This document shows, piece by piece, positions 1-64,000 of a stretch of 64,000 bases of DNA. The DNA lies in NCBI RefSeq assembly GCF_002368415.1, contig NZ_AP018290.1:558001-622000 (forward strand), written 5' to 3'. A program made the position numbers and the translations under genes. Origin of the DNA: Calothrix sp. NIES-4105 (GTDB lineage Bacteria; Cyanobacteriota; Cyanobacteriia; Cyanobacteriales; Nostocaceae). The notes beneath the pieces are model-generated. The model saw only the letters and a list, made by a program, of their open reading frames with translations, did no database searches and was not told the origin of the DNA. How positions within the stretch are numbered: the stretch's first letter is position 1; every line of letters starts with the position of its first letter.

Positions 1-356
1 CTGCTGTGCAGAAAATCTATGTTTATGATTTTGATTATGTTACGGGTGATATTCATAACCGTAGGGATTTTGTAGATTTGACTAGTGAGTCGTTTGTTCC
101 TGATGGGTTGGCTGTAGATTGTGAGGGGTATATTTGGTCAGCAATGTGGGATGGGTGGTGTATTATTCGTTATAATCCTCTGGGTGAGGAGGTGTTGCGA
201 GTAGAGTTGCCTGTGCAGCGTCCAACTAGTTGTTGTTTTGGTGGGGAGGATAGCTCCCGGCTTTATATTACTTCTGCTTCCACGGGGTTGAGTGAGGACG
301 AGATTCAGAGGAGTTTTTATTCTGGGGATTTGTTTTGTTTAGAGATGGATATGTAA
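1..356 (+). CDS. SMP-30/gluconolactonase/LRE-like protein, 3' end only
   Basis: The reading frame is open to the left edge of the window, so this is the C-terminal part of a gene that begins outside; the GTG at position 6 is probably an internal codon. The translation carries the motif PDGLAVDCEGYIWSA followed by RPTSCCFGG, which are typical of the last blades of SMP-30/gluconolactonase beta-propellers. Family members hydrolyse sugar lactones or related esters using a divalent metal. The last 115 or so residues of a roughly 290-residue protein are present. The substrate cannot be read from this fragment. Confidence 0.8.
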   Translation, partial: AVQKIYVYDFDYVTGDIHNRRDFVDLTSESFVPDGLAVDCEGYIWSAMWDGWCIIRYNPLGEEVLRVELPVQRPTSCCFGGEDSSRLYITSASTGLSEDEIQRSFYSGDLFCLEMDM

Positions 357-458
357 ATTAGTAGCCGTTATTACATCCCAAATCTTAATTATTCCCTTGG
401 CTCGGCACAGTATTGGTTTAGCAGATACGGAAGTCGGAACAATGGGCGCCCGAAGCTC

Positions 459-1277
459 TTAAAGTACCGCTTTCATAGCACGTATCCACTGCTGTGCTAT
501 AAACTTATTGCCTGAATCGTTAAAATGGACACCGTCGCCACTTAAAATATCGCCCTGTTTCAATCGAGCAAGTACTGCAGCGTGCATATCTAGGAAGAAG
601 ACTCGCTTGCCCTGTGCCTGGAGCTTCTGCACACGCTGCTTAAGAAACGCATTGGCTTTCGTTTTCGTTTGATTAGTATCAACACCCTTCTGAATATCCC
701 ATTTAAACGGGGGAATTGAGGCGACCACAACTCTGGTTTTGGGACTTCTTAACAAGATATCATCGATAATCCCTTCAAGGGATTTTGTCAGAACTTGCTC
801 GGTGTTATCACCTCGTACATCACTACCAAAGAAATCATTAGTGCCAAGCATCATCAGCACCACATCAGGCTTGGTCGCTTGAACCCAGTCTCGAATGCTC
901 CCTGGCTTTCGCTCCCATGAGGGGAGACGAACATTTGATTTTGGTTGTTGCAACACTTGCGCCGCCGACCAACCACCATGACACTCATTATCGGGGTCAG
1001 TATATGCGCCGTCTTTTTTAGTTCCCACCCAGTCTATAGTAGACCCAAATTTGGTTTCTTGCACTGCACTACGCAGAACGGCAATATTATTTGCACATAG
1101 AGAGTCTCCTAATGACATCACTTTGGTAGCAGAAGAAGCAGTTCCAACCGGAAAAAAACAAAGTAGTATGGCGGCTAGACTGACATTCCCACACCGAAAA
1201 GTAGGTGTTTTAGAGCAAAAGCAGGAGTTACTCTTCTGTATGCGCGAACTACGGTGGATTTGATTTTGAATACCCAT
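459..1277 (-). CDS. Secreted SGNH/GDSL-family hydrolase
   Basis: A 272-residue protein with the SGNH blocks in order: GDSL near residue 56 (nucleophile Ser), a Gly in GGWSAAQ, GTND near residue 148 (Asn), and DGVHF near residue 250 (catalytic Asp-x-x-His). Upstream of GDSL a hydrophobic stretch (SLAAILLCFFPVGTASSA) looks like a signal peptide, so the enzyme probably acts outside the cytoplasm. The first 30 residues are polar and Cys/Ser-rich, so the true start may be internal. SGNH enzymes hydrolyse esters of lipids, acylated sugars or peptidoglycan; the substrate is unknown. It stands alone, with no obvious operon partner. Confidence 0.85.
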   Translation of the reverse strand: MGIQNQIHRSSRIQKSNSCFCSKTPTFRCGNVSLAAILLCFFPVGTASSATKVMSLGDSLCANNIAVLRSAVQETKFGSTIDWVGTKKDGAYTDPDNECHGGWSAAQVLQQPKSNVRLPSWERKPGSIRDWVQATKPDVVLMMLGTNDFFGSDVRGDNTEQVLTKSLEGIIDDILLRSPKTRVVVASIPPFKWDIQKGVDTNQTKTKANAFLKQRVQKLQAQGKRVFFLDMHAAVLARLKQGDILSGDGVHFNDSGNKFIAQQWIRAMKAVL

Positions 1278-1564
1278 ATATGTTGCTCACTTGATTAATT
1301 ATTAGTATTATTATACTGCTAGGTTCGTGTGTTATTTTTTGTTTCAATGCTTTAAATATACACATTTAATAATTGTTAGTGCGGCATTTTTATTCCTCAC
1401 TGGGACATCTGATGTTAAATATGATACATTTACATAAAATTGTTATGGTAAATTAAGTAACATGAATAAGCGTTTTATAAAAGGGGTGAAAATTAAGTTA
1501 AGAATAATTCAAATTAGATATTTATTGTCTGTAGGTTTAAAAGAGACGCTCTCAAAAACGCCAT

Positions 1565-1873
1565 TTAAGTCAGGCTAAATAATAATAACAAGCATCCAAC
1601 ATAAACTAAAAAAGTAATAATAGCAGCTATAATCACTCCTTTCATTACAGAAGTTTTCTTTTTCTTTTTTAACCAAAAACAAAGTGGAACAACATACACA
1701 AGCTGCCAAATTGGAAATAAGTATATTGGGTAAACTTGAATGCTTAAAGATAAATTATAATTACTTCCTGCCAAAGCCCCAATAATAAATATTAAAATAA
1801 GACCTGCTAAATCAAAAAATAATAGTATAAATAATCCATATATTATCTTTTTTATTTCGCTTATTTTAGACAT
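1565..1873 (-). CDS. Small three-helix membrane protein, unknown function
   Basis: The start at 1873 (MSKISEIKKI) is preferred because the upstream in-frame extension is only the antisense of the P450 remnant. The 102-residue product has three strongly hydrophobic segments separated by short loops, including a run of five lysines (WLKKKKKTS) that should face the cytoplasm. I do not recognise a family. It is divergent from the P450 remnant and very AT-rich. It may be a real small membrane protein or part of the sequence that replaced the P450 N-terminus. Confidence 0.45.
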   Translation of the reverse strand: MSKISEIKKIIYGLFILLFFDLAGLILIFIIGALAGSNYNLSLSIQVYPIYLFPIWQLVYVVPLCFWLKKKKKTSVMKGVIIAAIITFLVYVGCLLLLFSLT

Positions 1874-1907
1874 ATTTAAAGAACTAAAGTACAATCGCCA
1901 AGCACTC

Positions 1908-2516
1908 ATGGCAGAAACTGTTGAACTTTTACTCGCTGGTACAGACACCACTGCTCATACTTTATCCTTTGCGGTAGGAGAGTTAGCCTTAAACCCAAGA
2001 GTTTTTGAGCAAGCACAGGCTACGGTTGATTCTGTTTGGCAAAATTTTGGCGCCGTTAATACAGAAGCCTTAAAACAATTGACTTACATTCGCGCTATTA
2101 TCAAAGAGACTTTGCGCCTTTATTCAGTAGCCTCTGGCTCAACTGCATTGTCGGTTGAACGCGACACTATGATTGAAGGTAAGCTTATTCCTCGTGGTAC
2201 TAAAGTATTTTGGTCAATGCTTGCTGCTGGACGAGACTCAGAAGTTTACCCTCAAGGTGAGAAATTTCTACCGGAGCGTTGGTTAGATAAAAATAAAGAA
2301 ATTAGTTCACTTCCAATGATACACTTTGGTTCAGGTTCTCATCGTTGCTTAGGAGAGCATCTCTCAATTTTGGAAGCAACGATAATGCTGACATTGCTGC
2401 TACGGAACTTCGACTGGGAGTTAGTTAATGGTCGTTCATCTTTAGAACAGTTACAACAAAACCTCCTGATTTATCCGTCCGATGCAATGCCAGTACGCTT
2501 TCGTTTAAAAAAGTAG
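1908..2516 (+). pseudogene. Cytochrome P450, C-terminal remnant
   Basis: Only about 202 residues of a roughly 450-residue family are present. They hold the I-helix oxygen-activation motif AGTDTT, the K-helix ExxR (KETLRL, Glu67-Arg70 of the fragment), PERW, and the haem-binding loop FGSGSHRCLGEH with the axial Cys147. The N-terminal half (helices A to H) is absent; upstream lies a small membrane-protein gene on the opposite strand. A P450 cannot fold without its N-terminal half, so this is most likely inactive. Its stop codon falls at the left terminal repeat of a CTAG-type repeat element (2514-2602). Confidence 0.8.
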
Positions 2517-2602
2517 TGGTTTGTATCAAAAGTTCTGGGAGGTTGGTTATTACCACATTAAAATCCCCCCAACCCCCCAAAATTAATGACATAGACTACT
2601 AG
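2514..2602. repeat. CTAG-flanked MITE-like element, copy a (degenerate)
   Basis: The right end reads CCAAAATTAATGACATAG then ACTACTAG, the same terminal repeat as elements at 9.7-9.95 kb and 28.66-28.95 kb. The left end (TAGTGGTTTGTATCAAAAG) is a degenerate inverted copy. The element is about 90 bp, short for the family, and the stop codon of the P450 remnant lies in its left end. It has no coding capacity. Confidence 0.6.
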
Positions 2603-2614
2603 TAGTCTTGTTTG

Positions 2615-3379
2615 TTAACTTTGTGCATGTCCGGCATCAACTACTATTGTTTGACGGGTTATTGCTCGTGAGGTATCTGAGGCAAGAAACAGATAAATTC
2701 CCACTAATTCATTTGTTGTAAGCTCAATGGGAATAGATAATTGTTGTAGATTCTTATGTTTGGCTTCTGGTGTTACCCATTGATTGAGTTGTCTTTCAGT
2801 CATTATCCATCCAGGCGCCACAGCATTAACCCGAATATAATGCTTTCCTACGGCTTCTGCAAGACTGCGAACCATCCCGATTATCGCTGCTTTAGTTGCG
2901 CTGTAGGCAATCAAATCTGGGTTGGCAAGCCATACCTGATGAGAGCTTGTCATAATAATGCTACCTCCTCCAGCATTGATCATGTCAGGTAATAGCTCAC
3001 GGCAGGTAATAAAATAGTGGGTTACATTTAGTTGAAACAAATCATTCCATTGAGCATCTGACATTTCTAATAATGAATATCTCGGATCGTAACCAGCGTT
3101 ATTGATAAGGACATTCACTACTGGTCTTTCTTTTTTGATAGTCGCTAAAGTTGAGGCCAGTGCATTGGTATCAGTTAAATCCACACAATATACATTGACT
3201 TTGCAGTTATATTTTTCACATTCTTTAGCTATAAGTAAGCCTTTATCGTAATCTTGATCAAGAATGGTTACTTCTTTTGCCTGCTCTGCAAACGTTCGAG
3301 TTAAAGCTTCTCCAATACCGTTACTACCACCTGTGATTAAAATATGCTTGTTTTTTAAATCTGGATAAATAGGATTCAA
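2615..3379 (-). CDS. SDR-family oxidoreductase (classical type)
   Basis: A 254-residue classical short-chain dehydrogenase. The Rossmann nucleotide-binding motif is TGGSNGIG near residue 16, the NNAG motif is near residue 92, and the catalytic Ser (TSSH), Tyr and Lys (YSATK) lie near residues 145-162. The C-terminal SRAITRQTIVVDAG matches the usual SDR closing motif. An aspartate after beta-2 (ILDQDYD) suggests NAD(H) preference. The substrate cannot be assigned. The start has an upstream AAGGAG-like site. It faces the P450 remnant convergently; a shared oxidation pathway is possible but not shown. Confidence 0.9.
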   Translation of the reverse strand: MNPIYPDLKNKHILITGGSNGIGEALTRTFAEQAKEVTILDQDYDKGLLIAKECEKYNCKVNVYCVDLTDTNALASTLATIKKERPVVNVLINNAGYDPRYSLLEMSDAQWNDLFQLNVTHYFITCRELLPDMINAGGGSIIMTSSHQVWLANPDLIAYSATKAAIIGMVRSLAEAVGKHYIRVNAVAPGWIMTERQLNQWVTPEAKHKNLQQLSIPIELTTNELVGIYLFLASDTSRAITRQTIVVDAGHAQS

Positions 3380-3471
3380 TTATTTTCTCCTTAGTTATCG
3401 ACCCTTTTTTATAGATATTACAGTATGAAAGAAGCCCACCAAGATGCATAACATGGTGGGCGCCACTCATG

Positions 3472-6400
3472 TTACACTGATTCCGGAAATTTAACAGCGG
3501 CAGCTAAAGCTTTTAACCCAACTGTGGTAGGTTCGCTCAAAAAGTAACTTAGATGGTCGCAAGCTACTTCTTGAATGTTGGGAGGATGCGCGCGTCCTGT
3601 GGGAATACTTGTAATACTATCCACTTTTACAGCAATATCATTTGGTATGCCAAAGAAAGGTATTTCTACAACTTTATTAAATAAACGTTGTTGTAATCGC
3701 TGTATTATCGATTGGTCATCTGCTTGTTTCTCTAATGCTGCGGGAATAATTGAGGTATTACCAGCAATAATTGAGTAAGGAATGCCTGGGTCGTGACTCG
3801 CTGCGAGAGATTTGATAAAATCTGAATTTGGGTTCATTTCGGTCATGGCTACTCGAATATTTTTTTCTAATGTACCCATTAATATAGCTATCACTTTTGC
3901 AGGATAAGCAATTGTAGAAAGACCGTTAAGTGCAATAGCTAGAGTCAATTTTACCCAATCTTCTACTACAGACCAAGGTGAACCTGCATTTGGTGTACCC
4001 AACATTATCAGGTGTTGGACAACTTTATTGCCTCCTTCGCGCTCGATAAACCAGCGAGATATCAAACCTCCCATTGAATGAGCAATAATGTGTAGTTGTT
4101 TCCCGTGGTTTTCTGATAAACCCACATCTATTAGTCGTTGTTTTAAATATTGGGCGTTCTGCTCAATGCTAGTATTCAAATTTTCGTAATCAAAGGTGAG
4201 AACTAAATCATAAAATTCGCTGATGGAATGTTTTCCATTGGGTTGCCCATCCAATGTTATAACGGGTTGTTTGATTGTAGACACTAAGCTTTCTGTATCA
4301 CCGATAATTCCGTGAATATACAGGGCAATTCGTTTTGCTTGCTTTACCCGTTGCTGAATAGAATCCTTATCGAAATTATAAGTAACTTTCTCGTCTTCTC
4401 CAACTTCAGCCATTGCTAAAATTGGATAATTAAATTCTCGCCCTAAACCTTGGCTAATCACTTTTTGAAAGAAGATACGGATGGAACCTTGCAGACTACG
4501 TTCTCCTTCACTGACAGGCGCCGGTAATCTTTCTAACTCAATTTCTAGTTTACCATCTACAGTTTTTCCATGACCTAATGGTAAGAAAAATTCACCATCA
4601 TAACCTACAGGAAGTATGTATTCATTGTCTGCTAATTGTGCATCAACTAATAATTTTAAAGGCGCCTCCTTTGTAACAGCTTCATAATTTGTAACATCGC
4701 TGAGTTCCAATACACTTAGTCCTGGGTCAGTACCGCGACTAGCTGTAAATTGGAAGGGACGAATAACTTCTGGATTTTCCCGCAAGATGGGGGGTACAAT
4801 TTTATTACCTAAATCTCGGCTAACTTGGGGTGTGGTTGTAAGGCGAACATTTGCACTGAAGCTGGAATGGGGTTGTAATTTTACCCCTACTCCTAATTGT
4901 TGTGAGTATTCTTTAGAAACTGGGATAGAATCTAAGGGACGGACTGTAGTAATTGTAATTTCTTTTGCATACCAATCGTCTAACTTGTCGCTGCTAATTT
5001 TGGATCTAACTTCACGATTTTGAGTGCGATCCATCAAACGCTCAAGACTACTTTGATTTGGAGATTCTACTTTTCTTGATATCGGTCGAGGAGCATCAAG
5101 TGGGTCTTGATTTAGCAATCTAGCATCAAATTCATCATTGCTTACAATCAATTTCAGAATATCTTTGTACTCAGTAATTCCTTGTTGCCAATACTCATCA
5201 GGAACTTCAAGAATCAAACTTTGTCCATCTAAAGGATTAGCTTCTTCTCCTGGTTCTAGTCGAATGCTACCTGATTCAAAAAACGGGGTACTAATAGCAA
5301 AACTGTCAGAAAGATTTACTAAAGCACAATAAAGTGGTTTGTTACTTGTATTAGTGAACTTAATTTTAAATTCTGGTTCTTGCCACTTTCGGTCTTGGTA
5401 TTTATATGACAAACGCATAGAGTTTGCTTGCAATATGTTCTTATCAGGAAAGATAAGTTCCATTTTGACATCATCAGCTTTAATCCAATTGGCAGCAGTA
5501 TTTGCAAGTTGAGCAATTGTAGTCCAGCGGGCAATATGTTCTAAGCGTTTAATTGATGACGCTGCGTTATCTTCTGTGTAACCATCAATTTGAGCTACTA
5601 GGGGTCGGTCATCTATTGCTGTAGTTATTATATACTGATTATCGCGACACAATAAGCAAAAATCGGCTTTGCTAATTTCTTGTTCCGCGCGCACATAAGC
5701 TGACGGTTTTCCATCGAGTCCTGCTGTTTTTAGATTTTCGAGTGCCAAATCTATACCCGAAGAATCTCCTTTGAAGTACACTGCTAGAGGCGGGAGTGGT
5801 AAACTAGCGACGACAGCTTTAAAGGTACTGTCTTTTGTCAGTGGCACTCCTTTGATATCTATATCTATTTTGCTCTTAGTTGGCAATACCTGAGTTACTT
5901 TCGCAGTACCCACAGCCTTTGATGGGTCGCGCGTATCTTCGATTGTTGCATCAAAGGGAAACAGGACGAGTAAAGTAGTTTCACCTTGAATGGGTTGTTG
6001 TATTCCGTGAACAGCACCACCATCAATTACCCAGTCAGAATTGTCTTGCTGAACAATAAAGTATGGTTCAATATCGGCAATGGCGCCATCAAGGAAAAAC
6101 TTGTTACTATCGTTCGTGTCATTTACTTCTAATTGTGGAGACTGCTGTAACATTGCGCTGCGAACAATGGCATTTACACGTCCAAATAAATCTCGATAAG
6201 TCAGCTTTCCGTTAGCTTTAGAAAGTGTATCCATCAAATAATAAGAGAAATAACCCCGATGTTTACCTGGATATTCCTTTGCTGTTTCATAGTCTTGACA
6301 AGCTGCTAAAAGTACATGACGACCGACAGGTATATTCCACCCACTTGGATGTTTTTCTATATCGCGATCTGATAGTTTGTTTAAATCGTCGAGGGTAAAA

Positions 6401-7281
6401 ATAAAACTATCTAATGGACGTGGACGTTTATCTGTATCTAAGCGACGTTCTAAGGCTTTATCGTCTGGGTCTTTAGTACCGGAACCAGAGTGACAGCAAT
6501 CCATAATAATGGTAATATGTGCGTCTTCTCTAATTTCCGAAATTAGTTTCGCTAACTCCTTATCTGCCAAATCCCAACCGTTTTCAGTACGACTGTCGTA
6601 GCATACTAAAGTCTCATCTAGATGGTCTGGTTCTAGCTGCCAAAATTCAGAAGGCGCCGCTTCTTGAGAACCGTGACCACTATAGTAAAATAAAACTACA
6701 TCATCTTTTTGCGCTTGACAAAGATGGTTACGGAAACCATTAATAACACCTTCGCGAGTTGCTTGTCCATCTTTCAGCGTTAGTAAGTGCAATTGATATT
6801 CTTTTTGATCAAATCGCTCGTTTAGATACTCTTCAATTGCAATAATATCATTTACACAACCTTGGAGACGATGATTTGGGTCGGGATAATTATCGATACC
6901 AACAAGTAAAGCGTATAACTTACGACTTCCAATACCTCGTCCGACACTTAACACCGCAGTAACAACCTTGAGAACTCTATCAATTGCCTGTGTAATTTTA
7001 GCTATATTTTCAGATGTTTCAATTTCGCTGTTTAAATTAGCTATTCCTTTTTTAAGTGAAGCTTCGTTTGAATTTAAACGTGTTAATAATTGGGAAATAT
7101 TTCTATTTTCAAGTTCTCTAATTTGAATAGCAATTTGCGCGCGTGCGTCGTTAAAAGCTTCTATTTGTGCGCTGCTTTGACTTTGCATTGCCGCTTGAAT
7201 ACTTGGCTGATTAAGTTTTAAGTCAGTTTCTCTTAATTGTTGCAAAATTGTTTGAGCATCAGCTACTGAATTAATAGACAT
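3472..7281 (-). CDS. Metacaspase-like caspase domain fused to alpha/beta-hydrolase (lipase)
   Basis: A 1269-residue protein. Residues 1-115 are helical and coiled-coil-like. Residues 120-400 form a peptidase C14 domain: YALLVGIDNYP, the catalytic His203 in YYSGHGS, and Cys263 in MDCCHSG. Residues 400-950 are beta-rich with no family I recognise. Residues 985-1260 form an alpha/beta-hydrolase: oxyanion YIHG, nucleophile Ser1069 in AHSMGG, LGTPNAGSPW, and a probable catalytic His1243 in CDHLSYF. Both catalytic sets look complete. No signal peptide is seen. An AGGAGT ribosome site precedes the ATG. It is the last gene of a three-gene minus-strand series after a patatin and a lipoprotein (gaps 249 and 68 bp), so protease activation of a lipid hydrolase is an attractive inference. 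Confidence 0.85.
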   Translation of the reverse strand: MSINSVADAQTILQQLRETDLKLNQPSIQAAMQSQSSAQIEAFNDARAQIAIQIRELENRNISQLLTRLNSNEASLKKGIANLNSEIETSENIAKITQAIDRVLKVVTAVLSVGRGIGSRKLYALLVGIDNYPDPNHRLQGCVNDIIAIEEYLNERFDQKEYQLHLLTLKDGQATREGVINGFRNHLCQAQKDDVVLFYYSGHGSQEAAPSEFWQLEPDHLDETLVCYDSRTENGWDLADKELAKLISEIREDAHITIIMDCCHSGSGTKDPDDKALERRLDTDKRPRPLDSFIFTLDDLNKLSDRDIEKHPSGWNIPVGRHVLLAACQDYETAKEYPGKHRGYFSYYLMDTLSKANGKLTYRDLFGRVNAIVRSAMLQQSPQLEVNDTNDSNKFFLDGAIADIEPYFIVQQDNSDWVIDGGAVHGIQQPIQGETTLLVLFPFDATIEDTRDPSKAVGTAKVTQVLPTKSKIDIDIKGVPLTKDSTFKAVVASLPLPPLAVYFKGDSSGIDLALENLKTAGLDGKPSAYVRAEQEISKADFCLLCRDNQYIITTAIDDRPLVAQIDGYTEDNAASSIKRLEHIARWTTIAQLANTAANWIKADDVKMELIFPDKNILQANSMRLSYKYQDRKWQEPEFKIKFTNTSNKPLYCALVNLSDSFAISTPFFESGSIRLEPGEEANPLDGQSLILEVPDEYWQQGITEYKDILKLIVSNDEFDARLLNQDPLDAPRPISRKVESPNQSSLERLMDRTQNREVRSKISSDKLDDWYAKEITITTVRPLDSIPVSKEYSQQLGVGVKLQPHSSFSANVRLTTTPQVSRDLGNKIVPPILRENPEVIRPFQFTASRGTDPGLSVLELSDVTNYEAVTKEAPLKLLVDAQLADNEYILPVGYDGEFFLPLGHGKTVDGKLEIELERLPAPVSEGERSLQGSIRIFFQKVISQGLGREFNYPILAMAEVGEDEKVTYNFDKDSIQQRVKQAKRIALYIHGIIGDTESLVSTIKQPVITLDGQPNGKHSISEFYDLVLTFDYENLNTSIEQNAQYLKQRLIDVGLSENHGKQLHIIAHSMGGLISRWFIEREGGNKVVQHLIMLGTPNAGSPWSVVEDWVKLTLAIALNGLSTIAYPAKVIAILMGTLEKNIRVAMTEMNPNSDFIKSLAASHDPGIPYSIIAGNTSIIPAALEKQADDQSIIQRLQQRLFNKVVEIPFFGIPNDIAVKVDSITSIPTGRAHPPNIQEVACDHLSYFLSEPTTVGLKALAAAVKFPESV

Positions 7282-7349
7282 GGTATAAGTACTCCTAATA
7301 AATTACTATTTCTTGTGTTGGTTAAGTTACTTTTTGATTGCTACGTCAT

Positions 7350-8216
7350 TTATTCTTTGTTAAGAACAAGCTCTGAAAAAGAATTAGTTTCTTGAATAAA
7401 TTTTTTCAGACGCTTACTAGTTACCTCTCCCTCTATAGAAGCGATAAACACTTCTTTGAATTCTCTTAAACTTACACTTGCTGTATTGATTGTTGATATT
7501 GTCCCAGAGTCCTGTGTCATCACTTTATTTCTTGTTTGTATCCATTCATCTTCTTTGATATCTCCGGGCTGAAGTAAAGGTTTAAGAACAATACGATATT
7601 CTTGTAATTGTCGTGTTAATTTAATATCATCCTCCATTGAATTACTAAGGTATTTTAGTAGTTCTTCTTGTATTGTTATTTCTCGATAAATTGATTCTTT
7701 ACGCTTTTCTAGTTCATTTCTAATGGCGCCGCGAATTCGAGCATCAAGAACTATCTTTGTAATTGATGGCAGCTTACCTATTTTGTTAAAATTTATAAGC
7801 TTAATACCACTATTTTGTAACTGACCTGCTATACTATCAACTGACTTCTGAGTTCTATCGGGAGTGTCAGAACTAGCTAACTCTATAAGTTTATCAAAGT
7901 AGGCTTGTAAAAGTTGATTGTGATTACGAAGCTCATTGATAAGTTCTAAACGTTCTATATCTAGTTTCGATAGTTCAGTGTAACGAGTAGTAACCTTCGA
8001 TGCGTTAATTTCTTGCCCAATTCTATAACTTAACAATCTTTCCGAAGTAGCATTAATTGCAACGTTTCCAGCGGTATCTAATAGAGCATCATTTGCTTTT
8101 GCGAAGTTCTCTCCAGCTTGAGCAAAGTTTTTATAGTCTTCTGTAGATTTACAGCCAGTTGCAACCGTTGCTAGAATCGAGATTAATAAAAATGTGGTTT
8201 TAAAGTTTTTGGTCAT
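7350..8216 (-). CDS. Coiled-coil lipoprotein, unknown function
   Basis: The product (288 residues from ATG 8216; a TTG at 8222 is an alternative with a better-spaced AAGGAAC site) begins with a lipoprotein signal peptide ending in ATVATGC, so it should be a lipid-anchored envelope protein. The rest is charged and almost wholly helical, with heptad-like patterns around residues 80-120 and 165-210, and no recognisable catalytic motif. It lies between the patatin and the metacaspase/lipase on the same strand, 68 bp before the latter, so it may anchor, sense for, or restrain those enzymes. A gasdermin assignment was considered and rejected. Confidence 0.7.
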   Translation of the reverse strand: MTKNFKTTFLLISILATVATGCKSTEDYKNFAQAGENFAKANDALLDTAGNVAINATSERLLSYRIGQEINASKVTTRYTELSKLDIERLELINELRNHNQLLQAYFDKLIELASSDTPDRTQKSVDSIAGQLQNSGIKLINFNKIGKLPSITKIVLDARIRGAIRNELEKRKESIYREITIQEELLKYLSNSMEDDIKLTRQLQEYRIVLKPLLQPGDIKEDEWIQTRNKVMTQDSGTISTINTASVSLREFKEVFIASIEGEVTSKRLKKFIQETNSFSELVLNKE

Positions 8217-8465
8217 AAACAAAATGATAGTTCCTTTGTTCGGTAGGCTATATAGTTGCGAAAATGAAATTTAATACTTTTGTTCTATACGACGATGCCG
8301 AGTTGTTTTAGTACCTCCTTGAATATTCTTCGTTGTCAGTATATTAAACTTAACTTACATGTTTCAGTAAAAAGAACTAGACAAAAGTTAAGTTCTTACC
8401 AATTAGTTACTAAGAATTGTAAACAAGAAAATGCTAAATGAATTGCAATTTCTATTTTTATTAAT

Positions 8466-9443
8466 TTATATTTTTACTTGTGAGCTAACTAACTGTTGGC
8501 ATAGTTGCTCCAAATCCTTATTTTGTGTTTCAATAATTGTTTGAGCCAAACTTTTTAAGGATTGGATGTTGGTATAACTAGGATCATCTATAATACTACC
8601 AGGCTCTAAATTATCAGTTTGAAAACGATAGTAATGTTTCTGACAAAATGTTGAAGGTAGTAATTTTTGCAACTGGTAATCTACAGTGTCAGCGATACCA
8701 TTAAAAATTACATCCAGCAGTGATTGCGACCATTGATTTGTTCCCCAATCTTTAATTTGTTCGTAGTACAATTTGTGTACTAATTCTCCTGTACCAATCG
8801 AGACAAGTAAAAAATCTGTAGCATCTGGATAAAGAGTTTTTGCTTCAACATAAGCACACATTGCAGGATTAGCAGCGAAAACACCTCCATCAATAAGTAC
8901 GCGGTCTGGAAATGCTGGGTCGTTTACCACCAACTTCAATGGCTCAAAATAACCTGGAACAGCAGAAGTAGCTCTAGCAACTTTTGAAAAAGGAAAGTCG
9001 TGAAGGTTTGGTTTTGCCTGTGCTTTATGACGTTTAAAGAAATAAGGAGATGATTTCGCGACATCATAACTAGTGATTAAAACCTCTTGAAGTGCTTCGC
9101 TTAGACGTGTTTCCTCAAAATACCTTCCTAACACTTCTTCAATACCAGTATATGGATATTTTGGCTTTGATGACGAGGGTGTTTTTTCTGGGTTAAAGAA
9201 GATATTTTTTCCTTCTTGTTCGTATAGTTCAATGAATTTTTTGGCTGAATATTGAGGTGTACCGTCAGGTAATGGTTTTGTTAGACCTAAAGCCAACAAT
9301 CCTCCGGTAGAAGTTCCTGCAATTACGTCAAATAATTCTGCAATTGGTTTCCCAGTTTTTTCTTCTATTGTTGACAAGATTATTGCTGGAATAATACCGC
9401 GAATACCACCGCCATCAATTGACAAAATTTTGATAGTAGACAT
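8466..9443 (-). CDS. Patatin-like phospholipase
   Basis: A 325-residue patatin of usual length. The glycine-rich oxyanion loop DGGGIRG is at residues 10-16, the nucleophile Ser45 lies in GTSTG, and the catalytic Asp185 lies in IDGGVFAANP. Patatins release fatty acids from membrane phospholipids with a Ser-Asp dyad. A clear AAGGAGAG ribosome site precedes the ATG. It is the first gene of the minus-strand series with the lipoprotein and metacaspase/lipase. Patatins of this type act as membrane-degrading effectors in some anti-phage systems such as CBASS, but no nucleotide cyclase gene is nearby. A housekeeping lipid-turnover role remains possible. Confidence 0.9.
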   Translation of the reverse strand: MSTIKILSIDGGGIRGIIPAIILSTIEEKTGKPIAELFDVIAGTSTGGLLALGLTKPLPDGTPQYSAKKFIELYEQEGKNIFFNPEKTPSSSKPKYPYTGIEEVLGRYFEETRLSEALQEVLITSYDVAKSSPYFFKRHKAQAKPNLHDFPFSKVARATSAVPGYFEPLKLVVNDPAFPDRVLIDGGVFAANPAMCAYVEAKTLYPDATDFLLVSIGTGELVHKLYYEQIKDWGTNQWSQSLLDVIFNGIADTVDYQLQKLLPSTFCQKHYYRFQTDNLEPGSIIDDPSYTNIQSLKSLAQTIIETQNKDLEQLCQQLVSSQVKI

Positions 9444-9657
9444 TATGTTTACTCTCCTTCAAGGGTAAGGTGTTAAATATGTTTTTGAACTGGCGCCATC
9501 TGATAAAGCTTAAAAAAATATTTGGTTTTACCAAACGCTCGTTCTATATTTGTTATAGATGTAATTGAAACTAACTTATGCACTTCGTAAGCATGTATAA
9601 TTTATAATCTTTTTATAATACATTTGCTCTATATCATGGCGCCTTAGATTTGAGTAC

Positions 9658-9835
9658 CTAGTAGTTTATGTCATAAGTTTTGGGTGGTAGATAAATTAGC
9701 AACGGATGTTGGAACGGATGTAACGGATAGGTAATTTTAAATAACCAGACCTTGTTTTTAACAAATAATTCAGGAGTGACACCGTTAAAATCCGTTGCAA
9801 ACCAACACCCCAGAATTAATGACACGGACTACTAG
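9658..9835. repeat. CTAG-flanked MITE-like element, copy b
   Basis: The element opens with CTAGTAGTTTATGTCATAAG and closes with an inverted version ending GACTACTAG, with CTAG at each end. The interior (about 125 bp) contains an ACGGATGT/CCGTT inverted segment unlike copies c and d. No open frame is present. It abuts copy c, and the two share the CTAG at 9832-9835. Confidence 0.65.
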
Positions 9836-9950
9836 TAGTTTATGTCATAAGTTTTGGGAGGTTCACTTCTTAAAAATTCTTTCTTTGTGTCCTTTGTGCC
9901 TTTGTGGTTTATTCTTCCAACCGTCCAAATTTAATGACATGAAGCACTAG
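9832..9950. repeat. CTAG-flanked MITE-like element, copy c
   Basis: Bounded by CTAG at both ends with terminal inverted repeats TTTATGTCATAAGTTTTGGG and the complementary ATTTAATGACATGAAG. The interior carries the segment CTTTGTGTCCTTTGTGCC and is nearly the same as the interior of copy d at 28661-28779. The right flank CCCGCTCAGGAGT is repeated in inverted form left of copy d. Confidence 0.7.
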
Positions 9951-9999
9951 CCCGCTCAGGAGTGGATAAAATATTGAGCGAGAAATTTGTTTGCGTTTC

Positions 10000-10115
10000 T
10001 GTGTCCTCTGCGCCGGCGGCAGGTAAAAAAATATATATATTTCACCACAGAGACACTCAAGGGCGCAGAGAGAAAGTAGAGTTTTATTGTCATAATACTA
10101 GGATTTTTGACTCAC
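10000..10115. repeat. Dispersed intergenic repeat (CACCACAGAGACAC type)
   Basis: The segment TTTCACCACAGAGACAC, then GCAGAG, then GTTTTATTGTCATAATACTA and a TTTTTGACT stretch, is repeated in closely similar form at 28586-28650. Both copies lie beside CTAG-type elements, so these are composite repeat blocks. The remainder of the 9444-10199 gap holds no gene I can support apart from the two CTAG elements and the promoter of the 10200 gene. Confidence 0.55.
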
Positions 10116-10199
10116 CTTACCTTAACTGCATAAAGTAAAAAACTCTGACATGTAAGTATGCAAGTCCATTGGACTAGTTAACCAAACGAGGATTTATTT

Positions 10200-10412
10200 A
10201 TGAAGAAAGCTGCTGCCGTTTTAGGTGGAATCGCCTTACTTTTAGGTGGAATTTCTGCCCAAGTTCAAGCTAAAACATTGTCACAGATGAAATTACAACC
10301 ACAACAGTTGATTGCACAGTGCCCAGGAGGTGGATACCCTGTTTGGCAATGCGAAATTGTTAACGGAAAAAAGAAATGTTTTAGAAGATGTCCTGATGTG
10401 CTGAAAGGATAG
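10200..10412 (+). CDS. Small secreted cysteine-rich protein
   Basis: A 70-residue protein with a convincing signal peptide: two N-terminal lysines, a hydrophobic core (AVLGGIALLLGGISA) and a likely AQA cleavage site near residue 24. The mature part is about 46 residues and has four cysteines (41, 51, 60, 64), enough for two disulphides, with a basic stretch NGKKKCFRRC. A GAGG ribosome site precedes the ATG. I do not recognise the family; the shape resembles small disulphide-bonded secreted peptides. It is a single gene flanked by repeats on the left and a pseudogene on the right. Confidence 0.65.
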   Translation: MKKAAAVLGGIALLLGGISAQVQAKTLSQMKLQPQQLIAQCPGGGYPVWQCEIVNGKKKCFRRCPDVLKG

Positions 10413-10465
10413 GATTGTTTGATGAGGCACTAGGTATTTTTGCAAATTCCCAGTGCTTTATTGAA

Positions 10466-10924
10466 TTAATCTAAGTTATCGGTATTATCAACATTTTTAC
10501 TTGTCTGATTAATGTAAACTCTTTCAGCATCCGTTAAACCACCTGCAAATTGAGAGTGTTGTAAGTAATAATTAGAGACTTTCGTGGTGTTATCGTTAGC
10601 TTGATTTAATAATTGAAACAATTGATTAATCACTTTATCTTTGTCCTCAATCCTTGCTTATAATGCTTTGTAAGCTAATTCATAGCCTTGCATGAAGCTG
10701 CTATGAATTTTTTATTTATCAACGCTTGAAGAGGTACTAAGTTTAACTAAAAGAAGTCTATCTCCCTTTTTCTCTATACTTTGAACATCTAATTTAGCAT
10801 CTTGGTTTTCTCCTTCTACTTTTTTAAATGAGTGAGCAAAAGCGTCCCAGTTTATACCATTACGAAATAATAAATCTATAGTTTGTAAAGATTTTTGAAA
10901 TAACTCAGTAAACTCTCCTGACAT
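10466..10924 (-). pseudogene. Decayed hypothetical gene with two in-frame stops
   Basis: From ATG 10924 the frame reads 70 residues to a TAA at 10712. The same frame then resumes as KIHSSFMQGYELAYKAL, meets a second TAA at 10658-10660, and continues as a coherent charged helical sequence (IEDKDKVINQLFQLLNQ and on) to a third TAA at 10466. Three in-phase segments of protein-like composition separated by point stops indicate a roughly 150-residue gene lost to two nonsense changes. I do not recognise the family. A hydrophobic reading on the same strand at about 10980-11050 may be a further remnant. Confidence 0.6.
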
Positions 10925-11670
10925 GAATTCGCCGCTGTTCGGGCGCCGTTCTTGTTGCCCATTTTTTAAATATACATGCTGGCACTTAACGCCCAGAAGA
11001 TTAGTGTTGCTGTTAATATTCCAGTTGTTAAGGTTCTGGCATTTCCGGCGCCTCTGATTTAGCTAGAAGCGACTGGAAGCCTTGATTTTAAAAGAAAGTT
11101 ATTGACTGAATCAAAAATTAGCACTTTAAGAGCGATACATGCGTATTTCAGTAGTTATAAATAATACAAGTGTGGTTTTGTAAAGTTTGCAAATTTTTAA
11201 GTTGCAGAACAAAATTCAGTATAATCACAGAAAATCTGTTTTTTGAGTTAAATAAGTACACGTAGAAAATCGGCATAGAGATAACCAAATCTTTTGCATG
11301 AGTGATATTTACGTAAATATTATCAAAACTTAGAGCATGACTGACTTTGCTTGATTTACGAAAACTTTATATTAACGTCGAAACTTTTATATTTCGATGT
11401 AAACTTAATTTTTTGCTGCGTTGTACGCCAGTAAAATTTGTATAAATAGAAACTCGTTAATAATTGTATTCGTTGTCAAATAACCGTCAAAGGCTGTTCC
11501 AAGCATCGTATTTTCTGCTTAAATGCGGTATAACAAAATTAAGTTGGTGGCAGACAACTTACTTAATGTTGGTGAAGTTATATAATCGTTCAACGATATT
11601 CTTTGCATTTATGAAGTCCGCACGCAAATTTTAATTTTGCGTTCATACTCTTTTGAAAAAGGATAAAATA
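10925..11670. other. Intergenic region without a supported gene
   Basis: About 750 bp, AT-rich after 11100. The left 130 bp contain two GGCGCC sites and a minus-strand reading of about 25 hydrophobic residues that stops at TAA, which may be gene debris. The right part should hold the promoter of the receiver-domain gene at 11671; I could not pick a convincing promoter or operator. Confidence 0.4.
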
Positions 11671-12324
11671 ATGTCGGAACAGAAAAGTAAAAGTTTATCT
11701 CGCTTACAACTTATTTCATTATATGTGAATGCTTTAGAGCAAGAGGATGTCCAAACTGCAAACGAAATTTTTGATGTTATTCATCTAGATGAGCGATTAA
11801 AAAATATTATTTCAGAAATCAATATCGCCTATCAGGAAGAGGACTCAATGTCAGCTATTCCAAGAAGCGCTGGAATATTAACAGATAAAATTCGGTTAGC
11901 AATTATAGAAGGTAATTACATTACTCGTGTTGGTATTCGCACAACACTGTCTGATCACCCAGAGATAGAAGTTATTGGTGAAGCAACTTCTTATCTTGAT
12001 GGTTTGATACTCATACAACAGCAACAACCAGATGTGGCAATTATAGATATTGACTTACCTGATAGAAATGGCATTGAATTAACACGACAGTTACAGCAAA
12101 GTAATTTTGCTGTTAAATCAATCATTTTGGCTAAATACGAAAACACTGAAACTGTTTTGTCTGCTTTTGCTGCTGGCGCCGATTCTTATTGTCTCAAAGA
12201 AGTTGAATACAATCATCTGCTTGAAGCTATCCGCGTCACCCATATCGGTAAAAAATGGATAGACCCTGTAGTTGCAGGAAGTGTATTGGAAACAGTACAA
12301 ACTCGCTATCAATACTTAAATTAA
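11671..12324 (+). CDS. Orphan receiver-domain protein without output domain
   Basis: The ATG at 11671 is chosen because an AAGGA site sits 8 bp upstream; the upstream TTG is less likely. The 217-residue product has a helical N-terminal segment of about 65 residues, then a response-regulator receiver domain (residues 72-195) with the phospho-acceptor Asp in AIIDIDLPDRNG and the conserved Lys in CLKE. The usual acidic pair is altered to Glu-Gly (IIEGN), and the conserved Thr/Ser position is Ala (LAKY). No DNA-binding domain follows, unlike NarL-type relatives. It may act through protein contacts and may be phosphorylated weakly or not at all. No kinase is adjacent. Confidence 0.75.
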   Translation: MSEQKSKSLSRLQLISLYVNALEQEDVQTANEIFDVIHLDERLKNIISEINIAYQEEDSMSAIPRSAGILTDKIRLAIIEGNYITRVGIRTTLSDHPEIEVIGEATSYLDGLILIQQQQPDVAIIDIDLPDRNGIELTRQLQQSNFAVKSIILAKYENTETVLSAFAAGADSYCLKEVEYNHLLEAIRVTHIGKKWIDPVVAGSVLETVQTRYQYLN

Positions 12325-12503
12325 GATAAATATTGCATTAATTATTGCCGTCAAAAAATATTCATGTAGCATATTTTGTTATCTATAGCACCAAAGCAAG
12401 CAGTGCTTGGACATACAATGTTGAATTGTGCGCCCTTGATTGAGACGTTTTGATTAATACATGTAAGAATAAGTCAATGTACTAGCATTTGAACTGATAT
12501 TGT

Positions 12504-13784
12504 ATGTCTTTACGTTCGTTCCTTGCTCGTCGTTCGTTTCATTATGCCTGGGTTGTTGCTTTTCTTACCTTCCTTACCTTGCTGATTGCTGCTGGAATCC
12601 GTGCGACCCCTGGTGTTTTCATGGTTCCCTTAGAGCAAGAGTTTCGTTGGTCGAGAGCAACAATTTCTTTGACAGTCTCGGTTAACTTAGTCCTCTACGG
12701 GTTAATTGGACCATTTGCAGCAACGCTGTATGAGCGATTTGGTATTCGGCGCACGATGGTATTTGCCTTGGCATTTCTTGGTGTTGGGCTTGGTTTAACT
12801 ACATTGATATCACAACCTTGGCAATTATTATTGCTATGGGGTGTCGTTGTAGGTTCTGGAACGGGAGTAATTGCTTTGGTACTAGGCGCCATTGTTGCAA
12901 ATAGGTGGTTTATAGAGCGGCGAGGTTTAGTGATTGGCATTCTTACAGCTAGTACAGCAACTGGACAACTAGTATTTTTACCATTACTTGCTTCGATTGT
13001 GGAACGATTTGGTTGGCGTAATGCGGCGTTAACAATTGCGGGCGCAACGTTTTTGATTATTCCTTTTATTGCCCTGTTAATGCGTGATAAACCCTCTCAA
13101 ATTGGTTTACGACCTCTTGGTAATATCAGCGAAGACTCATTAGAACTACCGGAGTCCCAAGATAATCCCATTACTAATACTATAAATGCGCTGAAATTGG
13201 GAATGCGTAAACCAGACTTTTGGTTATTAGCAGGTAGCTTCTTTGTCTGTGGTGCAAGTACTAATGGATTAATTAGTACACATTTGATACCTGCTTGTAT
13301 TGATCATGGTATTCCACAAGTTCAAGCAGCCAGTTTGCTTGCCGTTATGGGAATATTTGACTTTGTAGGCACAATAGCATCGGGGTGGTTAAGTGACCGT
13401 TGGAATAATCGTTACTTGCTGTGCGGATATTACGGACTACGGGGACTGTCTTTGATTTTCCTGCCCTTCAGTTTTGATTCGTTTCACGGACTTTCTATTT
13501 TTGCTATATTCTACGGTTTAGATTGGATTGCTACTGTACCCCCTACAGTGCGGTTAACAACTGAAGTGTTTGGCGCCCGAAAAGCAGGGGTGATGTTTGG
13601 GTGGATCGTAGCAGCTCATCAAATTGGTGCAGCAACAGCAACTCTAATCGCTGGTGCCTTACATACAGAATTAGGTACTTACTTACACGCATTTATCCTA
13701 TCTGGAATATTATGCATCATCACTGCACTATTAGTACTCCGCATTGACCAAAATCCAAATTCAAGGAAAATCATAACCTTTTAA
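12504..13784 (+). CDS. MFS transporter (monocarboxylate/oxalate-formate antiporter-like)
   Basis: A 426-residue integral membrane protein with about twelve hydrophobic segments and a central hydrophilic loop near residues 200-225. The loop-2 motif ERFGIRRTM and the loop-8 motif GWLSDRWNNR are the paired MFS A-type signatures (G-x-x-x-D/E-R/K). The N-terminal FHYAWVVAFLTFLTLL resembles monocarboxylate and oxalate/formate family members. The substrate cannot be told. The gene stands alone, with a terminator hairpin 22 bp after the stop, shared with the convergent PEP-CTERM gene. Confidence 0.9.
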   Translation: MSLRSFLARRSFHYAWVVAFLTFLTLLIAAGIRATPGVFMVPLEQEFRWSRATISLTVSVNLVLYGLIGPFAATLYERFGIRRTMVFALAFLGVGLGLTTLISQPWQLLLLWGVVVGSGTGVIALVLGAIVANRWFIERRGLVIGILTASTATGQLVFLPLLASIVERFGWRNAALTIAGATFLIIPFIALLMRDKPSQIGLRPLGNISEDSLELPESQDNPITNTINALKLGMRKPDFWLLAGSFFVCGASTNGLISTHLIPACIDHGIPQVQAASLLAVMGIFDFVGTIASGWLSDRWNNRYLLCGYYGLRGLSLIFLPFSFDSFHGLSIFAIFYGLDWIATVPPTVRLTTEVFGARKAGVMFGWIVAAHQIGAATATLIAGALHTELGTYLHAFILSGILCIITALLVLRIDQNPNSRKIITF

Positions 13785-13799
13785 TTTAAGTCGGTGGAT

Positions 13800-13832
13800 A
13801 AAAAATGTGCGCCAATGGCGCACAAATTTTTA
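13800..13832. terminator. Bidirectional hairpin terminator between convergent genes
   Basis: A perfect 8-bp stem TGTGCGCC/GGCGCACA with a 3-nt AAT loop (13806-13824) is flanked by AAAAA on the left and ATTTTT on the right, so it can end transcription from both sides. The same stem recurs at 32775-32793. It contains half of the abundant GGCGCC palindrome. Confidence 0.75.
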
Positions 13833-13847
13833 ATACTCAGTTTCGTT

Positions 13848-14455
13848 TTATACTTTGTGTTGATTGCGTTTTTTGATTGCGATACCTGTAAGTAGTGCTA
13901 GTCCTAGAATAGAAGCTGGTTCTGGTACGGTTTTTGGGTCTGGGTTGGTTGCTATGTCGGGTAGGTCGCCGTCGAATAAGTAGTTGTGTGATTCTCCGGT
14001 ACCTGATAATGATGCTACTATGAGGTTACCGTTAATTTGTCCATTGTTGAAGTTGAATTTAGCTAGCGGCGCCAGTATGCTTCCTTCTATGCCAATACCC
14101 TCAGCAGTAATGCTAGTTGCTTCAAAGAAGTTGTATAGTATTTTACCGCGAGTTGTACCTGCAATATTAAAACCAAAGTTTTTCAATGAAATGTCTTTTC
14201 CGCTGACGTTGACAACAGTAGAGTCTGGGTCTGCGGTGATATTAAAAGTGTTGGTTTTAGATAAGTCTGCACCCAATAAATTGAAGATGTTTAAAGTTGT
14301 ACGGTTTCCTGCTGTTGAACTCCCAATACAAACACGTTGTAACCTGATGCTACTCCTAGTTCTGCCGATAAAGCTCTTTCTGCAAATCCGAGGAATAAAA
14401 TTGCAGCAAGAGGAATAGTTACTATTCCCAAGCTAATACTGTTTTTTAAAGTCAT
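13848..14455 (-). pseudogene. Choice-of-anchor A, PEP-CTERM protein, frameshifted
   Basis: ATG 14455 starts a signal peptide (SLGIVTIPLAAILFLGFA) followed by ELGVASGYNVFVLG, the usual start of the choice-of-anchor A domain. That frame stops near 14292. The next frame picks up as STAGNRTTLNIFNLLGADLS and runs to the C-terminal sorting tail VPEPASILGLALLTGIAIKKR, where an exosortase would act. So one gene is split by a frameshift near 14325. The distance between FVLG and STAGNRTTLNIFN is also shorter than in typical family members, suggesting an internal deletion. The intact protein would be exported and processed at the membrane; this copy is probably dead. Confidence 0.75.
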
Positions 14456-14739
14456 AAGTTAATACTTTGAGGTTTATGCTGTTAAGCGCCCCGTTGATAT
14501 TATGTTTTATTATTATTAGTTTAAATTTTAATTCGCAACCCTAATTTTAAGGGTTTTATTGAACATATATAATGTAAAAAAGATTAGTATTATTACTATA
14601 TAAAGTTAATTATTGAAGTTTATTCAGTAAAGACGCACAGAAAGAATAGGAATAAAAAGGTTGTTGTATGCTGTGCTAATCGATTAATATAGATATGACA
14701 ACAGTGTTTGCACTTAAATATAACTGACAAGGTTAAGGT

Positions 14740-15555
14740 ATGATTGCTGTAAACGTGTCTCCTGATGATATAGTCTTAGTCGCTGGCGCCACTGGTGGTG
14801 TGGGACAATTAACTGTGGCGAAGTTACTTGAGAAAGGTCTTAAAGTTCGTGCATTAACGCGAAATCCTGGTAAAGTGGCGACAATGTTTGATAACCGCGT
14901 TGAGGTTGCAGAAGGTGATATTCTTAACCCTGATAGTTTACAAAACGCTGTAAGGAACGTTAAATATATACTTTGCTGTACCGGAACAACTGCTTTCCCT
15001 TCTGATAAATGGCAGTTTAATTCTAATTGGAATTGGTTTGAGGCTTTATTTGACTCGCAAAAACTCAAACAGAAAGCAGCAAATACTCCTGAAAAAGTTG
15101 ATTTTATTGGTGTAACAAATTTAGTAAATGCGGCGCCACGTGATTTAAAGCGGTTCGTTTTCGTCTCCTCCTGTGGTATTCATCGCAAAAATAGCTTCCC
15201 ATTTTCAATTCTTAATGCTTTCGGTGTTCTTGATGCTAAAGAAAAAGGAGAGCAAAGTATTATCAATTCTGGTTTACCTTACACTATCATTCGTCCAGTT
15301 AGACTAATTGATGGCCCCTATACCTCATATGACCTCAACACATTATTAAAAGCAACTACCCAAGGAAAATTAGGTGTAGTAATAGATACAGGCGATAAAG
15401 TTGTTGGTGAAACAAGTCGTATTGATGTTGCAGCAGCTTGCGTTGAATGTTTAACCTATACCGAAACCGAAAATAAAGTATTCGAGCTAGTAAACCAAGG
15501 CAGGCGCCCACAAACCATCGACTGGCAAACTTTATTTACAAAACTAACCAATTAA
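14740..15555 (+). CDS. Atypical SDR, NAD(P)-binding protein (NmrA/Ycf39-like)
   Basis: A 271-residue protein with the Rossmann motif GATGGVGQ at residues 15-22 followed by RALTRNP (NADP-type basic residues after beta-2), VEVAEGDI, and VFVSSCGIHR in place of a Tyr-x-x-x-Lys active site. This pattern fits NAD(P)-binding regulators or assembly factors of the NmrA/Ycf39 class rather than a classical dehydrogenase. In cyanobacteria such proteins often serve photosystem or respiratory complex assembly; the specific role here is not visible. It has no operon partner, and a tandem repeat begins just after its stop. Confidence 0.8.
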   Translation: MIAVNVSPDDIVLVAGATGGVGQLTVAKLLEKGLKVRALTRNPGKVATMFDNRVEVAEGDILNPDSLQNAVRNVKYILCCTGTTAFPSDKWQFNSNWNWFEALFDSQKLKQKAANTPEKVDFIGVTNLVNAAPRDLKRFVFVSSCGIHRKNSFPFSILNAFGVLDAKEKGEQSIINSGLPYTIIRPVRLIDGPYTSYDLNTLLKATTQGKLGVVIDTGDKVVGETSRIDVAAACVECLTYTETENKVFELVNQGRRPQTIDWQTLFTKLTN

Positions 15556-15560
15556 TCCTT

Positions 15561-15652
15561 AATCCGTGTCATCCGTGTCATCCGTAAAATCCGTGACATG
15601 AAATCCGTGACATGAAATCCGTGACATGCAATCCGTCAAATCCGTGTTATGG
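15561..15652. repeat. Short tandem repeat, 14-bp and 9-bp units (ATCCGTG)
   Basis: Three perfect head-to-tail copies of AAATCCGTGACATG (15587-15628) are preceded by 9-bp units (AATCCGTGTC, ATCCGTGTC) and followed by AATCCGTCAAATCCGTG. The array separates two convergent genes, and the last five codons and stop of the CHASE2 kinase lie inside it. Confidence 0.85.
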
Positions 15653-18600
15653 ATTGAGCAATAATGTCAAGACGAAAGTTATCAACTAAGTTCGTCAAAG
15701 TTTGTGCTAGGTGAGTTTGACTATCAGGAATATCTTTAATTAATTCAATAATTGATTGGTCATTTAAAGATATAGCAGCATAGTGTAATTTATCTATCCA
15801 CTCTGAGGGCATACTCATTAGTAGTTCTGAAGAAAGTTCGAGTGAAGTTTCTGGAAATTTCTTTTCCTGCTTTTGTTCGTTAGAAGAGATAGATATGTAT
15901 TTAACGTTTAAATATTTGGCAATTTGTTCGTATAGTAGTGCTTCACAAACTGGTTTACCAACGAAAGCATTACATCCGACTTGAAAAAACTGCTGTTGTT
16001 GTTCTTCAAATGTACTTGCAGTTAAAGCGATAATTATGGTGTGATAAGATTTATCTTCTATTTCTTCTATTTCCCTAATCCTTCGAGTTGCTTCATATCC
16101 ATCCATTACTGGCATTCGCATATCCATAAAAATTAGATGCGGGCGCCAGCTTTCCCAAATTTGTACTGCTTCTTTACCGTTAATAGCTTGCTGTATATCA
16201 AACCCAACTCCTTCAAGTAATTTTACCAGTAAAAGACGACTTTCTTCTACATCTTCAGCTATTAAAATGCGATAACGCGGTTGATTTTTTACTAACCCCG
16301 TAACTTGTTGAGTCGGCACCTTCTCTAATGAAGCATCTGTAGTATAATCAAATTTAATATCGAAACGAAAAGTTGAACCCTTACCTTCAACACTACTTAC
16401 TATAATATCACCACCCATCAACTTTACATATTCCTGACTAATTGCTAACCCTAAACCTGTCCCTTCCATATATTGACGACCAAGTTGAGTTTGAAAAAAA
16501 GGACTAAATAATTTTTCTAAATCTTGAGGTGAAATTCCATAACCTGTATCTATTACTTCAAATACAAGACGTTGATTATTGTTGAAATCAAAATTTAAAT
16601 ATGTGTCTTGATTCTCTTTATCATTATAGGAATATTCAGGCGCCGTTGAATTATATTTGTCTTTTCTTTTGAACAGCTTATGGTACCGAGGTATTGTAAA
16701 TAACTTTTTTTGTAAACTTACAGACAAAATAGGATGCTTTTCTAAAAAATAACGCTTCACAGTCTCTTGAAGCAAAGAGAGCGAACTTGTTCGGCTATTA
16801 TATTTCTCTTGTGGTGGCTTAAGTTTCTCTTTTATTAGACTGGGAATTTCTAGTGTTTGTAACTTGACTTGTAATGTTATACTTCCATAACTTGTAAATT
16901 TAATCGCATTACCTAATAAATTGAGCAAGATTTGACGTAATTTACTTTCATCAGTAATAATATACTGTGGAATATCGCCAATTAATTCAAACTTCAACTT
17001 CAATTGCTTATTATTGGCACGTAATTGAAGCATTTTATATATTGCATCCAGCAATGCATACAAATCAAACGCGCGTTTGATCAATGTAGAACTACCTGCT
17101 TCAATTTTAGACATTGATAGCACATCATTAATTAGTTCAAGTAAGTGTTTACCACTGCGGTTGATGATTTCGATGTGCTGTTTTTGGTCTAATGTTAATT
17201 GATCACGTGTTAAAATTTGACTAAAGCCTAGAATCGCATTGAGTGGAGTACGGAGTTCATGACTGATGTTAGCTAAAAATATACTTTTAGCTTTGTTGGC
17301 TAATTCTGCTTCTTGCTTTGCTGCTTCCAATGCTATATTCTTTTCTATCAGCTCTTGGGTTCGTTCTTTAACTGTAAGTTCGAGTGTTTGAGCATAATTT
17401 GCTAACGCTTTGTGTGATAAATGTAAAGAACGCAGCAGCAAATAAACTTTACTTCCAGATGTTGCACAAATAAGTCCTAATAAAGGTGAAATTACATTTA
17501 CCCACCAACCATACATAAATAGCACATAGGTACTAGCAAAAAGACTTACAATGGCTAATGGCAATAATATACCAATTGCAACCAGCATTGAATTGCGCTC
17601 TTGTCGAACTTCATATAATTTAAACTTGCTAAACTTGAGCTTATTTAACTTGGAAAAGAATTTGAGCTTAACTTCCCATCCAATCGTAGCACCTACGCTT
17701 GACCAGAATAATATCCATAACCATCCTAACGACTCAGGTACTCCCCGCAACAGTTGTCTACCATCTAATGCTGCACTCAAAATTTGACTTGTTAAGTCTG
17801 CGTGTAATTCAACACCTGACCAAGAAGTATTTACACTCCTAGTATAAGGGGTATAAAAATTTTCGCTTAAGCTTTCAGCGACTGAACCGACAAAAACGAC
17901 TTTACCCGTCATTAAGTCACTAGGTACACGATTTTCGAGTACATCTAGTAAAGGTACTTTTATGACTCTTTGACGTGCCGAACGAAAGTTAGCTAAAATC
18001 TGATACCCTCCAACGTCTGCACGTACAAAACCTCCTTCGCTATCTTGCAAAGGTACAAACTTAGCTTTGCCAAGTTTAAGAATTGAAGAGTGTCCATCGC
18101 TAATTAGTTTAATATTTTGCTTGTCCAAATAGTGTAGCGCTGACTTTGCTCCCAATGTTAAATACGTTTTATTTTTATCTTTAACTCTTACCGATAGCAG
18201 ATAGCGTCTGACTTTACCGTCATTCTCTAATACTAAATCACAAGCTGCAACTTGCGAGCGCGCGCCAAGTACAGGTGGTGGTTCAACGACGGGTCCGTTA
18301 GCATTACTTAGAACTTTTTTTATTCCAATCAAATTTGGCGTTGATTGATATACGTTCAAGAGTTCTTTATGACCGGGTTCTACGGGTAAATTGCGATACA
18401 AGTCTAATCCAATTACTGCGGGTTGCTGTTGTTTAATTTTGTTAAGCAATTTAGCAAGTATCGTATCATAAATAGGCCAGCTTCTAAAGCGAGAAATATC
18501 ATTCTCATCAATAGTCACAATCACAATGCGCGAGTCCATTGCTTCTTCCGGACGCACACGAAACCACTGGTCTAGCATCGCGCATTCTATAAACTGTAAC

Positions 18601-18701
18601 GTGCCTGTCAATTGTAGTGTGATAACTCCAAGTGTCACAAATACTGCCGTCGTTTCAATCGCGAGACTCCGTAGAAACCGTATTTTTAACCTTTTCCACA
18701 T
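15636..18701 (-). CDS. CHASE2 hybrid sensor histidine kinase with receiver
   Basis: About 1021 residues from ATG 18701. Order: N-terminal TM, extracytoplasmic CHASE2 sensor (VRPEEAMDSRIVIVTID and on), three TM helices around residues 320-425, coiled coil, HisKA with the phospho-acceptor in ISHELRTPLN, HATPase (N box LLGNAIKFT, G1 DTGYGIS, G2 GTGLGLAIS), then a receiver with Asp in FMDMRMPVMDG and a C-terminal helical tail. About 90 extra residues, rich in Lys and Tyr, separate the N box from the G1 box. The gene is the promoter-distal member of a minus-strand cluster with DUF928 (36-bp gap), CHAT/TPR and haemagglutinin-domain genes. The stimulus is unknown. Confidence 0.9.
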   Translation of the reverse strand: MWKRLKIRFLRSLAIETTAVFVTLGVITLQLTGTLQFIECAMLDQWFRVRPEEAMDSRIVIVTIDENDISRFRSWPIYDTILAKLLNKIKQQQPAVIGLDLYRNLPVEPGHKELLNVYQSTPNLIGIKKVLSNANGPVVEPPPVLGARSQVAACDLVLENDGKVRRYLLSVRVKDKNKTYLTLGAKSALHYLDKQNIKLISDGHSSILKLGKAKFVPLQDSEGGFVRADVGGYQILANFRSARQRVIKVPLLDVLENRVPSDLMTGKVVFVGSVAESLSENFYTPYTRSVNTSWSGVELHADLTSQILSAALDGRQLLRGVPESLGWLWILFWSSVGATIGWEVKLKFFSKLNKLKFSKFKLYEVRQERNSMLVAIGILLPLAIVSLFASTYVLFMYGWWVNVISPLLGLICATSGSKVYLLLRSLHLSHKALANYAQTLELTVKERTQELIEKNIALEAAKQEAELANKAKSIFLANISHELRTPLNAILGFSQILTRDQLTLDQKQHIEIINRSGKHLLELINDVLSMSKIEAGSSTLIKRAFDLYALLDAIYKMLQLRANNKQLKLKFELIGDIPQYIITDESKLRQILLNLLGNAIKFTSYGSITLQVKLQTLEIPSLIKEKLKPPQEKYNSRTSSLSLLQETVKRYFLEKHPILSVSLQKKLFTIPRYHKLFKRKDKYNSTAPEYSYNDKENQDTYLNFDFNNNQRLVFEVIDTGYGISPQDLEKLFSPFFQTQLGRQYMEGTGLGLAISQEYVKLMGGDIIVSSVEGKGSTFRFDIKFDYTTDASLEKVPTQQVTGLVKNQPRYRILIAEDVEESRLLLVKLLEGVGFDIQQAINGKEAVQIWESWRPHLIFMDMRMPVMDGYEATRRIREIEEIEDKSYHTIIIALTASTFEEQQQQFFQVGCNAFVGKPVCEALLYEQIAKYLNVKYISISSNEQKQEKKFPETSLELSSELLMSMPSEWIDKLHYAAISLNDQSIIELIKDIPDSQTHLAQTLTNLVDNFRLDIIAQSITRI

Positions 18702-18736
18702 AAACAATGCCTGACATTTCTACCGAAACTGAAAAG

Positions 18737-19495
18737 TTAATACGCTGTTGCAACAACATTTAAATTTAGACCTACTGAAGTTAGTAATTCTGTCCAACTT
18801 CTGGCAAGGTGTGAGTTTTGAGGTTCTTTTTGTTGAAGTTCAATCATTGTTGCAACCGCATCATACCAGTACCCATTTCTAGCATAGATTGATACACGTT
18901 CGATGCTGGTTGCTTTGGCTAACTGATTTTGTAAGTTCTGACTTAACTGTCTATACTCAATCCAACCTCCTACTACTAAATCTTCTGTTCGGTCAACAGG
19001 GTTACAAGCTAACGCAAATGACCAGTAATAAGGTTGATTTTTGACTAAAGATGGCGCCGACGGTAATTTAATTGCAATCAAACCTTTACTATTGGCTACT
19101 GATATGTTAGTTTGATAAATTCCATTCATGTTAGCATCAAATATACTTAACTCTGCCATTTGAGCATTCGTCTTCGGTAAGTATACAAACAAAACCGGAT
19201 GCCCGTCATGAGATAACCCAATATGTTTCCCTGGACTTAAAGCTGTTAAATTTTTAGTCCTAGTTTGAGAACCACAAAATAATGAATCATTACGCGAACC
19301 TCCACCTGCCGTCCCACTACGAGGTGCATCTTTTCGTGGTGGTGGTTCAAAGCTCGTACTATTTAAACCACTAACACTACTAATATCATTCTGAGTTATA
19401 GCGGCAACAGGCGTTACCGATAATGGTAGAGTAATCATCCCTGTTAAGCAGGTCATTAGTAATTTGCGCTTTAGCATTGTTTGAGGAAAATTCAT
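18737..19495 (-). CDS. DUF928-family secreted protein
   Basis: A 252-residue protein with an N-terminal signal peptide (LLMTCLTGMITLPLSVTPVAA). The body shows the DUF928 pattern: a Pro/Arg-rich start with GTAGGGSR, one Cys in LFCGSQ, LSHDGHPVLFVYLPKT, NGIYQTNI, and YYWSFALACNP. The fold and function are unknown, but the family is cyanobacterial and commonly sits with CHAT/TPR and CHASE2 genes, as here (44 bp from CHAT, 36 bp from the kinase). It is probably exported to the periplasm or outer envelope. Confidence 0.8.
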   Translation of the reverse strand: MNFPQTMLKRKLLMTCLTGMITLPLSVTPVAAITQNDISSVSGLNSTSFEPPPRKDAPRSGTAGGGSRNDSLFCGSQTRTKNLTALSPGKHIGLSHDGHPVLFVYLPKTNAQMAELSIFDANMNGIYQTNISVANSKGLIAIKLPSAPSLVKNQPYYWSFALACNPVDRTEDLVVGGWIEYRQLSQNLQNQLAKATSIERVSIYARNGYWYDAVATMIELQQKEPQNSHLARSWTELLTSVGLNLNVVATAY

Positions 19496-19539
19496 ACACC
19501 ATTAGTATCGTTTTATATCTATTCCCAATTATGTATTCT

Positions 19540-22071
19540 CTATAGCCAATTGCCAACTAGTATAAAACTTGCCCAGTGGTAAGGATGCTTATACTCTTTA
19601 CTTCTCAGTAACTCAATCTGCGCTTTCTGCAACGCTTCTGCTTTTTTGGCGCCAGAATATAACTTTTTATAAAAAACATTCATAAACACTGGTGTAGACT
19701 CATCGTTAATTTGCCATAGCGAAGCTAAAACGCTACGGGCGCCAGAATGTGCGGCAACTCCCGCAATTCCTAGAGCCGCAGAATCATCACCCTTAGCTGT
19801 TTGACAAGCGCTTAAAATTAATAGTTCTATCGGCGATGCTCCCTGTATATTCCGGTCGGCAATTAAAGATGTTAACATGTTAATATCAAGCTGTTCATTC
19901 CATGTTTGAATATAAGTATCCGTAGAATTAGAACTAAATTGACCATGAGTAGCTAAGTGTATCACTGAATACGGTTCTGAAAGTTTATCTCGTATATTTT
20001 TGAGAGTAAAATTTTGATTAAGCAGTACCGTTGTTGGAACTAGCGCACGAATACTTTTAATTTCTTGCTCAACTCCAGGTAAAGGTGATGAGTCTTTGAG
20101 CGGTAGACTAATTCCTCCTGCCAAAACTTTGATTTTACCAGGTGATAAAACTCCTGCTTTAAATAATTGTAAATTTGGCGCCACTGCAATTTGAAACTTT
20201 TCAATCAAATAGTATGTACCATCGTGTAATGCAGCCATTGGCACGTTCCGCAATGAGCCATCAAGTACAAATACTAACGTTTTGATATGATGTTTTGTTA
20301 AAACTTCATCGGCAGGTTTTACTAACCAGTTATAGAGTTGTCCAGCAATTAATAACCGTTCGCGTTCAAACGAAGTTCTTCTTTGTGAGTGACGCATTCT
20401 TTTGATTGCATTTTCGATATTCGCGGCAGTTTCTAAAGTCGCATAGTGACGTAAAGGTTGGTTAGGAAGCGAAAGAACAACTTCAAGACGGTCTTTTAAA
20501 AGAATAGGGTAAATTACAGCCGCAGAAGCATCAATTTGTTCAATTGAAATTGATGTACCGTTAATACAAGCTTGGCGAAAATAATTAGCCAGTTCAGCCA
20601 TTTGTAACGCTTCAATTATTTCGCGCGCGGATGTCAAATTTGCTTGCTGCTGTTCAATATCAATATCAGGCATATTTTGCAACAGTAAATCTACTAATTC
20701 TCGATAAACAGGTTCAACGCTTTCACGGAATGAGAACTGAATATCTTGGTTAATTGCAACTAAATCTTGACGAAGTGACTGTAAAATGTGGTAAGCTTCT
20801 GTATAATTTGTTATGGCTTTGTTAATATCACCCTGTAATTTAAAAAGTCGTCCTAGTTGCCATTCCCATTGGTAAGCAATATCAGCAGCCTTTAATGAAA
20901 TTGCTTTATCTAAAGCTTGTTGTGTGAGTTTAATTGCATTTTGCCATTGTTTAGTTTGTTCATAAAGACTTGCCAAACGTCCCAAAGCTATTGACTCAGC
21001 ACGAGGGTTTCCTAAAGTTTGGGCATCTTTATAAGCGTTTGTTAATAGCTGTGCTGCTAATTTAAAATAATCTTGATCTGATTGTGCTGATGATTCTTGT
21101 AAGCTTCTCATTTTAATTAAATCAGAAGCCAACTCAATTAAGGCATATACTTTAGTTTGGTTGAGTGTTTCTCCTGGCAATAAGGAATAGTAAATTTGTG
21201 TTAATAACTTTTGAGCATCATGATAGCGGTCTAGATGCACTAAAGTTTTGAGCATGTAAACACTGGCTTGTAGTTTAACTGAGTTATTTTGAGCCGCGCG
21301 TTGATAAAATTCTAAAGCGGTAATTAATTGACTTTGAGCTTCTGCAAGTCTGCCCAAGTTAAGTAATATCACTGATGCTTGTGAATGTAACTGCATCTTA
21401 GTTGCGATGTCATAGCTTTTCATACTGACTTCGCTTGCACGTTTGTACTCACCTGTGACTCGTAACAAATTACCCAAATTTATCAGCGCAGTTACTTTAA
21501 CTTCAGAGTTTGGTTGTGTGGAGAGGGAATTTTGTATTTGTTCAAGAATACTTTTTGCGCGTAGAAAATATCCTAGCATTTGTAAAGCGCGCGCAGAATT
21601 GAGTTGTGTTCCGATAACACCCATTACATCATCCGAAGCTTGGTAATATTGTGTTGCTTGTTGGAAAGCATTAAGAGCAGCTTCGGTGTTACCTTGGTTA
21701 AATAATAACTCACCTTCATTATTAAAAACGCGGGCGCCGATTTTTTGATTAATAATACCATTGTGATTAATTAACCGCTTTGCTTCAGCCATAGAAAACT
21801 GAGCTTGCTGCAACTGTCCATTCTGCTGATAAGCTAAAGCTAAATAAGAAAGCATCAAACCTTGAGAATTTTTATCATTATTATTCTCATAACGACGAAC
21901 AGCATTAATCCAAACACGAGCTGCTTCTTGATAAAGTCCCGTACTATAAAACACCTGTCCATTAGCTATTGACGTTGATACTGTAGAAGTAGCGGCGCCA
22001 TAATTAGTCAATAAAATAATTAGAAAAATTGTAATAAATAAATATATAAATTTACGTAACTTCATAGGCAT
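19540..22071 (-). CDS. TPR-CHAT domain protein (caspase-like protease fold)
   Basis: An 843-residue protein with an N-terminal signal or anchor segment (FIYLFITIFLIILLTNYGAA), about ten TPR-type helical repeats across residues 35-440, and a C-terminal CHAT domain. The CHAT catalytic pair is visible as His709 in HLATHGQF and Cys756 in LLILSACQTA, and ARSVLASLWQIND is a conserved CHAT stretch. CHAT proteases belong to clan CD with caspases and separase. With a signal peptide it should act outside the cytoplasm, where the TPRs could bind partners such as the neighbouring haemagglutinin-like protein (201-bp gap with a duplicated segment). Confidence 0.9.
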   Translation of the reverse strand: MPMKLRKFIYLFITIFLIILLTNYGAATSTVSTSIANGQVFYSTGLYQEAARVWINAVRRYENNNDKNSQGLMLSYLALAYQQNGQLQQAQFSMAEAKRLINHNGIINQKIGARVFNNEGELLFNQGNTEAALNAFQQATQYYQASDDVMGVIGTQLNSARALQMLGYFLRAKSILEQIQNSLSTQPNSEVKVTALINLGNLLRVTGEYKRASEVSMKSYDIATKMQLHSQASVILLNLGRLAEAQSQLITALEFYQRAAQNNSVKLQASVYMLKTLVHLDRYHDAQKLLTQIYYSLLPGETLNQTKVYALIELASDLIKMRSLQESSAQSDQDYFKLAAQLLTNAYKDAQTLGNPRAESIALGRLASLYEQTKQWQNAIKLTQQALDKAISLKAADIAYQWEWQLGRLFKLQGDINKAITNYTEAYHILQSLRQDLVAINQDIQFSFRESVEPVYRELVDLLLQNMPDIDIEQQQANLTSAREIIEALQMAELANYFRQACINGTSISIEQIDASAAVIYPILLKDRLEVVLSLPNQPLRHYATLETAANIENAIKRMRHSQRRTSFERERLLIAGQLYNWLVKPADEVLTKHHIKTLVFVLDGSLRNVPMAALHDGTYYLIEKFQIAVAPNLQLFKAGVLSPGKIKVLAGGISLPLKDSSPLPGVEQEIKSIRALVPTTVLLNQNFTLKNIRDKLSEPYSVIHLATHGQFSSNSTDTYIQTWNEQLDINMLTSLIADRNIQGASPIELLILSACQTAKGDDSAALGIAGVAAHSGARSVLASLWQINDESTPVFMNVFYKKLYSGAKKAEALQKAQIELLRSKEYKHPYHWASFILVGNWL

Positions 22072-22106
22072 GAATCTCGGTAGGGTGCGATCAGGCTACA
22101 GACAAA

Positions 22107-22200
22107 GCATCAACGAAGCAAACAATATGATAGCGTCACGCACCATAATTAATGCATCAACGAAGCAAACAATATAATAGCGTCACGCACCATAATTAAT
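22107..22200. repeat. Perfect-length tandem duplication, 2 x 47 bp
   Basis: Two adjacent 47-bp copies (22107-22153 and 22154-22200) begin GCATCAACGAAGCAAACAAT and end CACCATAATTAAT, differing at one base. They lie between the haemagglutinin-domain gene and the CHAT gene, in the region likely to carry the leader of CHAT. The unit includes GCGTCACGCACC, a common intergenic repeat word in this window. Confidence 0.9.
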
Positions 22201-22272
22201 TCATTATCAGTTACAATAACAACAGCAAGCTTACGTAATTATCCTATATTAAGAATTAATATTTACGTAATA

Positions 22273-23994
22273 TCACTGAGTACTAGTTATGTTGAGTTCC
22301 GTTCCTCCAACGGCACTTTGCTCAAGCCGGGAAACCCGTCCATGCAAGTGCCTCCCCAACCTACAATTAGGTTTTTGAACGTTTGGAGAAGTGCTATGAT
22401 TAGCAACAAGAGTTATTTGACCATTCTCAACTTTCCATTCATTTGCTTCTACAAGCTGATTTTGTTTAGATACATCAAGTGAATTATTATCCTCTTTATC
22501 AACACGGCGCCAATCTATCCAACCAGAATTCAAACTCAAAGCTTCTGTAGTATTTAAAGGTAAACCACCACGTCCAACTATAATAAATCGATTTGCGGTA
22601 GCTTGGTTAGAACAAGTTTGATTAATTTGCTTTGAAACATCTACTATAGATATAGGCAACTCAGTAACACCTCGATTTGGGTCAATATTTAAAGTTGTAA
22701 TATCTATGTTGCTATAACCGTTATTCTGTGATGTTACAGAAATATCGTTGCTGCGTTCTGTGGGTACACGACGTATTTCTAAACCAAAGATAGCATTACT
22801 CAATATTCTAATTTTTCCTCCACTATTTTGTACTACATTCGTGGTAATATCATTATCACCGTTGGAGTTTACTAAAATGAACCCTGCTTGAACGTTAATA
22901 TTGGCGCCATTACCTTTGCCGATAGAGACAGTGGAAATTGTGGCATTATCCCGTAGCGTCAGCAAACTATAAGCATATACATTCAAATTTCCGCCATCTG
23001 TTGCTGTTTTTGCGCTTAGTGTTCCTCCTTCAATGGTCAAATTATCAGAAACTAGTTTCAAGTTGCCACTTTTTCCGCTTCCCTGACTGCTCACGGTCAC
23101 TCTTGCTTTATCAGTAATTTCCACAGTCGGCGCCTTTAGAAAAATATTACCTCCATTTGTTACCGAATTAGAAGTTGTGTCTGTAAATAAACCTGTTTTG
23201 GCGCCTATTATAGTTAATTTATTATTTGCTGAGACAGTGATATCACCGCCATTCGTATCTACAGTATTATTATTGATTAATTTAGAACCATTCGCAATAG
23301 ATATAAAATCAGCTTGGAGGTTGATATTACCCATTTGTACCGACTTTATCACTGCCTGATTCAGATTAATAAATTTGGCGTCTAAATTTATATCACCTGT
23401 ACTAGTTAAATTACTTGTAATTGTGATGTTATTTGCTGTCAGACTCAAATTTTTAGAGGATAAATCAGCATCAATTTGAATATTACCAATAGAACCCCAC
23501 TGTATACCAATAGGTGCCGATACTTGTAGCAAAGGAGGAGTATGAGTGTTATGACTATCTGGAAATTTCCAAGACTCAGCAGTAGTTAAATATAACGAAC
23601 CTTTAATATCTAGCACTGCATTTTGACCAAAGTGAATTCCATTCGGATTGAGTAAATATAAATTAACATTACCTGCTGCACGTATTAAGCCATCAATATT
23701 AGAAATATTACGTCCCGTTACCCGCATGATGATATTATCCACCCTATCGGGATTGTCAAAATAAACGTTTTCCCCTTTCCTGACTGAAAACTGTGAAAAA
23801 CTATGAAATAAATTGGCGCCTGTCGAAGTTCCGCCTGTAATGATAGTATTTTCTTGTTCAGATTTAACTATTGAATTATTGGGAAGAGTTGTATCAGGAA
23901 CAACTTGCGCTTGTGCTGCTTCCATAAACAAACTATAAATAACCACCTTTAGCGTGACTTGGAAGATATTGTTTACAACAGTTATGATACTCAC
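22273..23994 (-). CDS. Filamentous haemagglutinin N-terminal (TPS) domain protein
   Basis: The start chosen is GTG 23994, which has a GGTGAG site six bases upstream; an in-frame TTG lies at 24018. A signal peptide ends near EAAQAQ. The next 150 residues form a two-partner secretion domain: NTIITGGTSTGANLFHSF, FDNPDRVDNIIMRVTGR, and the NLYLLNPNGIHFGQNA motif. The remainder is beta-helix-like, Asn/Thr/Ser-rich repeats. Such proteins are exported by a TpsB/FhaC barrel, which is not in this window. The product is short for an adhesin (about 573 residues). It is the first gene of the CHAT/DUF928/CHASE2 series. Confidence 0.85.
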   Translation of the reverse strand: MSIITVVNNIFQVTLKVVIYSLFMEAAQAQVVPDTTLPNNSIVKSEQENTIITGGTSTGANLFHSFSQFSVRKGENVYFDNPDRVDNIIMRVTGRNISNIDGLIRAAGNVNLYLLNPNGIHFGQNAVLDIKGSLYLTTAESWKFPDSHNTHTPPLLQVSAPIGIQWGSIGNIQIDADLSSKNLSLTANNITITSNLTSTGDINLDAKFINLNQAVIKSVQMGNINLQADFISIANGSKLINNNTVDTNGGDITVSANNKLTIIGAKTGLFTDTTSNSVTNGGNIFLKAPTVEITDKARVTVSSQGSGKSGNLKLVSDNLTIEGGTLSAKTATDGGNLNVYAYSLLTLRDNATISTVSIGKGNGANINVQAGFILVNSNGDNDITTNVVQNSGGKIRILSNAIFGLEIRRVPTERSNDISVTSQNNGYSNIDITTLNIDPNRGVTELPISIVDVSKQINQTCSNQATANRFIIVGRGGLPLNTTEALSLNSGWIDWRRVDKEDNNSLDVSKQNQLVEANEWKVENGQITLVANHSTSPNVQKPNCRLGRHLHGRVSRLEQSAVGGTELNITSTQ

Positions 23995-24154
23995 AGCACA
24001 CTCACCAAAATACTGCAAGTCAAAACTAACACATCTTGGTCTAACCCCCCACCTAGTTAAAAAGGCAAGTGATTTTTAGAAAAACACTTTAATATATAGA
24101 AGTGGTGAAAACCAGGTACATTCTTATATTTATCTGTAGTAATATATACTTAAT

Positions 24155-25555
24155 ATGAAAATTAGACAGCTAAAAATTCAGAATTTTCGTGGTTTGAGCG
24201 ATTTAACGGTATCATTTCAGGATAATGAGCCAACTGTACTTGTTGGTGTTAACGGAGTAGGGAAATCAAGTATCCTAGATTGCTTGACAATTTTATTATC
24301 GCAGTTTACGGGACGGTTGCAAGATTCGTTGTCAATGCGCTTTTTTGACGAGAAGGATATAAAGAACGGGCGCCAGTCGTTAGAGTGTGAGATTACAATA
24401 GGTGTAGGTGAGCGTGAAATCACTTGGTCACTACAAAAAGAACATGTATCGTCAGTTCGCGATGTTAGAAGTACTGGGATGAGACGCTTGGAAGCGATCA
24501 AGTCTATATTATATGATGTCAATGAAGAGCCTCTGCAAGCGTTGAGTCAAAAACGTAGTGAGTTGAGCAAAGCACTGCAAGCTGTTACTGTAGCACTTGA
24601 TTTAATTGAAGAAGATAATAATCAAACATTACCAAATCTACAAGCTTATACAGACGAGTTAATTAATCAGCTTAATACAAGTGAGGTTAATTTACCCGTT
24701 ATTGTATCTTACCCTGTCAACCGCGCGGTTTTAGAAATGCCGCTCGACATGACTCAGGATAATATATTTAGCCAAGTAAACGCATACGACCAAGCATTAG
24801 CAGGTGGAAGAATAGACTTTAAAGGTTTTTTTGAATGGTTTAGAAACCGTGAAGACCTCGAAAACGAACTGCGACGTGATAACCCAGACTACCGGGACAT
24901 ACAATTAGAGGCAGCACGAAATGCAATATCATCGTTACAACCTGATTTTACCGACTTGCGTGTAATTCGGTCGTCACTGCAAATGGTGGTTAAAAAGCGA
25001 GGAAACGAACTTGTTGTTAACCAACTTTCTGATGGAGAGAAATGCTTACTCGCTTTAGTAGGGGACTTAGCAAGACGACTCGCAACAGCAAACCCTTATT
25101 TAGCTAACCCACTCACAGGTAGTGGAGTTGTACTTATCGATGAAATAGAACTACATTTACATCCCAAATGGCAACGCGAAATTATTCCTGCACTACTACG
25201 GACTTTTCCCAACTGTCAATTTATTGTTTCCACTCACTCCCCGCAAATAGTCAGTCACGTTAAACCTGATAACATTTACATTATTAGTGCAACACCAGAC
25301 GGAGTGGAGCTACAGCAACCAGAAAACTCGTATGGTCGAGATAGCAATCAAATATTAGAAGATTTAATGGGTGTATCTGAACGTCCACAAACTATTAAAA
25401 ATGGTTTGAGCGACTTATTTAAATTAATTGAGCAAGGAAACCTGGAAACAGCAAAACAAGTACGTCAAAATCTTGCAACTCAAATTGGTGAAGATGACCC
25501 AGAATTTGTGCGTGCTGATATATTAATTCGACGCAAGGAAATATTAAATCGATGA
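24155..25555 (+). CDS. ptuA: PtuA-like AAA/ABC-type ATPase, Septu defence system
   Basis: A 466-residue ATPase of the SMC/RecF-like overcoming-lysogenization class. It has the N-terminal FRGLSDLTV, Walker A GVNGVGKSS (Lys37), the signature region LSDGEKCLLAL, Walker B VVLIDEIELHLHP, and the switch His in STHSPQIV. A coiled-coil-like stretch spans residues 105-185. The 4-bp ATGA overlap with a TIGR02646-type HNH nuclease gene identifies the pair as a Septu-like defence module, in which the ATPase and nuclease form a complex that cleaves nucleic acid during phage infection. No reverse transcriptase is nearby, so it is not a retron. The symbol is given by family and context. Confidence 0.85.
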   Translation: MKIRQLKIQNFRGLSDLTVSFQDNEPTVLVGVNGVGKSSILDCLTILLSQFTGRLQDSLSMRFFDEKDIKNGRQSLECEITIGVGEREITWSLQKEHVSSVRDVRSTGMRRLEAIKSILYDVNEEPLQALSQKRSELSKALQAVTVALDLIEEDNNQTLPNLQAYTDELINQLNTSEVNLPVIVSYPVNRAVLEMPLDMTQDNIFSQVNAYDQALAGGRIDFKGFFEWFRNREDLENELRRDNPDYRDIQLEAARNAISSLQPDFTDLRVIRSSLQMVVKKRGNELVVNQLSDGEKCLLALVGDLARRLATANPYLANPLTGSGVVLIDEIELHLHPKWQREIIPALLRTFPNCQFIVSTHSPQIVSHVKPDNIYIISATPDGVELQQPENSYGRDSNQILEDLMGVSERPQTIKNGLSDLFKLIEQGNLETAKQVRQNLATQIGEDDPEFVRADILIRRKEILNR

Positions 25556-26193
25556 AACATATTCAAAAAAATCAAGAACCGCGAAGTTTAACCGAGTGGA
25601 ATCAAAAGCTAGGTGGTAAAATACGTGATTGGAAGTCCTTTAATAAATCAGTCAAAAGTGACGTTTACGAATCTTTGCTGAAAGAACAGGGATTTATTTG
25701 TGCTTACTGTAGTCGTCCGATCACTCGTCAAATTTGCCACATCGAACACTTTCGTCCGAAAAGTGTTTACAAGGAGTTAACTTTTGAATATACGAACTTG
25801 ATAGCATCGTGTCAAGGTGAAGACGAGAAAAAACCGCGTACACCTGTACATTGTGGACACAAAAAACACGCTTGGTTTGATGAAGAGTTAATGGTTTCTC
25901 CGTTAGACCCGAAATGTGAGACATACTTTAAATATTCTGGGTCAGGAGAGATAATAGCAGTGGATGGAGAAAAACAAGCAGCAGCAAAAACAACAATCAA
26001 TAAACTTGCGCTTGATATAGATAAACTAAGAAGATTACGCAGAACAGCGATAGATACAACACTTCAAATCATCGAAGGAGTAGACGACGCTGAAATACAG
26101 CAACTTATCCAAGGATACCAAAAACCAGATAACACCGGGCGCCTAACTCCATTTTGCGACGTGATTGTGTATACACTACAACAATATGTGTAA
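25552..26193 (+). CDS. ptuB: PtuB-like HNH endonuclease, Septu defence system
   Basis: A 213-residue HNH nuclease of the TIGR02646/PtuB type. The zinc and active-site pattern is visible: Cys50-x-x-Cys53 (ICAYCSRPI), His63 and His66 in ICHIEHFRPKS, Asn82 in EYTNLIASC, and Cys101-x-His103. The N-terminal RSLTEWNQKL fits the family. Its ATG overlaps the stop of the ATPase gene by 4 bp, so translation is probably coupled. Cleavage in known Septu systems depends on the ATPase partner. A heptamer tandem repeat begins about 10 bp after the stop. Confidence 0.85.
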   Translation: MKHIQKNQEPRSLTEWNQKLGGKIRDWKSFNKSVKSDVYESLLKEQGFICAYCSRPITRQICHIEHFRPKSVYKELTFEYTNLIASCQGEDEKKPRTPVHCGHKKHAWFDEELMVSPLDPKCETYFKYSGSGEIIAVDGEKQAAAKTTINKLALDIDKLRRLRRTAIDTTLQIIEGVDDAEIQQLIQGYQKPDNTGRLTPFCDVIVYTLQQYV

Positions 26194-26202
26194 GAGTGAA
26201 AA

Positions 26203-26303
26203 GTGTTGAGTGTTGAGTGCTGAGTGCTGAGTGTTGAGTGTTGAGTGCTGAGTGCTGAGTGTTGAGTGTTGAGTGCTGAGTGCTGAGTGCTGAGTGCTGA
26301 GTA
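26203..26303. repeat. Heptamer tandem repeat (TTGAGTG/CTGAGTG)
   Basis: About fourteen head-to-tail 7-bp units alternate between TTGAGTG and CTGAGTG. Such heptamer arrays are known between genes of filamentous cyanobacteria. It directly follows the Septu pair. A shorter related array is at 44972-44996. There are no unique spacers, so this is not CRISPR. Confidence 0.95.
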
Positions 26304-26469
26304 GTAATATATAAGACTTACGCTGCGCGGCACATAAAAACCGTAGGGTGTGTGACGCCATTGAAAAAATTAGAACGTAGTGATAAGACTTGTAGCGTCA
26401 CGCATCGGCTTCTGGTAAGTTCTGATGTATAAAGGTTATTAGTGGTGTATTTTAAAAGGAGATATAATA

Positions 26470-26787
26470 ATGATTCTTGAAGCGGTAATGTTGAATGTAA
26501 AACCTGGAATGGAAAACAAATTTGAATCAGCATTCAAACAAGCATCAAAAATTATATCTCTGATAGACGGATATTTATCGCACGAACTGCACCGCTGTAT
26601 TGAAGTCAAAGGCAAATATTTATTACTAGTACAATGGGATAATTTAGAAGCACACACAACAGGTTTTCGAGAATCTCCTAAATATCAACAATGGAAAAAA
26701 CTATTACATCACTTCTACGACCCCTTCCCCACAGTTGAACACTTTCAAATAGTAGAAAGTAAAACCAAAAATCCCGAATACATGTAG
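26470..26787 (+). CDS. Antibiotic biosynthesis monooxygenase (ABM) domain protein
   Basis: A 105-residue single-domain protein of the dimeric ferredoxin-like ABM fold. It has the typical MLNVKPGMENKFESAFKQA opening, GYLSHELHRCIE, the core YLLLVQWDNLEAH and FRESPKYQQWKKLLHHFYDP. A strong GGAGAT ribosome site lies 7-10 bp upstream. Family members include cofactor-independent quinone-forming oxygenases and haem-degrading enzymes; the substrate is not evident. A GGCGCC-based terminator follows at 26845. Confidence 0.85.
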   Translation: MILEAVMLNVKPGMENKFESAFKQASKIISLIDGYLSHELHRCIEVKGKYLLLVQWDNLEAHTTGFRESPKYQQWKKLLHHFYDPFPTVEHFQIVESKTKNPEYM

Positions 26788-26816
26788 GTTGGGTGGAGGC
26801 TTCGCGTAACCCAACA
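26786..26816. repeat. Intergenic stem-loop repeat (GTTGGGT/AACCCAAC)
   Basis: An 8-bp inverted repeat GTTGGGT...AACCCAAC with a GGAGGCTTCGCGT loop lies just after the monooxygenase stop. The same arms recur at 58171-58205, after argD. This is a dispersed palindromic word of cyanobacterial intergenic regions. The rest of 26817-27201 holds a terminator and an AT-rich stretch that should contain the sodA promoter. Confidence 0.7.
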
Positions 26817-26844
26817 CAAATTTTATTAAATCTCACATTTGCAA

Positions 26845-26875
26845 GGCGCCTAGTTCACAGGCGCCAATATTTTTG
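26845..26875 (+). terminator. Rho-independent-like terminator made of two GGCGCC words
   Basis: A 7-bp perfect stem GGCGCCT/AGGCGCC with loop AGTTCAC (26845-26865) is followed by AATATTTTTG. It fits termination of the upstream monooxygenase gene and shows how the abundant GGCGCC palindrome is used to build hairpins. Confidence 0.65.
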
Positions 26876-27201
26876 AATTTTCCTACTTAGATTATTTAGT
26901 ACTAAACGGCATCTATCTAAAGAATTAAAATTCGCGAATAAAACATTAAATAAAAATTAGGTAAATTTTAATACTAATTATTGATTATTTTTTTGAACAT
27001 TATATAAACTAAGCATCTTATAAGCTTACGTGAATATATTTTGCTTGTGTCAAATTAAGCTGATAGTGTATTGTATTTATGTACAGTTATTAAATTTTAT
27101 ACTGTAAAATTAATACTATTTACGGTAAAAAAGTACATTTAATACCCGTATATTTATTGATAAATAATATTACCTCAATATTTAATTGGAGAACAGATTC
27201 A

Positions 27202-27978
27202 ATGATTTCAATGTTAAGAAAACCAGCTACTTGGTTTTTGATGGGGATAGTGTTGATTGTTTTAACAGTCGGTCTACCAAAGCAACTAGCAGCGGCGCCT
27301 GTACCAGTATATATAGCTCAAGGGACAGTACAATCTGAAATAGGTAAAGGATTAAGTGCAAATCCTGCACAACTACCTCCATTACCATATGCTTATGATG
27401 CGCTTGAGAAAGCCATAGATGCAGAAACGATGAAAATACATCACGATAGGCATCATAAAGCATATGTTGATAATTTAAATAATGCCTTGAAGAAGTACCC
27501 GCAATTACAAGGTAGAACTATAGAAGCAATGTTGCGCGACCTTAATAATGTGCCATCCGATATTCGTAACACTGTACGTAACAATGGTGGTGGACATCTT
27601 AACCACACAATGTTCTGGGAAATTATGAGTCCTACAGGTGGAGGTCAACCCACAGGAAATATTGCTCAAGAGATTAACAAAACCTTCGGTAGCTTTGATG
27701 ACTTCAAAAAACAGTTTAATGCTGCAGGTGGACAACGTTTTGGCAGTGGGTGGGTTTGGTTAGTGCGTAACAAACAAGGTCAACTTCAAATTGCGACTAC
27801 AGCAAATCAAGATAGTCCTATTATGGAGGGCTTGTATCCAATTTTGGGTAATGACGTATGGGAACACGCTTACTACTTAAGATACCAAAATCGTCGTGCC
27901 GACTATTTAAATAGCTGGTGGGATGTAGTTAATTGGAATGAAGTGAACCGACGCGCGCAAGTTAAAACGCAAGCATAA
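27202..27978 (+). CDS. sodA: Manganese superoxide dismutase, membrane-anchored or exported
   Basis: The start at ATG 27202 has a GGAG site about 11 bp upstream; an upstream TTG would add 15 residues. The first 35 residues form a signal or anchor helix ([14 protein letters not shown]), as in the membrane-bound MnSOD of Anabaena-type cyanobacteria. Metal ligands are visible in [26 protein letters not shown] and [18 protein letters not shown]. The GGHLNH Gly and the Gln in TANQDSPIM are the residues that mark Mn- rather than Fe-type enzymes. It removes superoxide near thylakoid or periplasm. A hairpin terminator follows, shared with the convergent gene. Confidence 0.95.
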
Positions 27979-27989
27979 TTGAGGGGTCA

Positions 27990-28020
27990 TTAAAAAAGAG
28001 ACGCACGCGCGTCTCTAAAT
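27990..28020. terminator. Bidirectional hairpin between sodA and the RemA-like gene
   Basis: Perfect 8-bp stem AGAGACGC/GCGTCTCT at 27997-28016 with a 4-nt loop, preceded by TAAAAAA and followed by AAATCTTTATTT. It lies in the 44-bp gap between two convergent genes and can serve both. Confidence 0.7.
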
Positions 28021-28022
28021 CT

Positions 28023-28379
28023 TTATTTCTCTAATACTTGTTTAATGCGTCTTTCGAGTAGGTCTAGGTCTAAGTTACCTTCGTCACGACTAATTCTTCT
28101 AACTGTTGAGTTTACATTGTTTAAATCAACGAGTAAATCTTGAAGAATTTCTTGCTGTTGCCGTGCTTGAGTAACTTCGCGCGGTTCTTGCACTAAGTCT
28201 CGCACGATTGTATCTTCTGCTCTTGATGCAATTATAGGGTCATCGTCACCTTCTAGGTACACAAATGTCCGGCGCCCTGGTCCTCTGTCTTCTTCGATGG
28301 GTACAACTGCTGTTACTTGGTCGGAACGCACATATTTACCAAATCCTAGATGGACTAATACTGAAGATTGGATTTTCAT
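28023..28379 (-). CDS. RemA/RemB-like (DUF370-type) small regulator, tentative
   Basis: A 118-residue protein. The N-terminal half SVLVHLGFGKYVRSDQVTAV resembles the start of RemA/RemB proteins (DUF370; IGFGN motif), and a later RRTFVYLEGDDDPIIASRAE lines up with the RemA segment that ends in an Ala/Glu-rich helix. RemA is a ring-forming DNA-binding regulator of biofilm genes in Bacillus. The C-terminal 45 residues are a charged helix not found in RemA. The assignment rests on motif resemblance only. It is a single gene convergent with sodA. Confidence 0.5.
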   Translation of the reverse strand: MKIQSSVLVHLGFGKYVRSDQVTAVVPIEEDRGPGRRTFVYLEGDDDPIIASRAEDTIVRDLVQEPREVTQARQQQEILQDLLVDLNNVNSTVRRISRDEGNLDLDLLERRIKQVLEK

Positions 28380-28585
28380 ATATACAAAGTTCTTTATGTC
28401 TTATAATTCTATTTTAATGTCTTATATAAAAGTCGTGGTGTATTATTGATGCGGGTTTTACCCATTTTTATGTGGTGCTTACCTATCGCAATTTTTGAGA
28501 ATTTTTACTAGAAATCAATGTATAAGAAATTACTTCAATTTGGATTGTGAATGTTCAATGTAGGTTGTTATGGGTAGAAAATATA

Positions 28586-28650
28586 TTTCACCACAGAGAC
28601 ACAGAGAACGCAGAGTTTTATCATCAAAATACTAAAATTTTTGACTTACT
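28586..28650. repeat. Dispersed intergenic repeat (CACCACAGAGACAC type)
   Basis: ATTTCACCACAGAGACAC, then GCAGAGTTTTATCATC and a TTTTTGACTTAC tail: a second copy of the block at 10000-10115. It abuts the CTCCTGAGCGGG word that flanks CTAG element d. The stretch 28380-28585 upstream of it shows nothing recognisable. Confidence 0.55.
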
Positions 28651-28660
28651 CCTGAGCGGG

Positions 28661-28779
28661 CTAGTGGTTCATGTCATAAGTTTTAGTAGGTGTACTTCTT
28701 AATAATTCTTCCTTTGTGTCCTTTGTGCCTTTGTGGTTCTTTTTTCCAACACCCCAAAATTAATGACATAGACCACTAG
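28661..28779. repeat. CTAG-flanked MITE-like element, copy d
   Basis: 119 bp with CTAG at both ends and terminal inverted repeats (CTAGTGGTTCATGTCATAAG and its partner ending CATAGACCACTAG). Interior and length match copy c at 9832-9950. Its right CTAG is shared with copy e, giving a head-to-tail joint like that of copies b and c. Confidence 0.75.
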
Positions 28780-28951
28780 TAGTCCATGTCATTAATTTTG
28801 GTGGGTTGCGTCTTGCCGTAAGAATGATGTTTTTTTACCACAGAGACGCAGAGAACACAGAAATAAGAAAAATTAACCACAAAGACACAAAGGACACAAA
28901 GGAAGAAATAAGAGGAGAGAACACACCAAAACTTATGACATGAACCACTAG
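28776..28951. repeat. CTAG-flanked MITE-like element, copy e
   Basis: 176 bp bounded by CTAG, starting GTAGTCCATGTCATTAATTT and ending CAAAACTTATGACATGAACC then ACTAG. The interior carries ACCACAGAGACGCAGAG and ACACAAAGGACACAAAGG, the reverse of interior words in copies c and d. It ends 5 bp before the stop of the diheme cytochrome gene. Confidence 0.75.
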
Positions 28952-28955
28952 GTTG

Positions 28956-30995
28956 TTATGGGTTGTCGTCTAATGAGAGTAGGTATTCAATAAGGTTAGT
29001 TTGGTCTTGGATGGTATAACCTGCTTGTTTATCTACCCAGTAGTTGTGTCCGCTACCGTCTGCGTTTGATAAGGTTAAGGTAGGTGCTGAAGAGTTTGCT
29101 GCAACTACTCGTCTTCTCAGGTTACGGTCGATAAGTGCGCGTAAGCTGGCGCCTGCGTCTGGTACTATTTGTTTTAATACTGTTCCTGATAGTCCTAGTT
29201 GGTCAGGGTTAACTATTTGGTAATCGTTTTCGTTTATTTGTAGTGCGTCTTTACCTACTGCTACTCCTCCATCGTGTAAGTATGGCGCCGTTACGTGTAA
29301 ACCAATTAAACTAGGTACTTTATAACCTCCAGCATTACCAATTGCATAGGCGAGTTTGTAGTCTTCGTCAGATATAGTATCTGTGGGGACATTAAGTACT
29401 ACTAAATTTTGTGGCAATGGAGTTGTTGTATCAGGAGAATAAGTTTGAGGTTTGGTGAATACCTTTGGAAATTTGGCTAGTGCTAGCGCGCGTGATGGTT
29501 GTGATTTAATTTCTTGTTCTGGAATAATATGGTTGTTGGTAAAGTAGCGTCCACTATGACATGTCACACAACCTGCGTCTGAAAATATTTTAGCTCCTTG
29601 CTGTATTGATTCTATGTTATTTGATGTATAAGCTGGTGGCGCCAGTGAGTTTTGATATGCTGACATACCGTTAAGTTGCGCTGCTACTGGCATTCCAGGA
29701 GAGTTTGCTATTAACCCATCAAGCACAAATCTTGAACCTTTAGGAAAAGTCGGCATTTTGATAACTTCGTTTATTGCTGGTGTACCGGGTGTAGGGTCTA
29801 TTTTATTTAGAAATTCCGAAGGTTTGGCACCGGGTGGTAATCTAAATTTGGTATTGGTTGAGTTTTGAAGCAGAATTCCTAAATATGTTTCTTTATCAAT
29901 GCCTAATAAATCTTGACTTGAGTCTGCACCTGTTGTTAAGTCAGAATTTGTGGCATGAACGTTACTATTGAGTGTTGTTAGTCCTTTAAACCAACCAATT
30001 TGTGAAAAACCACTCCATCCATATGGATGGGCGCCTAATGTATACGATGATGGATTTTGCGAAGGGTTGTTTTTATTATCGCCTGTTGAATCAAAATTAC
30101 CAGGCGCCCAACTTAGTAACTGTTCGTCAACTGCGCTTTCTAATGCTTCTATATCTGGTAAACGCGCGGTTTTTCCTGTAGCATCAATATAAGTAGTTTC
30201 ACTTTCATCAATTTGTAGCGGATTTACACCTGTTTGTCTAAACCATGATGCTGAATTACTCGCTAGCGCTAATATTGTACCTGTGTCTAAATCATTATTT
30301 GGGGCGCCTTCGATAATTTTGCCTTCGTCATTAACTTTGGCATGACACGACGCACAAGTAATACCTACACGAACTTTACCATTGTTGATACTAGCAACGA
30401 CTCCTAAAGGAAACAGTGAACCCGCAGGTACATCAAGTCCAGTATTAATAATATCTCCTTTTTTAAAATCGCGATTGCCAACCCGCATGTCTCTGTCCAT
30501 TTCAACTTGCAAATTGGTTGTATGCTTTCCTTTTAATGATAATATCGCTTTCGTTAAGTTACCAATATTCAAAGGTCCATTCAATATTCCTGTTACATCA
30601 GTTAAAAAGACTTCATTTCCAAAAGTTTCTTTATAGAATGAATTACGTCCTAGTTCAATTAAACTTTTGTTAATTTCAACAGCACCGTTATTCGCGGATA
30701 AAAATTCTTTCCCTGCATTTGTTTTTAATAAATTAGTAGCTTCATCTTTAGTAACTACTTGTCCTAACACATCATATGAACCTATTTCCTGTGCTGTTGG
30801 TTGAATAGATGGTGTTAAAGTTTTCTGCAAACTTGGTGTATTTGGCAGTTTAATATCAATTTGATAACCCCAAAATACAATAAAAGAGATTAAAAATACC
30901 AAAATTGCAGTTCGACGAAATATAGCACTATTTAACCAGCTAGTGTTAGATATTACAGACTCGTTACTTTGTTGAGGTTTAGGAGAAGACAACAT
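28956..30995 (-). CDS. Diheme c-type cytochrome (RoxA/peroxidase-like)
   Basis: A 679-residue protein with an N-terminal TM anchor (AILVFLISFIVFWGY) and two haem c sites: CASCH near residue 217 and CVTCH near residue 470 followed by SGRYFTNN. Other visible blocks are FGNEVFLTDVTGILNGPLN, LDVPAGSLFPLG, EGAPNNDLDTG and KVPSLIGLHVTAPYLHDGG, the last resembling diheme peroxidase and RoxA-type oxygenases. Two haems and a total length near 680 also match rubber oxygenase RoxA, but the substrate cannot be inferred. It probably works in the periplasm with haem maturation by a Ccs system. No partner genes are adjacent. Confidence 0.75.
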   Translation of the reverse strand: MLSSPKPQQSNESVISNTSWLNSAIFRRTAILVFLISFIVFWGYQIDIKLPNTPSLQKTLTPSIQPTAQEIGSYDVLGQVVTKDEATNLLKTNAGKEFLSANNGAVEINKSLIELGRNSFYKETFGNEVFLTDVTGILNGPLNIGNLTKAILSLKGKHTTNLQVEMDRDMRVGNRDFKKGDIINTGLDVPAGSLFPLGVVASINNGKVRVGITCASCHAKVNDEGKIIEGAPNNDLDTGTILALASNSASWFRQTGVNPLQIDESETTYIDATGKTARLPDIEALESAVDEQLLSWAPGNFDSTGDNKNNPSQNPSSYTLGAHPYGWSGFSQIGWFKGLTTLNSNVHATNSDLTTGADSSQDLLGIDKETYLGILLQNSTNTKFRLPPGAKPSEFLNKIDPTPGTPAINEVIKMPTFPKGSRFVLDGLIANSPGMPVAAQLNGMSAYQNSLAPPAYTSNNIESIQQGAKIFSDAGCVTCHSGRYFTNNHIIPEQEIKSQPSRALALAKFPKVFTKPQTYSPDTTTPLPQNLVVLNVPTDTISDEDYKLAYAIGNAGGYKVPSLIGLHVTAPYLHDGGVAVGKDALQINENDYQIVNPDQLGLSGTVLKQIVPDAGASLRALIDRNLRRRVVAANSSAPTLTLSNADGSGHNYWVDKQAGYTIQDQTNLIEYLLSLDDNP

Positions 30996-31248
30996 ATTTA
31001 TCCCGCTTATTTGGCTTTGGTAAGGTTTGTGAAAGCAGCTAAATTGTTCATTTTATTGAAGTTTGTAATGGCTTTCACGCACCCTACTTTAAGAAATATT
31101 GTATTTTTATTTCACTGCAACAAGGTAGAATCTAAAGTCATAGCATATAATAATATATACATATCTGTAGATAGATGCGTCTCTCTAAGATTATTTTAAG
31201 TTTTATTTGGATCAAATGGCAAAACTCTACTACCGAAGAAGTTAAGGT

Positions 31249-31965
31249 TTACTTACAGAATTCATCAGTATATTTTTTGAGTAACTCAGTATATTCTTTA
31301 GAAGGATTATTTATTTCATACAGTGATTGTAATACATCTGACCATAAATTAGTCGGCTCAGTATTTTGGTGTTTGATTTTATAGTTGGAGAAATAATTTG
31401 CTTTTTGAAGCGCGACTTCTTCAGAAGACGCTTTTGCAGCTTTTAACTGTTCTTCTAAAACTTGTAACTCAGATTGAATTTGATTACGCTCTGTAGATGG
31501 CATAATTTGAATGGTTTGCCAATCTGTTATTTTCTCTAGTTTATTTTCTGCGTTGACTAGGCGCCATTGATATAATTTACCAGCTTCGAGAGATGTGTTT
31601 GTGTTGTATGAGATTTTTTGGGCTGCAAGAGCAACAGGTTGTTCCCAAACTATATCTTGGTTGCCTTCGTATTCGCGTACAACTAATTTAGCTTGTTGAT
31701 CTGCTCCTGAATATTTCCATAAAAATAGTGGACGGTCGTGCCAAACTATGTATGTGCTATACGGTGGTGATATCGAACAAATTGAACCGCGCGATGTTTG
31801 GGGTTTGCGGGGTGGACGACGAGGCCAAAGTGAAACTAATTTATTTGCTCTTGTTTGGGCAAAAGCTTGAGATGATATCAAAGGAGTAATTTCCATCGTA
31901 ATATTGATGATTACAAGTGGCAATATAATTAAGTTTAGTAAGTTGCGATAATTTTTATTAAACAT
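31249..31965 (-). CDS. DUF928-like secreted protein, second copy
   Basis: A 238-residue protein with a signal peptide (LIILPLVIINITMEI and a probable AFA site). The body has the DUF928 features: WPRRPPRKPQTSRGSIC, one Cys, HDRPLFLWKYSG, LEAGKLYQWRLV and a C-terminal helical region. Similarity to the 18737-19495 gene is in pattern more than in sequence. It is followed upstream by a decayed CHAT-type gene, repeating the DUF928-CHAT gene order of the intact cluster at 18.7-22.1 kb. Confidence 0.65.
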   Translation of the reverse strand: MFNKNYRNLLNLIILPLVIINITMEITPLISSQAFAQTRANKLVSLWPRRPPRKPQTSRGSICSISPPYSTYIVWHDRPLFLWKYSGADQQAKLVVREYEGNQDIVWEQPVALAAQKISYNTNTSLEAGKLYQWRLVNAENKLEKITDWQTIQIMPSTERNQIQSELQVLEEQLKAAKASSEEVALQKANYFSNYKIKHQNTEPTNLWSDVLQSLYEINNPSKEYTELLKKYTDEFCK

Positions 31966-32113
31966 GAGATTTTCTACTCGCTGAAAATGTATAAGCCAAA
32001 AATATAGACGATGGCAACAACCAAGATACTAAGATACTAACTGATATATATAGCTGTAATACTATAATTCCGTATATTAGCACTAAAATAGTGCAATAAG
32101 GTAGTATTTTTGC

Positions 32114-32720
32114 TCACTGAGATTTAGATAGTTTAAATTCAATACTTAAAGCTGCAATTTTACTAACAATAATCGCGCTTCCAAGCATTAGAATATCAGG
32201 AATCGCAAAAACTATATGCTGTTTGATCAGATAATGAGTCGCGTATGATAAAGATTGACCTCCTGTTAATGATGACTCTTTCACCCAATAATTCATTGCG
32301 CTAGGTAAGGTTGCCACCCTACGAACTCAACATCAGCAATTTTTAACAGTGATTTTAAAGCATGACGTTCCTTTTTAAAATCAAGTCCAGTTTCATCGCC
32401 CAAAATTGCTAAAATACGAAGGCGCCTGTTAACTTGCTTTTCAACAACTCCATTACCAATATTGAGAGGCGCCCGAATTATATAAACTGTTTACTTATCA
32501 GCAATTTCAGTTCCTAATTCCCAAGCTTCCCAAGGAAAACGCTCTAATTCAGTACTACCACAAGTCAGAAATATTTGTACATTCTTTGCATCTTGACCCG
32601 AAGAAGTAATCGCCGCAATCGGTATAATTAAGCACTACGTAAAAAAAATTTAATGTTCGATGTTAAAACTCCTCCATCAACCTTACGTCCCCGCATTTGT
32701 GCCGACTGGTAAAAATTGAG
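32114..32720 (-). pseudogene. Decayed CHAT-type protein gene
   Basis: Read on the minus strand, the segment gives MRGRKVDGGVLTSN, a frame change near 32620, then ITSSGQDAKNVQIFLTCGST, LERFPWEAWELGTEIADK, an in-frame TAA near 32490, and RLRILAILGDETGLDF with KIADVEFVGWQP before another frame change. FPWEAWELG and ILAILGD are typical of the cyanobacterial CHAT proteins that also carry CHASE2. The catalytic His and Cys region is missing. A last 67-residue open piece (32114-32317) has one TM helix and may be the C-terminal remnant. Multiple stops and shifts make this a pseudogene. Confidence 0.7.
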
Positions 32721-32769
32721 ATAAATGTGGCGCCTGTTAAATTTATTCTAATAGTGCAAGCGTTCTAAA

Positions 32770-32800
32770 ACATTTGTGCGCCATTGGCGCACAAAATATT
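32770..32800 (-). terminator. Hairpin terminator after the EamA transporter
   Basis: Stem TGTGCGCC/GGCGCACA with loop ATT at 32775-32793, flanked by A/T runs, 39 bp beyond the stop of the transporter gene. The stem is identical to that at 13806-13824, so this hairpin is itself a repeated element. Confidence 0.65.
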
Positions 32801-32831
32801 AATTTTGGAATATCTTTTTAATTTAAACACT

Positions 32832-33845
32832 CTAATTAATGGTGCGTGAAAGATGGGAAGAGTTATGTGTGACTTGGCTAGAGACTGCTAAATATAGACC
32901 GATGAGCAATATTCCAAAACTGACCCAGTTCAGAAAACTCAAACTTTCCCAAAATATTAGCCAAGCAAAAATGCTGCTAATAACTGGCTCTAGTAAATGA
33001 ACTAGGGAAACGACGACAGAAGAAAACTTGTTAAGGCTATATGTCAAAAGTCCTTGACCAACGATTTGACAAACCAATGCTAGACTTATTACCCAAATCC
33101 ATCCATCATATGTAGACGGGAAGAGCTGATCTCCACTCAGCAGAACAAAGAGTAACATCACTATAGTAGAAGCTCCACAAACCCATAATTGTATCGTCAC
33201 TGCGCTAAATTTGGTTCGTAGTTGCTCTACAGCCAGTAAATAAACCGCTGCAAAAACCGCACTTAGAATTGCAACCCAACTACCAATTAAATTACTAGTA
33301 GCAGTTGCAAATTCCAGTAACTGAATACCAATTGCACCCGCGAGAGTAATAATCATTCCAGTTAGAAATTGGCGATTAAAACCCCTACCGAATAGTAACC
33401 AGGCGCCCAAACTGGTAAATATTGGCGCACTATTATGTAACGCAGAAGAAATTGCCACACTTGTTTGAGTCAGCGACCAAGCTATACAAACTAAGTTTAA
33501 GGCAAATGAAATTCCACAACCTATGAGTAATAACACATTTTTAGGTGTATAATACTCTAGTTCTACAGGGTCAGCGCCTTTGGGTTGTACAAACATCTTA
33601 AAAAATTGGCATAGTGCAAAGAATATAGTAGCTAGCCAAAAACGATTAAATACAGTGGCATTAGGGCTAAGACCGTTTTCGCTCCATTTAATGAAAATAG
33701 AACCAAACGACAGAGCAACTACGCCAATAAATAATAAAGCTGCGGAAGTAAAAGCAGGTATTTTGCTCAACAGTTGCCCTTGTAGATTTAGTTTATCTTC
33801 GATTTTCAAGTTTTCTCTCCAAGGGAAAACGATTATCGCCTTCAT
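32832..33845 (-). CDS. EamA/DMT-family transporter
   Basis: About 337 residues with ten predicted membrane helices in two EamA halves. The first half includes FGSIFIKWSENGLSPNATVF, the second WLLFGRGFNRQFLTGM and LLEPVISSIFAWLIFWESLS, the latter typical of the EamA C-terminal repeat. These drug/metabolite transporters export small metabolites or amino acids; the substrate is unknown. The start is uncertain: ATG 33845 is used, but a TTG at 33809 has a better GGAGAG site. A terminator hairpin lies downstream at 32775. Confidence 0.85.
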   Translation of the reverse strand: MKAIIVFPWRENLKIEDKLNLQGQLLSKIPAFTSAALLFIGVVALSFGSIFIKWSENGLSPNATVFNRFWLATIFFALCQFFKMFVQPKGADPVELEYYTPKNVLLLIGCGISFALNLVCIAWSLTQTSVAISSALHNSAPIFTSLGAWLLFGRGFNRQFLTGMIITLAGAIGIQLLEFATATSNLIGSWVAILSAVFAAVYLLAVEQLRTKFSAVTIQLWVCGASTIVMLLFVLLSGDQLFPSTYDGWIWVISLALVCQIVGQGLLTYSLNKFSSVVVSLVHLLEPVISSIFAWLIFWESLSFLNWVSFGILLIGLYLAVSSQVTHNSSHLSRTIN

Positions 33846-34078
33846 ATGCAAGTTTGATAAATTTATTTTTTCTACTATAGCAGTGTTATCTAAAATGCCA
33901 ACATTTTCAATAATTTTTACATACGCTAAAATTTTAATTTAAATCCGACATAACATAAAATTTTTGATATCCATATTCAATTACTAATGATATTTTCTGA
34001 TTACTTTGATAATGCAAAAATAAATTAAATATTTTTTCACGGTGCAAATATTTAAGATTTAGAATGAATATAAATAAT

Positions 34079-34125
34079 ATTTATCCTACTCAAAGCAGTT
34101 TAAAACTACTTCAAATAGGATAAAT
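34079..34125 (-). terminator. Imperfect 23-bp inverted repeat after the 34144 gene
   Basis: The arms ATTTATCCTACTCAAAGCAG and CTACTTCAAATAGGATAAAT pair with few mismatches around a short TTTAAA centre. The structure sits 19 bp past the stop of the minus-strand gene and is likely to end its transcript. Confidence 0.55.
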
Positions 34126-34143
34126 ACAATGTTTTTAATTATA

Positions 34144-34410
34144 CTAGTTGTTCGGTTGACAATCTGCCACAGACAGAATACGAGAAAACCAATAAACAAT
34201 TTCTGGGTCAGAAAAAGTTGTAAGCCGCGCGATTTCACAAGCAATTTGATAGATTTCGGCACCTTTAGGGTCATTTGTCAACCCTACATGATTGAGTAAT
34301 GCTGTTTTTAAGTTACCGGGGTACGTAGGCAGTCTTTGCCCCTCTACCCAGCGGATACGACTAAGAACAGGCTTCCAGTCAATCTCACCAACATTTTTAT
34401 GGGTGTTCAT
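34144..34410 (-). CDS. Conserved small hypothetical protein
   Basis: An 88-residue soluble protein from ATG 34410 (a GTG at 34419 is an alternative). It is helical, with KNVGEIDWKPVLSRIRW, a PTYPGNLKTALLNHVG segment and EIYQIACEIARLTTFSDPE. Composition and codon use look like a real gene and the product is followed by a terminator-like inverted repeat. I do not recognise a family or function. Confidence 0.5.
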   Translation of the reverse strand: MNTHKNVGEIDWKPVLSRIRWVEGQRLPTYPGNLKTALLNHVGLTNDPKGAEIYQIACEIARLTTFSDPEIVYWFSRILSVADCQPNN

Positions 34411-34768
34411 AAATGACACTGCTCACTTCGTTTATAGTTCTAATGTATATCCGATTATTAATAAAATCAAATACTCTTAGTTCTCGTTTTGATAAATACA
34501 AGTTATCGTTTCACCCATATACAAGGACAGAAACAGGGAATATGAGTCGGTGTCTTGTAATAAAAACAACAATTTAACAAGCGTCAGCCAGTAGGAACGT
34601 TACGTGTAAATCTTTACTTCAATGTTTGTAATGTAATTTAATTGACTTGTTAAAGTCATTTAGCTTTGTTAAAATAACTTTTATAAAAAATTCTAATCTG
34701 TTGTGTTTTTATTTTTTCCGTAATCATCAAATATTTCTTGTAGATAAAGATAAAATCATAGAAAAGTT
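34411..34768. other. Intergenic region, divergent promoters expected
   Basis: About 360 bp between two divergent small genes. It is AT-rich with no open frame worth calling, no GGCGCC site and no clear inverted repeat. It should hold the promoters of both genes, but I could not pick a -35/-10 pair with confidence. Confidence 0.35.
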
Positions 34769-35008
34769 ATGCCAACTAATATAATTCTTTTAATTGCTGC
34801 ATTAATTGTTGCTCTGATAATTTTTAGAGCTTTACTCAACTTTACAAAAACAGCGATAAGTACAGCTATCACTATTTTTGTAGTTATAGTGGTACTATCT
34901 GTTTTCGGTTTTACTCCCCAAGACTTAATCAAAGAATTTAGTAATTTACCCTTATTTATTGAGCATTTGATAACAGAAGTAAAAAAGTTGTTCGGTTTTA
35001 GCTCTTAA
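34769..35008 (+). CDS. Small membrane protein, unknown function
   Basis: A 79-residue protein with two hydrophobic segments (LLIAALIVALIIFRALL and ITIFVVIVVLSVFGF) and an amphipathic C-terminal helix with LITEVKKLFGF. It probably spans the membrane twice. No family is recognised. It stands alone, followed by a WD40 remnant. Confidence 0.55.
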   Translation: MPTNIILLIAALIVALIIFRALLNFTKTAISTAITIFVVIVVLSVFGFTPQDLIKEFSNLPLFIEHLITEVKKLFGFSS

Positions 35009-35079
35009 AGCGTCTGATTTACTATAGTTCGGATATCGAGCGCGCGGACTTATGAATTATTTTATAGTTTTGAACATGC

Positions 35080-35176
35080 TTCTTTTGTTAATTGTCTAGC
35101 TTTTAGCCCAGATGCAGAAACTCTCGTCAGTGGAGGTAGTGATAAAAAAGTTCAACCTGGGTGTTTATGGAAGTAA
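35080..35176 (+). pseudogene. WD40 repeat remnant
   Basis: The frame reads FVNCLAFSPDAETLVSGGSD, a near-perfect WD40 repeat core, then KKVQPGCLWK and a stop. Nothing before or after continues the propeller. It is a single-repeat relic of a larger WD40 gene. Confidence 0.65.
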
Positions 35177-35279
35177 CTTTACATAGAAATATGGTTAAAT
35201 GATTGAGTAGTAATGTATAAGTGAGCATGAATCCGAATATTAATTTAAAATAAAAGCGTATGTGTACTGCTTGAATACA

Positions 35280-36053
35280 ATGCCTTCTCCTTTTCCTGGC
35301 ATGGATCCATATCTCGAAGCAATGTTGTGGCAAGATGTGCATAATGCATTATCTAGTAAACTTCGTGCGTTTCTTGTACCTCAGCTACGTCCTAAATATA
35401 CTGCACGCTTAGAAGTGTATGTTGTCGAAAATACATCAACTGACGAGATAGGTATTCTCTACCCTGATGTAGAAATATTACAGCTTAAAAAGTATCGCTC
35501 GGAAGTAAAATCGTTACAATTATCAAACGTTGTAACCACTCCGGCGCCTTTAACATTGCCAGTTATTCAACCTGTTACAGTACGTATTCCCGTTATTGAA
35601 ATTCGAGACGTAGCGAGTAATATACTTGTAAGCTGCATAAAAATTCTTTCTCCTGTAAATAAGCGTGAACCTAACCTAACAGAATACCGCAAAAAACGGC
35701 AACGTTTATATAATGCCAATGTTCATTTAATTGAAATAGACTTATTACGCAGAGGAACACGCACGTTTAACCATCCTCGTATTCCAGATGTACCTTATTT
35801 AATTACACTTACGCGCGCAGGTTCTGGAGTAATAGACTTATGGCCTTTAACATTGCAAGACAGATTACCTATAATACCCGTACCTTTAAAAGAACCAGAC
35901 CCTGATGCAGTTTTAGATTTACAAAACGCGCTCAACGAAGTTTACTCAGAAGCAGGGTATGACTTATCAATCGATTATACTCAATCTCTAGCAGGTTTTA
36001 GCCAAGCAGATAAAGAATGGATACAACAAACTATTCAAAAGCAACAAAACTAA
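35280..36053 (+). CDS. DUF4058-family protein
   Basis: A 257-residue protein starting MPSPFPGMDPYLE, the hallmark opening of DUF4058, so the ATG at 35280 is preferred over an upstream in-frame ATG. Further family blocks are WQDVHNALSSKLRAFL, LRPKYTARLEVYV, KREPNLTEYRKKRQRLY and VHLIEIDLLRRG, with DYTQSLAGFSQAD near the end. The YxxKRxxL and EIDLLR pattern resembles a restriction-endonuclease-like core, but the biochemical role is not established. These genes are abundant in filamentous cyanobacteria. No partner is evident. Confidence 0.9.
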   Translation: MPSPFPGMDPYLEAMLWQDVHNALSSKLRAFLVPQLRPKYTARLEVYVVENTSTDEIGILYPDVEILQLKKYRSEVKSLQLSNVVTTPAPLTLPVIQPVTVRIPVIEIRDVASNILVSCIKILSPVNKREPNLTEYRKKRQRLYNANVHLIEIDLLRRGTRTFNHPRIPDVPYLITLTRAGSGVIDLWPLTLQDRLPIIPVPLKEPDPDAVLDLQNALNEVYSEAGYDLSIDYTQSLAGFSQADKEWIQQTIQKQQN

Positions 36054-36099
36054 TAAATAAAAAACTATGGTTAAAACAACTTAAGCGAGCGAATTATCT

Positions 36100-36501
36100 T
36101 TGTATGAAGTAGAAGAAAAATTGAACGTAGTTCAGATAACAACGCTATCTTTTTTCCCAGAATGGCAACTTTACTTACCGGAGTTGAGCGAATATGAGAA
36201 ACAATGTTTAGATAGAAGTCGTGATGATTTTTTATCTTTGATGAAGTATCCTTTGCATGAAGAAGTAGTAAAACTTTCAATCTTGGCGCCATTATTATCG
36301 TTAGCAGGACTTTTACGGTTTCCGTTTTATCCGCAAGCAGAAGCGGATATAAAAATTGCTGTAAAGGTTATGGAAGCTAGACAAGTTGGCTCATTAGTAG
36401 GAGGATTTGCTGGTGGAGTATGGGCGGGTGAGGACACCCGCTCCACAAGAGAAGCAGAAAAATACTACTTATACGAATCTGTCAGTAAGGTCATCAGGTA
36501 A
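36100..36501 (+). pseudogene. Fragment of a restriction-endonuclease-like hypothetical protein
   Basis: The frame has no ATG; a TTG at 36100 lies only five codons after an in-frame stop. The first 85 residues (FFPEWQLYLPELSEYEKQCL, LAPLLSLAGLLRFPFYPQAE) resemble the N-terminus of cyanobacterial proteins annotated as PD-(D/E)XK-type restriction subunits. The rest, with ARQVGSLVGGFAGGVWAGED, looks like unrelated read-through. The catalytic core is missing. The 3' end overlaps the convergent Rpn-type gene by 33 bp. Probably a truncated relic. Confidence 0.5.
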
Positions 36502-37440
36502 TGGTGGATTTGCTTGCAGCCAGTTAACTAAATCGTCAATTGATGTAAAATGAAGTATTGCCTTACCTAATAACATTAATTGAGGACGAGAAAGAGCTTT
36601 AATATCTGATATTACGTTTTCTGGCAGCTCTCCGAATTGTTCTTGTAATAGACTAAAAACAATTTCGCGTTGTCCTTGCTTGTACTGATATCTGTCATAT
36701 GAAGTAATATAAGGCATAGTTTCCTCCTGCTGAATTTTTTCTAAATCTTTGTCAAACTCTTCTTCCAATGTCTGTGGTAATATTATAATCCAATCTATGA
36801 AGCGATAAAGGTTACGGATATCTTGCTGAATAAGACCTTTTTCGTAAAGGCGCCGAACTAGCCAGAGTTTCCATATTTTACGTTCCTGTGGTAGCTTTTC
36901 TGTTTCCTGCATTTTCAGGTGTGCCATTACAACTATGGCAAAAATATTGTCGCTGCTTTCTAGCTCTTGCCAACGTACTAAGTATGTTAATAGCTTGACT
37001 ATTCCAAATTTGAAGACGAAACTTGTGTCTGGGTGTTTAAATTTATATTGGGACGGGCGCCATTTTGGGTTATTGTCACACAATATCGCAAGACTCACTG
37101 GATGTTTACCAAAGCGCTGATAAATTCTGTGATTATAAGCATACATTCTTTCGGCAAAATCGTCGTCAACTACAGCTTGGATTTCTACATGAATTAAAAG
37201 CCAGGTTTCTTTGCCTTTAATATCCCAAACTTTAACTAGCTTATCTGCGTATAGTCTTCCTGTTTCCGCAACACGAACTATTTTTTGAAATTCTTTATCT
37301 AAAAATTCGTGGGGACGTGTCCAGTCGATGGTTTTAGCTGTGTTTGGGAAGAAAAATTGTATTGCTTGTGGAAAATATGCTTCCAGAATTTCTTTCCAGG
37401 GTGAGTCATTGTCGGCGCGTTCGCGCTTCTTACGTGGCAT
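36469..37440 (-). CDS. Rpn-like PD-(D/E)XK nuclease family protein (DUF4351 type)
   Basis: A 323-residue protein. The N-terminal part has the Rpn/transposase-31-like pattern: SPWKEILEAYFPQAIQFFFP, DKLVKVWDIKGKETWLLIHV followed by EIQ (a probable E-x-Q/K active-site strand), and FAERMYAYNHRIYQRFGK. The C-terminus, FSLLQEQFGELPENVISDIK and LMLLGKAILHFTSIDDLVNWL, matches DUF4351. Rpn proteins are recombination-promoting endonucleases and occur in many copies in cyanobacteria. Full length is kept. It is single, convergent with the fragment at 36100. Confidence 0.8.
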   Translation of the reverse strand: MPRKKRERADNDSPWKEILEAYFPQAIQFFFPNTAKTIDWTRPHEFLDKEFQKIVRVAETGRLYADKLVKVWDIKGKETWLLIHVEIQAVVDDDFAERMYAYNHRIYQRFGKHPVSLAILCDNNPKWRPSQYKFKHPDTSFVFKFGIVKLLTYLVRWQELESSDNIFAIVVMAHLKMQETEKLPQERKIWKLWLVRRLYEKGLIQQDIRNLYRFIDWIIILPQTLEEEFDKDLEKIQQEETMPYITSYDRYQYKQGQREIVFSLLQEQFGELPENVISDIKALSRPQLMLLGKAILHFTSIDDLVNWLQANPPLPDDLTDRFV

Positions 37441-37683
37441 ACTGGTGATGCAATAGATGGTATATTTTGATTATATGGTTATATAGTCAAATTTTATTTA
37501 ATGGTGGACAGATTTTAATTTGTCTAGTATTTAATGACAGTGAGTTCAGATTGTGCTTTCTTTATGTCTCAAATTTATTAGACCCAATTACACTATAATT
37601 AAATGTATTAAGATGGTTTGTGGCTGCATTGACATTGTTTATTTGGTTGAATGAAATTTGCTGGGATGGTGCGTAACTGCATT

Positions 37684-37778
37684 GAGATTTTTCGTTTGAT
37701 TTGTAGTTTGTTGATGCAGTTACGCACCCTACGAGATTTTTCGTTTGATTTGTGGTTTGTTAATGCAGTTACGCCCCA
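37684..37778. repeat. Tandem duplication, 49-bp unit, upstream of the helicase gene
   Basis: Two adjacent copies (37684-37732 and 37733-37778) start GAGATTTTTCGTTTGATTTG and end GCAGTTACGC; they differ at a few bases. A third, partial GGTGCGTAACTGCATTGA word lies just left of them in inverted form. The remaining part of the 37441-37793 gap shows nothing else. The array ends 16 bp before the GTG start of the helicase. Confidence 0.85.
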
Positions 37779-37793
37779 TATATTGTAATAATT

Positions 37794-40610
37794 GTGACTG
37801 ATAAGCCTACTGATTACGCTGCTATTCTCCGCGCGGCTAACCAAGAAATTCATGAACCTCCCCAATGGTTGGCGCCATCCAAATTTGTTTACTCTCCTGA
37901 ATATGGGGTGGGTGAGGTGATGGCTGTTTTGGGTAAGCGTTTAATTGTTAAGTTTATTGAAGAGGTTAACCCGACTCAGTTTGATAATTGGGAAGATGTG
38001 GTTGAGAAGGGGTTGATTAAGGAAAGCGGCGCTTTCTTTAGTGTATCTAGTGATGATGATAATGGTGTTGCGGCGATTAGTGAGGAAATTGATAAAATTC
38101 CTAATATTGCGTTTCAATCTGTCGCACGTGATTTTGCTCCGACGATAACTAGGGTTAATATTCAACAAGGCATTGGTGGCAGTATTCACCCGATACCTGA
38201 AGATTTACCGTCTAATTTACACTTGGGTTTGCAGAATATATGTGTTAATACGGTTTATTCCCACCAGTTGGAAGCTTTGACTAAGTTGCGCGCGGGTTAT
38301 GATTTGACTATAACAACTCCGACTGCTTCAGGGAAAACGCTTTGCTATAATTTACCGATTCTTGAATCTTGTATTAAACAGCCTGATACTAGGGCATTAT
38401 ATATCTTTCCACTCAAGGCTTTGGCGCTTGACCAAATGCGGAAGTTACAGCAGCTTGTTAGAGCTATTCCAAACCACCGCATTAAAATTGCTTTGATGAC
38501 GGGGGATACTCCAAGAAATGAAAGACAGCAGTTGTTTATTCCTTATCCTCCCAGTATTTTGGCGGTGAGTCCTGATTTACTTCATCATTATCTATATAAT
38601 ATACGCCGCCCTATTGAAGGTGAAGGATGGCGCCTGTTTTTGAGACAGTTACGATATGTCGTTATTGATGAGTCTCATACTTATATTGGTGCTTTCGGCG
38701 CCCATTTTGCCAATTTGATGCGAAGATTACGGTTAGCTGTTGATTCTGTTGGTGGTAATTCACAAAGACTACAGTTTATTTGTTCTAGTGCCACAATTGG
38801 TAATCCTCAAGAGATGGCGTTACGATTTAGCGGTAGAACACAGCAACCTAATAGGTCACATTTAATAAGAGAAAGTGGTGCGGATAGTGCAGGAAGGACT
38901 TTATTATGTCTCGAACCAAGTAGTGCTGCGAATGTCGAAGCTAGTAAAATGGTTATTTCCTGGTTGCAGTATAACTTGAGCGGGATTGTTTTTTGTAACT
39001 CGCGCGCTGCTGTCAAAGGATTATTAGGATTAATTCAGCGGGAAACTCAACGTACTGGATGTGGACATTTAGCTAACCAGGTAGCTTTATTTTATAGCTC
39101 GCTCATTGGAGAACGGCGCCGGGAAATTATCTCTAAGTTACAGTCAGGACAAATAAAAGTAATTATTTCTACATCTAGTTTAGAAGCAGGAATTGATTTA
39201 CCTGAACTTGATTGCTGTTTAATCCGTGGTTTTCCTGGTAGCTTGATGTCATTTTGGCAACGAGTGGGAAGGGCAGGACGTAAGCAGCATGGACTGGTAA
39301 TATATTTACCTTTGGCACAAAATCCAATTGATGTATATTATGCGAAGAATCCTCAGCAGCTTTTATCGGGAGAAGTTGAGTGTAGTGCGTTTAATCCTGA
39401 TTATCCAACTATATTGGGTAAGCATTTAGAATGTGGATGTATAGAAAGCGCTTTAGCTTTGAGAGAAATTAATAGTCGTTTTGGTGCTGTTGCAGGTACG
39501 ATAGCAGACTCATTGCTAGAACAAAACAAGCTTTATTTAAGTAATGGGGGTAAGTTGTGGGGTCGCGGCTACCCGCATAAAGAGGTAAATTTAAGAAGTG
39601 CAGCTAACACTTCGATAAATTTAATTGATAAACACTCAGGAGATATTCTTGAAAAAATGTCGCTGGAAGTAGCTTATCGCGAAGTATTTCCCCAAGCAAT
39701 TTATTTTCTTCAGGATGAGAACGGTGATATTATTGCTTACCGCTGCGAAAGTTTGAATGTAGAGAAAGGAGAAGCGCAACTAACATATCTAGGTAAAGAA
39801 ACAACTTTATATACTGAGTCGGAATCTGAATTAGATATAGTACCTTTATCCACGCTTGCACAGCCCAAAATAATCAATACCAATATTAAAGACGCTAGAA
39901 TTAGATTAACACTTGCTTGGGGAGAAATCACCACCAGCGTTACAGGATACCGTTTAATGAAGCGTATATACGGTAAAACCTGTAAAAACCAGCAGTGTAC
40001 AAACTTCAAAAAATCGCTAGAAGGAAATTCTTGTAGCAAATGTAGGCGCCAACTTTATGCTGCAGAGGTGATAACGCTGCAAGATGAAATCATGTTTGAA
40101 TCACCATTAGTAACTAAATATCAGGCGCCATGTGTATTAATAGACTTGAACGACGCACTTAAAAAGGCACTTCGTGACCAAGTATCTATATTAAAACAAG
40201 AAATCATCCAAAAATACGGGGTTAGCATTCCTGAAATGTATCAACCTCTATGGACAGGCGCCTCTGATTTTATCGCACTTCACAGTTTACAACATCAAAT
40301 CATCAAAGCAGTTCCATTAGTTGTATTATCATCGAGCTTAGATGTAGATGGAATAGTCATAGAGAAAGATGGTAGAGTATATAACTATTTTTATGATACT
40401 TGTGAAGGAGGAAACGGCGCCGCAGAAGCAATATTTCACGACCTAAGTAAATTTGCCGCCAAAGCACACGCATTAGCATCAGGATGTGACTGCGAAACCG
40501 GATGTCCCAGATGTTTACACGCATCAGGATGTCCCCAACACAACGAACCATTAAACAAAGACCTAGGCTTATTTTTATTAGAAGCAATATTTAACGTGAC
40601 AACCAACTAG
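37794..40610 (+). CDS. MrfA/YprA-like DEAD/DEAH-box DNA helicase with DUF1998
   Basis: A 938-residue SF2 helicase starting at GTG 37794. Motif I is TPTASGKTLCY near residue 176, motif II VVIDESHTY (DESH), motif III SSATIG, and the second RecA domain has STSSLEAGIDLPELD and WQRVGRAGRKQHG. The C-terminal DUF1998 module carries the zinc-binding cysteines in CDCETGCPRC and HASGCPQH, and CEGGNGAAEAIF. An N-terminal 80-residue domain (GVGEVMAVLGKRLIVKF) is extra. MrfA helicases act in excision repair of crosslinks and mitomycin lesions together with MrfB; no mrfB-like exonuclease is adjacent. Confidence 0.9.
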   Translation: MTDKPTDYAAILRAANQEIHEPPQWLAPSKFVYSPEYGVGEVMAVLGKRLIVKFIEEVNPTQFDNWEDVVEKGLIKESGAFFSVSSDDDNGVAAISEEIDKIPNIAFQSVARDFAPTITRVNIQQGIGGSIHPIPEDLPSNLHLGLQNICVNTVYSHQLEALTKLRAGYDLTITTPTASGKTLCYNLPILESCIKQPDTRALYIFPLKALALDQMRKLQQLVRAIPNHRIKIALMTGDTPRNERQQLFIPYPPSILAVSPDLLHHYLYNIRRPIEGEGWRLFLRQLRYVVIDESHTYIGAFGAHFANLMRRLRLAVDSVGGNSQRLQFICSSATIGNPQEMALRFSGRTQQPNRSHLIRESGADSAGRTLLCLEPSSAANVEASKMVISWLQYNLSGIVFCNSRAAVKGLLGLIQRETQRTGCGHLANQVALFYSSLIGERRREIISKLQSGQIKVIISTSSLEAGIDLPELDCCLIRGFPGSLMSFWQRVGRAGRKQHGLVIYLPLAQNPIDVYYAKNPQQLLSGEVECSAFNPDYPTILGKHLECGCIESALALREINSRFGAVAGTIADSLLEQNKLYLSNGGKLWGRGYPHKEVNLRSAANTSINLIDKHSGDILEKMSLEVAYREVFPQAIYFLQDENGDIIAYRCESLNVEKGEAQLTYLGKETTLYTESESELDIVPLSTLAQPKIINTNIKDARIRLTLAWGEITTSVTGYRLMKRIYGKTCKNQQCTNFKKSLEGNSCSKCRRQLYAAEVITLQDEIMFESPLVTKYQAPCVLIDLNDALKKALRDQVSILKQEIIQKYGVSIPEMYQPLWTGASDFIALHSLQHQIIKAVPLVVLSSSLDVDGIVIEKDGRVYNYFYDTCEGGNGAAEAIFHDLSKFAAKAHALASGCDCETGCPRCLHASGCPQHNEPLNKDLGLFLLEAIFNVTTN

Positions 40611-40663
40611 GTATTGGAGCAGAAAAGCGGCTAAAATAGATGTAACTAAATTTGGCAAAAAAT

Positions 40664-41218
40664 ATGACTGCAATAGCCAAACCCATCACTTTAGACGAAT
40701 TCTTACAATTACCCGAAACCGAACCTGCATCTATTTACATCGACGGGCAAATTTACCAAAAACCAATGCCCCAAGGAGAACACAGCCTACTACAAGCCGA
40801 ACTTTGTGAAACAATTAACCGTATCGCCAAGCCTCAAAAAATTGCCTTGGCTTTACCAGAACTGCGTTGCACATTTGGAGGTGCGACCATAGTTCCTGAT
40901 GTTGCAGTGTTTCGTTGGGAACGCATACCCCGTACAGAGTCAGGGAGAATCGCCAACCGCTTTGAAAATCATCCTGATTGGGCAATAGAAATTCTCTCAC
41001 CTGACCAAAATCAAACTAAAGTTACTCGCAACCTGTTGCACTGCTGTAAAAATGGTACAGAACTAGGGTGGTTGCTTCTTCCAGACGAAGCTAGCATTTT
41101 TGTTGTACACTCCAACCAACGCATTGAATTACTAGAAGCGACAGACTTACTTCCCGTTCTCAGTAATATTGACCTATCACTATCCGTCGAGCAAGTTTTT
41201 AGCTGGTTAAATATTTAA
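40664..41218 (+). CDS. Uma2-family (DUF820) putative endonuclease
   Basis: A 184-residue protein from ATG 40664; an upstream TTG is less likely. It has the Uma2 opening KPITLDEFLQLPETEPASIY, then IVPDVAVFRWERIP (active-site Asp), WAIEILSPDQNQTKV (Glu-Ile-Leu-Ser) and LGWLLLPDEASIFV. Uma2 proteins have a PD-(D/E)XK fold and are highly multiplied in cyanobacteria; physiological function is unclear. It begins 53 bp after the helicase stop and may be co-transcribed with it. Confidence 0.9.
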   Translation: MTAIAKPITLDEFLQLPETEPASIYIDGQIYQKPMPQGEHSLLQAELCETINRIAKPQKIALALPELRCTFGGATIVPDVAVFRWERIPRTESGRIANRFENHPDWAIEILSPDQNQTKVTRNLLHCCKNGTELGWLLLPDEASIFVVHSNQRIELLEATDLLPVLSNIDLSLSVEQVFSWLNI

Positions 41219-41260
41219 ATATAGTGAGGCTTGCCAATAACAAGAGCAAATTAGTAACAT

Positions 41261-41596
41261 CTACTCAACAGCATAGGGAGTAAACTGACGTTTGAAAGGT
41301 GAGTAAAAGCCAATAACAATATCAGAAGGAGGCACACCCAATTCAACTAGCCTTTGAGGAACCAATTCTTCTGTACCATTATATTGAATCCATATTTTTT
41401 CATTTTCGATATCAAAATGCATCACTGGACCAAAGACGCGCTTATCACCTTGCCAGCCTACATAATTTAATTGATAATGGTCTTTTTCATTATCAAAAAT
41501 TAATTGTGACTTTACTGTACCACGACTCAAACTAATTTCAGCATGTTCGGTTAAAATTTGTTTTATTACTTGCCGATAGTGTTCTAACTTATCCAT
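41261..41596 (-). CDS. xisI: XisI-like fdxN-element excision controlling factor
   Basis: A 111-residue protein with the XisI pattern: MDKLEHYRQVIKQILTEHA, FDNEKDHYQLNYVGW, RVFGPVMHFDIENEKIWIQ, YNGTEELVPQRLVELGVPPS and the C-terminal DIVIGFYSPFKRQFTPYAV. In Anabaena XisI and XisH control excision of the fdxN element by XisF. Its ATG lies 13 bp inside the 3' end of xisH, so the two are translationally coupled. No recombinase or nif gene is present in the window, so this is one of the scattered xisHI pairs whose job is not known. Confidence 0.9.
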   Translation of the reverse strand: MDKLEHYRQVIKQILTEHAEISLSRGTVKSQLIFDNEKDHYQLNYVGWQGDKRVFGPVMHFDIENEKIWIQYNGTEELVPQRLVELGVPPSDIVIGFYSPFKRQFTPYAVE

Positions 41597-42000
41597 TGTT
41601 TAATTTCCTCTTGTTTAGCGTCATAAACTATTAATTTTACTTGATAATTTTGTACTGCAAGTTTAATAAAAGGCAACTGAAAAAAATCTCTATATGTTTC
41701 GTTTGGAACAGCTAAATAAACTACTCGGTCTGGTTCATTTATTTCTAATGCTTGGCGATAGTTAAGATATTGACCAAGTGCAGTATGAAACTCGTTAATA
41801 TCCGAACCTGAAATAAAACTTTTTATTTCAACCGCTATTTTATCATTATCGCGTTCCGCAGCAATTGCATTATCTGCCGCTAAATCTATCTGTACTTTAA
41901 CTGATTCGCTGATAGAAATCGTTAGTGGGTCGCGAGTAATTCTCCACCCATCTTTAATTAAAGCATTTTTGACTTGTTGATGAAAAGCGTCTCTAGCCAT
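41584..42000 (-). CDS. xisH: XisH-like protein, predicted PD-(D/E)XK fold
   Basis: The start at ATG 42000 (MARDAFHQQVKNALIKDGW) is the usual XisH opening, giving 138 residues of normal family length. A nuclease-like core is visible: Asp39 in VQIDLAA and Glu58-x-Lys60 in IAVEIKSF, matching the D...ExK layout, then FHTALGQYLNYRQAL. The gene overlaps xisI by 13 bp. With an apparently complete nuclease-like core and a tightly coupled small partner, a toxin-antitoxin or defence role is as plausible as excision control; this is inference. Confidence 0.9.
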   Translation of the reverse strand: MARDAFHQQVKNALIKDGWRITRDPLTISISESVKVQIDLAADNAIAAERDNDKIAVEIKSFISGSDINEFHTALGQYLNYRQALEINEPDRVVYLAVPNETYRDFFQLPFIKLAVQNYQVKLIVYDAKQEEIKQWIS

Positions 42001-42164
42001 ATATTTTGAAGTATCAGTGAACAGAATGCTAAGTATAATTTTTAACCACCTTTTTAGGTGAACTGTTCTATTATAATTCTTATACAAGAGCATGAGAACG
42101 AGTTAGCACGAGCCTATAAACAATTAGTACGTAGAGATAGAGCGTTAAGCTTTGCGCTTTGCAT

Positions 42165-42569
42165 CTATTTTATTACAAATTGTAATGTATTTGCTAACCC
42201 AACGATAAACAAAGCAATCAATGACAAAATTAAGCTAATGCGACGTTTTGGACGTGAAGACATAGCTAAAATTGTACCAGTCGCTAACCCAACAAGCCCA
42301 AAACCTGCCATTATTATAATAAAAAGTAAAAAAGTTCCAATATTATCTGGTGGCTTTGGCAGATTGAATCTATTTTCTACAAGTTCCCATATTATTAATA
42401 TCAACCACCATAAGGCTGCTCCAACAAAGTCTCCTAATAAGATAATAACAGGCGCCACCACTAATTTAGGTAAAGTGACAATACTACTCAAAAATCCAAT
42501 TCCAATCAATCCCCCAGTGTAAAAACTCAAGAAGCTGTTAGCAAACCAAAATATCAGAACTGGCACCAT
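42165..42569 (-). CDS. Hypothetical membrane protein, four helices
   Basis: A 134-residue protein with four hydrophobic segments (LIFWFANSFLSFY, LSSIVTLPKLVVAPVIILLG, FLLFIIIMAGFGLVGLATG, ISLILSLIALFIVGLAN) and a basic loop SSRPKRRIS. I do not recognise the family; similar small membrane proteins are common in cyanobacteria. It is separate from xisH by 165 bp and lies on the same strand. Confidence 0.6.
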   Translation of the reverse strand: MVPVLIFWFANSFLSFYTGGLIGIGFLSSIVTLPKLVVAPVIILLGDFVGAALWWLILIIWELVENRFNLPKPPDNIGTFLLFIIIMAGFGLVGLATGTILAMSSRPKRRISLILSLIALFIVGLANTLQFVIK

Positions 42570-42597
42570 AAAAAGTATTAATAATTAAATTATATAT

Positions 42598-42627
42598 TGT
42601 AGAGACGTTACATGTAACGTCTCTACA
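42598..42627. repeat. Perfect 30-bp palindrome at the GH5 gene end
   Basis: A flawless palindrome with core GAGACGTTACATGTAACGTC; it overlaps the TAG stop of the cellulase gene by 5 bp. The same 20-bp core occurs at 51312-51331, right after the truncated four-GAF gene. It can form a 13-15 bp hairpin and may end transcription. Confidence 0.9.
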
Positions 42628-44110
42628 TGGATACGCTGATTTGTGTAGGTTTATAGTTTGCCCCTAATTTGTCAGCACAATAGCCTATTTCTACAGTCTT
42701 ACCTGGTTGAATTACTTTTGCCCACTCAACTGGGGTTGCTTCGTATGTTGAATCTTTATTTGTATAAGTTGCATTCCAGGTTTGCAGGATTTTAGCTTGA
42801 TTAATTATAAAGTTTAGCTGCCAATTTTTGGTTGCAATTGTGCCTTTGTTGGTGACGCGGAAGTTTATACAAAATCCTGCGTTCCAGTCTGCTTGTATTA
42901 CTACTTCTACTGTTAATATAGGCGCCGGAGTTGGGGTTGGAGTTGGAGTTGGTATTGGAGTTGGTATTGGAGTTGGCGCCGGAGTTGGAGTTGGTATTGG
43001 AGTTGGCGCCGGAGTTGGAGTTGGAGTTGGTATTGGAGTTGAAGGTTGTATAGTTAGTAAAGTTGCAAGAAGTTCTTGTTTTTCTGTGTTTATATTTATC
43101 CAGTCGTCTAATAATATGCCACCTGTATCAGAACTATTTGGATTCCAACACCAATAAGTAAAGGATAGGTTTTTTTGTTTAATGAAATCAATAAGTTGAC
43201 GTTGCCAAATTCCTTCTTTGGAAGTCGTATCTGTTTGCTTGCCTCCAAATTCACCAATTAATACTGGCGCAATTTCATTTTTCGCTATATAATAAAAACC
43301 TTTTTCCCAACGAGTGTAAAGGTTTTGAGGAAATGTTTCTTCACTAAACCAAGGTTGGTCTGCTACTCCTGGCCCATATTCATGGGGAGAATATACAACT
43401 TTATTGGAAATGTTTAATCGTACAGGGTTACTACCAACACCTTCTAAATTACCTCCCCACCAATGTCCTGCTAACTGTTGATTTGGTACATTCTTGGCAA
43501 CTCCTTCGACTACAATTAACCAATTCGGGTTTATTTCTAAAATCGCATTGCCACAACGTTCTGCTGCTAATCTCCAGTCGGTTGTTGAATCTCCTGTACC
43601 CCAACTCGCTTGTCCATGTGGTTCGTTTTTTAAATCAGCAGCAACTATATTTCCTAAATTTTTATAGCGATTAGCTAAAAGTTTCCAAGTATCTATCCAG
43701 TCAGCTTCGGTGAATCCATCACCATACCATAATTCGGGTATTGTTGAATCATTGAGTCTATGGTTATCGAGCATTATTAATAGCTCGTTTCTAGCGGCTT
43801 CTTGGATAATGATATCCATTACCTGTAATGGTGTTTTGTCTTGGAAGTCTCGGTTGGCGCCTATACCAAAGTCTATCGAGCTAATATTATTTGAGCGTAG
43901 CGCTTGAACAGAATAAGGTAAACGAATGATGTTATAGCCTAAGCTTTTAATCTGACGTAGCATGTCTTTATAGTCTCGCTTCCATAAACCATGTGGCACA
44001 TGCACTTCGGTTTCCATCCCAAACCAATTAACTCCTCGCAAGCTAACAGCATCACCATTGGCATCTACTATCTGCGACCCTTTTGTTGAAAGCGGAGTTT
44101 TGATAGCCAT
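42623..44110 (-). CDS. GH5-family cellulase with Pro-Thr linker and C-terminal CBM2
   Basis: A 495-residue glycoside hydrolase. The GH5 fold (residues 5-345) starts [20 protein letters not shown] and has the acid/base Glu in [10 protein letters not shown] and the nucleophile Glu in VLIGEFGG, with HEYGP between them. A linker of about 45 residues of [10 protein letters not shown] repeats leads to a CBM2-like module ([32 protein letters not shown]). It should hydrolyse beta-1,4-glucan and bind cellulose. No signal peptide is seen at the N-terminus, which is odd for such an enzyme. The linker DNA is a GGAGTT/GGCGCC repeat. A perfect palindrome overlaps the stop. Confidence 0.9.
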
Positions 44111-44230
44111 AATAGTTTCGCATTGCTCCCATAAATTGCTCGCGTCAGAAAAATCATATTATATATTTTGAGACACAGTACGTAATTGTGTATTATTTTT
44201 GGTTAAAGCCTGTGTTTTGGTAATCTAATC

Positions 44231-44971
44231 ATGCAAAAGCTCCTCAACGTTGTGAAAAAGTTACGAAACCGAGTCCACGCAATTATTCTGCCGCTAATTA
44301 TCTTATTTTTTGCGGTTTCCTTGCTTGCTACCCCTGCTTACGCTACAAGTGTGTTTGAACTGCCTAATTTGACACCTGACACTTGGGTTGTCGATGAAGG
44401 TGATGTTATCAGCCGCACTAGTGAAGGTAAAATCAGTACTGCGTTTGCTGACCTTGCAAAGCAAACTGGTAACGAAGTTAGATTTGTCACCGTTCACCGT
44501 TTAGATTATGGTGAAACCCCAGAAAGTTTCAGTAAAGCACTATTAGATAAATGGTTTCCTGACAACGAAGCGCAAGCAAATCAAACGTTAATGATGATAG
44601 ACACCGTTAGCAACGGTATCGCGATTGTAACTGGCGATAAAGTCAAATCGCTAATGTCTGATGATACCGCTCATAGTGTTGCCTTCGAGACATTTTTGGC
44701 GCCATTACGCGATGGAAATAAATATAATCAAGCATTTCTTGATGCGAGTAACCGTTTAGTTGCCGTACTTTCTGGTCAACCTGACCCAGGACCACCAGCA
44801 GTTGTAGAGAATACCCCAGTAGAAGGTACATTCAAAGACGCTGAAGAAACCGAAAAAGAAAGAGGCAACTCAACTGCTTGGGTAGTTGGACTGTTAATAG
44901 CTGCCACCGTTATCCCAATGGCTACTTATTATATTTACCTAATCTACCAACCTTCATCAACAGACAGTTAA
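44231..44971 (+). CDS. psb32: Psb32-like TPM-domain protein, photosystem II repair
   Basis: A 246-residue protein with an N-terminal signal segment (IILPLIILFFAVSLLATPAYA), a lumenal or periplasmic TPM domain (residues 40-180: PDTWVVDEGDVISRTSEGKI, LAKQTGNEVRFVTVHRLDYG, DKWFPDNEAQANQTLMMID) and a C-terminal TM helix (AWVVGLLIAATVIPMATYYI). This layout is that of Psb32/TLP18.3, which assists D1 turnover and PSII repair under high light. It is monocistronic and followed by an inverted-repeat terminator. Confidence 0.85.
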   Translation: MQKLLNVVKKLRNRVHAIILPLIILFFAVSLLATPAYATSVFELPNLTPDTWVVDEGDVISRTSEGKISTAFADLAKQTGNEVRFVTVHRLDYGETPESFSKALLDKWFPDNEAQANQTLMMIDTVSNGIAIVTGDKVKSLMSDDTAHSVAFETFLAPLRDGNKYNQAFLDASNRLVAVLSGQPDPGPPAVVENTPVEGTFKDAEETEKERGNSTAWVVGLLIAATVIPMATYYIYLIYQPSSTDS

Positions 44972-45031
44972 AAGTGCTGAGTTCTGAGTGCTGAGTAATG
45001 AGTAAAATTCCTAACTCAAAACTCAGCACGA
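44972..45031. terminator. Inverted repeat built from GAGTGCT heptamers
   Basis: Left arm GTGCTGAGTTCTGAGTGC, right arm ACTCAAAACTCAGCAC, about 30 bp loop. It separates convergent psb32 and the DUF4346 gene. The left arm is the same heptamer word as the array at 26203-26303. Confidence 0.6.
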
Positions 45032-45049
45032 GCGCACTTTCTACTTCTT

Positions 45050-45433
45050 TTAGTCTTGGATGTATTCGGCGCCTGTGAGTAAGGCTGTTTCCGCGCGGAC
45101 AAATTCTCGACCTAGGTATGCTGCATGGTCAAACATTGTGACTGGACAGGGTTTTGTTTCTTCTAAAAGCTTGACACAAAGTTCTTTTGCGGTTCTGCCT
45201 GTGTAAAGAATTGTGTGGGTACGTTCGACTTTGCCGCGCGCGGGAATTACTTTTCCTGTTTCGGGGTCTACTGCTAAACCTTGTTCGTTGATGATGTTTG
45301 TGTAGTGTTTGGCGCAAATTAACCCAGTTTCACGGTCGAGGTAGATGATAAAGTAACCTGCTGGGTCTAGGTCGATGTACCGTTGTGAGAGTTTGTTGTC
45401 TATTGCTGCTAAGTTTTCTAATCTTAAATCCAT
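45050..45433 (-). CDS. DUF4346-family protein
   Basis: A 127-residue protein. The blocks AGYFIIYLDRETGLICAKHY, GLAVDPETGKVIP, TILYTGRTAKELCVKLLEE and FDHAAYLGREFVRAE match DUF4346, a cyanobacterial domain also found at the end of dihydropteroate-synthase-like proteins. Function is unknown. Here it stands alone as a single domain. The start ATG at 45433 has only a weak ribosome site. Confidence 0.75.
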   Translation of the reverse strand: MDLRLENLAAIDNKLSQRYIDLDPAGYFIIYLDRETGLICAKHYTNIINEQGLAVDPETGKVIPARGKVERTHTILYTGRTAKELCVKLLEETKPCPVTMFDHAAYLGREFVRAETALLTGAEYIQD

Positions 45434-45596
45434 AAACTCCCTTCAACAAAAAATCTTGAACAGTAGTATTTGTTTTAGTTGGATTCTAGATTTGCTTGAC
45501 TTACCAAACCCAGAATCCTATACGTAAAACAATATTTTCTTTATTATTTCGATATTACACCTTTATAATTAATAAGTGTAATTACAAAACTAAAAA

Positions 45597-46802
45597 TTAT
45601 ACTTCTTGCTCCAGTTCGGGTTGCGGATTTTTTTGGCTAAAAGGTAGTTCTGCGTTTATTGCGTCTATTTCGCGCTGTTCTAATTGATTCACCTCACTAA
45701 TATAAGGACGTAGAATTTGCTGTAAGCGCGCGTTGTAAAAGCGATGCAGGCTATAATTAGGCATTGCCGGAAAACCACGACGCTTTTTATGGCGCCCACC
45801 AGCACCTGGGTCAAACAGTTGGATACCTTGAGAAATTCCCCATTCAATCGGTGAATAATAACAAGCGTCGAAGTGTAAGGAGTCTATTTCTTGGAAACTC
45901 CCCCAGTAACGACCGTACATTCTGTCACCTTTATGTAAGCAAAATGACATTCCTATCGGTTGACGGTCATCTTGTGTACTGTAAGCTGCCATAAATAAGA
46001 CGCGATGACGATAGTGTGCATGTAACGACTCGAAGAAGCGCTTCGTTAAATATTTACTACCCCACCAGCCAAACTTATCGCAGGTGTCAGCATAAAACTC
46101 GTACATTAACGGAAATAATGATTTAGGAATATCATCCCCTGTTAAAGGTGTTAAGCGTAAACCAACTTTTTCTACCGCTTTACGTTCGCGTTTGATGTTG
46201 CGACGCTGGTTTGCGTTAAATACTCCTAGATAATCATCAAAAGTGTTGAAACCTAAGTTTTGCCAAATAAAACTATGGTGTAACCAGCGGGTAAAACCTT
46301 GACGCTCTAAAATTGGGCGCCATTCGGGGTCAACGTACAGAAAATTACAGGTTGCTATTCGGTGCTTTGTACAAAATTTATCGATTTCATGCAGCATTAT
46401 ACCTGTGATTTCTTCTTCATCTTCTCCTGGTGCAATTAAAAATCGATATCCCTCTGCTGGTGTAAATGGTGTCATCCCCAACATTTTAGGATAATATTCT
46501 ACACCAATACGCTGCGCTAAATCAGCCCATTGATGGTCAAACACAAATTCACCTTGACTATGCCCTTTGAGGTATAATGCAGCGGCGCCGATTAAGGTTT
46601 TGTTTCGCCAAATAGTCAAGTGATTTGGCAACCAACCGTTACGTCCCGTTGCACTACCAGACACTTCTAAGTTGTTTAGCCATTCCCACTCCAAAAACGG
46701 TGTCTTTAATGGCATTGCTAAAGCATCCCAAGCAGCTTGCGGGACTTCGGCAATTTTGTTAGTCCAAGCGACTGAATAGCTAGGCTTTACTTGTTCAAAC
46801 AT
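45597..46802 (-). CDS. GNAT/FemAB-like acyltransferase (DUF482, COG3146)
   Basis: A 401-residue protein with the DUF482 pattern: TPFLEWEWLNNLEVSGSATG, GWLPNHLTIW, GEFVFDHQWADLAQR, YYPKMLGMTPFTPAEGYRFL, CNFLYVDPEW, FIWQNLGFNTFDDYLGVFN then NQRRNIKRERKAVE, and LHFDACYYSPIEWGI with FDPGAGGRHKKRRGF. The double GNAT fold resembles Fem transferases that add amino acids to cell-wall precursors; the actual substrate is unknown. Full length, monocistronic. Confidence 0.9.
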   Translation of the reverse strand: MFEQVKPSYSVAWTNKIAEVPQAAWDALAMPLKTPFLEWEWLNNLEVSGSATGRNGWLPNHLTIWRNKTLIGAAALYLKGHSQGEFVFDHQWADLAQRIGVEYYPKMLGMTPFTPAEGYRFLIAPGEDEEEITGIMLHEIDKFCTKHRIATCNFLYVDPEWRPILERQGFTRWLHHSFIWQNLGFNTFDDYLGVFNANQRRNIKRERKAVEKVGLRLTPLTGDDIPKSLFPLMYEFYADTCDKFGWWGSKYLTKRFFESLHAHYRHRVLFMAAYSTQDDRQPIGMSFCLHKGDRMYGRYWGSFQEIDSLHFDACYYSPIEWGISQGIQLFDPGAGGRHKKRRGFPAMPNYSLHRFYNARLQQILRPYISEVNQLEQREIDAINAELPFSQKNPQPELEQEV

Positions 46803-46987
46803 TCCGAGATTCTCACTATTTCAGCAAATTAAACCTTTGATCGCATACGATGCTTTACTTAACTTAATCTAAATTTACTCAAATTTGTACTATTGTAGGC
46901 GTAAAAGTATCAAGTCAGTCAAGGAACAGGCGCCGTGGAGCGTTGTAAATGACTTAAAATAACCATAAGAGTAAACTTGTATGTGTT

Positions 46988-47339
46988 GTGCTAGAAACAT
47001 CATCATTAGGTAATTTGAGTCAGCAGCTAGATACTTTAACTGCCTTAACAGTTGCTAGAAGTTAGGGTTCAAATTGACAAATTAATTGAGAAACAAATAT
47101 ATGATAAGAATGGTAATCAAGATATAATATCTCACCTTAGCAAGGAAATAAGTCCATTATTCGCTGCAGTATACATTCAACTAATGGAAAAAAAAGGTAC
47201 TGGAAAAAACAGTAAAACTAGTTCTTTGGAGCGAATAAAAAATCTTGTTGAAGAATGGACTCAGGATGAATCTGGTTATGATGAAGAAACTTATTCTCTA
47301 ATTAAAGAAGGTTTAAAAAATAATCGTTTTTCTATTTAA
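46988..47339 (+). pseudogene. Small helical protein gene with a probable frameshift
   Basis: From GTG 46988 one frame reads LETSSLGNLSQQLDTLTALT then VARS and a stop at 47065. A second frame begins near 47052 and reads LEVRVQIDKLIEKQIYDKNG and on for about 95 residues to 47339. Removing one base in ACAGTTGCTAGAAG would join them smoothly (TALTVLEVRVQIDKL). So either a one-base insertion has split a roughly 115-residue gene, or there is a sequencing slip. The family is not recognised. Charged and helical, probably cytosolic. Confidence 0.5.
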
Positions 47340-47365
47340 ACAAGCTTAATGGCAAAAGTTATCCC

Positions 47366-47869
47366 AATACTACTCGGTTAAGAATGAAAATCCCCCCACC
47401 CCCCTTAATAAGCAGGGCGTGTACACACATCTGTAATAACCCCCTTGTTTTCCCCCCTTTGTGTTCTTTGTGTTCTAAAGAGCGGGAAATCCTCCGGATT
47501 ATGTGGTTTATCTCTTTAAAGAACCACAAAGGGCACAAAGGGCACAAAGAAAGAGAAGAAAGAGAGACTTGTGTGTACACGGTAGCCCTTAATAAGGGGG
47601 GCTAGAAGCTTTATCGAAGAGACGCGGGGCGTAGAGACGCTCTTACGCGGAGAGTATCTACGTCCCGCGTCCGGGGCGGCAGCCCCTTCATGTCGCTCAA
47701 CCCCAATTTCGCTCTTGTTGTCTAACGAGCGTTGGGGTTCAATCCCCATCTGAGATATCCCCGCGTAAGAGCGTCCCCCAGTCTCCGCGTCTCTTCCTTG
47801 AATTTCCCCCCTTCCACGCTGGGGGTCAGGGGGATCAATTCCGATAAAATATCTTAACCGAGCAGTATT
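47366..47869. repeat. Foldback element with nested inverted repeats (504 bp)
   Basis: The outer arms AATACTACTCGGTTAAG (47366-47382) and CTTAACCGAGCAGTATT (47853-47869) are inverted with one mismatch. Inside lie a second pair (CCCCTTAATAAG...GTGTACACAC, 47399-47430, against 47570-47600), a third built from CTTTGTGTTCTTTGTG against CACAAAGGGCACAAAG, and a fourth from GAGACGC/CGCGTAAGAGCGTC segments on the right. The right half is GC-rich (GGGGCGGCAGCCCC). No frame encodes a recognisable protein. AAAGTTAT stands just outside both ends, offset by a few bases. Confidence 0.75.
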
Positions 47870-47935
47870 GAAAGTTATTCTATAATCTAACGTCTTGCGC
47901 TTTCAAGGGCAAGGCAAGCAAAACTATTTCCCAAC

Positions 47936-48514
47936 CTACATATTCATTAGTAAGGGGAAAAATTGTATAAAATCATCTTCTAGGTCGATGTAATTTTTTG
48001 TAAGTTCGTTTATAGCTGGTTCGAGGTTTATCTCGGTTTTGTTTTTAAAGCGTTGTGATAGTCGATTTGATAATCTAATTAGTAAATATTCGATACCTTC
48101 TATATTGCGATATCTTCCTAACCAATCTTCTCTTGCCATTTGTGTAATAACCTGATTGGCATAACTTGGTAATGGTTCAGGGTATGCTAAAAATGATTCG
48201 TATATCTCTGCTGTAAAACTATCTAAGGGCAGATTTGAATATGTATCCCAGTTTTTGGCTAAATAATGGTCATAAAATCCATCTATCAATATCCCAGCAA
48301 ATCGTCTATATGTTGAACTAATTCTCTGCTTACTTCGATGAACTATGAAGTGCGAGTCAGTAAAAGCATCAATCGCTTGATGATATTTTATACCTTCTTT
48401 AATTCTATCGCTTAAATTTTCGCGCGCTGCTCCCTTAACCAAATCGGCTAATAAATTACCTAAGCGGCTTTCAATATCTGGTTTCGATAATAACAGATGC
48501 GCTAACCAGTTCAT
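47936..48514 (-). CDS. ACP phosphodiesterase-like protein (AcpH, DUF479)
   Basis: A 192-residue protein starting MNWLAHLLLS, with RLGNLLADLVKG, the metal-binding pattern GIKYHQAIDAFTDSH, FAGILIDGFYDHYLAKNW and REDWLGRYRNIEGIEYLLIRL. These are the conserved HD-like residues of AcpH, which removes phosphopantetheine from acyl carrier protein. Length is normal for the family. Because related HD proteins also act on other phosphodiesters, the substrate is inferred from the family only. Confidence 0.85.
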   Translation of the reverse strand: MNWLAHLLLSKPDIESRLGNLLADLVKGAARENLSDRIKEGIKYHQAIDAFTDSHFIVHRSKQRISSTYRRFAGILIDGFYDHYLAKNWDTYSNLPLDSFTAEIYESFLAYPEPLPSYANQVITQMAREDWLGRYRNIEGIEYLLIRLSNRLSQRFKNKTEINLEPAINELTKNYIDLEDDFIQFFPLLMNM

Positions 48515-48796
48515 TATTTAACCAAAATCGTAGTAGTGGATACTATATTGTAGTATGCTTTTTGAAATGTAAAACGCGCGACATACTAAGGTGTTTAGAT
48601 AGTTCATCAAGTATAATTTTTTACTTGCAATTGAGCAAGATTAAGTTATATCAACGCGGACTGTAAATATTGTAACTTTTTATTATAATTTTTTAGGATT
48701 AATTTCTACGGGGTGCTTAACATACGTCATTATGATTGACAAAAAAAACACGTTTACATCTAAGACATTCCCCTTTATTTACAAAAAATTTAAAAT

Positions 48797-51307
48797 ATGC
48801 AAGTTGATATCAAGCAAGAAACACTACAGTATCGAATTGCTCGTGTAATTGCGAAAATACAGGATTTAGAAGAGATTTTGAGCGCGATAGTAGCAGAAAC
48901 TCGTTCTTTTTTGGGAACTGATAGAGTAAAAATTTACAAATTCCATTTAGATGGTAGCGGTCAAGTTATTGCAGAATCTGTAGATGATAGTAGGTTACCT
49001 TCGCTACTTGGACTTAATTTTCCCGCAGATGACATTCCACCTCAAGCTAGAGAGCTATTTATTAAATCACAGGTGTGTTCAATAGTAAATGTTGAAAATC
49101 AGGAAATTGGTCATAGTTCGCTGTTTGACCCCGAAAATAAAGAATTTTGGGCTGAAACTATTCGTTATCGTCCCGTAGACCCCTGTCATGTCGAATATTT
49201 AACTGCAATGGGGGTTACGTCTTCTATTGTTGTGCCAATTATGGATGGTAATGATTTTTGGGGGTTGTTAGTATCTCACCATGCAACTGCTCGTTCGGTT
49301 TCAGAGTCGGAAGTAGAAGTTCTACAAATGGTTGTTGCTAACTTGTCGGTTGCCATCGCGCGCGATTTGGTAGTTGTACAATTACGTGAAAAAGAGACAA
49401 GAGAAGTTATAATCAAAAAAATTTCTACGCTGTTAGAAGAGGATGTTATCAATAATTATTATCAAGCGTTAACAGAAGTGGTTGTTGCTTTCGGTGGTTC
49501 TGGGGGTAGACTTTGCAAGATTACCGGAACTATGGAATTTTCAGATGCTTCTATTAAAAGTTTCGCAGATTGTTTAGCAGCAGGAGATGAAAGAGTAAGG
49601 GTATATGCGTATGGTCAGCAACCTATAATACCAAACCAGGCTAAGTATAAGTTAATGGAGCAATATCATGTCTGGCAGGAGCATTATAAATCTGGTGAGT
49701 ACGATATTTGGGCAATTGCAGATGTTTATAAAGTTCCTGAGTTGCGGACTCTACAAGTTGCGTTTCGACCGACTAAAATTCGCAGCATGTTGATGATACC
49801 GTTACACAAGAATCAAAAGTTACTAGGTTATTTAAGTATTTTTAGCGATGAATTGGAAACAGTAACGCATTGGGCAGGAGAATTTGACCCGGATGAGCGA
49901 CAACTTTATCCTCGTCAATCGTTTCAAGTTTGGCAAGAGTCAAAAACAGCACAGCCAAGGTTATGGAAAGTTGAAGAAATTGAATTAGCAAAATATTTAG
50001 GTCAAAAATTTGCTTTGGCTATCTATGGAAATCAAGTATACCAGCTTGAGCAAATTAATCCTGACTTAAGCGCGCGCTTTCAAACAGAGCGACTAAAGTT
50101 AGAACAAAAACATCAACAACAAGCACTTCTAGAAGTGGTTGCCAAAATTCGCAACTCTCTCGACTTAGAGACAATCTTTCAAACGACTACTAAAGAGGTT
50201 TGTCAATTAACTTCTTCAGATCGTGTTAGCGTTTATCGTTTCGATGCAGATTGGGGTGGGGAGTTTGTCGGTGATTTTGAAGCCACTAGTCCAGAATGGT
50301 CAAATTTACCCAAATTTGGTGTTGGGACTATTTGGAATGATACTTATTTACAGCAAACCCAAGGTGGACGCTACCGCGAGAACGAAACATTTGCGGTAGA
50401 TAACATTTATCAAATGGGGTTTGCCGACTGTCACATTCACATTTTAGAACAGTTTCAAATTAAAGCATTTGTGATAACACCCATTTTCGTCCAACAGAAA
50501 CTTTGGGGTTTGCTAGCAGCTTACCAGCACTCACAACCTCGTCGTTGGGATGTATCAGATATTCAGTTCCTAACTCAAACAGCAGCACAACTAGGAGTAG
50601 CAATACAACAAGCAGAGTTACTTGCACAAACGCGACAACAAACGGTTGAGTTACAAAAAGAACGATTGCAACAGCAATTATTGTTTGATGTAGTAACTAA
50701 AATTCGTGAGTCGCTTGACCTTGATACAATTTTTCAGGCAACTACTAAAGGCGCCTGCGAATTATTACAAGCCGAACGTGTGAGCGTTTATCATTTTAAC
50801 TCAGATTGGGGTGGTCGGTTTGTCGGTGGTTTTGAGGCAGTTAGTTCAGAATGGTCAAATTTGTCTAAACTTGGTGTTGGTACTGTTTGGGATGATACTT
50901 ATTTGCAGCAAACCCAAGGTGGACGTTACCGCAATAACGAAACATTTGTAGTAGATGACATCTATCAAATGGGGTTTGCTGAATGTCATGTTGACATCTT
51001 AGAGCAGTATCAAATTAAAGCATTTGCAATAGCACCCATTTTCGTCCAACAGAAACTCTGGGGTTTGCTAGCAGCTTACCAACACTCACAACCTCGTCAT
51101 TGGCATGTATCTGATATTAAATTTTTAATTCAGACAGCAGCGCAATTAGGTGTAGCACTTCAACAAGCAGAGTTACTTGCAAAAACAAGACAGCAAGCGA
51201 TTAATTTGCAAAAAGCATTAGATGACCTAAGCATATCTGAGGAACAAAAGCAATTTTTATTTAGAATTGTTCACAAAATGCGTCAATCTTTAGAAATAGT
51301 AACGTGA
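48797..51307 (+). CDS. Four-GAF photoreceptor-like protein, truncated, no output domain
   Basis: 836 residues in four GAF units. GAF1 (residues 15-195) has the phytochrome-like FPADDIPPQARELF and a Cys130-His131 pair in VDPCHVEYLTAMGV, the usual bilin attachment site. GAF2 (200-415) has no such Cys-His. GAF3 (445-610) and GAF4 (620-790) each keep a Cys-His (FADCHIHILEQF, FAECHVDILEQY) and are nearly identical over long stretches. The protein ends at RIVHKMRQSLEIVT, which matches the first helix of a further GAF, so the gene is cut mid-domain; the following DNA is a palindrome also found at 42598. Kinase or cyclase output is missing. Confidence 0.85.
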   Translation: MQVDIKQETLQYRIARVIAKIQDLEEILSAIVAETRSFLGTDRVKIYKFHLDGSGQVIAESVDDSRLPSLLGLNFPADDIPPQARELFIKSQVCSIVNVENQEIGHSSLFDPENKEFWAETIRYRPVDPCHVEYLTAMGVTSSIVVPIMDGNDFWGLLVSHHATARSVSESEVEVLQMVVANLSVAIARDLVVVQLREKETREVIIKKISTLLEEDVINNYYQALTEVVVAFGGSGGRLCKITGTMEFSDASIKSFADCLAAGDERVRVYAYGQQPIIPNQAKYKLMEQYHVWQEHYKSGEYDIWAIADVYKVPELRTLQVAFRPTKIRSMLMIPLHKNQKLLGYLSIFSDELETVTHWAGEFDPDERQLYPRQSFQVWQESKTAQPRLWKVEEIELAKYLGQKFALAIYGNQVYQLEQINPDLSARFQTERLKLEQKHQQQALLEVVAKIRNSLDLETIFQTTTKEVCQLTSSDRVSVYRFDADWGGEFVGDFEATSPEWSNLPKFGVGTIWNDTYLQQTQGGRYRENETFAVDNIYQMGFADCHIHILEQFQIKAFVITPIFVQQKLWGLLAAYQHSQPRRWDVSDIQFLTQTAAQLGVAIQQAELLAQTRQQTVELQKERLQQQLLFDVVTKIRESLDLDTIFQATTKGACELLQAERVSVYHFNSDWGGRFVGGFEAVSSEWSNLSKLGVGTVWDDTYLQQTQGGRYRNNETFVVDDIYQMGFAECHVDILEQYQIKAFAIAPIFVQQKLWGLLAAYQHSQPRHWHVSDIKFLIQTAAQLGVALQQAELLAKTRQQAINLQKALDDLSISEEQKQFLFRIVHKMRQSLEIVT

Positions 51308-51311
51308 GTAA

Positions 51312-51331
51312 AGACGTTACATGTAACGTCT
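51312..51331. repeat. 20-bp palindrome, second copy, at the GAF gene truncation
   Basis: AGACGTTACATGTAACGTCT is a perfect palindrome identical to the core of the 30-bp palindrome at 42598-42627. It begins 5 bp after the premature stop of the four-GAF gene. Confidence 0.85.
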
Positions 51332-51431
51332 CTACGGGACATAATCTAATTTAGTGCAAATTTTTTGCAATAATTCCATTTATGATGTAATCTCAATACT
51401 AGTTGACTATTACTTGCAATTGGGAGATACA

Positions 51432-52034
51432 ATGTCTGCAAAAATTGGACTGTTTTACGGCAGTACAACGGGTAAAACTGATGCCATCGCTGAGTTGATT
51501 CGCAATGAATTTGGCAAAAGTTTAATCGATTTGCATTGCATGGCAGAAGCTAGCGAGCAAGATTTTGCAGACTACGATTATTTAATTATCGGTTCTCCAA
51601 CTTGGGGTATTGGGAAATTGCAGCATGATTGGGAGGTATTTTTCCCAAGACTTGACTATATAAACTTCAAAGGTAAAAAGGTTGCTTATTTTGGTTTAGG
51701 GGATCAAGTCGAGTATCCGTACAACTTTGTCGATGCAATGGGAATATTAGCTGCCAAAATTACTTCGTTAGGAGGTATAAGAGTTGGCTCTTGGTCTACT
51801 GAAGGTTATTATTTTGAAGAATCAAAAGCTTTAATTAGTTTTAAACCTGTTGAATTAAGTAATGGTTTTATAGCTTTAGTAGAGTCTCAAGTTACTCACG
51901 TAAGTAATGGAGTGAGAGCTTCTATCCAAGGAGATTTTGTCGGACTTGCAATTGATGAAGATAATCAACCGGAGCTTTCTATTGAGCGTATCAGGATTTG
52001 GGTAGCTCAAGTCAAAGAAAGGTTTGAAATGTAG
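51432..52034 (+). CDS. isiB: Flavodoxin with an extra internal segment
   Basis: The ATG at 51432 has a GGGAGA site upstream; an earlier in-frame start adds unrelated residues. FMN-binding motifs are clear: phosphate loop GLFYGSTTGKTD (residues 6-17), the Trp loop SPTWGIGKLQ, and the GLGDQVEYPYNFVDAMG loop with the aromatic stacking Tyr. The C-terminal DFVGLAIDEDNQPELS is typical of cyanobacterial long-chain flavodoxin. The protein is 200 residues against about 170, owing to roughly 27 extra residues at positions 134-166. Flavodoxin replaces ferredoxin in iron limitation; whether this copy still works is uncertain. No clear Fur box was found. Confidence 0.85.
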   Translation: MSAKIGLFYGSTTGKTDAIAELIRNEFGKSLIDLHCMAEASEQDFADYDYLIIGSPTWGIGKLQHDWEVFFPRLDYINFKGKKVAYFGLGDQVEYPYNFVDAMGILAAKITSLGGIRVGSWSTEGYYFEESKALISFKPVELSNGFIALVESQVTHVSNGVRASIQGDFVGLAIDEDNQPELSIERIRIWVAQVKERFEM

Positions 52035-52096
52035 GGTGCGTCAAAGCTATTACAAACCACAATAAAACAAAAAGTTAAAATGCTTTCACGCACCAA
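52033..52096. repeat. Intergenic inverted repeat (GGTGCGT...ACGCACC)
   Basis: TAGGGTGCGTCAAAGC and GCTTTCACGCACCA form a stem around a 40-bp AT-rich loop, just after the flavodoxin stop. The word TTTCACGCACC also appears near 31070, and GGTGCGTAAC/GTTACGCACC near 37670-37730. This is a dispersed palindromic intergenic repeat. Confidence 0.6.
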
Positions 52097-52153
52097 CCAC
52101 CCAATTTATTGTTGCTAAGTTATCTAAAAACCAAATTATAATAATAATTGTGC

Positions 52154-53146
52154 TTATACCCTGTTCCGTTGGCGCCACCATTGGCTAAAATTTTCTAATC
52201 CTTCTTCAAGACTAACACGAGGTTGATAATTTAATTCTTCAATAGCTGGTGTGATATCCAACGTTTGACTGAAAGCGATAATAGAGAGTGCATATCGAGT
52301 TAATACTGGTTCTTTACCAAATAAAAGTTTCTTTGATGCAAATTCTAAAGCTTGCGCGAATTTATCAGCGACTAAGTAGGGTACAGGTCTTAATTTTAAC
52401 TCATACCCTAGTTGAGTAGAAAGTAGTTTCAATAACTCAATTAAATATATCGGTTGATTATTGCTAATGTTAAAAATTCTACCAGATAAAGAAGATGGCG
52501 CCGTTAGGCAAAGTAATAAAGCATCGACGACATTATCAACATAAGTTAAATCAATCAAAGCTTTGCCATCGTTTATAAATAGTATACCCTTTCTACTTTG
52601 CTCTATCAACGAAGATAATATTGTATTATGATGACAACCAAAAATAGCACTCGGTCGAATTGTGATTACAGATAAACCTCTATGATAAACTTTATTAATA
52701 AGGGTTTCTGCCATATACTTAGTCATCGCGTATGCATTTACTGGTGATACAACAGAATCTTCTGTAACGTTAAGACGGTGAGAGTAGTTATAATATAAGC
52801 TAGATGTAGAAATATTTATAAGTCGTTGTATTTCATAAATCTCACAACCTCTGATCACATTTCGAGTTCCAACAACATTGATGTTATAAAAATCTTTATA
52901 TTTACCCCAAACCGTAGATAAAGCTGCACAGTGAAATACATATTCTTGACGTTTACAAGCAGCTAAAACCGCATCCGCATCACAAATGTCACCAGCTAAA
53001 AACCTTATTCCCTGAGCTTCTAACTGTTTCCCAACTTCTATATTGCGCCCAAACACCGTCACCTGATCAGATAAATTTAATGAATTTAACCTTTCTGCCA
53101 GTCTTCTGCCTAGAAAACCTGTACCACCTGTAACTAAAATTTTCAT
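52154..53146 (-). CDS. NAD-dependent epimerase/3-beta-HSD-like extended SDR
   Basis: A 330-residue extended SDR. The nucleotide-binding motif is VTGGTGFLGRRLAERL at residues 5-20, AGDICDADAV follows, the catalytic Ser and Tyr-x-x-x-Lys lie in INISTSSLYYN and AYAMTKYMAE, and RPSAIFGCHHN and LIDLTYVDNVVDALLL are conserved in the 3-beta-hydroxysteroid/4-carboxysterol dehydrogenase group. It probably acts on a sugar nucleotide or a polyprenoid/sterol-like substrate. It is a single gene with its own promoter region shared divergently with the IF-3-like gene. Confidence 0.85.
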   Translation of the reverse strand: MKILVTGGTGFLGRRLAERLNSLNLSDQVTVFGRNIEVGKQLEAQGIRFLAGDICDADAVLAACKRQEYVFHCAALSTVWGKYKDFYNINVVGTRNVIRGCEIYEIQRLINISTSSLYYNYSHRLNVTEDSVVSPVNAYAMTKYMAETLINKVYHRGLSVITIRPSAIFGCHHNTILSSLIEQSRKGILFINDGKALIDLTYVDNVVDALLLCLTAPSSLSGRIFNISNNQPIYLIELLKLLSTQLGYELKLRPVPYLVADKFAQALEFASKKLLFGKEPVLTRYALSIIAFSQTLDITPAIEELNYQPRVSLEEGLENFSQWWRQRNRV

Positions 53147-53326
53147 TGTATAACGTTAAGTTAAGAGAACATTAGTAAATTTTTATTACACATACACAAA
53201 TATTAATGATTTTCTGGCTGGATAGCTAGTAAAAATCAATGTTTCAACCCCAAGTCAGATGAAAAATTTAATAAGCGTGTGCTATGTTAGTACTACCTAG
53301 TTTCACTTAGTCATAAATGAGAGGTA

Positions 53327-53821
53327 ATGGTTATCGTAGTTCAAAAGCAGCAAATTAATTCGCAGATTAGAGCGCCTAAAGTCATCTTAATCGACCATGA
53401 AAACCATAATCGTGGTTTAACAGATACTCGTGAAGCTCTAGCGTTAGCCGAAAGTGTTGAGCTGGACTTAGTTGTAGTTTCCGAAGGTGCAGAAGCGCCA
53501 ATTGCAAAAATCGTCAATTACGGAAAGCTTCAGTATCAGAAGAAGAAACGTCAAGGACACAGTTCCAGACCAACGGTTAAAGAAGTCCGACTCCGCCCAA
53601 ACGTCGGCGCCGCAGACTATGAGTTACGCATCAGACAAGCTAGCGAGTGGTTGAGTAAAGGTGACTCTGTAAAATTTGCTATTCGTTTACGTGGTCGGGA
53701 AAATCAGCACCGCGAACTAGCTGGAAAGATGCTTGACCGTATTGTAACTGACCTTGGTCAAGTCGGCAAAGTTCAAACACTTGATAAACGTTCCCTAATC
53801 GTTCAAGTCATTCCTGCCTAA
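53327..53821 (+). CDS. Translation initiation factor IF-3-like protein, divergent paralogue
   Basis: A 164-residue protein with both IF-3 domains. IF3-N: INSQIRAPKVILID, REALALAESVELDLVVVS and IAKIVNYGKLQYQKKKR (the usual PVCKIMDYGKF is changed). IF3-C: VKEVRLRPNVGAADYELRI, FAIRLRGRENQHRELAG and LIVQVIPA. The changed linker region and core residues set it apart from the housekeeping cyanobacterial IF-3, so it is likely a second copy. The GAGG site is only two bases from the ATG, so initiation may be unusual. It binds, by family, the 30S subunit; the special role is unknown. Confidence 0.8.
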   Translation: MVIVVQKQQINSQIRAPKVILIDHENHNRGLTDTREALALAESVELDLVVVSEGAEAPIAKIVNYGKLQYQKKKRQGHSSRPTVKEVRLRPNVGAADYELRIRQASEWLSKGDSVKFAIRLRGRENQHRELAGKMLDRIVTDLGQVGKVQTLDKRSLIVQVIPA

Positions 53822-53953
53822 ATTAATATAAATCTAAAGTTATTGTTGTAGTCATAGTAAGGTGGGGATTTCCTGCCTTACTATTAATAATGATGATTTA
53901 TTAATTATCGAAAATTGATAGAATATTTTGATTGAATACATACATCTTTCCAA

Positions 53954-54589
53954 GTGAGCAAGGAAAATATAGAGAACAGTTACGGATTAGCGCTGCATAC
54001 TACTACACCCGAATTAGGTTTAGCGATAAGTAATTTTATTGATACACGTTCTGCAGTTTGGAATTTGGAGCGTGAGTTATCCAGCCATTTACATCAATAT
54101 TTGATGGAGTTTATTAAACCACAGACTTGGAAGGATATGGCATTTATTGCTGTTGCCAAAGGACCAGGTGGTTTTACGGGGACGCGCATTGGTATGGTTG
54201 CCGCGCGTACTTTAGGTCAGCAGTTGAATATACCTGTGTATGCTGTTTCTACTTTAGCAGCGGTAGCATTAGAGAGGGGGAAACAAGAAGGGGGTATTAT
54301 TGCAGTACAAATGCCCGCACAACGAGGACAGGTATTTGGGGCAGTATATAAGAGTGCATCTGATCAGGGGATAACTACATTGCTTCCTGATGCTGTGTTT
54401 ACACCCAACGCTTGGCAGTCGAAGTTAGCTAGTTTAGAAAATAACTATGAGTTAGTAGAAGCTAAGTCTGGGTTAGCTGCAACGGTAACGAGTATTTTAC
54501 AACTTGCTTATTTTGACTGGTTTTCATGTCGGCGCCCAACTTGGTCGGAAGCTTTACCTTTTTACGGACAGCATCCTGTTGATATTTAA
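53954..54589 (+). CDS. tsaB: tRNA threonylcarbamoyladenosine biosynthesis protein TsaB
   Basis: A 211-residue protein starting at GTG 53954. The ASKHA-type pattern is visible: YGLALHTTTPELGLAI, SSHLHQYLMEFI, FIAVAKGPGGFTGTRIGM and PVYAVSTLAAVALE. TsaB binds TsaD and TsaE to add the threonylcarbamoyl group at A37 of ANN-decoding tRNAs. Length is normal for cyanobacteria. It lies 132 bp after the IF-3-like gene on the same strand, so two translation-linked genes are neighbours. Confidence 0.9.
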   Translation: MSKENIENSYGLALHTTTPELGLAISNFIDTRSAVWNLERELSSHLHQYLMEFIKPQTWKDMAFIAVAKGPGGFTGTRIGMVAARTLGQQLNIPVYAVSTLAAVALERGKQEGGIIAVQMPAQRGQVFGAVYKSASDQGITTLLPDAVFTPNAWQSKLASLENNYELVEAKSGLAATVTSILQLAYFDWFSCRRPTWSEALPFYGQHPVDI

Positions 54590-54667
54590 AAGACGCGCGG
54601 TAATTAGGTTGGCGCCCATACACAGAATAAGGGTATAGTTCTATATACCCTTATATACAGATTAATT

Positions 54668-54925
54668 TTATGAAGGCTGCTTGACGTTTTTTTGAACAGT
54701 TTTTACATCCAGTTTTAAGCTTTCTGCTATTTGCTCGACAGTTAACCCTGCCTTTAACAAGATAGGGATTGTCTCTATTTTTTGTTCGAGTCGCCCTTCT
54801 TCTCGTCCTTCTAAATACACTTTGCTTTTTCTTAGCGATTCTAACTCAAGCATAGCTTCTAGTTCCTTTACTGTTAGGTTTGGAAGTTTGTCTACTACTA
54901 CCGATTGAATAAATAATGCAACTCA
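54668..54925 (-). pseudogene. C-terminal fragment of a DUF2887/Rpn-like gene
   Basis: The frame reads QSVVVDKLPNLTVKELEAML, LELESLRKSKVYLEG, LEQKIETIPILLKAGLTVEQ and ESLKLDVKTVQKNVKQPS. This is almost the same as the last 80 residues of the neighbouring 55087-55869 gene. The first 180 residues are missing, so it is the stub of a local duplication. The tail resembles a small helix-turn-helix-like segment (LTVEQIAESLKLDVKTV). Confidence 0.8.
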
Positions 54926-55086
54926 ATAAGAGCAAGAGTTTATCTCAAATCAAATTGAATTTATTTCTACTATCAAAACACATAAACGGCACCGTAAGAT
55001 TAATAAATTATAAGAATTGTAAATAGTAAGGTGGCTTCAGCCACCTTACAAATGCGCTTTCAACACAGACGCACTGTAACAAAATG

Positions 55087-55869
55087 CTACTGTTTAACGT
55101 TCTCTTGAACAATTTTTATATCCAGTTTTAAACTTTCTGCAATTTGCTCGATAGTTAACCCTGCCTTTAGTAAGATAGGGATTGTCTCTATTTTTTGTTT
55201 GAGTACACCCTCCTCAACGCCTTCTAAATACACTTTGCTTTTTCTTAGCGATTCTAACTCAAGCATAGTTTCTAGTTCCTTTACTGATAAATTCGGAAGT
55301 TTATCCATTACCACGGTTTGAATAAATTGTAGAACTTTTTCTTTCAAAGCGGGGCTGGTAATTTCCGAATTTGTTCTAATTATTAACTGTCGAGCTAATT
55401 TCCCTATTTTCTCTCTGCCTTTCTTGTTGGCAATTAAAGACATAACACCTACGCTCAAGGATTGATTAGGGTCTTTACCAAGTTCGTCCAGATAAAATCG
55501 ACGTAAGACAGGTGAGAATATCTCTAGATATGGTGGAAGTGTTCTTTCATTGCAGCGTCTATCGTAGATTACTATAGCGTACCACTTCTTGTTAGGTGGG
55601 TTTTTTTGAGTCAAATACATTATTATTTTGCCAAAAAAGCTATCGTAGAAGCTGCTGTCTTTATATCCTTGTGCTTCAACGAAATAAAGTGGCATAAAAC
55701 TGTATCCTGAGCTTGTTTTGAATAAACCATCCAAGCGAAAACCTTGTTGCTTGACTTCTTCTGCAATAAATTCGTATCCGGTTTTATCACGCTGTCCTTC
55801 ACCGATGAGTTCAAAGAATAGTTCCGGTATATCATTGAAGATTTTATAAAAAAGTGGGTCTGCTGTCAT
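55087..55869 (-). CDS. DUF2887/Rpn-family PD-(D/E)XK nuclease-like protein
   Basis: A 260-residue protein. The N-terminal DPLFYKIFNDIPELFFELIG and FRLDGLFKTSSGYSFMPLYF followed by VEAQ give a PD-(D/E)XK layout (Asp in LDG, Glu in VEAQ), as in Rpn recombination-promoting nucleases. SFYDSFFGKIIMYL follows. The C-terminal KAGLTIEQIAESLKLDIKIV resembles a short helix-turn-helix. Full family length is kept. A truncated copy of its 3' end lies 160 bp away, showing local duplication. Function in cyanobacteria is not known. Confidence 0.8.
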   Translation of the reverse strand: MTADPLFYKIFNDIPELFFELIGEGQRDKTGYEFIAEEVKQQGFRLDGLFKTSSGYSFMPLYFVEAQGYKDSSFYDSFFGKIIMYLTQKNPPNKKWYAIVIYDRRCNERTLPPYLEIFSPVLRRFYLDELGKDPNQSLSVGVMSLIANKKGREKIGKLARQLIIRTNSEITSPALKEKVLQFIQTVVMDKLPNLSVKELETMLELESLRKSKVYLEGVEEGVLKQKIETIPILLKAGLTIEQIAESLKLDIKIVQENVKQ

Positions 55870-56156
55870 TCACTTTTCGCTCACACCTTGGAGACGTGGT
55901 AGATTTCAACAAGTACAATATCACTACATAGTTTAATTGTTGTACACCTATATATAAATGTTTACATGCTTATTTTTACGTAGGTGCGGCATAGCCACCT
56001 TACCCAAGCCAAAAGAAGGTGCATTCCGGTGAGACAGGCGCCTTTTTCATGTAAAATATGTGAACTAAATTTATGTTTAAAGTCTTTAGGATATTATTTT
56101 ATGCCTTACGAGGGAGGACAATTTGATGTAGTTTAGTTATAATTAAAAACTACACT

Positions 56157-58085
56157 TTATGGCGCCTTTTGCAGTTCTTGAACGCGGTTTAGGGCATTTT
56201 GAGAGTCGGTTTGTTGTCCTTGCTGTTTATATAAATCGGCTGCTTTGCGATAATCTTGTATTGCTGTTTGCTTATTTCCTAGAACACTGCGAGCTAAACC
56301 CCGGTTGAAGTAGGCACTTGCATAATTAGGATCAATTTGAATAGCTTTGTTATAATCTTCAATGGCAGTTTGATTGTCTCCTAAAGTATAGCGAGCTAGA
56401 CCCCGGTTGTAGTAAGCTTTTGAATTGTTAGGGTCTAGTTTAATGGCTCGGTTATAATCTTCAATCGCTGCTTGATTGTCTCCTAAGACGTAGCGAGCTA
56501 AACCTCGACCAGTGTAAGCATTTGAATTGTTAGGCTCAAATTTAATGGCTTGGCTATAATCTTCAACCGCTGCTTGATTGTCTCCTAAAGCGTAGCGAGC
56601 TAGACCTCGGTTATAATAAGCATCTGTATAGTTAGGATCAAATTTAATAGCTTGGCTGTAATCTTCTATCGCTGCTTGATTCTGTCCTGAATTATACCGA
56701 GCTAAACCTCGGTTAAAGTAAGCATTTGTATACCTAGGATTAAGTTTGATAGCTTGGCTGTAATCTTGAATCGCTATTTGATTCTCGCCTAAATAATAGC
56801 GAGCTAAACCTCGGTTGTAGTAAGCAATTGCATAGTTAGGATTGATTTTGATGGCTTGGCTATAATCTTCGATGGCGCCGCGATAGTCTTTTTTATTGTA
56901 TTTTTCTAATCCTCTGTTGTTGTAAGTCGCAGGACTTAGCTGTTCTGTGGCTGTTTCGATGGTTTCAGGACTTGGCTGTTCTGTAGCTGTTTCGGTGGTT
57001 TCAGGACTTGGCTGTTCTATTCCTTGTGATTTGATAGTTTCTGCATTTCTTCCTCGCTCTTGTAAATAAAGAACTCCAACACCAATAAACATAATAACCG
57101 GAAGAATAATAAATAATTTAGGAATAGAAATAATTCTAAGCGCTAGTGATTGAGTCGGTTGTGTTATACCTACAGGTTTTACAGTAGGTACAGGTTCTTT
57201 TGGCTGTATATTTAAATCCTCTAAAACTTCCCGCGTAGACTGATAGCGCTGCTCTTTATCCTCTTTAAGCAACTTATCTATAATTCTTGCTAATTCTTCA
57301 CTCACTGGTTGCTGTAAATGCTGTCTCCAATTCCTAACCCATCCATAACCTTGACTTTTCCATAATTCCCAAGGATGAATTCCACTTAATAAATGAAAAC
57401 AAGTGGCGCCTAAACTAAATAAATCGCTTGCTGGATAAGCTTCTCCTCCATGCATCTGTTCCAATGATGCATAACCAAGCGAACCAATCATTGTTCCTTG
57501 TCCTGTGATCACCGTTTGTGTCACTTGCTTAGACGCACCAAAGTCAATTAAAACAAGTTTGCCATCACCACGCTTAATAATATTTTCTGGCTTAATATCC
57601 CGGTGAATAACTTTTGAGGAATGTACGACTAAGAGAATATTCAACAAATCTCGCAATAAAATCCGTATCTTTTCCTCGCTAAAAAGTCCTTGTTGTTGTA
57701 ATTCCTGTAATAAATTCTGCCCATCTATAAACTGCTGCACCAAATACAAACGATTATCTTCTTTAAAATATGCTAACAGCGTTGGGATTTGGGGATGCTC
57801 TCCTAACTGTTGCAGTCTTCTAGCTTCCTGCTCAAATAGTTCTGTTGCTTTTTGTATTCCTGCTGTTCCTTGTACTTGTGGCGCGAATTGTTTAATTACG
57901 CATTTTTCGTTCAATTTGTCAATGTCTTCTGCCGAATAAGTTTTGCCAAATCCCCCACCACCCAAAGGTTCAATTGGGCAATAGCGGTTTCTGAGTACTA
58001 CCAAAGGAACGCCGCAATTAGGACAATATTTTGTCCCATTTGGTACAGATGGACTTCGACAGGCTGTGTTGAGGCAACAGAGCAT
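56157..58085 (-). CDS. Ser/Thr protein kinase with TM helix and TPR array
   Basis: A 642-residue protein: an N-terminal zinc ribbon (CCLNTACRSPSVPNG, YCPNCG), then a kinase domain at residues 35-295 with the glycine loop LGGGGFGKTYSA, catalytic Lys in CVIKQFAP, HRDIKPENII, LIDFGASK (DFG) and DLFSLGATCFHLLSG. A single TM helix (LFIILPVIMFIGVGVLYL) is near residue 335, then a Glu/Thr/Pro repeat (TATEQPSPETTE), and seven nearly identical 34-residue TPRs (AIEDYSQAIKINPNYA type) to the C-terminus. All catalytic residues are present, so it should be active. The TPRs are on the far side of the membrane and may bind the signal or partner. Confidence 0.95.
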   Translation of the reverse strand: MLCCLNTACRSPSVPNGTKYCPNCGVPLVVLRNRYCPIEPLGGGGFGKTYSAEDIDKLNEKCVIKQFAPQVQGTAGIQKATELFEQEARRLQQLGEHPQIPTLLAYFKEDNRLYLVQQFIDGQNLLQELQQQGLFSEEKIRILLRDLLNILLVVHSSKVIHRDIKPENIIKRGDGKLVLIDFGASKQVTQTVITGQGTMIGSLGYASLEQMHGGEAYPASDLFSLGATCFHLLSGIHPWELWKSQGYGWVRNWRQHLQQPVSEELARIIDKLLKEDKEQRYQSTREVLEDLNIQPKEPVPTVKPVGITQPTQSLALRIISIPKLFIILPVIMFIGVGVLYLQERGRNAETIKSQGIEQPSPETTETATEQPSPETIETATEQLSPATYNNRGLEKYNKKDYRGAIEDYSQAIKINPNYAIAYYNRGLARYYLGENQIAIQDYSQAIKLNPRYTNAYFNRGLARYNSGQNQAAIEDYSQAIKFDPNYTDAYYNRGLARYALGDNQAAVEDYSQAIKFEPNNSNAYTGRGLARYVLGDNQAAIEDYNRAIKLDPNNSKAYYNRGLARYTLGDNQTAIEDYNKAIQIDPNYASAYFNRGLARSVLGNKQTAIQDYRKAADLYKQQGQQTDSQNALNRVQELQKAP

Positions 58086-58170
58086 AACTGTTTCTCTATT
58101 TGATAGATGTATTATTATGCATTTATCGCTGTTTTGGGGTAAAATTACTGTTTATTTTTATTAAACCTGT

Positions 58171-58205
58171 GTAGTTGGGTTACGCAGCAGCATAACCCAA
58201 CCTAT
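58171..58205. repeat. Intergenic stem-loop repeat (GTTGGGTTA/TAACCCAAC)
   Basis: A 9-bp perfect inverted repeat with an 11-nt CGCAGCAGCA loop lies 4 bp past the stop of argD. The arms match those at 26788-26815. It may end the argD transcript. Confidence 0.75.
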
Positions 58206-58208
58206 GTT

Positions 58209-59468
58209 TTAGTTGCTAGCAAACGCGCGTTCAAGTGCATGAAGTGCTAAATTAATCTCTTCTTCGCTAACAATTAATGGTGGTACAAAACGAATTACTT
58301 TAGGTCCTGCGGGGACTAATAATAATCCTTCTTTGATAGCAGCATTAACTATATCACTAGAAGTTAACTCAATATTTTCGTGTAATTCCATACCATTAAT
58401 TAATCCCCAGCCTCGGACATCACTGATAAGGTGTGGATATTTAGCGGCTAATTGCTTTAATCCCGCGCGTAATTGTTCTCCTCTAGCTTGAACGTTTGCA
58501 AGTATATTTTCTTTCTCTATGGTTTCGCATACGGCTAACGCAACTCCACAAGCAAAAGGATTACCCCCAAATGTCGAAGCGTGTTCTCCTGGTTGGAAGA
58601 CATCACAGAATTTTTTGGCTAACATGGCGCCTATTGGTATTCCACCACCCAAACCTTTGGCACTAGTCAAAATATCTGGCTCAACACCAAGCTGTTCATA
58701 TCCCCACAGTTTTCCACTGCGTCCCATTCCAACTTGCACTTCATCAAAAATCAATAGTACTCCTGTTTCATTACAAATTTGGCGGAGTTTACGGAAGTAG
58801 GAAATATCCCCAGGTCGAACTCCTCCTTCTCCTTGTAATGGTTCGATTAATATTGCCGCAACTCCATAGTCTCCTTCGTCGAGTTCACCAATTGCAGCTT
58901 CAACTGCGGCGAAGTCGTTGTATGGTACATAACTAAAGCCAGGTACTAGGGGATCAAAATTCTTTTGATATTTTGGTTGTGCTGTTGCTGTAATAGTGGC
59001 TAAAGTCCGACCGTGAAAACTCGAATGTGCTGTTAGAATAATTGGACGTTCTATTTTTAATACTGTATGCGCGTATTTACGTGTTAGTTTAATTGCGGCT
59101 TCGTTTGCTTCGGCGCCGGAATTACAAAAGAAAACTCGGTCGAGACAAGAGTGTTTAACTAGCCAGTTGGCTAATTCTCCTTGTTCAGGAATGTAGTACA
59201 AATTTGAAACATGGTGTAGTTTCTGAATTTGACGTGTAACAGCTTCAACCATTACTGGGTTAGCGTGTCCAAGTGTACAAGTAGCAATTCCTGCGACAAA
59301 ATCAAGGTATTCGCGTCCTTGTGTGTCCCAAACACGACAAAGAGCTCCTCGTTCTAAAGCTATTGCGTATCGTCCGTAAGTGGACATTACAGCTTTATCA
59401 AAGCCATTGTTGTCAAAACTGTGTGATGTAGGTGATGTTGGTTGTAATGTTGCTAGCTCAATGCTCAC
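58209..59468 (-). CDS. argD: Acetylornithine aminotransferase
   Basis: A 419-residue class III PLP aminotransferase. RYAIALERGALCRVWDTQGR and LDFVAGIATCTLGHANP open the family pattern; VFFCNSGAEANEAAIKL, SFHGRTLATITAT, LLIFDEVQVGMGRSGKLW and SAKGLGGGIPIGAM (PLP-Lys) follow, with STFGGNPFACGVAL near the end. These fit ArgD, which converts N-acetylglutamate semialdehyde to N-acetylornithine in arginine synthesis. Close relatives also use succinyl-diaminopimelate or GABA. It is monocistronic; a stem-loop follows. Confidence 0.9.
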   Translation of the reverse strand: MSIELATLQPTSPTSHSFDNNGFDKAVMSTYGRYAIALERGALCRVWDTQGREYLDFVAGIATCTLGHANPVMVEAVTRQIQKLHHVSNLYYIPEQGELANWLVKHSCLDRVFFCNSGAEANEAAIKLTRKYAHTVLKIERPIILTAHSSFHGRTLATITATAQPKYQKNFDPLVPGFSYVPYNDFAAVEAAIGELDEGDYGVAAILIEPLQGEGGVRPGDISYFRKLRQICNETGVLLIFDEVQVGMGRSGKLWGYEQLGVEPDILTSAKGLGGGIPIGAMLAKKFCDVFQPGEHASTFGGNPFACGVALAVCETIEKENILANVQARGEQLRAGLKQLAAKYPHLISDVRGWGLINGMELHENIELTSSDIVNAAIKEGLLLVPAGPKVIRFVPPLIVSEEEINLALHALERAFASN

Positions 59469-59607
59469 AGGGAAGGCGCCTCCTAGAAGTGTCTCATGTA
59501 GCTACTTAATATACGCAGGCAAATTTGCTTTTTACTAAATAGCACGAGTGATTAACCAATACTAAATCTTAGTTTAAACGTTTAAATATCTCAAATGCGA
59601 GTAACGT

Positions 59608-60690
59608 GTGAGAAAAAGAACTTTATATTCAACGCTTGAACAAAAATATCAGCGTATCCAAAAAGAGTTGATGGCAGGAACGCTTACACTTGTAGGTGTT
59701 TTCCTCATCGGTACGAGTTGGTACTCGCTGGTTGAAGGTTGGTCTTGGCAAGATGCAGCATACATGACTGTTATTACCCTAGCTACTGTCGGTTATGGTG
59801 AAACACATCCTCTAAGAGCCAGAGGTAGATTATTCACAATTGCGCTAATCTTAATGGGTGTGATTACTATTGGTTATATAGTCAATCGATTTACAGAAGC
59901 TGTAATCGAAGGCTATTTCCAAGAAGGTATTCGACTTAGACAACGGCGGCGGCTAATGAATTCTTTATCAGGACATTATATCATTTGTGGGTTTAGTCGA
60001 ACGGGTCGTCAAATTGCCAAGGAATTCCGCGCGGAAAGTGTCCCGTTTGTAGTTATTGATTCGGAACTTGAGTCAGTACAGATTGCCCAAAGAGAAGGGT
60101 ATACAATTTACCAAGGAGACGCAACCCTTGATGAAACTCTACTGCAAGTTAGGATTGAAAAAGCAATTTGCATTGTTGCGGCTCTTCCATCGGACGCAGA
60201 AAATCTCTATACTGTACTTTCTGCTAAAACTTTAAATCCTAGTATTCGTGCCATCGCGCGCGCTAGTACCGAAGAAGCAGTGCAAAAATTGCAGCGTGGC
60301 GGCGCCGATGTTGTCGTTTCGCCTTATATTACAGGTGGAAAGCGAATGGCAGCAGCAGCACTGCGACCCCAAGTTATGGACTTTGTTGAAGGTGTCCTTA
60401 CTGGTGCTGACCGTCAGGTTTATATGGAGCAACTTGTACTTGACCCAGCAGTTTGTCCTGTTGTTGGGTTAACATTGCAGAAAGCTGGCTTACGCGCTCA
60501 AAGTGGTGCATTAGTATTAGCTATTCAACGCGCGGACGGTTCTGTCATCGGTGGACCAACGGGAGATACGCTATTACTGCCAGGGGATTTACTCATCTGC
60601 ATGGGAACCGCAGAACAACTGCGAAGTCTCAACGAAATTCTCGAACCCATCAACACCAAAACCAAGTCAAGGCGGCGTCTGAATCAATGA
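59608..60690 (+). CDS. Potassium channel protein with TrkA-N/TrkA-C (RCK) domains
   Basis: A 360-residue protein starting at GTG 59608. Two TM helices frame the pore loop with the selectivity filter TVGYGE (residues 60-65). The RCK domain begins HYIICGFSRTGRQIA (Rossmann), with DSELESVQIAQREGY, GDATLDETLL and ARASTEEAVQKLQRGGADVV, and a TrkA-C part ends with DTLLLPGDLLICMGT. It is a two-TM ligand-gated potassium channel likely controlled by NAD(H), ATP or c-di-AMP. It precedes the DevC gene by 28 bp, so the two are probably co-transcribed. Confidence 0.9.
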   Translation: MRKRTLYSTLEQKYQRIQKELMAGTLTLVGVFLIGTSWYSLVEGWSWQDAAYMTVITLATVGYGETHPLRARGRLFTIALILMGVITIGYIVNRFTEAVIEGYFQEGIRLRQRRRLMNSLSGHYIICGFSRTGRQIAKEFRAESVPFVVIDSELESVQIAQREGYTIYQGDATLDETLLQVRIEKAICIVAALPSDAENLYTVLSAKTLNPSIRAIARASTEEAVQKLQRGGADVVVSPYITGGKRMAAAALRPQVMDFVEGVLTGADRQVYMEQLVLDPAVCPVVGLTLQKAGLRAQSGALVLAIQRADGSVIGGPTGDTLLLPGDLLICMGTAEQLRSLNEILEPINTKTKSRRRLNQ

Positions 60691-60718
60691 TGGATATAAT
60701 ATACGGATGATTGCGTAA

Positions 60719-61885
60719 ATGGTAGGTAAGTTTTTTGGCAAGATTCCCCTCGCTTGGCAGCAGTTAATGAAGGAGAAAACACGTTTGGCTGTAGCTGTTG
60801 CGGGTATAACATTTGCAAATATACTGATGTTTGCTCAAATGGGTTTTGAGTCAGCATTGTTTGAAAGTGCAATTGCGCCTCACAAAAGTTTCGATGCTGA
60901 TTTAGTATTAGTAAGTCGTAATTTTGAGACTATATACTCAATCAAGGATTTTCCTATTGAACGGTTGTACCAAGCGCGCGGATTTGCTCTCGTTGAGAAA
61001 GTTAGTGCTGTGTATATAGCTTTGGGTAGATGGAGTAACCCTGAAACTGAGGGACTACAAACGATTTTGGTTATTGGGACTGACCCAGCAAATAAAATCT
61101 TTACATCTGGTCAACTTAATAGTGATTTGAATAAGTTGCAAATTCAGAACCAAGTATTATTTGATAAAAGCGCTTTACCTAAAAACAGTTATATTGCTTC
61201 GTTGTTTGAAAATCAATCTATACCAGAAACCGAGGTGAATCAAACTAAGGTACGTATAGGTGGTTATTTTTACCTAGGTAAATCATTTGCTACCTACGGT
61301 AATGTGATTGCGAGTGATTCTACTTTTTTACTGCTTTTCAAAAGTCATGAACCGAATCAAATTGGTACAGGTTTGATTAAACTGAAACGAGGCGCCAATA
61401 TTAAACAGGTTAAAAATAACTTAAAATTAGGTTTGCCGAATGATGTTTTGGTATTAACGCGCGATGAATATATAGATATGGAGAGAAACTACTGGGGAAA
61501 AACAACTCCCATTGGTTTTATGTTTGGAGTGGGTGTAATAGTATCGTTTATAGTTGGCTGCGTTATAGTTTACCAAATTTTATACTCAGATATTTCAGCG
61601 CATTTAGCTGAGTATGCAATGCTTAAAGCTATAGGTTATACAGACAATTACTTACTCTCAGTTCTTGGGCAAGAAGCTTTCATATTGGCTGTTTTAGGAT
61701 ATATACCGGGTGTAATGACTGCGTTAGCTTTTTACAAACTTGCAGCATCTACAACGAGACTACCCGTATTTATGACATTGGAACGTGGCGCCTATGTTTT
61801 TGTGCTAACACTGTTAATGTGCTTTATATCGGGTATCATTGCCATGCAAAAGCTACGCACCGCAGACCCGGCAGATTTAATGTAA
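60719..61885 (+). CDS. devC: DevC-type ABC transporter permease, orphan
   Basis: A 388-residue permease with the DevC layout: N-terminal TM (RLAVAVAGITFANILMFAQ), a large extracytoplasmic domain (LFESAIAPHKSFDADLVLVS, FPIERLYQARGF) and three C-terminal TM helices of the FtsX type with LAEYAMLKAIGYTDNYLLSV and a tail ending RTADPADLM. In heterocyst-forming cyanobacteria DevBCA exports glycolipids through TolC. Here neither DevB (adaptor) nor DevA (ATPase) is adjacent; upstream, 28 bp away, is a potassium channel gene. The export partner must be elsewhere, and the substrate is unknown. Confidence 0.85.
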   Translation: MVGKFFGKIPLAWQQLMKEKTRLAVAVAGITFANILMFAQMGFESALFESAIAPHKSFDADLVLVSRNFETIYSIKDFPIERLYQARGFALVEKVSAVYIALGRWSNPETEGLQTILVIGTDPANKIFTSGQLNSDLNKLQIQNQVLFDKSALPKNSYIASLFENQSIPETEVNQTKVRIGGYFYLGKSFATYGNVIASDSTFLLLFKSHEPNQIGTGLIKLKRGANIKQVKNNLKLGLPNDVLVLTRDEYIDMERNYWGKTTPIGFMFGVGVIVSFIVGCVIVYQILYSDISAHLAEYAMLKAIGYTDNYLLSVLGQEAFILAVLGYIPGVMTALAFYKLAASTTRLPVFMTLERGAYVFVLTLLMCFISGIIAMQKLRTADPADLM

Positions 61886-61904
61886 CTTTATATAAAGCGG
61901 AGAA

Positions 61905-62513
61905 TTAACTATTTACGATTGGTTGTTGAACGTCTACTTCTTGCCAACCATGCAATGAAGCAACACTCTTCAACATCCACTCAATTCCTACAGGAGGCGC
62001 CGAAGAAATTAGAATACCGGGATAAACAGCAGTACCCCAAGTCGGATGAAGTACAACGCGACACTTATTTTTAATAATGGGATAACCTAACAAAGCTTTA
62101 ACAACAGCAGTATCATCATGAGGAAACTCACCAGGACGTGATAGAATAGGATAACCACTTCGTGGGTCAACTAAATCTGAAAAATACCCTGCATCCCGCA
62201 AATTAAAAGCAACATCAAACCCATAGCGAATAAATTGCTCACGCAAAATTTCCTTTTCTGCATCAATAAAAGCATTATCTTTTAATAACTCGCAACGTGC
62301 TTGTGCGAGTACAACAGCAACCCACATCGACTTATTCTTCCAGTCCGGAAATATCCGCTCGCGGTTGGTACAGATATATTGACTTGGAGAATGAATTGAA
62401 ATTTGAATAGCTCGTCCCCCTTTGCCAACCAAATGGATAGGATAGCTTTCATCCGAAGTTTTAATTGTGAAATAATCCACCGATTTAATACTATTTTTTA
62501 CAAGAGAGTACAA
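61905..62513 (-). CDS. MMADHC-like protein, unknown function
   Basis: A 202-residue protein starting at TTG 62513 with an AAAGGAC site. Blocks CTNRERIFPDWKNKSMWVAV, LREQFIRYGFDVAFNLRDAG and VDPRSGYPILSRPGEFPHDD resemble the cyanobacterial family annotated as methylmalonic aciduria and homocystinuria type D (MMADHC) protein. In animals MMADHC steers cobalamin to its two enzymes. Whether the bacterial proteins do anything of the kind is not established. The conserved DPRSGYP and HPTWGTAVYPG motifs suggest a real, selected gene. It is convergent with devC. Confidence 0.65.
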   Translation of the reverse strand: MYSLVKNSIKSVDYFTIKTSDESYPIHLVGKGGRAIQISIHSPSQYICTNRERIFPDWKNKSMWVAVVLAQARCELLKDNAFIDAEKEILREQFIRYGFDVAFNLRDAGYFSDLVDPRSGYPILSRPGEFPHDDTAVVKALLGYPIIKNKCRVVLHPTWGTAVYPGILISSAPPVGIEWMLKSVASLHGWQEVDVQQPIVNS

Positions 62514-62710
62514 ACTTGTCCTTTGTAACGATAATAACTCCTATCTTTTAAGAAAAAACACATTTTTTTTGCAATTTTATAATTTATATGCTAGATTTTA
62601 AAATTTTTATATTCTTTTTAATATGATTTTTATCTTTTCTTAACACTTGGGTAGTTGTTTATACTAAAATCTCGAATATCCGAACAAAACACATTATTTG
62701 TAGGTAGGGG

Positions 62711-62809
62711 AGCCACTGCGCCCTTACGGGTTCTCCGGTGAGTCCAGTTGGCGGTGTCGGCTTCCGTCCCGCCAAACTGGCGAACCCGAAGGGCATAAAG
62801 CAAGTGGCG
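62711..62809. repeat. GC-rich nested stem-loop element
   Basis: Three stems are stacked: GCCACT/AGTGGC (62712 and 62803), GCCCTTACGGGTTC/GAACCCGAAGGGC (62720 and 62782) and CCAGTTGGCGG/CCGCCAAACTGG (62744 and 62769). The element is about 60% GC in a surrounding 610-bp gap (62514-63125) that is otherwise very AT-rich and shows no gene. It could be a structured RNA, a strong terminator or a mobile palindrome. Confidence 0.7.
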
Positions 62810-63125
62810 TTAGAGGAACGACACCCAACACGCACATACACACAAAACTTTCACAAACCAGCTTGCTTTGTAACGTTTAAGCATATTTACCAGAAATTAG
62901 TACAAAGTTTATATCTCCCTTAAGTATGACTCTACACACTTACCTATTCCGTCAGTAATAATTGGACTATCAAAAAACAACTTTTAATCTTTCTAATCAA
63001 AGGTGCTTTTATACCTCGCACGAATCTTGACTTAGATTTCGGCTAATTGTGTAATGTTAGCAGCTAGCAGACTTTGCACTTAACAAACGTTTTTAATTAA
63101 ATCATCAGGATAATTTGGTTTGAAC

Positions 63126-63377
63126 ATGCAATATCGTCAAAATAATAACACAAACAAAGTAATCGGCGCCTTTATTTTAACAAACTTAGTAGTGACAGGC
63201 TATTTTAGCGTCCAATTTTTTGGTTCTTGGATTAATTACTATAAACAAACTTATACTACTACAAATACTTACCCAACTTCGCTTCCTTGGATAAGTACAA
63301 AATCAGACTGCGAACATCGAGGTCGAGATTGGCGTAATGGAAAATGCTGGGACTCAGAACATGATATGTTGTTCTAG
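63126..63377 (+). CDS. Small single-TM protein with two cysteines, unknown
   Basis: An 83-residue protein from ATG 63126. One hydrophobic helix (VIGAFILTNLVVTGYFSVQFF) near the N-terminus is followed by an Asn/Thr/Tyr-rich stretch and a tail with CEHRGRDWRNGKCWD. The tail probably lies outside the membrane, where its two cysteines could pair. Family not recognised. It is followed by a terminator shared with the convergent gene. Confidence 0.5.
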   Translation: MQYRQNNNTNKVIGAFILTNLVVTGYFSVQFFGSWINYYKQTYTTTNTYPTSLPWISTKSDCEHRGRDWRNGKCWDSEHDMLF

Positions 63378-63387
63378 AAAAAAAATT

Positions 63388-63425
63388 AGACTCCCGACTT
63401 TTAAAAAAGTTGGGAATCTAAAAAG
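63388..63425. terminator. Bidirectional hairpin terminator
   Basis: AGACTCCCGACTTTT pairs with AAAAGTTGGGAATCT, preceded by a run of eight A and followed by AAAAAG, in the 56-bp gap between convergent genes. Confidence 0.75.
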
Positions 63426-63433
63426 CACAAATA

Positions 63434-63640
63434 TTAATTCAGCGTTAAAGCACTTACAGGTACTTCATCCCAAGACGTAACCTTGCGTAGTCTTGCTTCC
63501 CAACCCCACGCTTTTTGGACTTCGGTCAAATTTTCCCGAAAAGATTCGTGGCAATCTTTGGCATGAGACTCACTACAGGTAGCGATACATGCATGAATCA
63601 TACCAGATGCATCGATTTGTTCGTTTACCCAAATAGTCAC
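63434..63640 (-). CDS. Small conserved hypothetical protein with three cysteines
   Basis: The GTG at 63640 is chosen because a GGGGG site lies seven bases upstream; an earlier GTG at 63658 lacks one. The 68-residue product (MTIWVNEQIDASGMIHACIA, CSESHAKDCHESFRENLTEV) has cysteines and histidines grouped as C-x3-C-x3-H-x3-C-H, which might bind metal. It is not a recognised domain. Cytosolic by composition. Confidence 0.55.
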   Translation of the reverse strand: MTIWVNEQIDASGMIHACIATCSESHAKDCHESFRENLTEVQKAWGWEARLRKVTSWDEVPVSALTLN

Positions 63641-63839
63641 GATAATTCCCCCAAACACTTGAGTTATCTAAATATTACCCGATTTTCTACCTCAAGTGGG
63701 TGTTGGTAAAGCTATATCCTGAATATCTTTACAAATTTCAAACGTTTTGTAAAATGGTTGTCATTGCTATAATAATGACAACTTAATGACACATAGATTT
63801 AATACGATTGTAATTATAATACTAATGAATGTATTAAGA

Positions 63840-64000
63840 ATGCAAAAATATATTTTAAATCTTATGTTGAAGCGTTTACCTAAATCGCTGTATGTTGTCG
63901 CTTTTTTCACTTTAAGTTTGATAACAGGCTGCGTGAATAAACAAAGTAATGATAGTGTATCTAGTCAGATTAAAGTTAATACACTTGCAACAAACGAAAC
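63840..64000 (+). CDS. Lipoprotein, N-terminal part only
   Basis: ATG 63840 opens a frame that runs off the right edge (53 codons). A hydrophobic core (SLYVVAFFTLSLITGC) ends in a lipobox with Cys33, so the product is a lipid-anchored envelope protein, perhaps a solute-binding protein. The visible mature part is too short to identify. Confidence 0.6.
   Translation, partial: MQKYILNLMLKRLPKSLYVVAFFTLSLITGCVNKQSNDSVSSQIKVNTLATNE

What the first reader, a model, noticed from the sequence alone, without database searches (positions are those of the whole stretch)
1..64000. GGCGCC replaces HIP1 as the iterated palindrome
I counted roughly 90 GGCGCC sites by eye in 64 kb, spread over genes and gaps alike. 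At about 38% GC, chance would give about three. The usual cyanobacterial palindrome GCGATCGC was not seen at all. Sites often occur in hairpins (26845, 13806, 32775) and even in coding repeats (42921-43020). This looks like a lineage-specific HIP variant, possibly tied to a DNA methyltransferase or repair bias.
Basis: partly seen in the sequence, partly recalled or inferred. Interest (0 to 1): 0.75.

Follow-up and report, generated by a model that had tools for sequence, protein, structure and literature searches.

The report
GGCGCC, a genus-wide substitute for HIP1
In one cyanobacterial genus the six-letter word GGCGCC is scattered through the genome about once every 600 to 900 bases in place of the usual eight-letter repeat, apparently because a different DNA-methylating enzyme took over; this is a natural experiment on what such repeats are for.

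Summary
In detail: 91 GGCGCC and no GCGATCGC in the window; 18,131 and 125 in the 12.04 Mb genome. The core idea is in print: Elhai 2015 reported GGCGCC as an "alternate HIP" in Calothrix PCC 7103, a member of this genus.

New here:
- Genus-wide: 7 of 7 genomes (1,150-1,711 per Mb), at most 111 per Mb in 210 other family genomes.
- All 7 carry a GRCGYC-type m5C methyltransferase but no RE_HindVP partner, and lack the C5 methyltransferase matched in 203 of 210 relatives.
- In samples of three genomes half of Gly-Ala pairs are GGC-GCC; 1-2% expected.
- Aligned sites outlast other hexamers in coding DNA; only the six bases are protected.
- The commonest loss product in the closest pair is GGTGCC, as expected if GG(m5C)GCC deaminates.

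Most likely GGCGCC is the methylated mark of this solitary enzyme, held as a whole word after HIP1 was lost. Methylation, and selection versus biased correction, are not shown. An orphan enzyme alone is not sufficient; 15 polarised changes were all losses.

The parts
1..64000. 91 GGCGCC sites, first base at: 445, 2049, 2814, 3459, 4517, 4661, 6082, 6653, 7725, 9492, 9638, 10942, 11047, 12175, 12885, 13572, 14068, 14785, 15132, 15503, 16142, 16639, 19053, 19648, 19738, 20177, 21733, 21994, 22506, 22903, 23129, 23200, 23815, 24369, 26138, 26845, 26860, 27294, 28271, 29148, 29284, 29638, 30030, 30103, 30303, 31560, 32421, 32468, 32729, 33402, 35543, 36285, 36849, 37056, 37871, 38629, 38697, 39115, 40045, 40124, 40257, 40416, 42451, 42921, 42975, 43005, 43856, 44698, 45068, 45791, 46316, 46584, 46929, 50750, 52171, 52497, 53606, 54531, 54611, 56037, 56161, 56874, 57405, 58626, 59112, 59475, 60301, 61391, 61787, 61996, 63165. 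The methyltransferase proposed to act on them lies outside the window (G000:C1:10505801-10506793, minus strand).
   Evidence: exact count
26845..26865 (.). two GGCGCC sites 15 bp apart that can pair as a 7-bp hairpin
42921..43010 (-). three GGCGCC sites inside a GGAGTT-type repeat of a coding region (ORF 42623-44110, minus strand, cellulase plus CBM_2 domains)

Best explanation
GGCGCC is the alternate HIP of this Calothrix/Dulcicalothrix genus. The ancestor lost the C5 methyltransferase that accompanies HIP1 in its relatives (inferred to be the CGATCG enzyme DmtC). It kept, as a solitary chromosomal gene, a GRCGYC-type m5C methyltransferase whose restriction partner is gone. That enzyme most likely methylates the central C (GG-m5C-GCC on both strands). 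The methylated word then filled the genome to 1.1-1.7 per kb and is held there as a whole word, most likely by weak selection for the methylated mark in the role that HIP1 has elsewhere. Deamination of m5C keeps turning sites into GGTGCC, which itself turns over quickly. Shown: genus-wide excess, HIP1 loss, gene contents, conservation limited to the hexamer, GGTGCC as the commonest loss product in the closest pair. Inferred: enzyme specificity, methylation, selection as the holding force.
For: 7 of 7 genus genomes at 1,150-1,711 GGCGCC per Mb, at most 111 per Mb in 210 others. HIP1 at 3.6-22.6 per Mb in the genus; all but 4 of 210 others are above 200 per Mb. A GRCGYC-type methyltransferase matches in 7 of 7; the 6 sequences used form one clade (100/99). 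Outside the genus an ORF of one family lies beside it in 21 of 38 loci, and 5 of 5 of these that were scanned are RE_HindVP. RE_HindVP matches in 43 of 210 other genomes and 0 of 7 here. M.BsaHI, of this family, methylates the central C of GRCGYC and protects GGCGCC from HhaI (PMC2413257). The HIP1-associated C5 methyltransferase matches in 203 of 210 others and 0 of 7; in 91 held genus loci its best hit is 34% identical, against 45-80% among the HIP1-rich genomes. GGCGCC is conserved 0.90, 0.86, 0.82 against 0.73, 0.54, 0.51 for other all-G/C hexamers with CpG in three genome pairs (Fisher p below 1e-17 each). In sampled ORFs of three genomes 49-54% of Gly-Ala pairs are GGC-GCC against 1.3-1.5% expected. 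For Gly-Ala pairs with unchanged amino acids, conservation per occurrence (my arithmetic) is 0.91, 0.90, 0.90 against 0.82, 0.58, 0.60 for non-site pairs. Of GGTGCC words 50%, 46%, 39% are GGCGCC in the partner genome, against 3-5% for T-to-C in control contexts. Bases beside conserved sites are not protected.
Against: No methylation data. Specificity rests on family, neighbours and one related enzyme. An orphan enzyme is not enough: 16 other family genomes have a match (some only fragments) without a RE_HindVP match and have 0.3-43 sites per Mb. G079 has the enzyme, no restriction enzyme and no match to the HIP1-associated methyltransferase, yet keeps HIP1 at 969 per Mb with 20 GGCGCC per Mb; G097, with enzyme fragments only, is similar. 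Searches scored only the best 10 and 8 candidates per genome, and an m4C CGATCG enzyme was not sought. Of 15 polarised changes on the G060 and G065 branches all are losses and none a gain, which does not fit a steady state; 24 of 153 positions, with the word in both ingroup genomes but not in G000, could not be polarised and may hide gains. In noncoding DNA of the closest pair conservation is not clearly raised: 41 of 66 and 43 of 50 by direction, control 0.66. The excess of GGTGCC words over expectation is modest (1.3-2.0; sister words NGTGCC 1.0-1.6), and in distant pairs it is a minority of unmatched sites (23 of 71, 9 of 68). The other GRCGYC words are depleted (0.08-0.53), not enriched. 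Sites with near neighbours are not clearly lost more often, so no density-dependent benefit is visible.
Confidence: 0.55

Rival explanations
1. Elhai's ratchet: G-m5C-dependent mismatch repair preserves new mutations that create G-m5C, so GGCGCC accumulates as a by-product without any function, up to about one site per 1,000 bases.
For: Predicts methylation at the central C, which M.BsaHI shows for this family, a density of the order of one per kb, and the loss of the HIP1 enzyme as the opening. Spacing is slightly more even than random in G000 (dispersion 0.82-0.91).
Against: The substitution rate shows no dependence on distance to conserved GGCGCC beyond what six control words show. Only the six bases are protected. 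No gains among 15 polarised changes. A second enzyme copy, suggested as possibly critical for PCC 7103, was not matched (E up to 1e-50) in 2 of 7 genomes (G060, G063), one of which has 1,701 sites per Mb. Elhai's statement that exceptional HIPs occur sporadically and not in clades does not hold for this genus.
Confidence: 0.25
2. GGCGCC is a DNA uptake or recombination signal, and biased uptake of site-bearing DNA drives and restores the word (molecular drive, as proposed for uptake sequences of Pasteurellaceae and Neisseriaceae; from general knowledge).
For: Whole-word conservation limited to the hexamer in coding DNA and occurrence in genes and gaps fit a drive acting on the word.
Against: Does not predict the swap of methyltransferases or GGTGCC as the commonest loss product of the closest pair. 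No uptake specificity was tested; 20-kb samples of the replicons C2 and C3 differ widely (0.6 and 3.05 per kb).
Confidence: 0.1
3. A base-specific correction of T:G mismatches at the methylated site (very-short-patch type) turns GGTGCC into GGCGCC.
For: GGTGCC and GGCGCC exchange far faster than control T/C pairs.
Against: Vsr (PF03852) has no match in 7 of 7 genus genomes. GGTGCC is not depleted (1.3-2.0 times expectation). Losses by other base changes are also suppressed, roughly 3- to 30-fold or not seen at all, on small counts, which a T:G repair would not explain.
Confidence: 0.06
4. Compositional or codon-usage accident without link to methylation.
For: GGC and GCC are valid Gly and Ala codons, and 43-47% of sites are in the Gly-Ala frame.
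Against: 37-48 times over a masked order-2 background, nearly as dense outside ORFs, and GGC-GCC 35-39 times over what codon usage gives.
Confidence: 0.02

Closest known systems
Alternate HIP GGCGCC of Calothrix PCC 7103 (Elhai 2015, PMC4390886)
   Same: Same word, same genus (PCC 7103 is genome G061 here), HIP1 nearly absent, CGATCG enzyme gene broken, GRCGYC methyltransferases present
   Different: Reported for one genome plus 19 kb of strain D253 and taken as sporadic; here 7 of 7 genomes of the genus, a single enzyme match in 2 of them, and turnover of sites is measured
HIP1, GCGATCGC, of most cyanobacteria
   Same: GC-rich palindrome of the order of one per kb, tied to a C5 methyltransferase in Elhai's survey
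   Different: Other word, other methyltransferase, 6 rather than 8 bases; HIP1 is at 31-163 copies per genome here
BsaHI/HgiDI-type restriction-modification (GRCGYC; PF00145 with PF09519)
   Same: Methyltransferase of the same family, with the target-recognition region conserved across the alignment
   Different: No RE_HindVP match in any of the 7 genomes; the target word is enriched, whereas it is near absent in most genomes that keep the pair (median 0.7 per Mb)
DNA uptake sequences of Pasteurellaceae and Neisseriaceae (from general knowledge)
   Same: Short word far over chance
   Different: No uptake evidence; palindromic and a likely methylation target here

Membership tests
Alternate HIP (sensu Elhai 2015) | Gross over-representation of a GC-rich palindrome genome-wide | tested here: met
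   18,131 sites in 12.04 Mb; 37-48 times background in samples of three genomes
Alternate HIP (sensu Elhai 2015) | HIP1 depressed in the same genome | tested here: met
   31-163 GCGATCGC per genome in 7 of 7
Alternate HIP (sensu Elhai 2015) | A methyltransferase able to methylate the word is present | tested here: met
   GRCGYC-type enzyme in 7 of 7 by homology only; activity not tested
Alternate HIP (sensu Elhai 2015) | Sites are methylated in the cell | not testable with these tools
   only indirect: GGTGCC is the commonest loss product in the closest pair
GRCGYC C5 methyltransferase (M.BsaHI family) | C5 methyltransferase domain | tested here: met
   PF00145, E 1.2e-65
GRCGYC C5 methyltransferase (M.BsaHI family) | Target-recognition region as in family members paired with RE_HindVP | tested here: met
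   59-90% identity over 19 sequences, with YYRH.R.Y.R.[AG].FSI.EPSPT.R shared; the RE_HindVP-type ORF beside 21 of 38 relatives. M.BsaHI itself was not aligned
GRCGYC C5 methyltransferase (M.BsaHI family) | Methylates the central C of GRCGYC | not tested
   shown in print for M.BsaHI
GRCGYC restriction-modification system | RE_HindVP restriction enzyme beside the methyltransferase or in the genome | tested here: not met
   PF09519 in 0 of 7 genus genomes
Very-short-patch repair hot spot | Vsr endonuclease gene | tested here: not met
   PF03852 in 0 of 7 (it rings in 5 of 14 control genomes)
DNA uptake sequence | Preferential uptake of DNA bearing the word | not testable with these tools
   no assay

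The most novel reading that the evidence does not exclude
The HIP word of a cyanobacterial genome is set by whichever solitary m5C methyltransferase is resident: lose the CGATCG enzyme, keep an orphan GRCGYC enzyme, and the whole genome is rewritten from GCGATCGC to GGCGCC, with a methylation-linked whole-word restoring force that is neither Vsr nor regional mismatch repair and that works across all six bases.
Probability: 0.3. Interest if true: 0.8.

Novelty: new member of a known kind. Interest (0 to 1): 0.58.

Why it matters
What HIP1 does is a long-open question (general knowledge). A whole genus that replaced it gives a contrast with two candidate gene changes (one methyltransferase lost, one orphaned) and many sites that can be compared between close species. 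The data argue against two points of Elhai's published model (that alternate HIPs do not persist in clades, and that protection works regionally), and they make selection versus biased repair testable with a methylome and a knockout.

Tried and rejected
Rejected: chance or composition; a general hairpin role; canonical Vsr repair; the L011-type methyltransferase as the genus-specific factor, since it matches in 167 of 217 family genomes; the L012-type methyltransferase, which has an Eco29kI-type restriction ORF beside it in 5 of 7 genomes (one of these ORFs was scanned; target CCGCGG recalled). The distance-to-site gradient in substitution rate first looked like regional protection, but control words show it too.

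Independent origins elsewhere, not settled: among 388 genomes of the class G435 has 9,489 sites (2,497 per Mb), denser than the genus, while three members of its genus in the sample have 76-93 per Mb. Its CCGCGG control is also high (2,450), and an 8-kb sample is 55% GC with 18 GGCGCC (3.5 expected by base composition) and 8 CCGCGG. Composition explains part; contamination or a second origin are open. Genomes of family f16 reach about 1,900 per Mb with controls about half of that; their GC was not checked.

Caveats on methods: ORFs were called by length only (120 aa or more); aligned stretches are BLAST pieces of at least 400 bp and 75% identity; 335 positions without an outgroup alignment were dropped and 153 kept; the tree used 42 of 80 loci plus three G000 genes, and 'noRE' there means no clustered ORF within 3.2 kb. 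In HK-06 (G062) the copy at the conserved place is split over two contig ends and the full-length copy lies on another contig. The L012 type is only a fragment in G062.
Full report
What is there. The window (G000:C1:558001-622000) holds 91 GGCGCC and no GCGATCGC. The genome holds 18,131 and 125. In 442 kb GGCGCC ranks first of all 6-mers (683 sites, 21 times an order-2 model). With the sites masked the excess is 37-fold in G000 (842 kb), 48-fold in G060 and 42-fold in G065 (800 kb each). Sites occur in all three ORF frames and outside ORFs. Of 1,129 Gly-Ala dipeptides in the sampled ORFs of G000 558 are GGC-GCC, where codon usage predicts 14; the figures for G060 and G065 are 644 of 1,293 and 637 of 1,187. 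This is a DNA-level effect.

Who has it. All 7 genomes of the genus carry 1,150-1,711 sites per Mb; none of 210 other genomes of the family exceeds 111 per Mb (genome sizes as rounded in the answers). HIP1 is at 31-163 copies per genome in the genus, and above 200 per Mb in all but four of the other 210 (G182, G184, G191, G194). Among 388 genomes drawn from the class one other, G435, has a higher density, but with high CCGCGG and 55% GC in an 8-kb sample; it is unresolved.

Gene content. Three C5 methyltransferase types occur in every member, one of them as a fragment in G062. The L012 type has an Eco29kI-type ORF beside it in 5 of 7. The L011 type is widespread, matching in 167 of 217 family genomes. 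The L002 type, 331 aa in G000, lies next to a RuBisCO-like gene in 7 of 7 and a GHL10-like gene in 6 of 7 held stretches. Its homologues elsewhere have an adjacent ORF of one family in 21 of 38 loci, RE_HindVP in the five scanned, which marks it as the GRCGYC family. The genus has no RE_HindVP match (0 of 7, against 43 of 210 others). In the tree the genus sequences form one clade, with paired homologues among the nearest lineages. M.BsaHI of this family methylates the central C and blocks HhaI at GGCGCC (PMC2413257), a point that Elhai listed as unknown. The C5 methyltransferase that is the only one in HIP1-rich G034, and that I infer to be the CGATCG enzyme DmtC, matches in 203 of 210 other genomes and in none of the 7 (best 8 candidates scored per genome). 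In 91 held genus loci its best hit is 34% identical, against 45-80% among six HIP1-rich genomes. Elhai found that gene broken in PCC 7103 (section 11) and mentions an m4C CGATCG enzyme there, which I did not look for.

Same enzyme, opposite signatures. Among family genomes with a match to both the GRCGYC enzyme and RE_HindVP the median is 0.7 GGCGCC per Mb (39 genomes); with the enzyme match alone outside the genus it is 8.5 (16 genomes, some with fragments); in the genus it is 1,545. Of the 80 enzyme-bearing loci, 62 have no GGCGCC at all, and the five genus loci rank highest by observed/expected. So the orphan enzyme is not sufficient; loss of the HIP1 enzyme is the obvious second condition. 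G079 seems to meet both and still has HIP1, which either speaks against this or reflects a gap in a draft assembly; G097, with enzyme fragments, is similar. A second enzyme copy is not needed: G060 and G063 have one match each.

Turnover. In aligned DNA GGCGCC is conserved at 0.90 (93.5% identity, G060-G065), 0.86 and 0.82 (86.7% and 85.4%, both with G000), against 0.73, 0.54 and 0.51 for other all-G/C hexamers with CpG. For Gly-Ala pairs with unchanged amino acids the per-occurrence values, worked out, are 0.91, 0.90, 0.90 against 0.82, 0.58, 0.60 for non-site pairs (counted per pair, as that call prints them, the site values are 0.84, 0.82, 0.82). Mismatch at these sites does not grow from the closest to the most distant pair (p 0.74), while it does for controls (p 0.001). 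Loss by central C-to-T runs at the control rate in the close pair (0.031 against 0.034) and below it in the distant ones (0.026 and 0.013 against 0.054); other single changes are roughly 3- to 30-fold below their controls or not seen, on small counts. GGTGCC is the fast partner: conserved in only 0.34, 0.12 and 0.26, and GGCGCC in the other genome in 0.50, 0.46 and 0.39. It makes up 53 of 100, 23 of 71 and 9 of 68 unmatched sites; in the distant pairs GGT also appears with a second change, such as GGTGCT. Polarised with G000, 15 of 15 changes on the two ingroup branches are losses, 8 of them C-to-T or its complement; 24 of 153 positions with the word in both ingroup genomes but not in G000 cannot be polarised. 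Neighbouring bases are not protected, and control words show a like distance gradient. Spacing is close to random (CV 0.91-1.00) with fewer pairs under 50 bp than expected. In noncoding DNA the sample is small and mixed: 84 of 116 in the close pair counting both directions (41 of 66 and 43 of 50; control 0.66) and 49 of 66 in the distant ones (controls 0.36 and 0.34).

Reading. The gene swap, the central-C signature and the one-genus distribution make the methyltransferase link the best account. Protection of all six bases and of nothing else favours a force on the whole word (selection for the methylated mark, or a drive) over base-specific repair or regional mismatch repair. I cannot separate selection from drive, and the absence of polarised gains is unexplained.

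Literature. Elhai 2015 (PMC4390886): outline with abstract, passages, sections 11, 12, 17, 19, 23 and part 1 of 2 of section 18 seen. Neely and Roberts 2008 (PMC2413257): passages and section 6 seen. My searches of the open library listed no other paper on GGCGCC as a HIP as far as their titles and abstract starts show; papers outside that library were not seen. Uptake sequences, Vsr repair, the target of Eco29kI and what AcyI is are from general knowledge.

Noticed in passing
window 13806-13824 and 32775-32793: Two near-identical TGTGCGCC-N3-GGCGCACA hairpins, the only two in 842 kb of this genome and none in 800 kb each of G060 and G065.
   Followed up: partly
window and 842 kb of G000: TTCGAA is absent (0 in 842 kb of G000, 0 in 800 kb of G060, 1 in 800 kb of G065), and TGCGCA, GAGCTC, CTCGAG, AGATCT and GATC are strongly depleted, as if many restriction systems had shaped the genome.
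   Followed up: partly
842 kb of G000: CGCGCG is 7-fold over an order-2 background in G000 and 4-5-fold in G060 and G065; cause unknown.
   Followed up: no
G194 (genus g49, 10.7 Mb): Another HIP1-poor relative (50 per Mb) without GGCGCC excess (30 per Mb) that still has a match to the HIP1-associated methyltransferase.
   Followed up: no
G435 (family f5, genus g60); L333: 2,497 GGCGCC per Mb against 76-93 in three members of its genus, with CCGCGG also high; an 8-kb sample is 55% GC with 18 GGCGCC where 3.5 are expected. Second origin, contamination or composition not settled.
   Followed up: partly
G561 (family f27) and G448 (family f30), same class, other orders or families: GGCGCC 3,074 against control 165 and 1,169 against 25: possible weaker enrichments, base composition not checked.
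   Followed up: no
L208 (G000 C2) and L209 (G000 C3): 20-kb samples of two small replicons differ five-fold in GGCGCC density (0.6 and 3.05 per kb); low density may mark recently acquired DNA.
   Followed up: no
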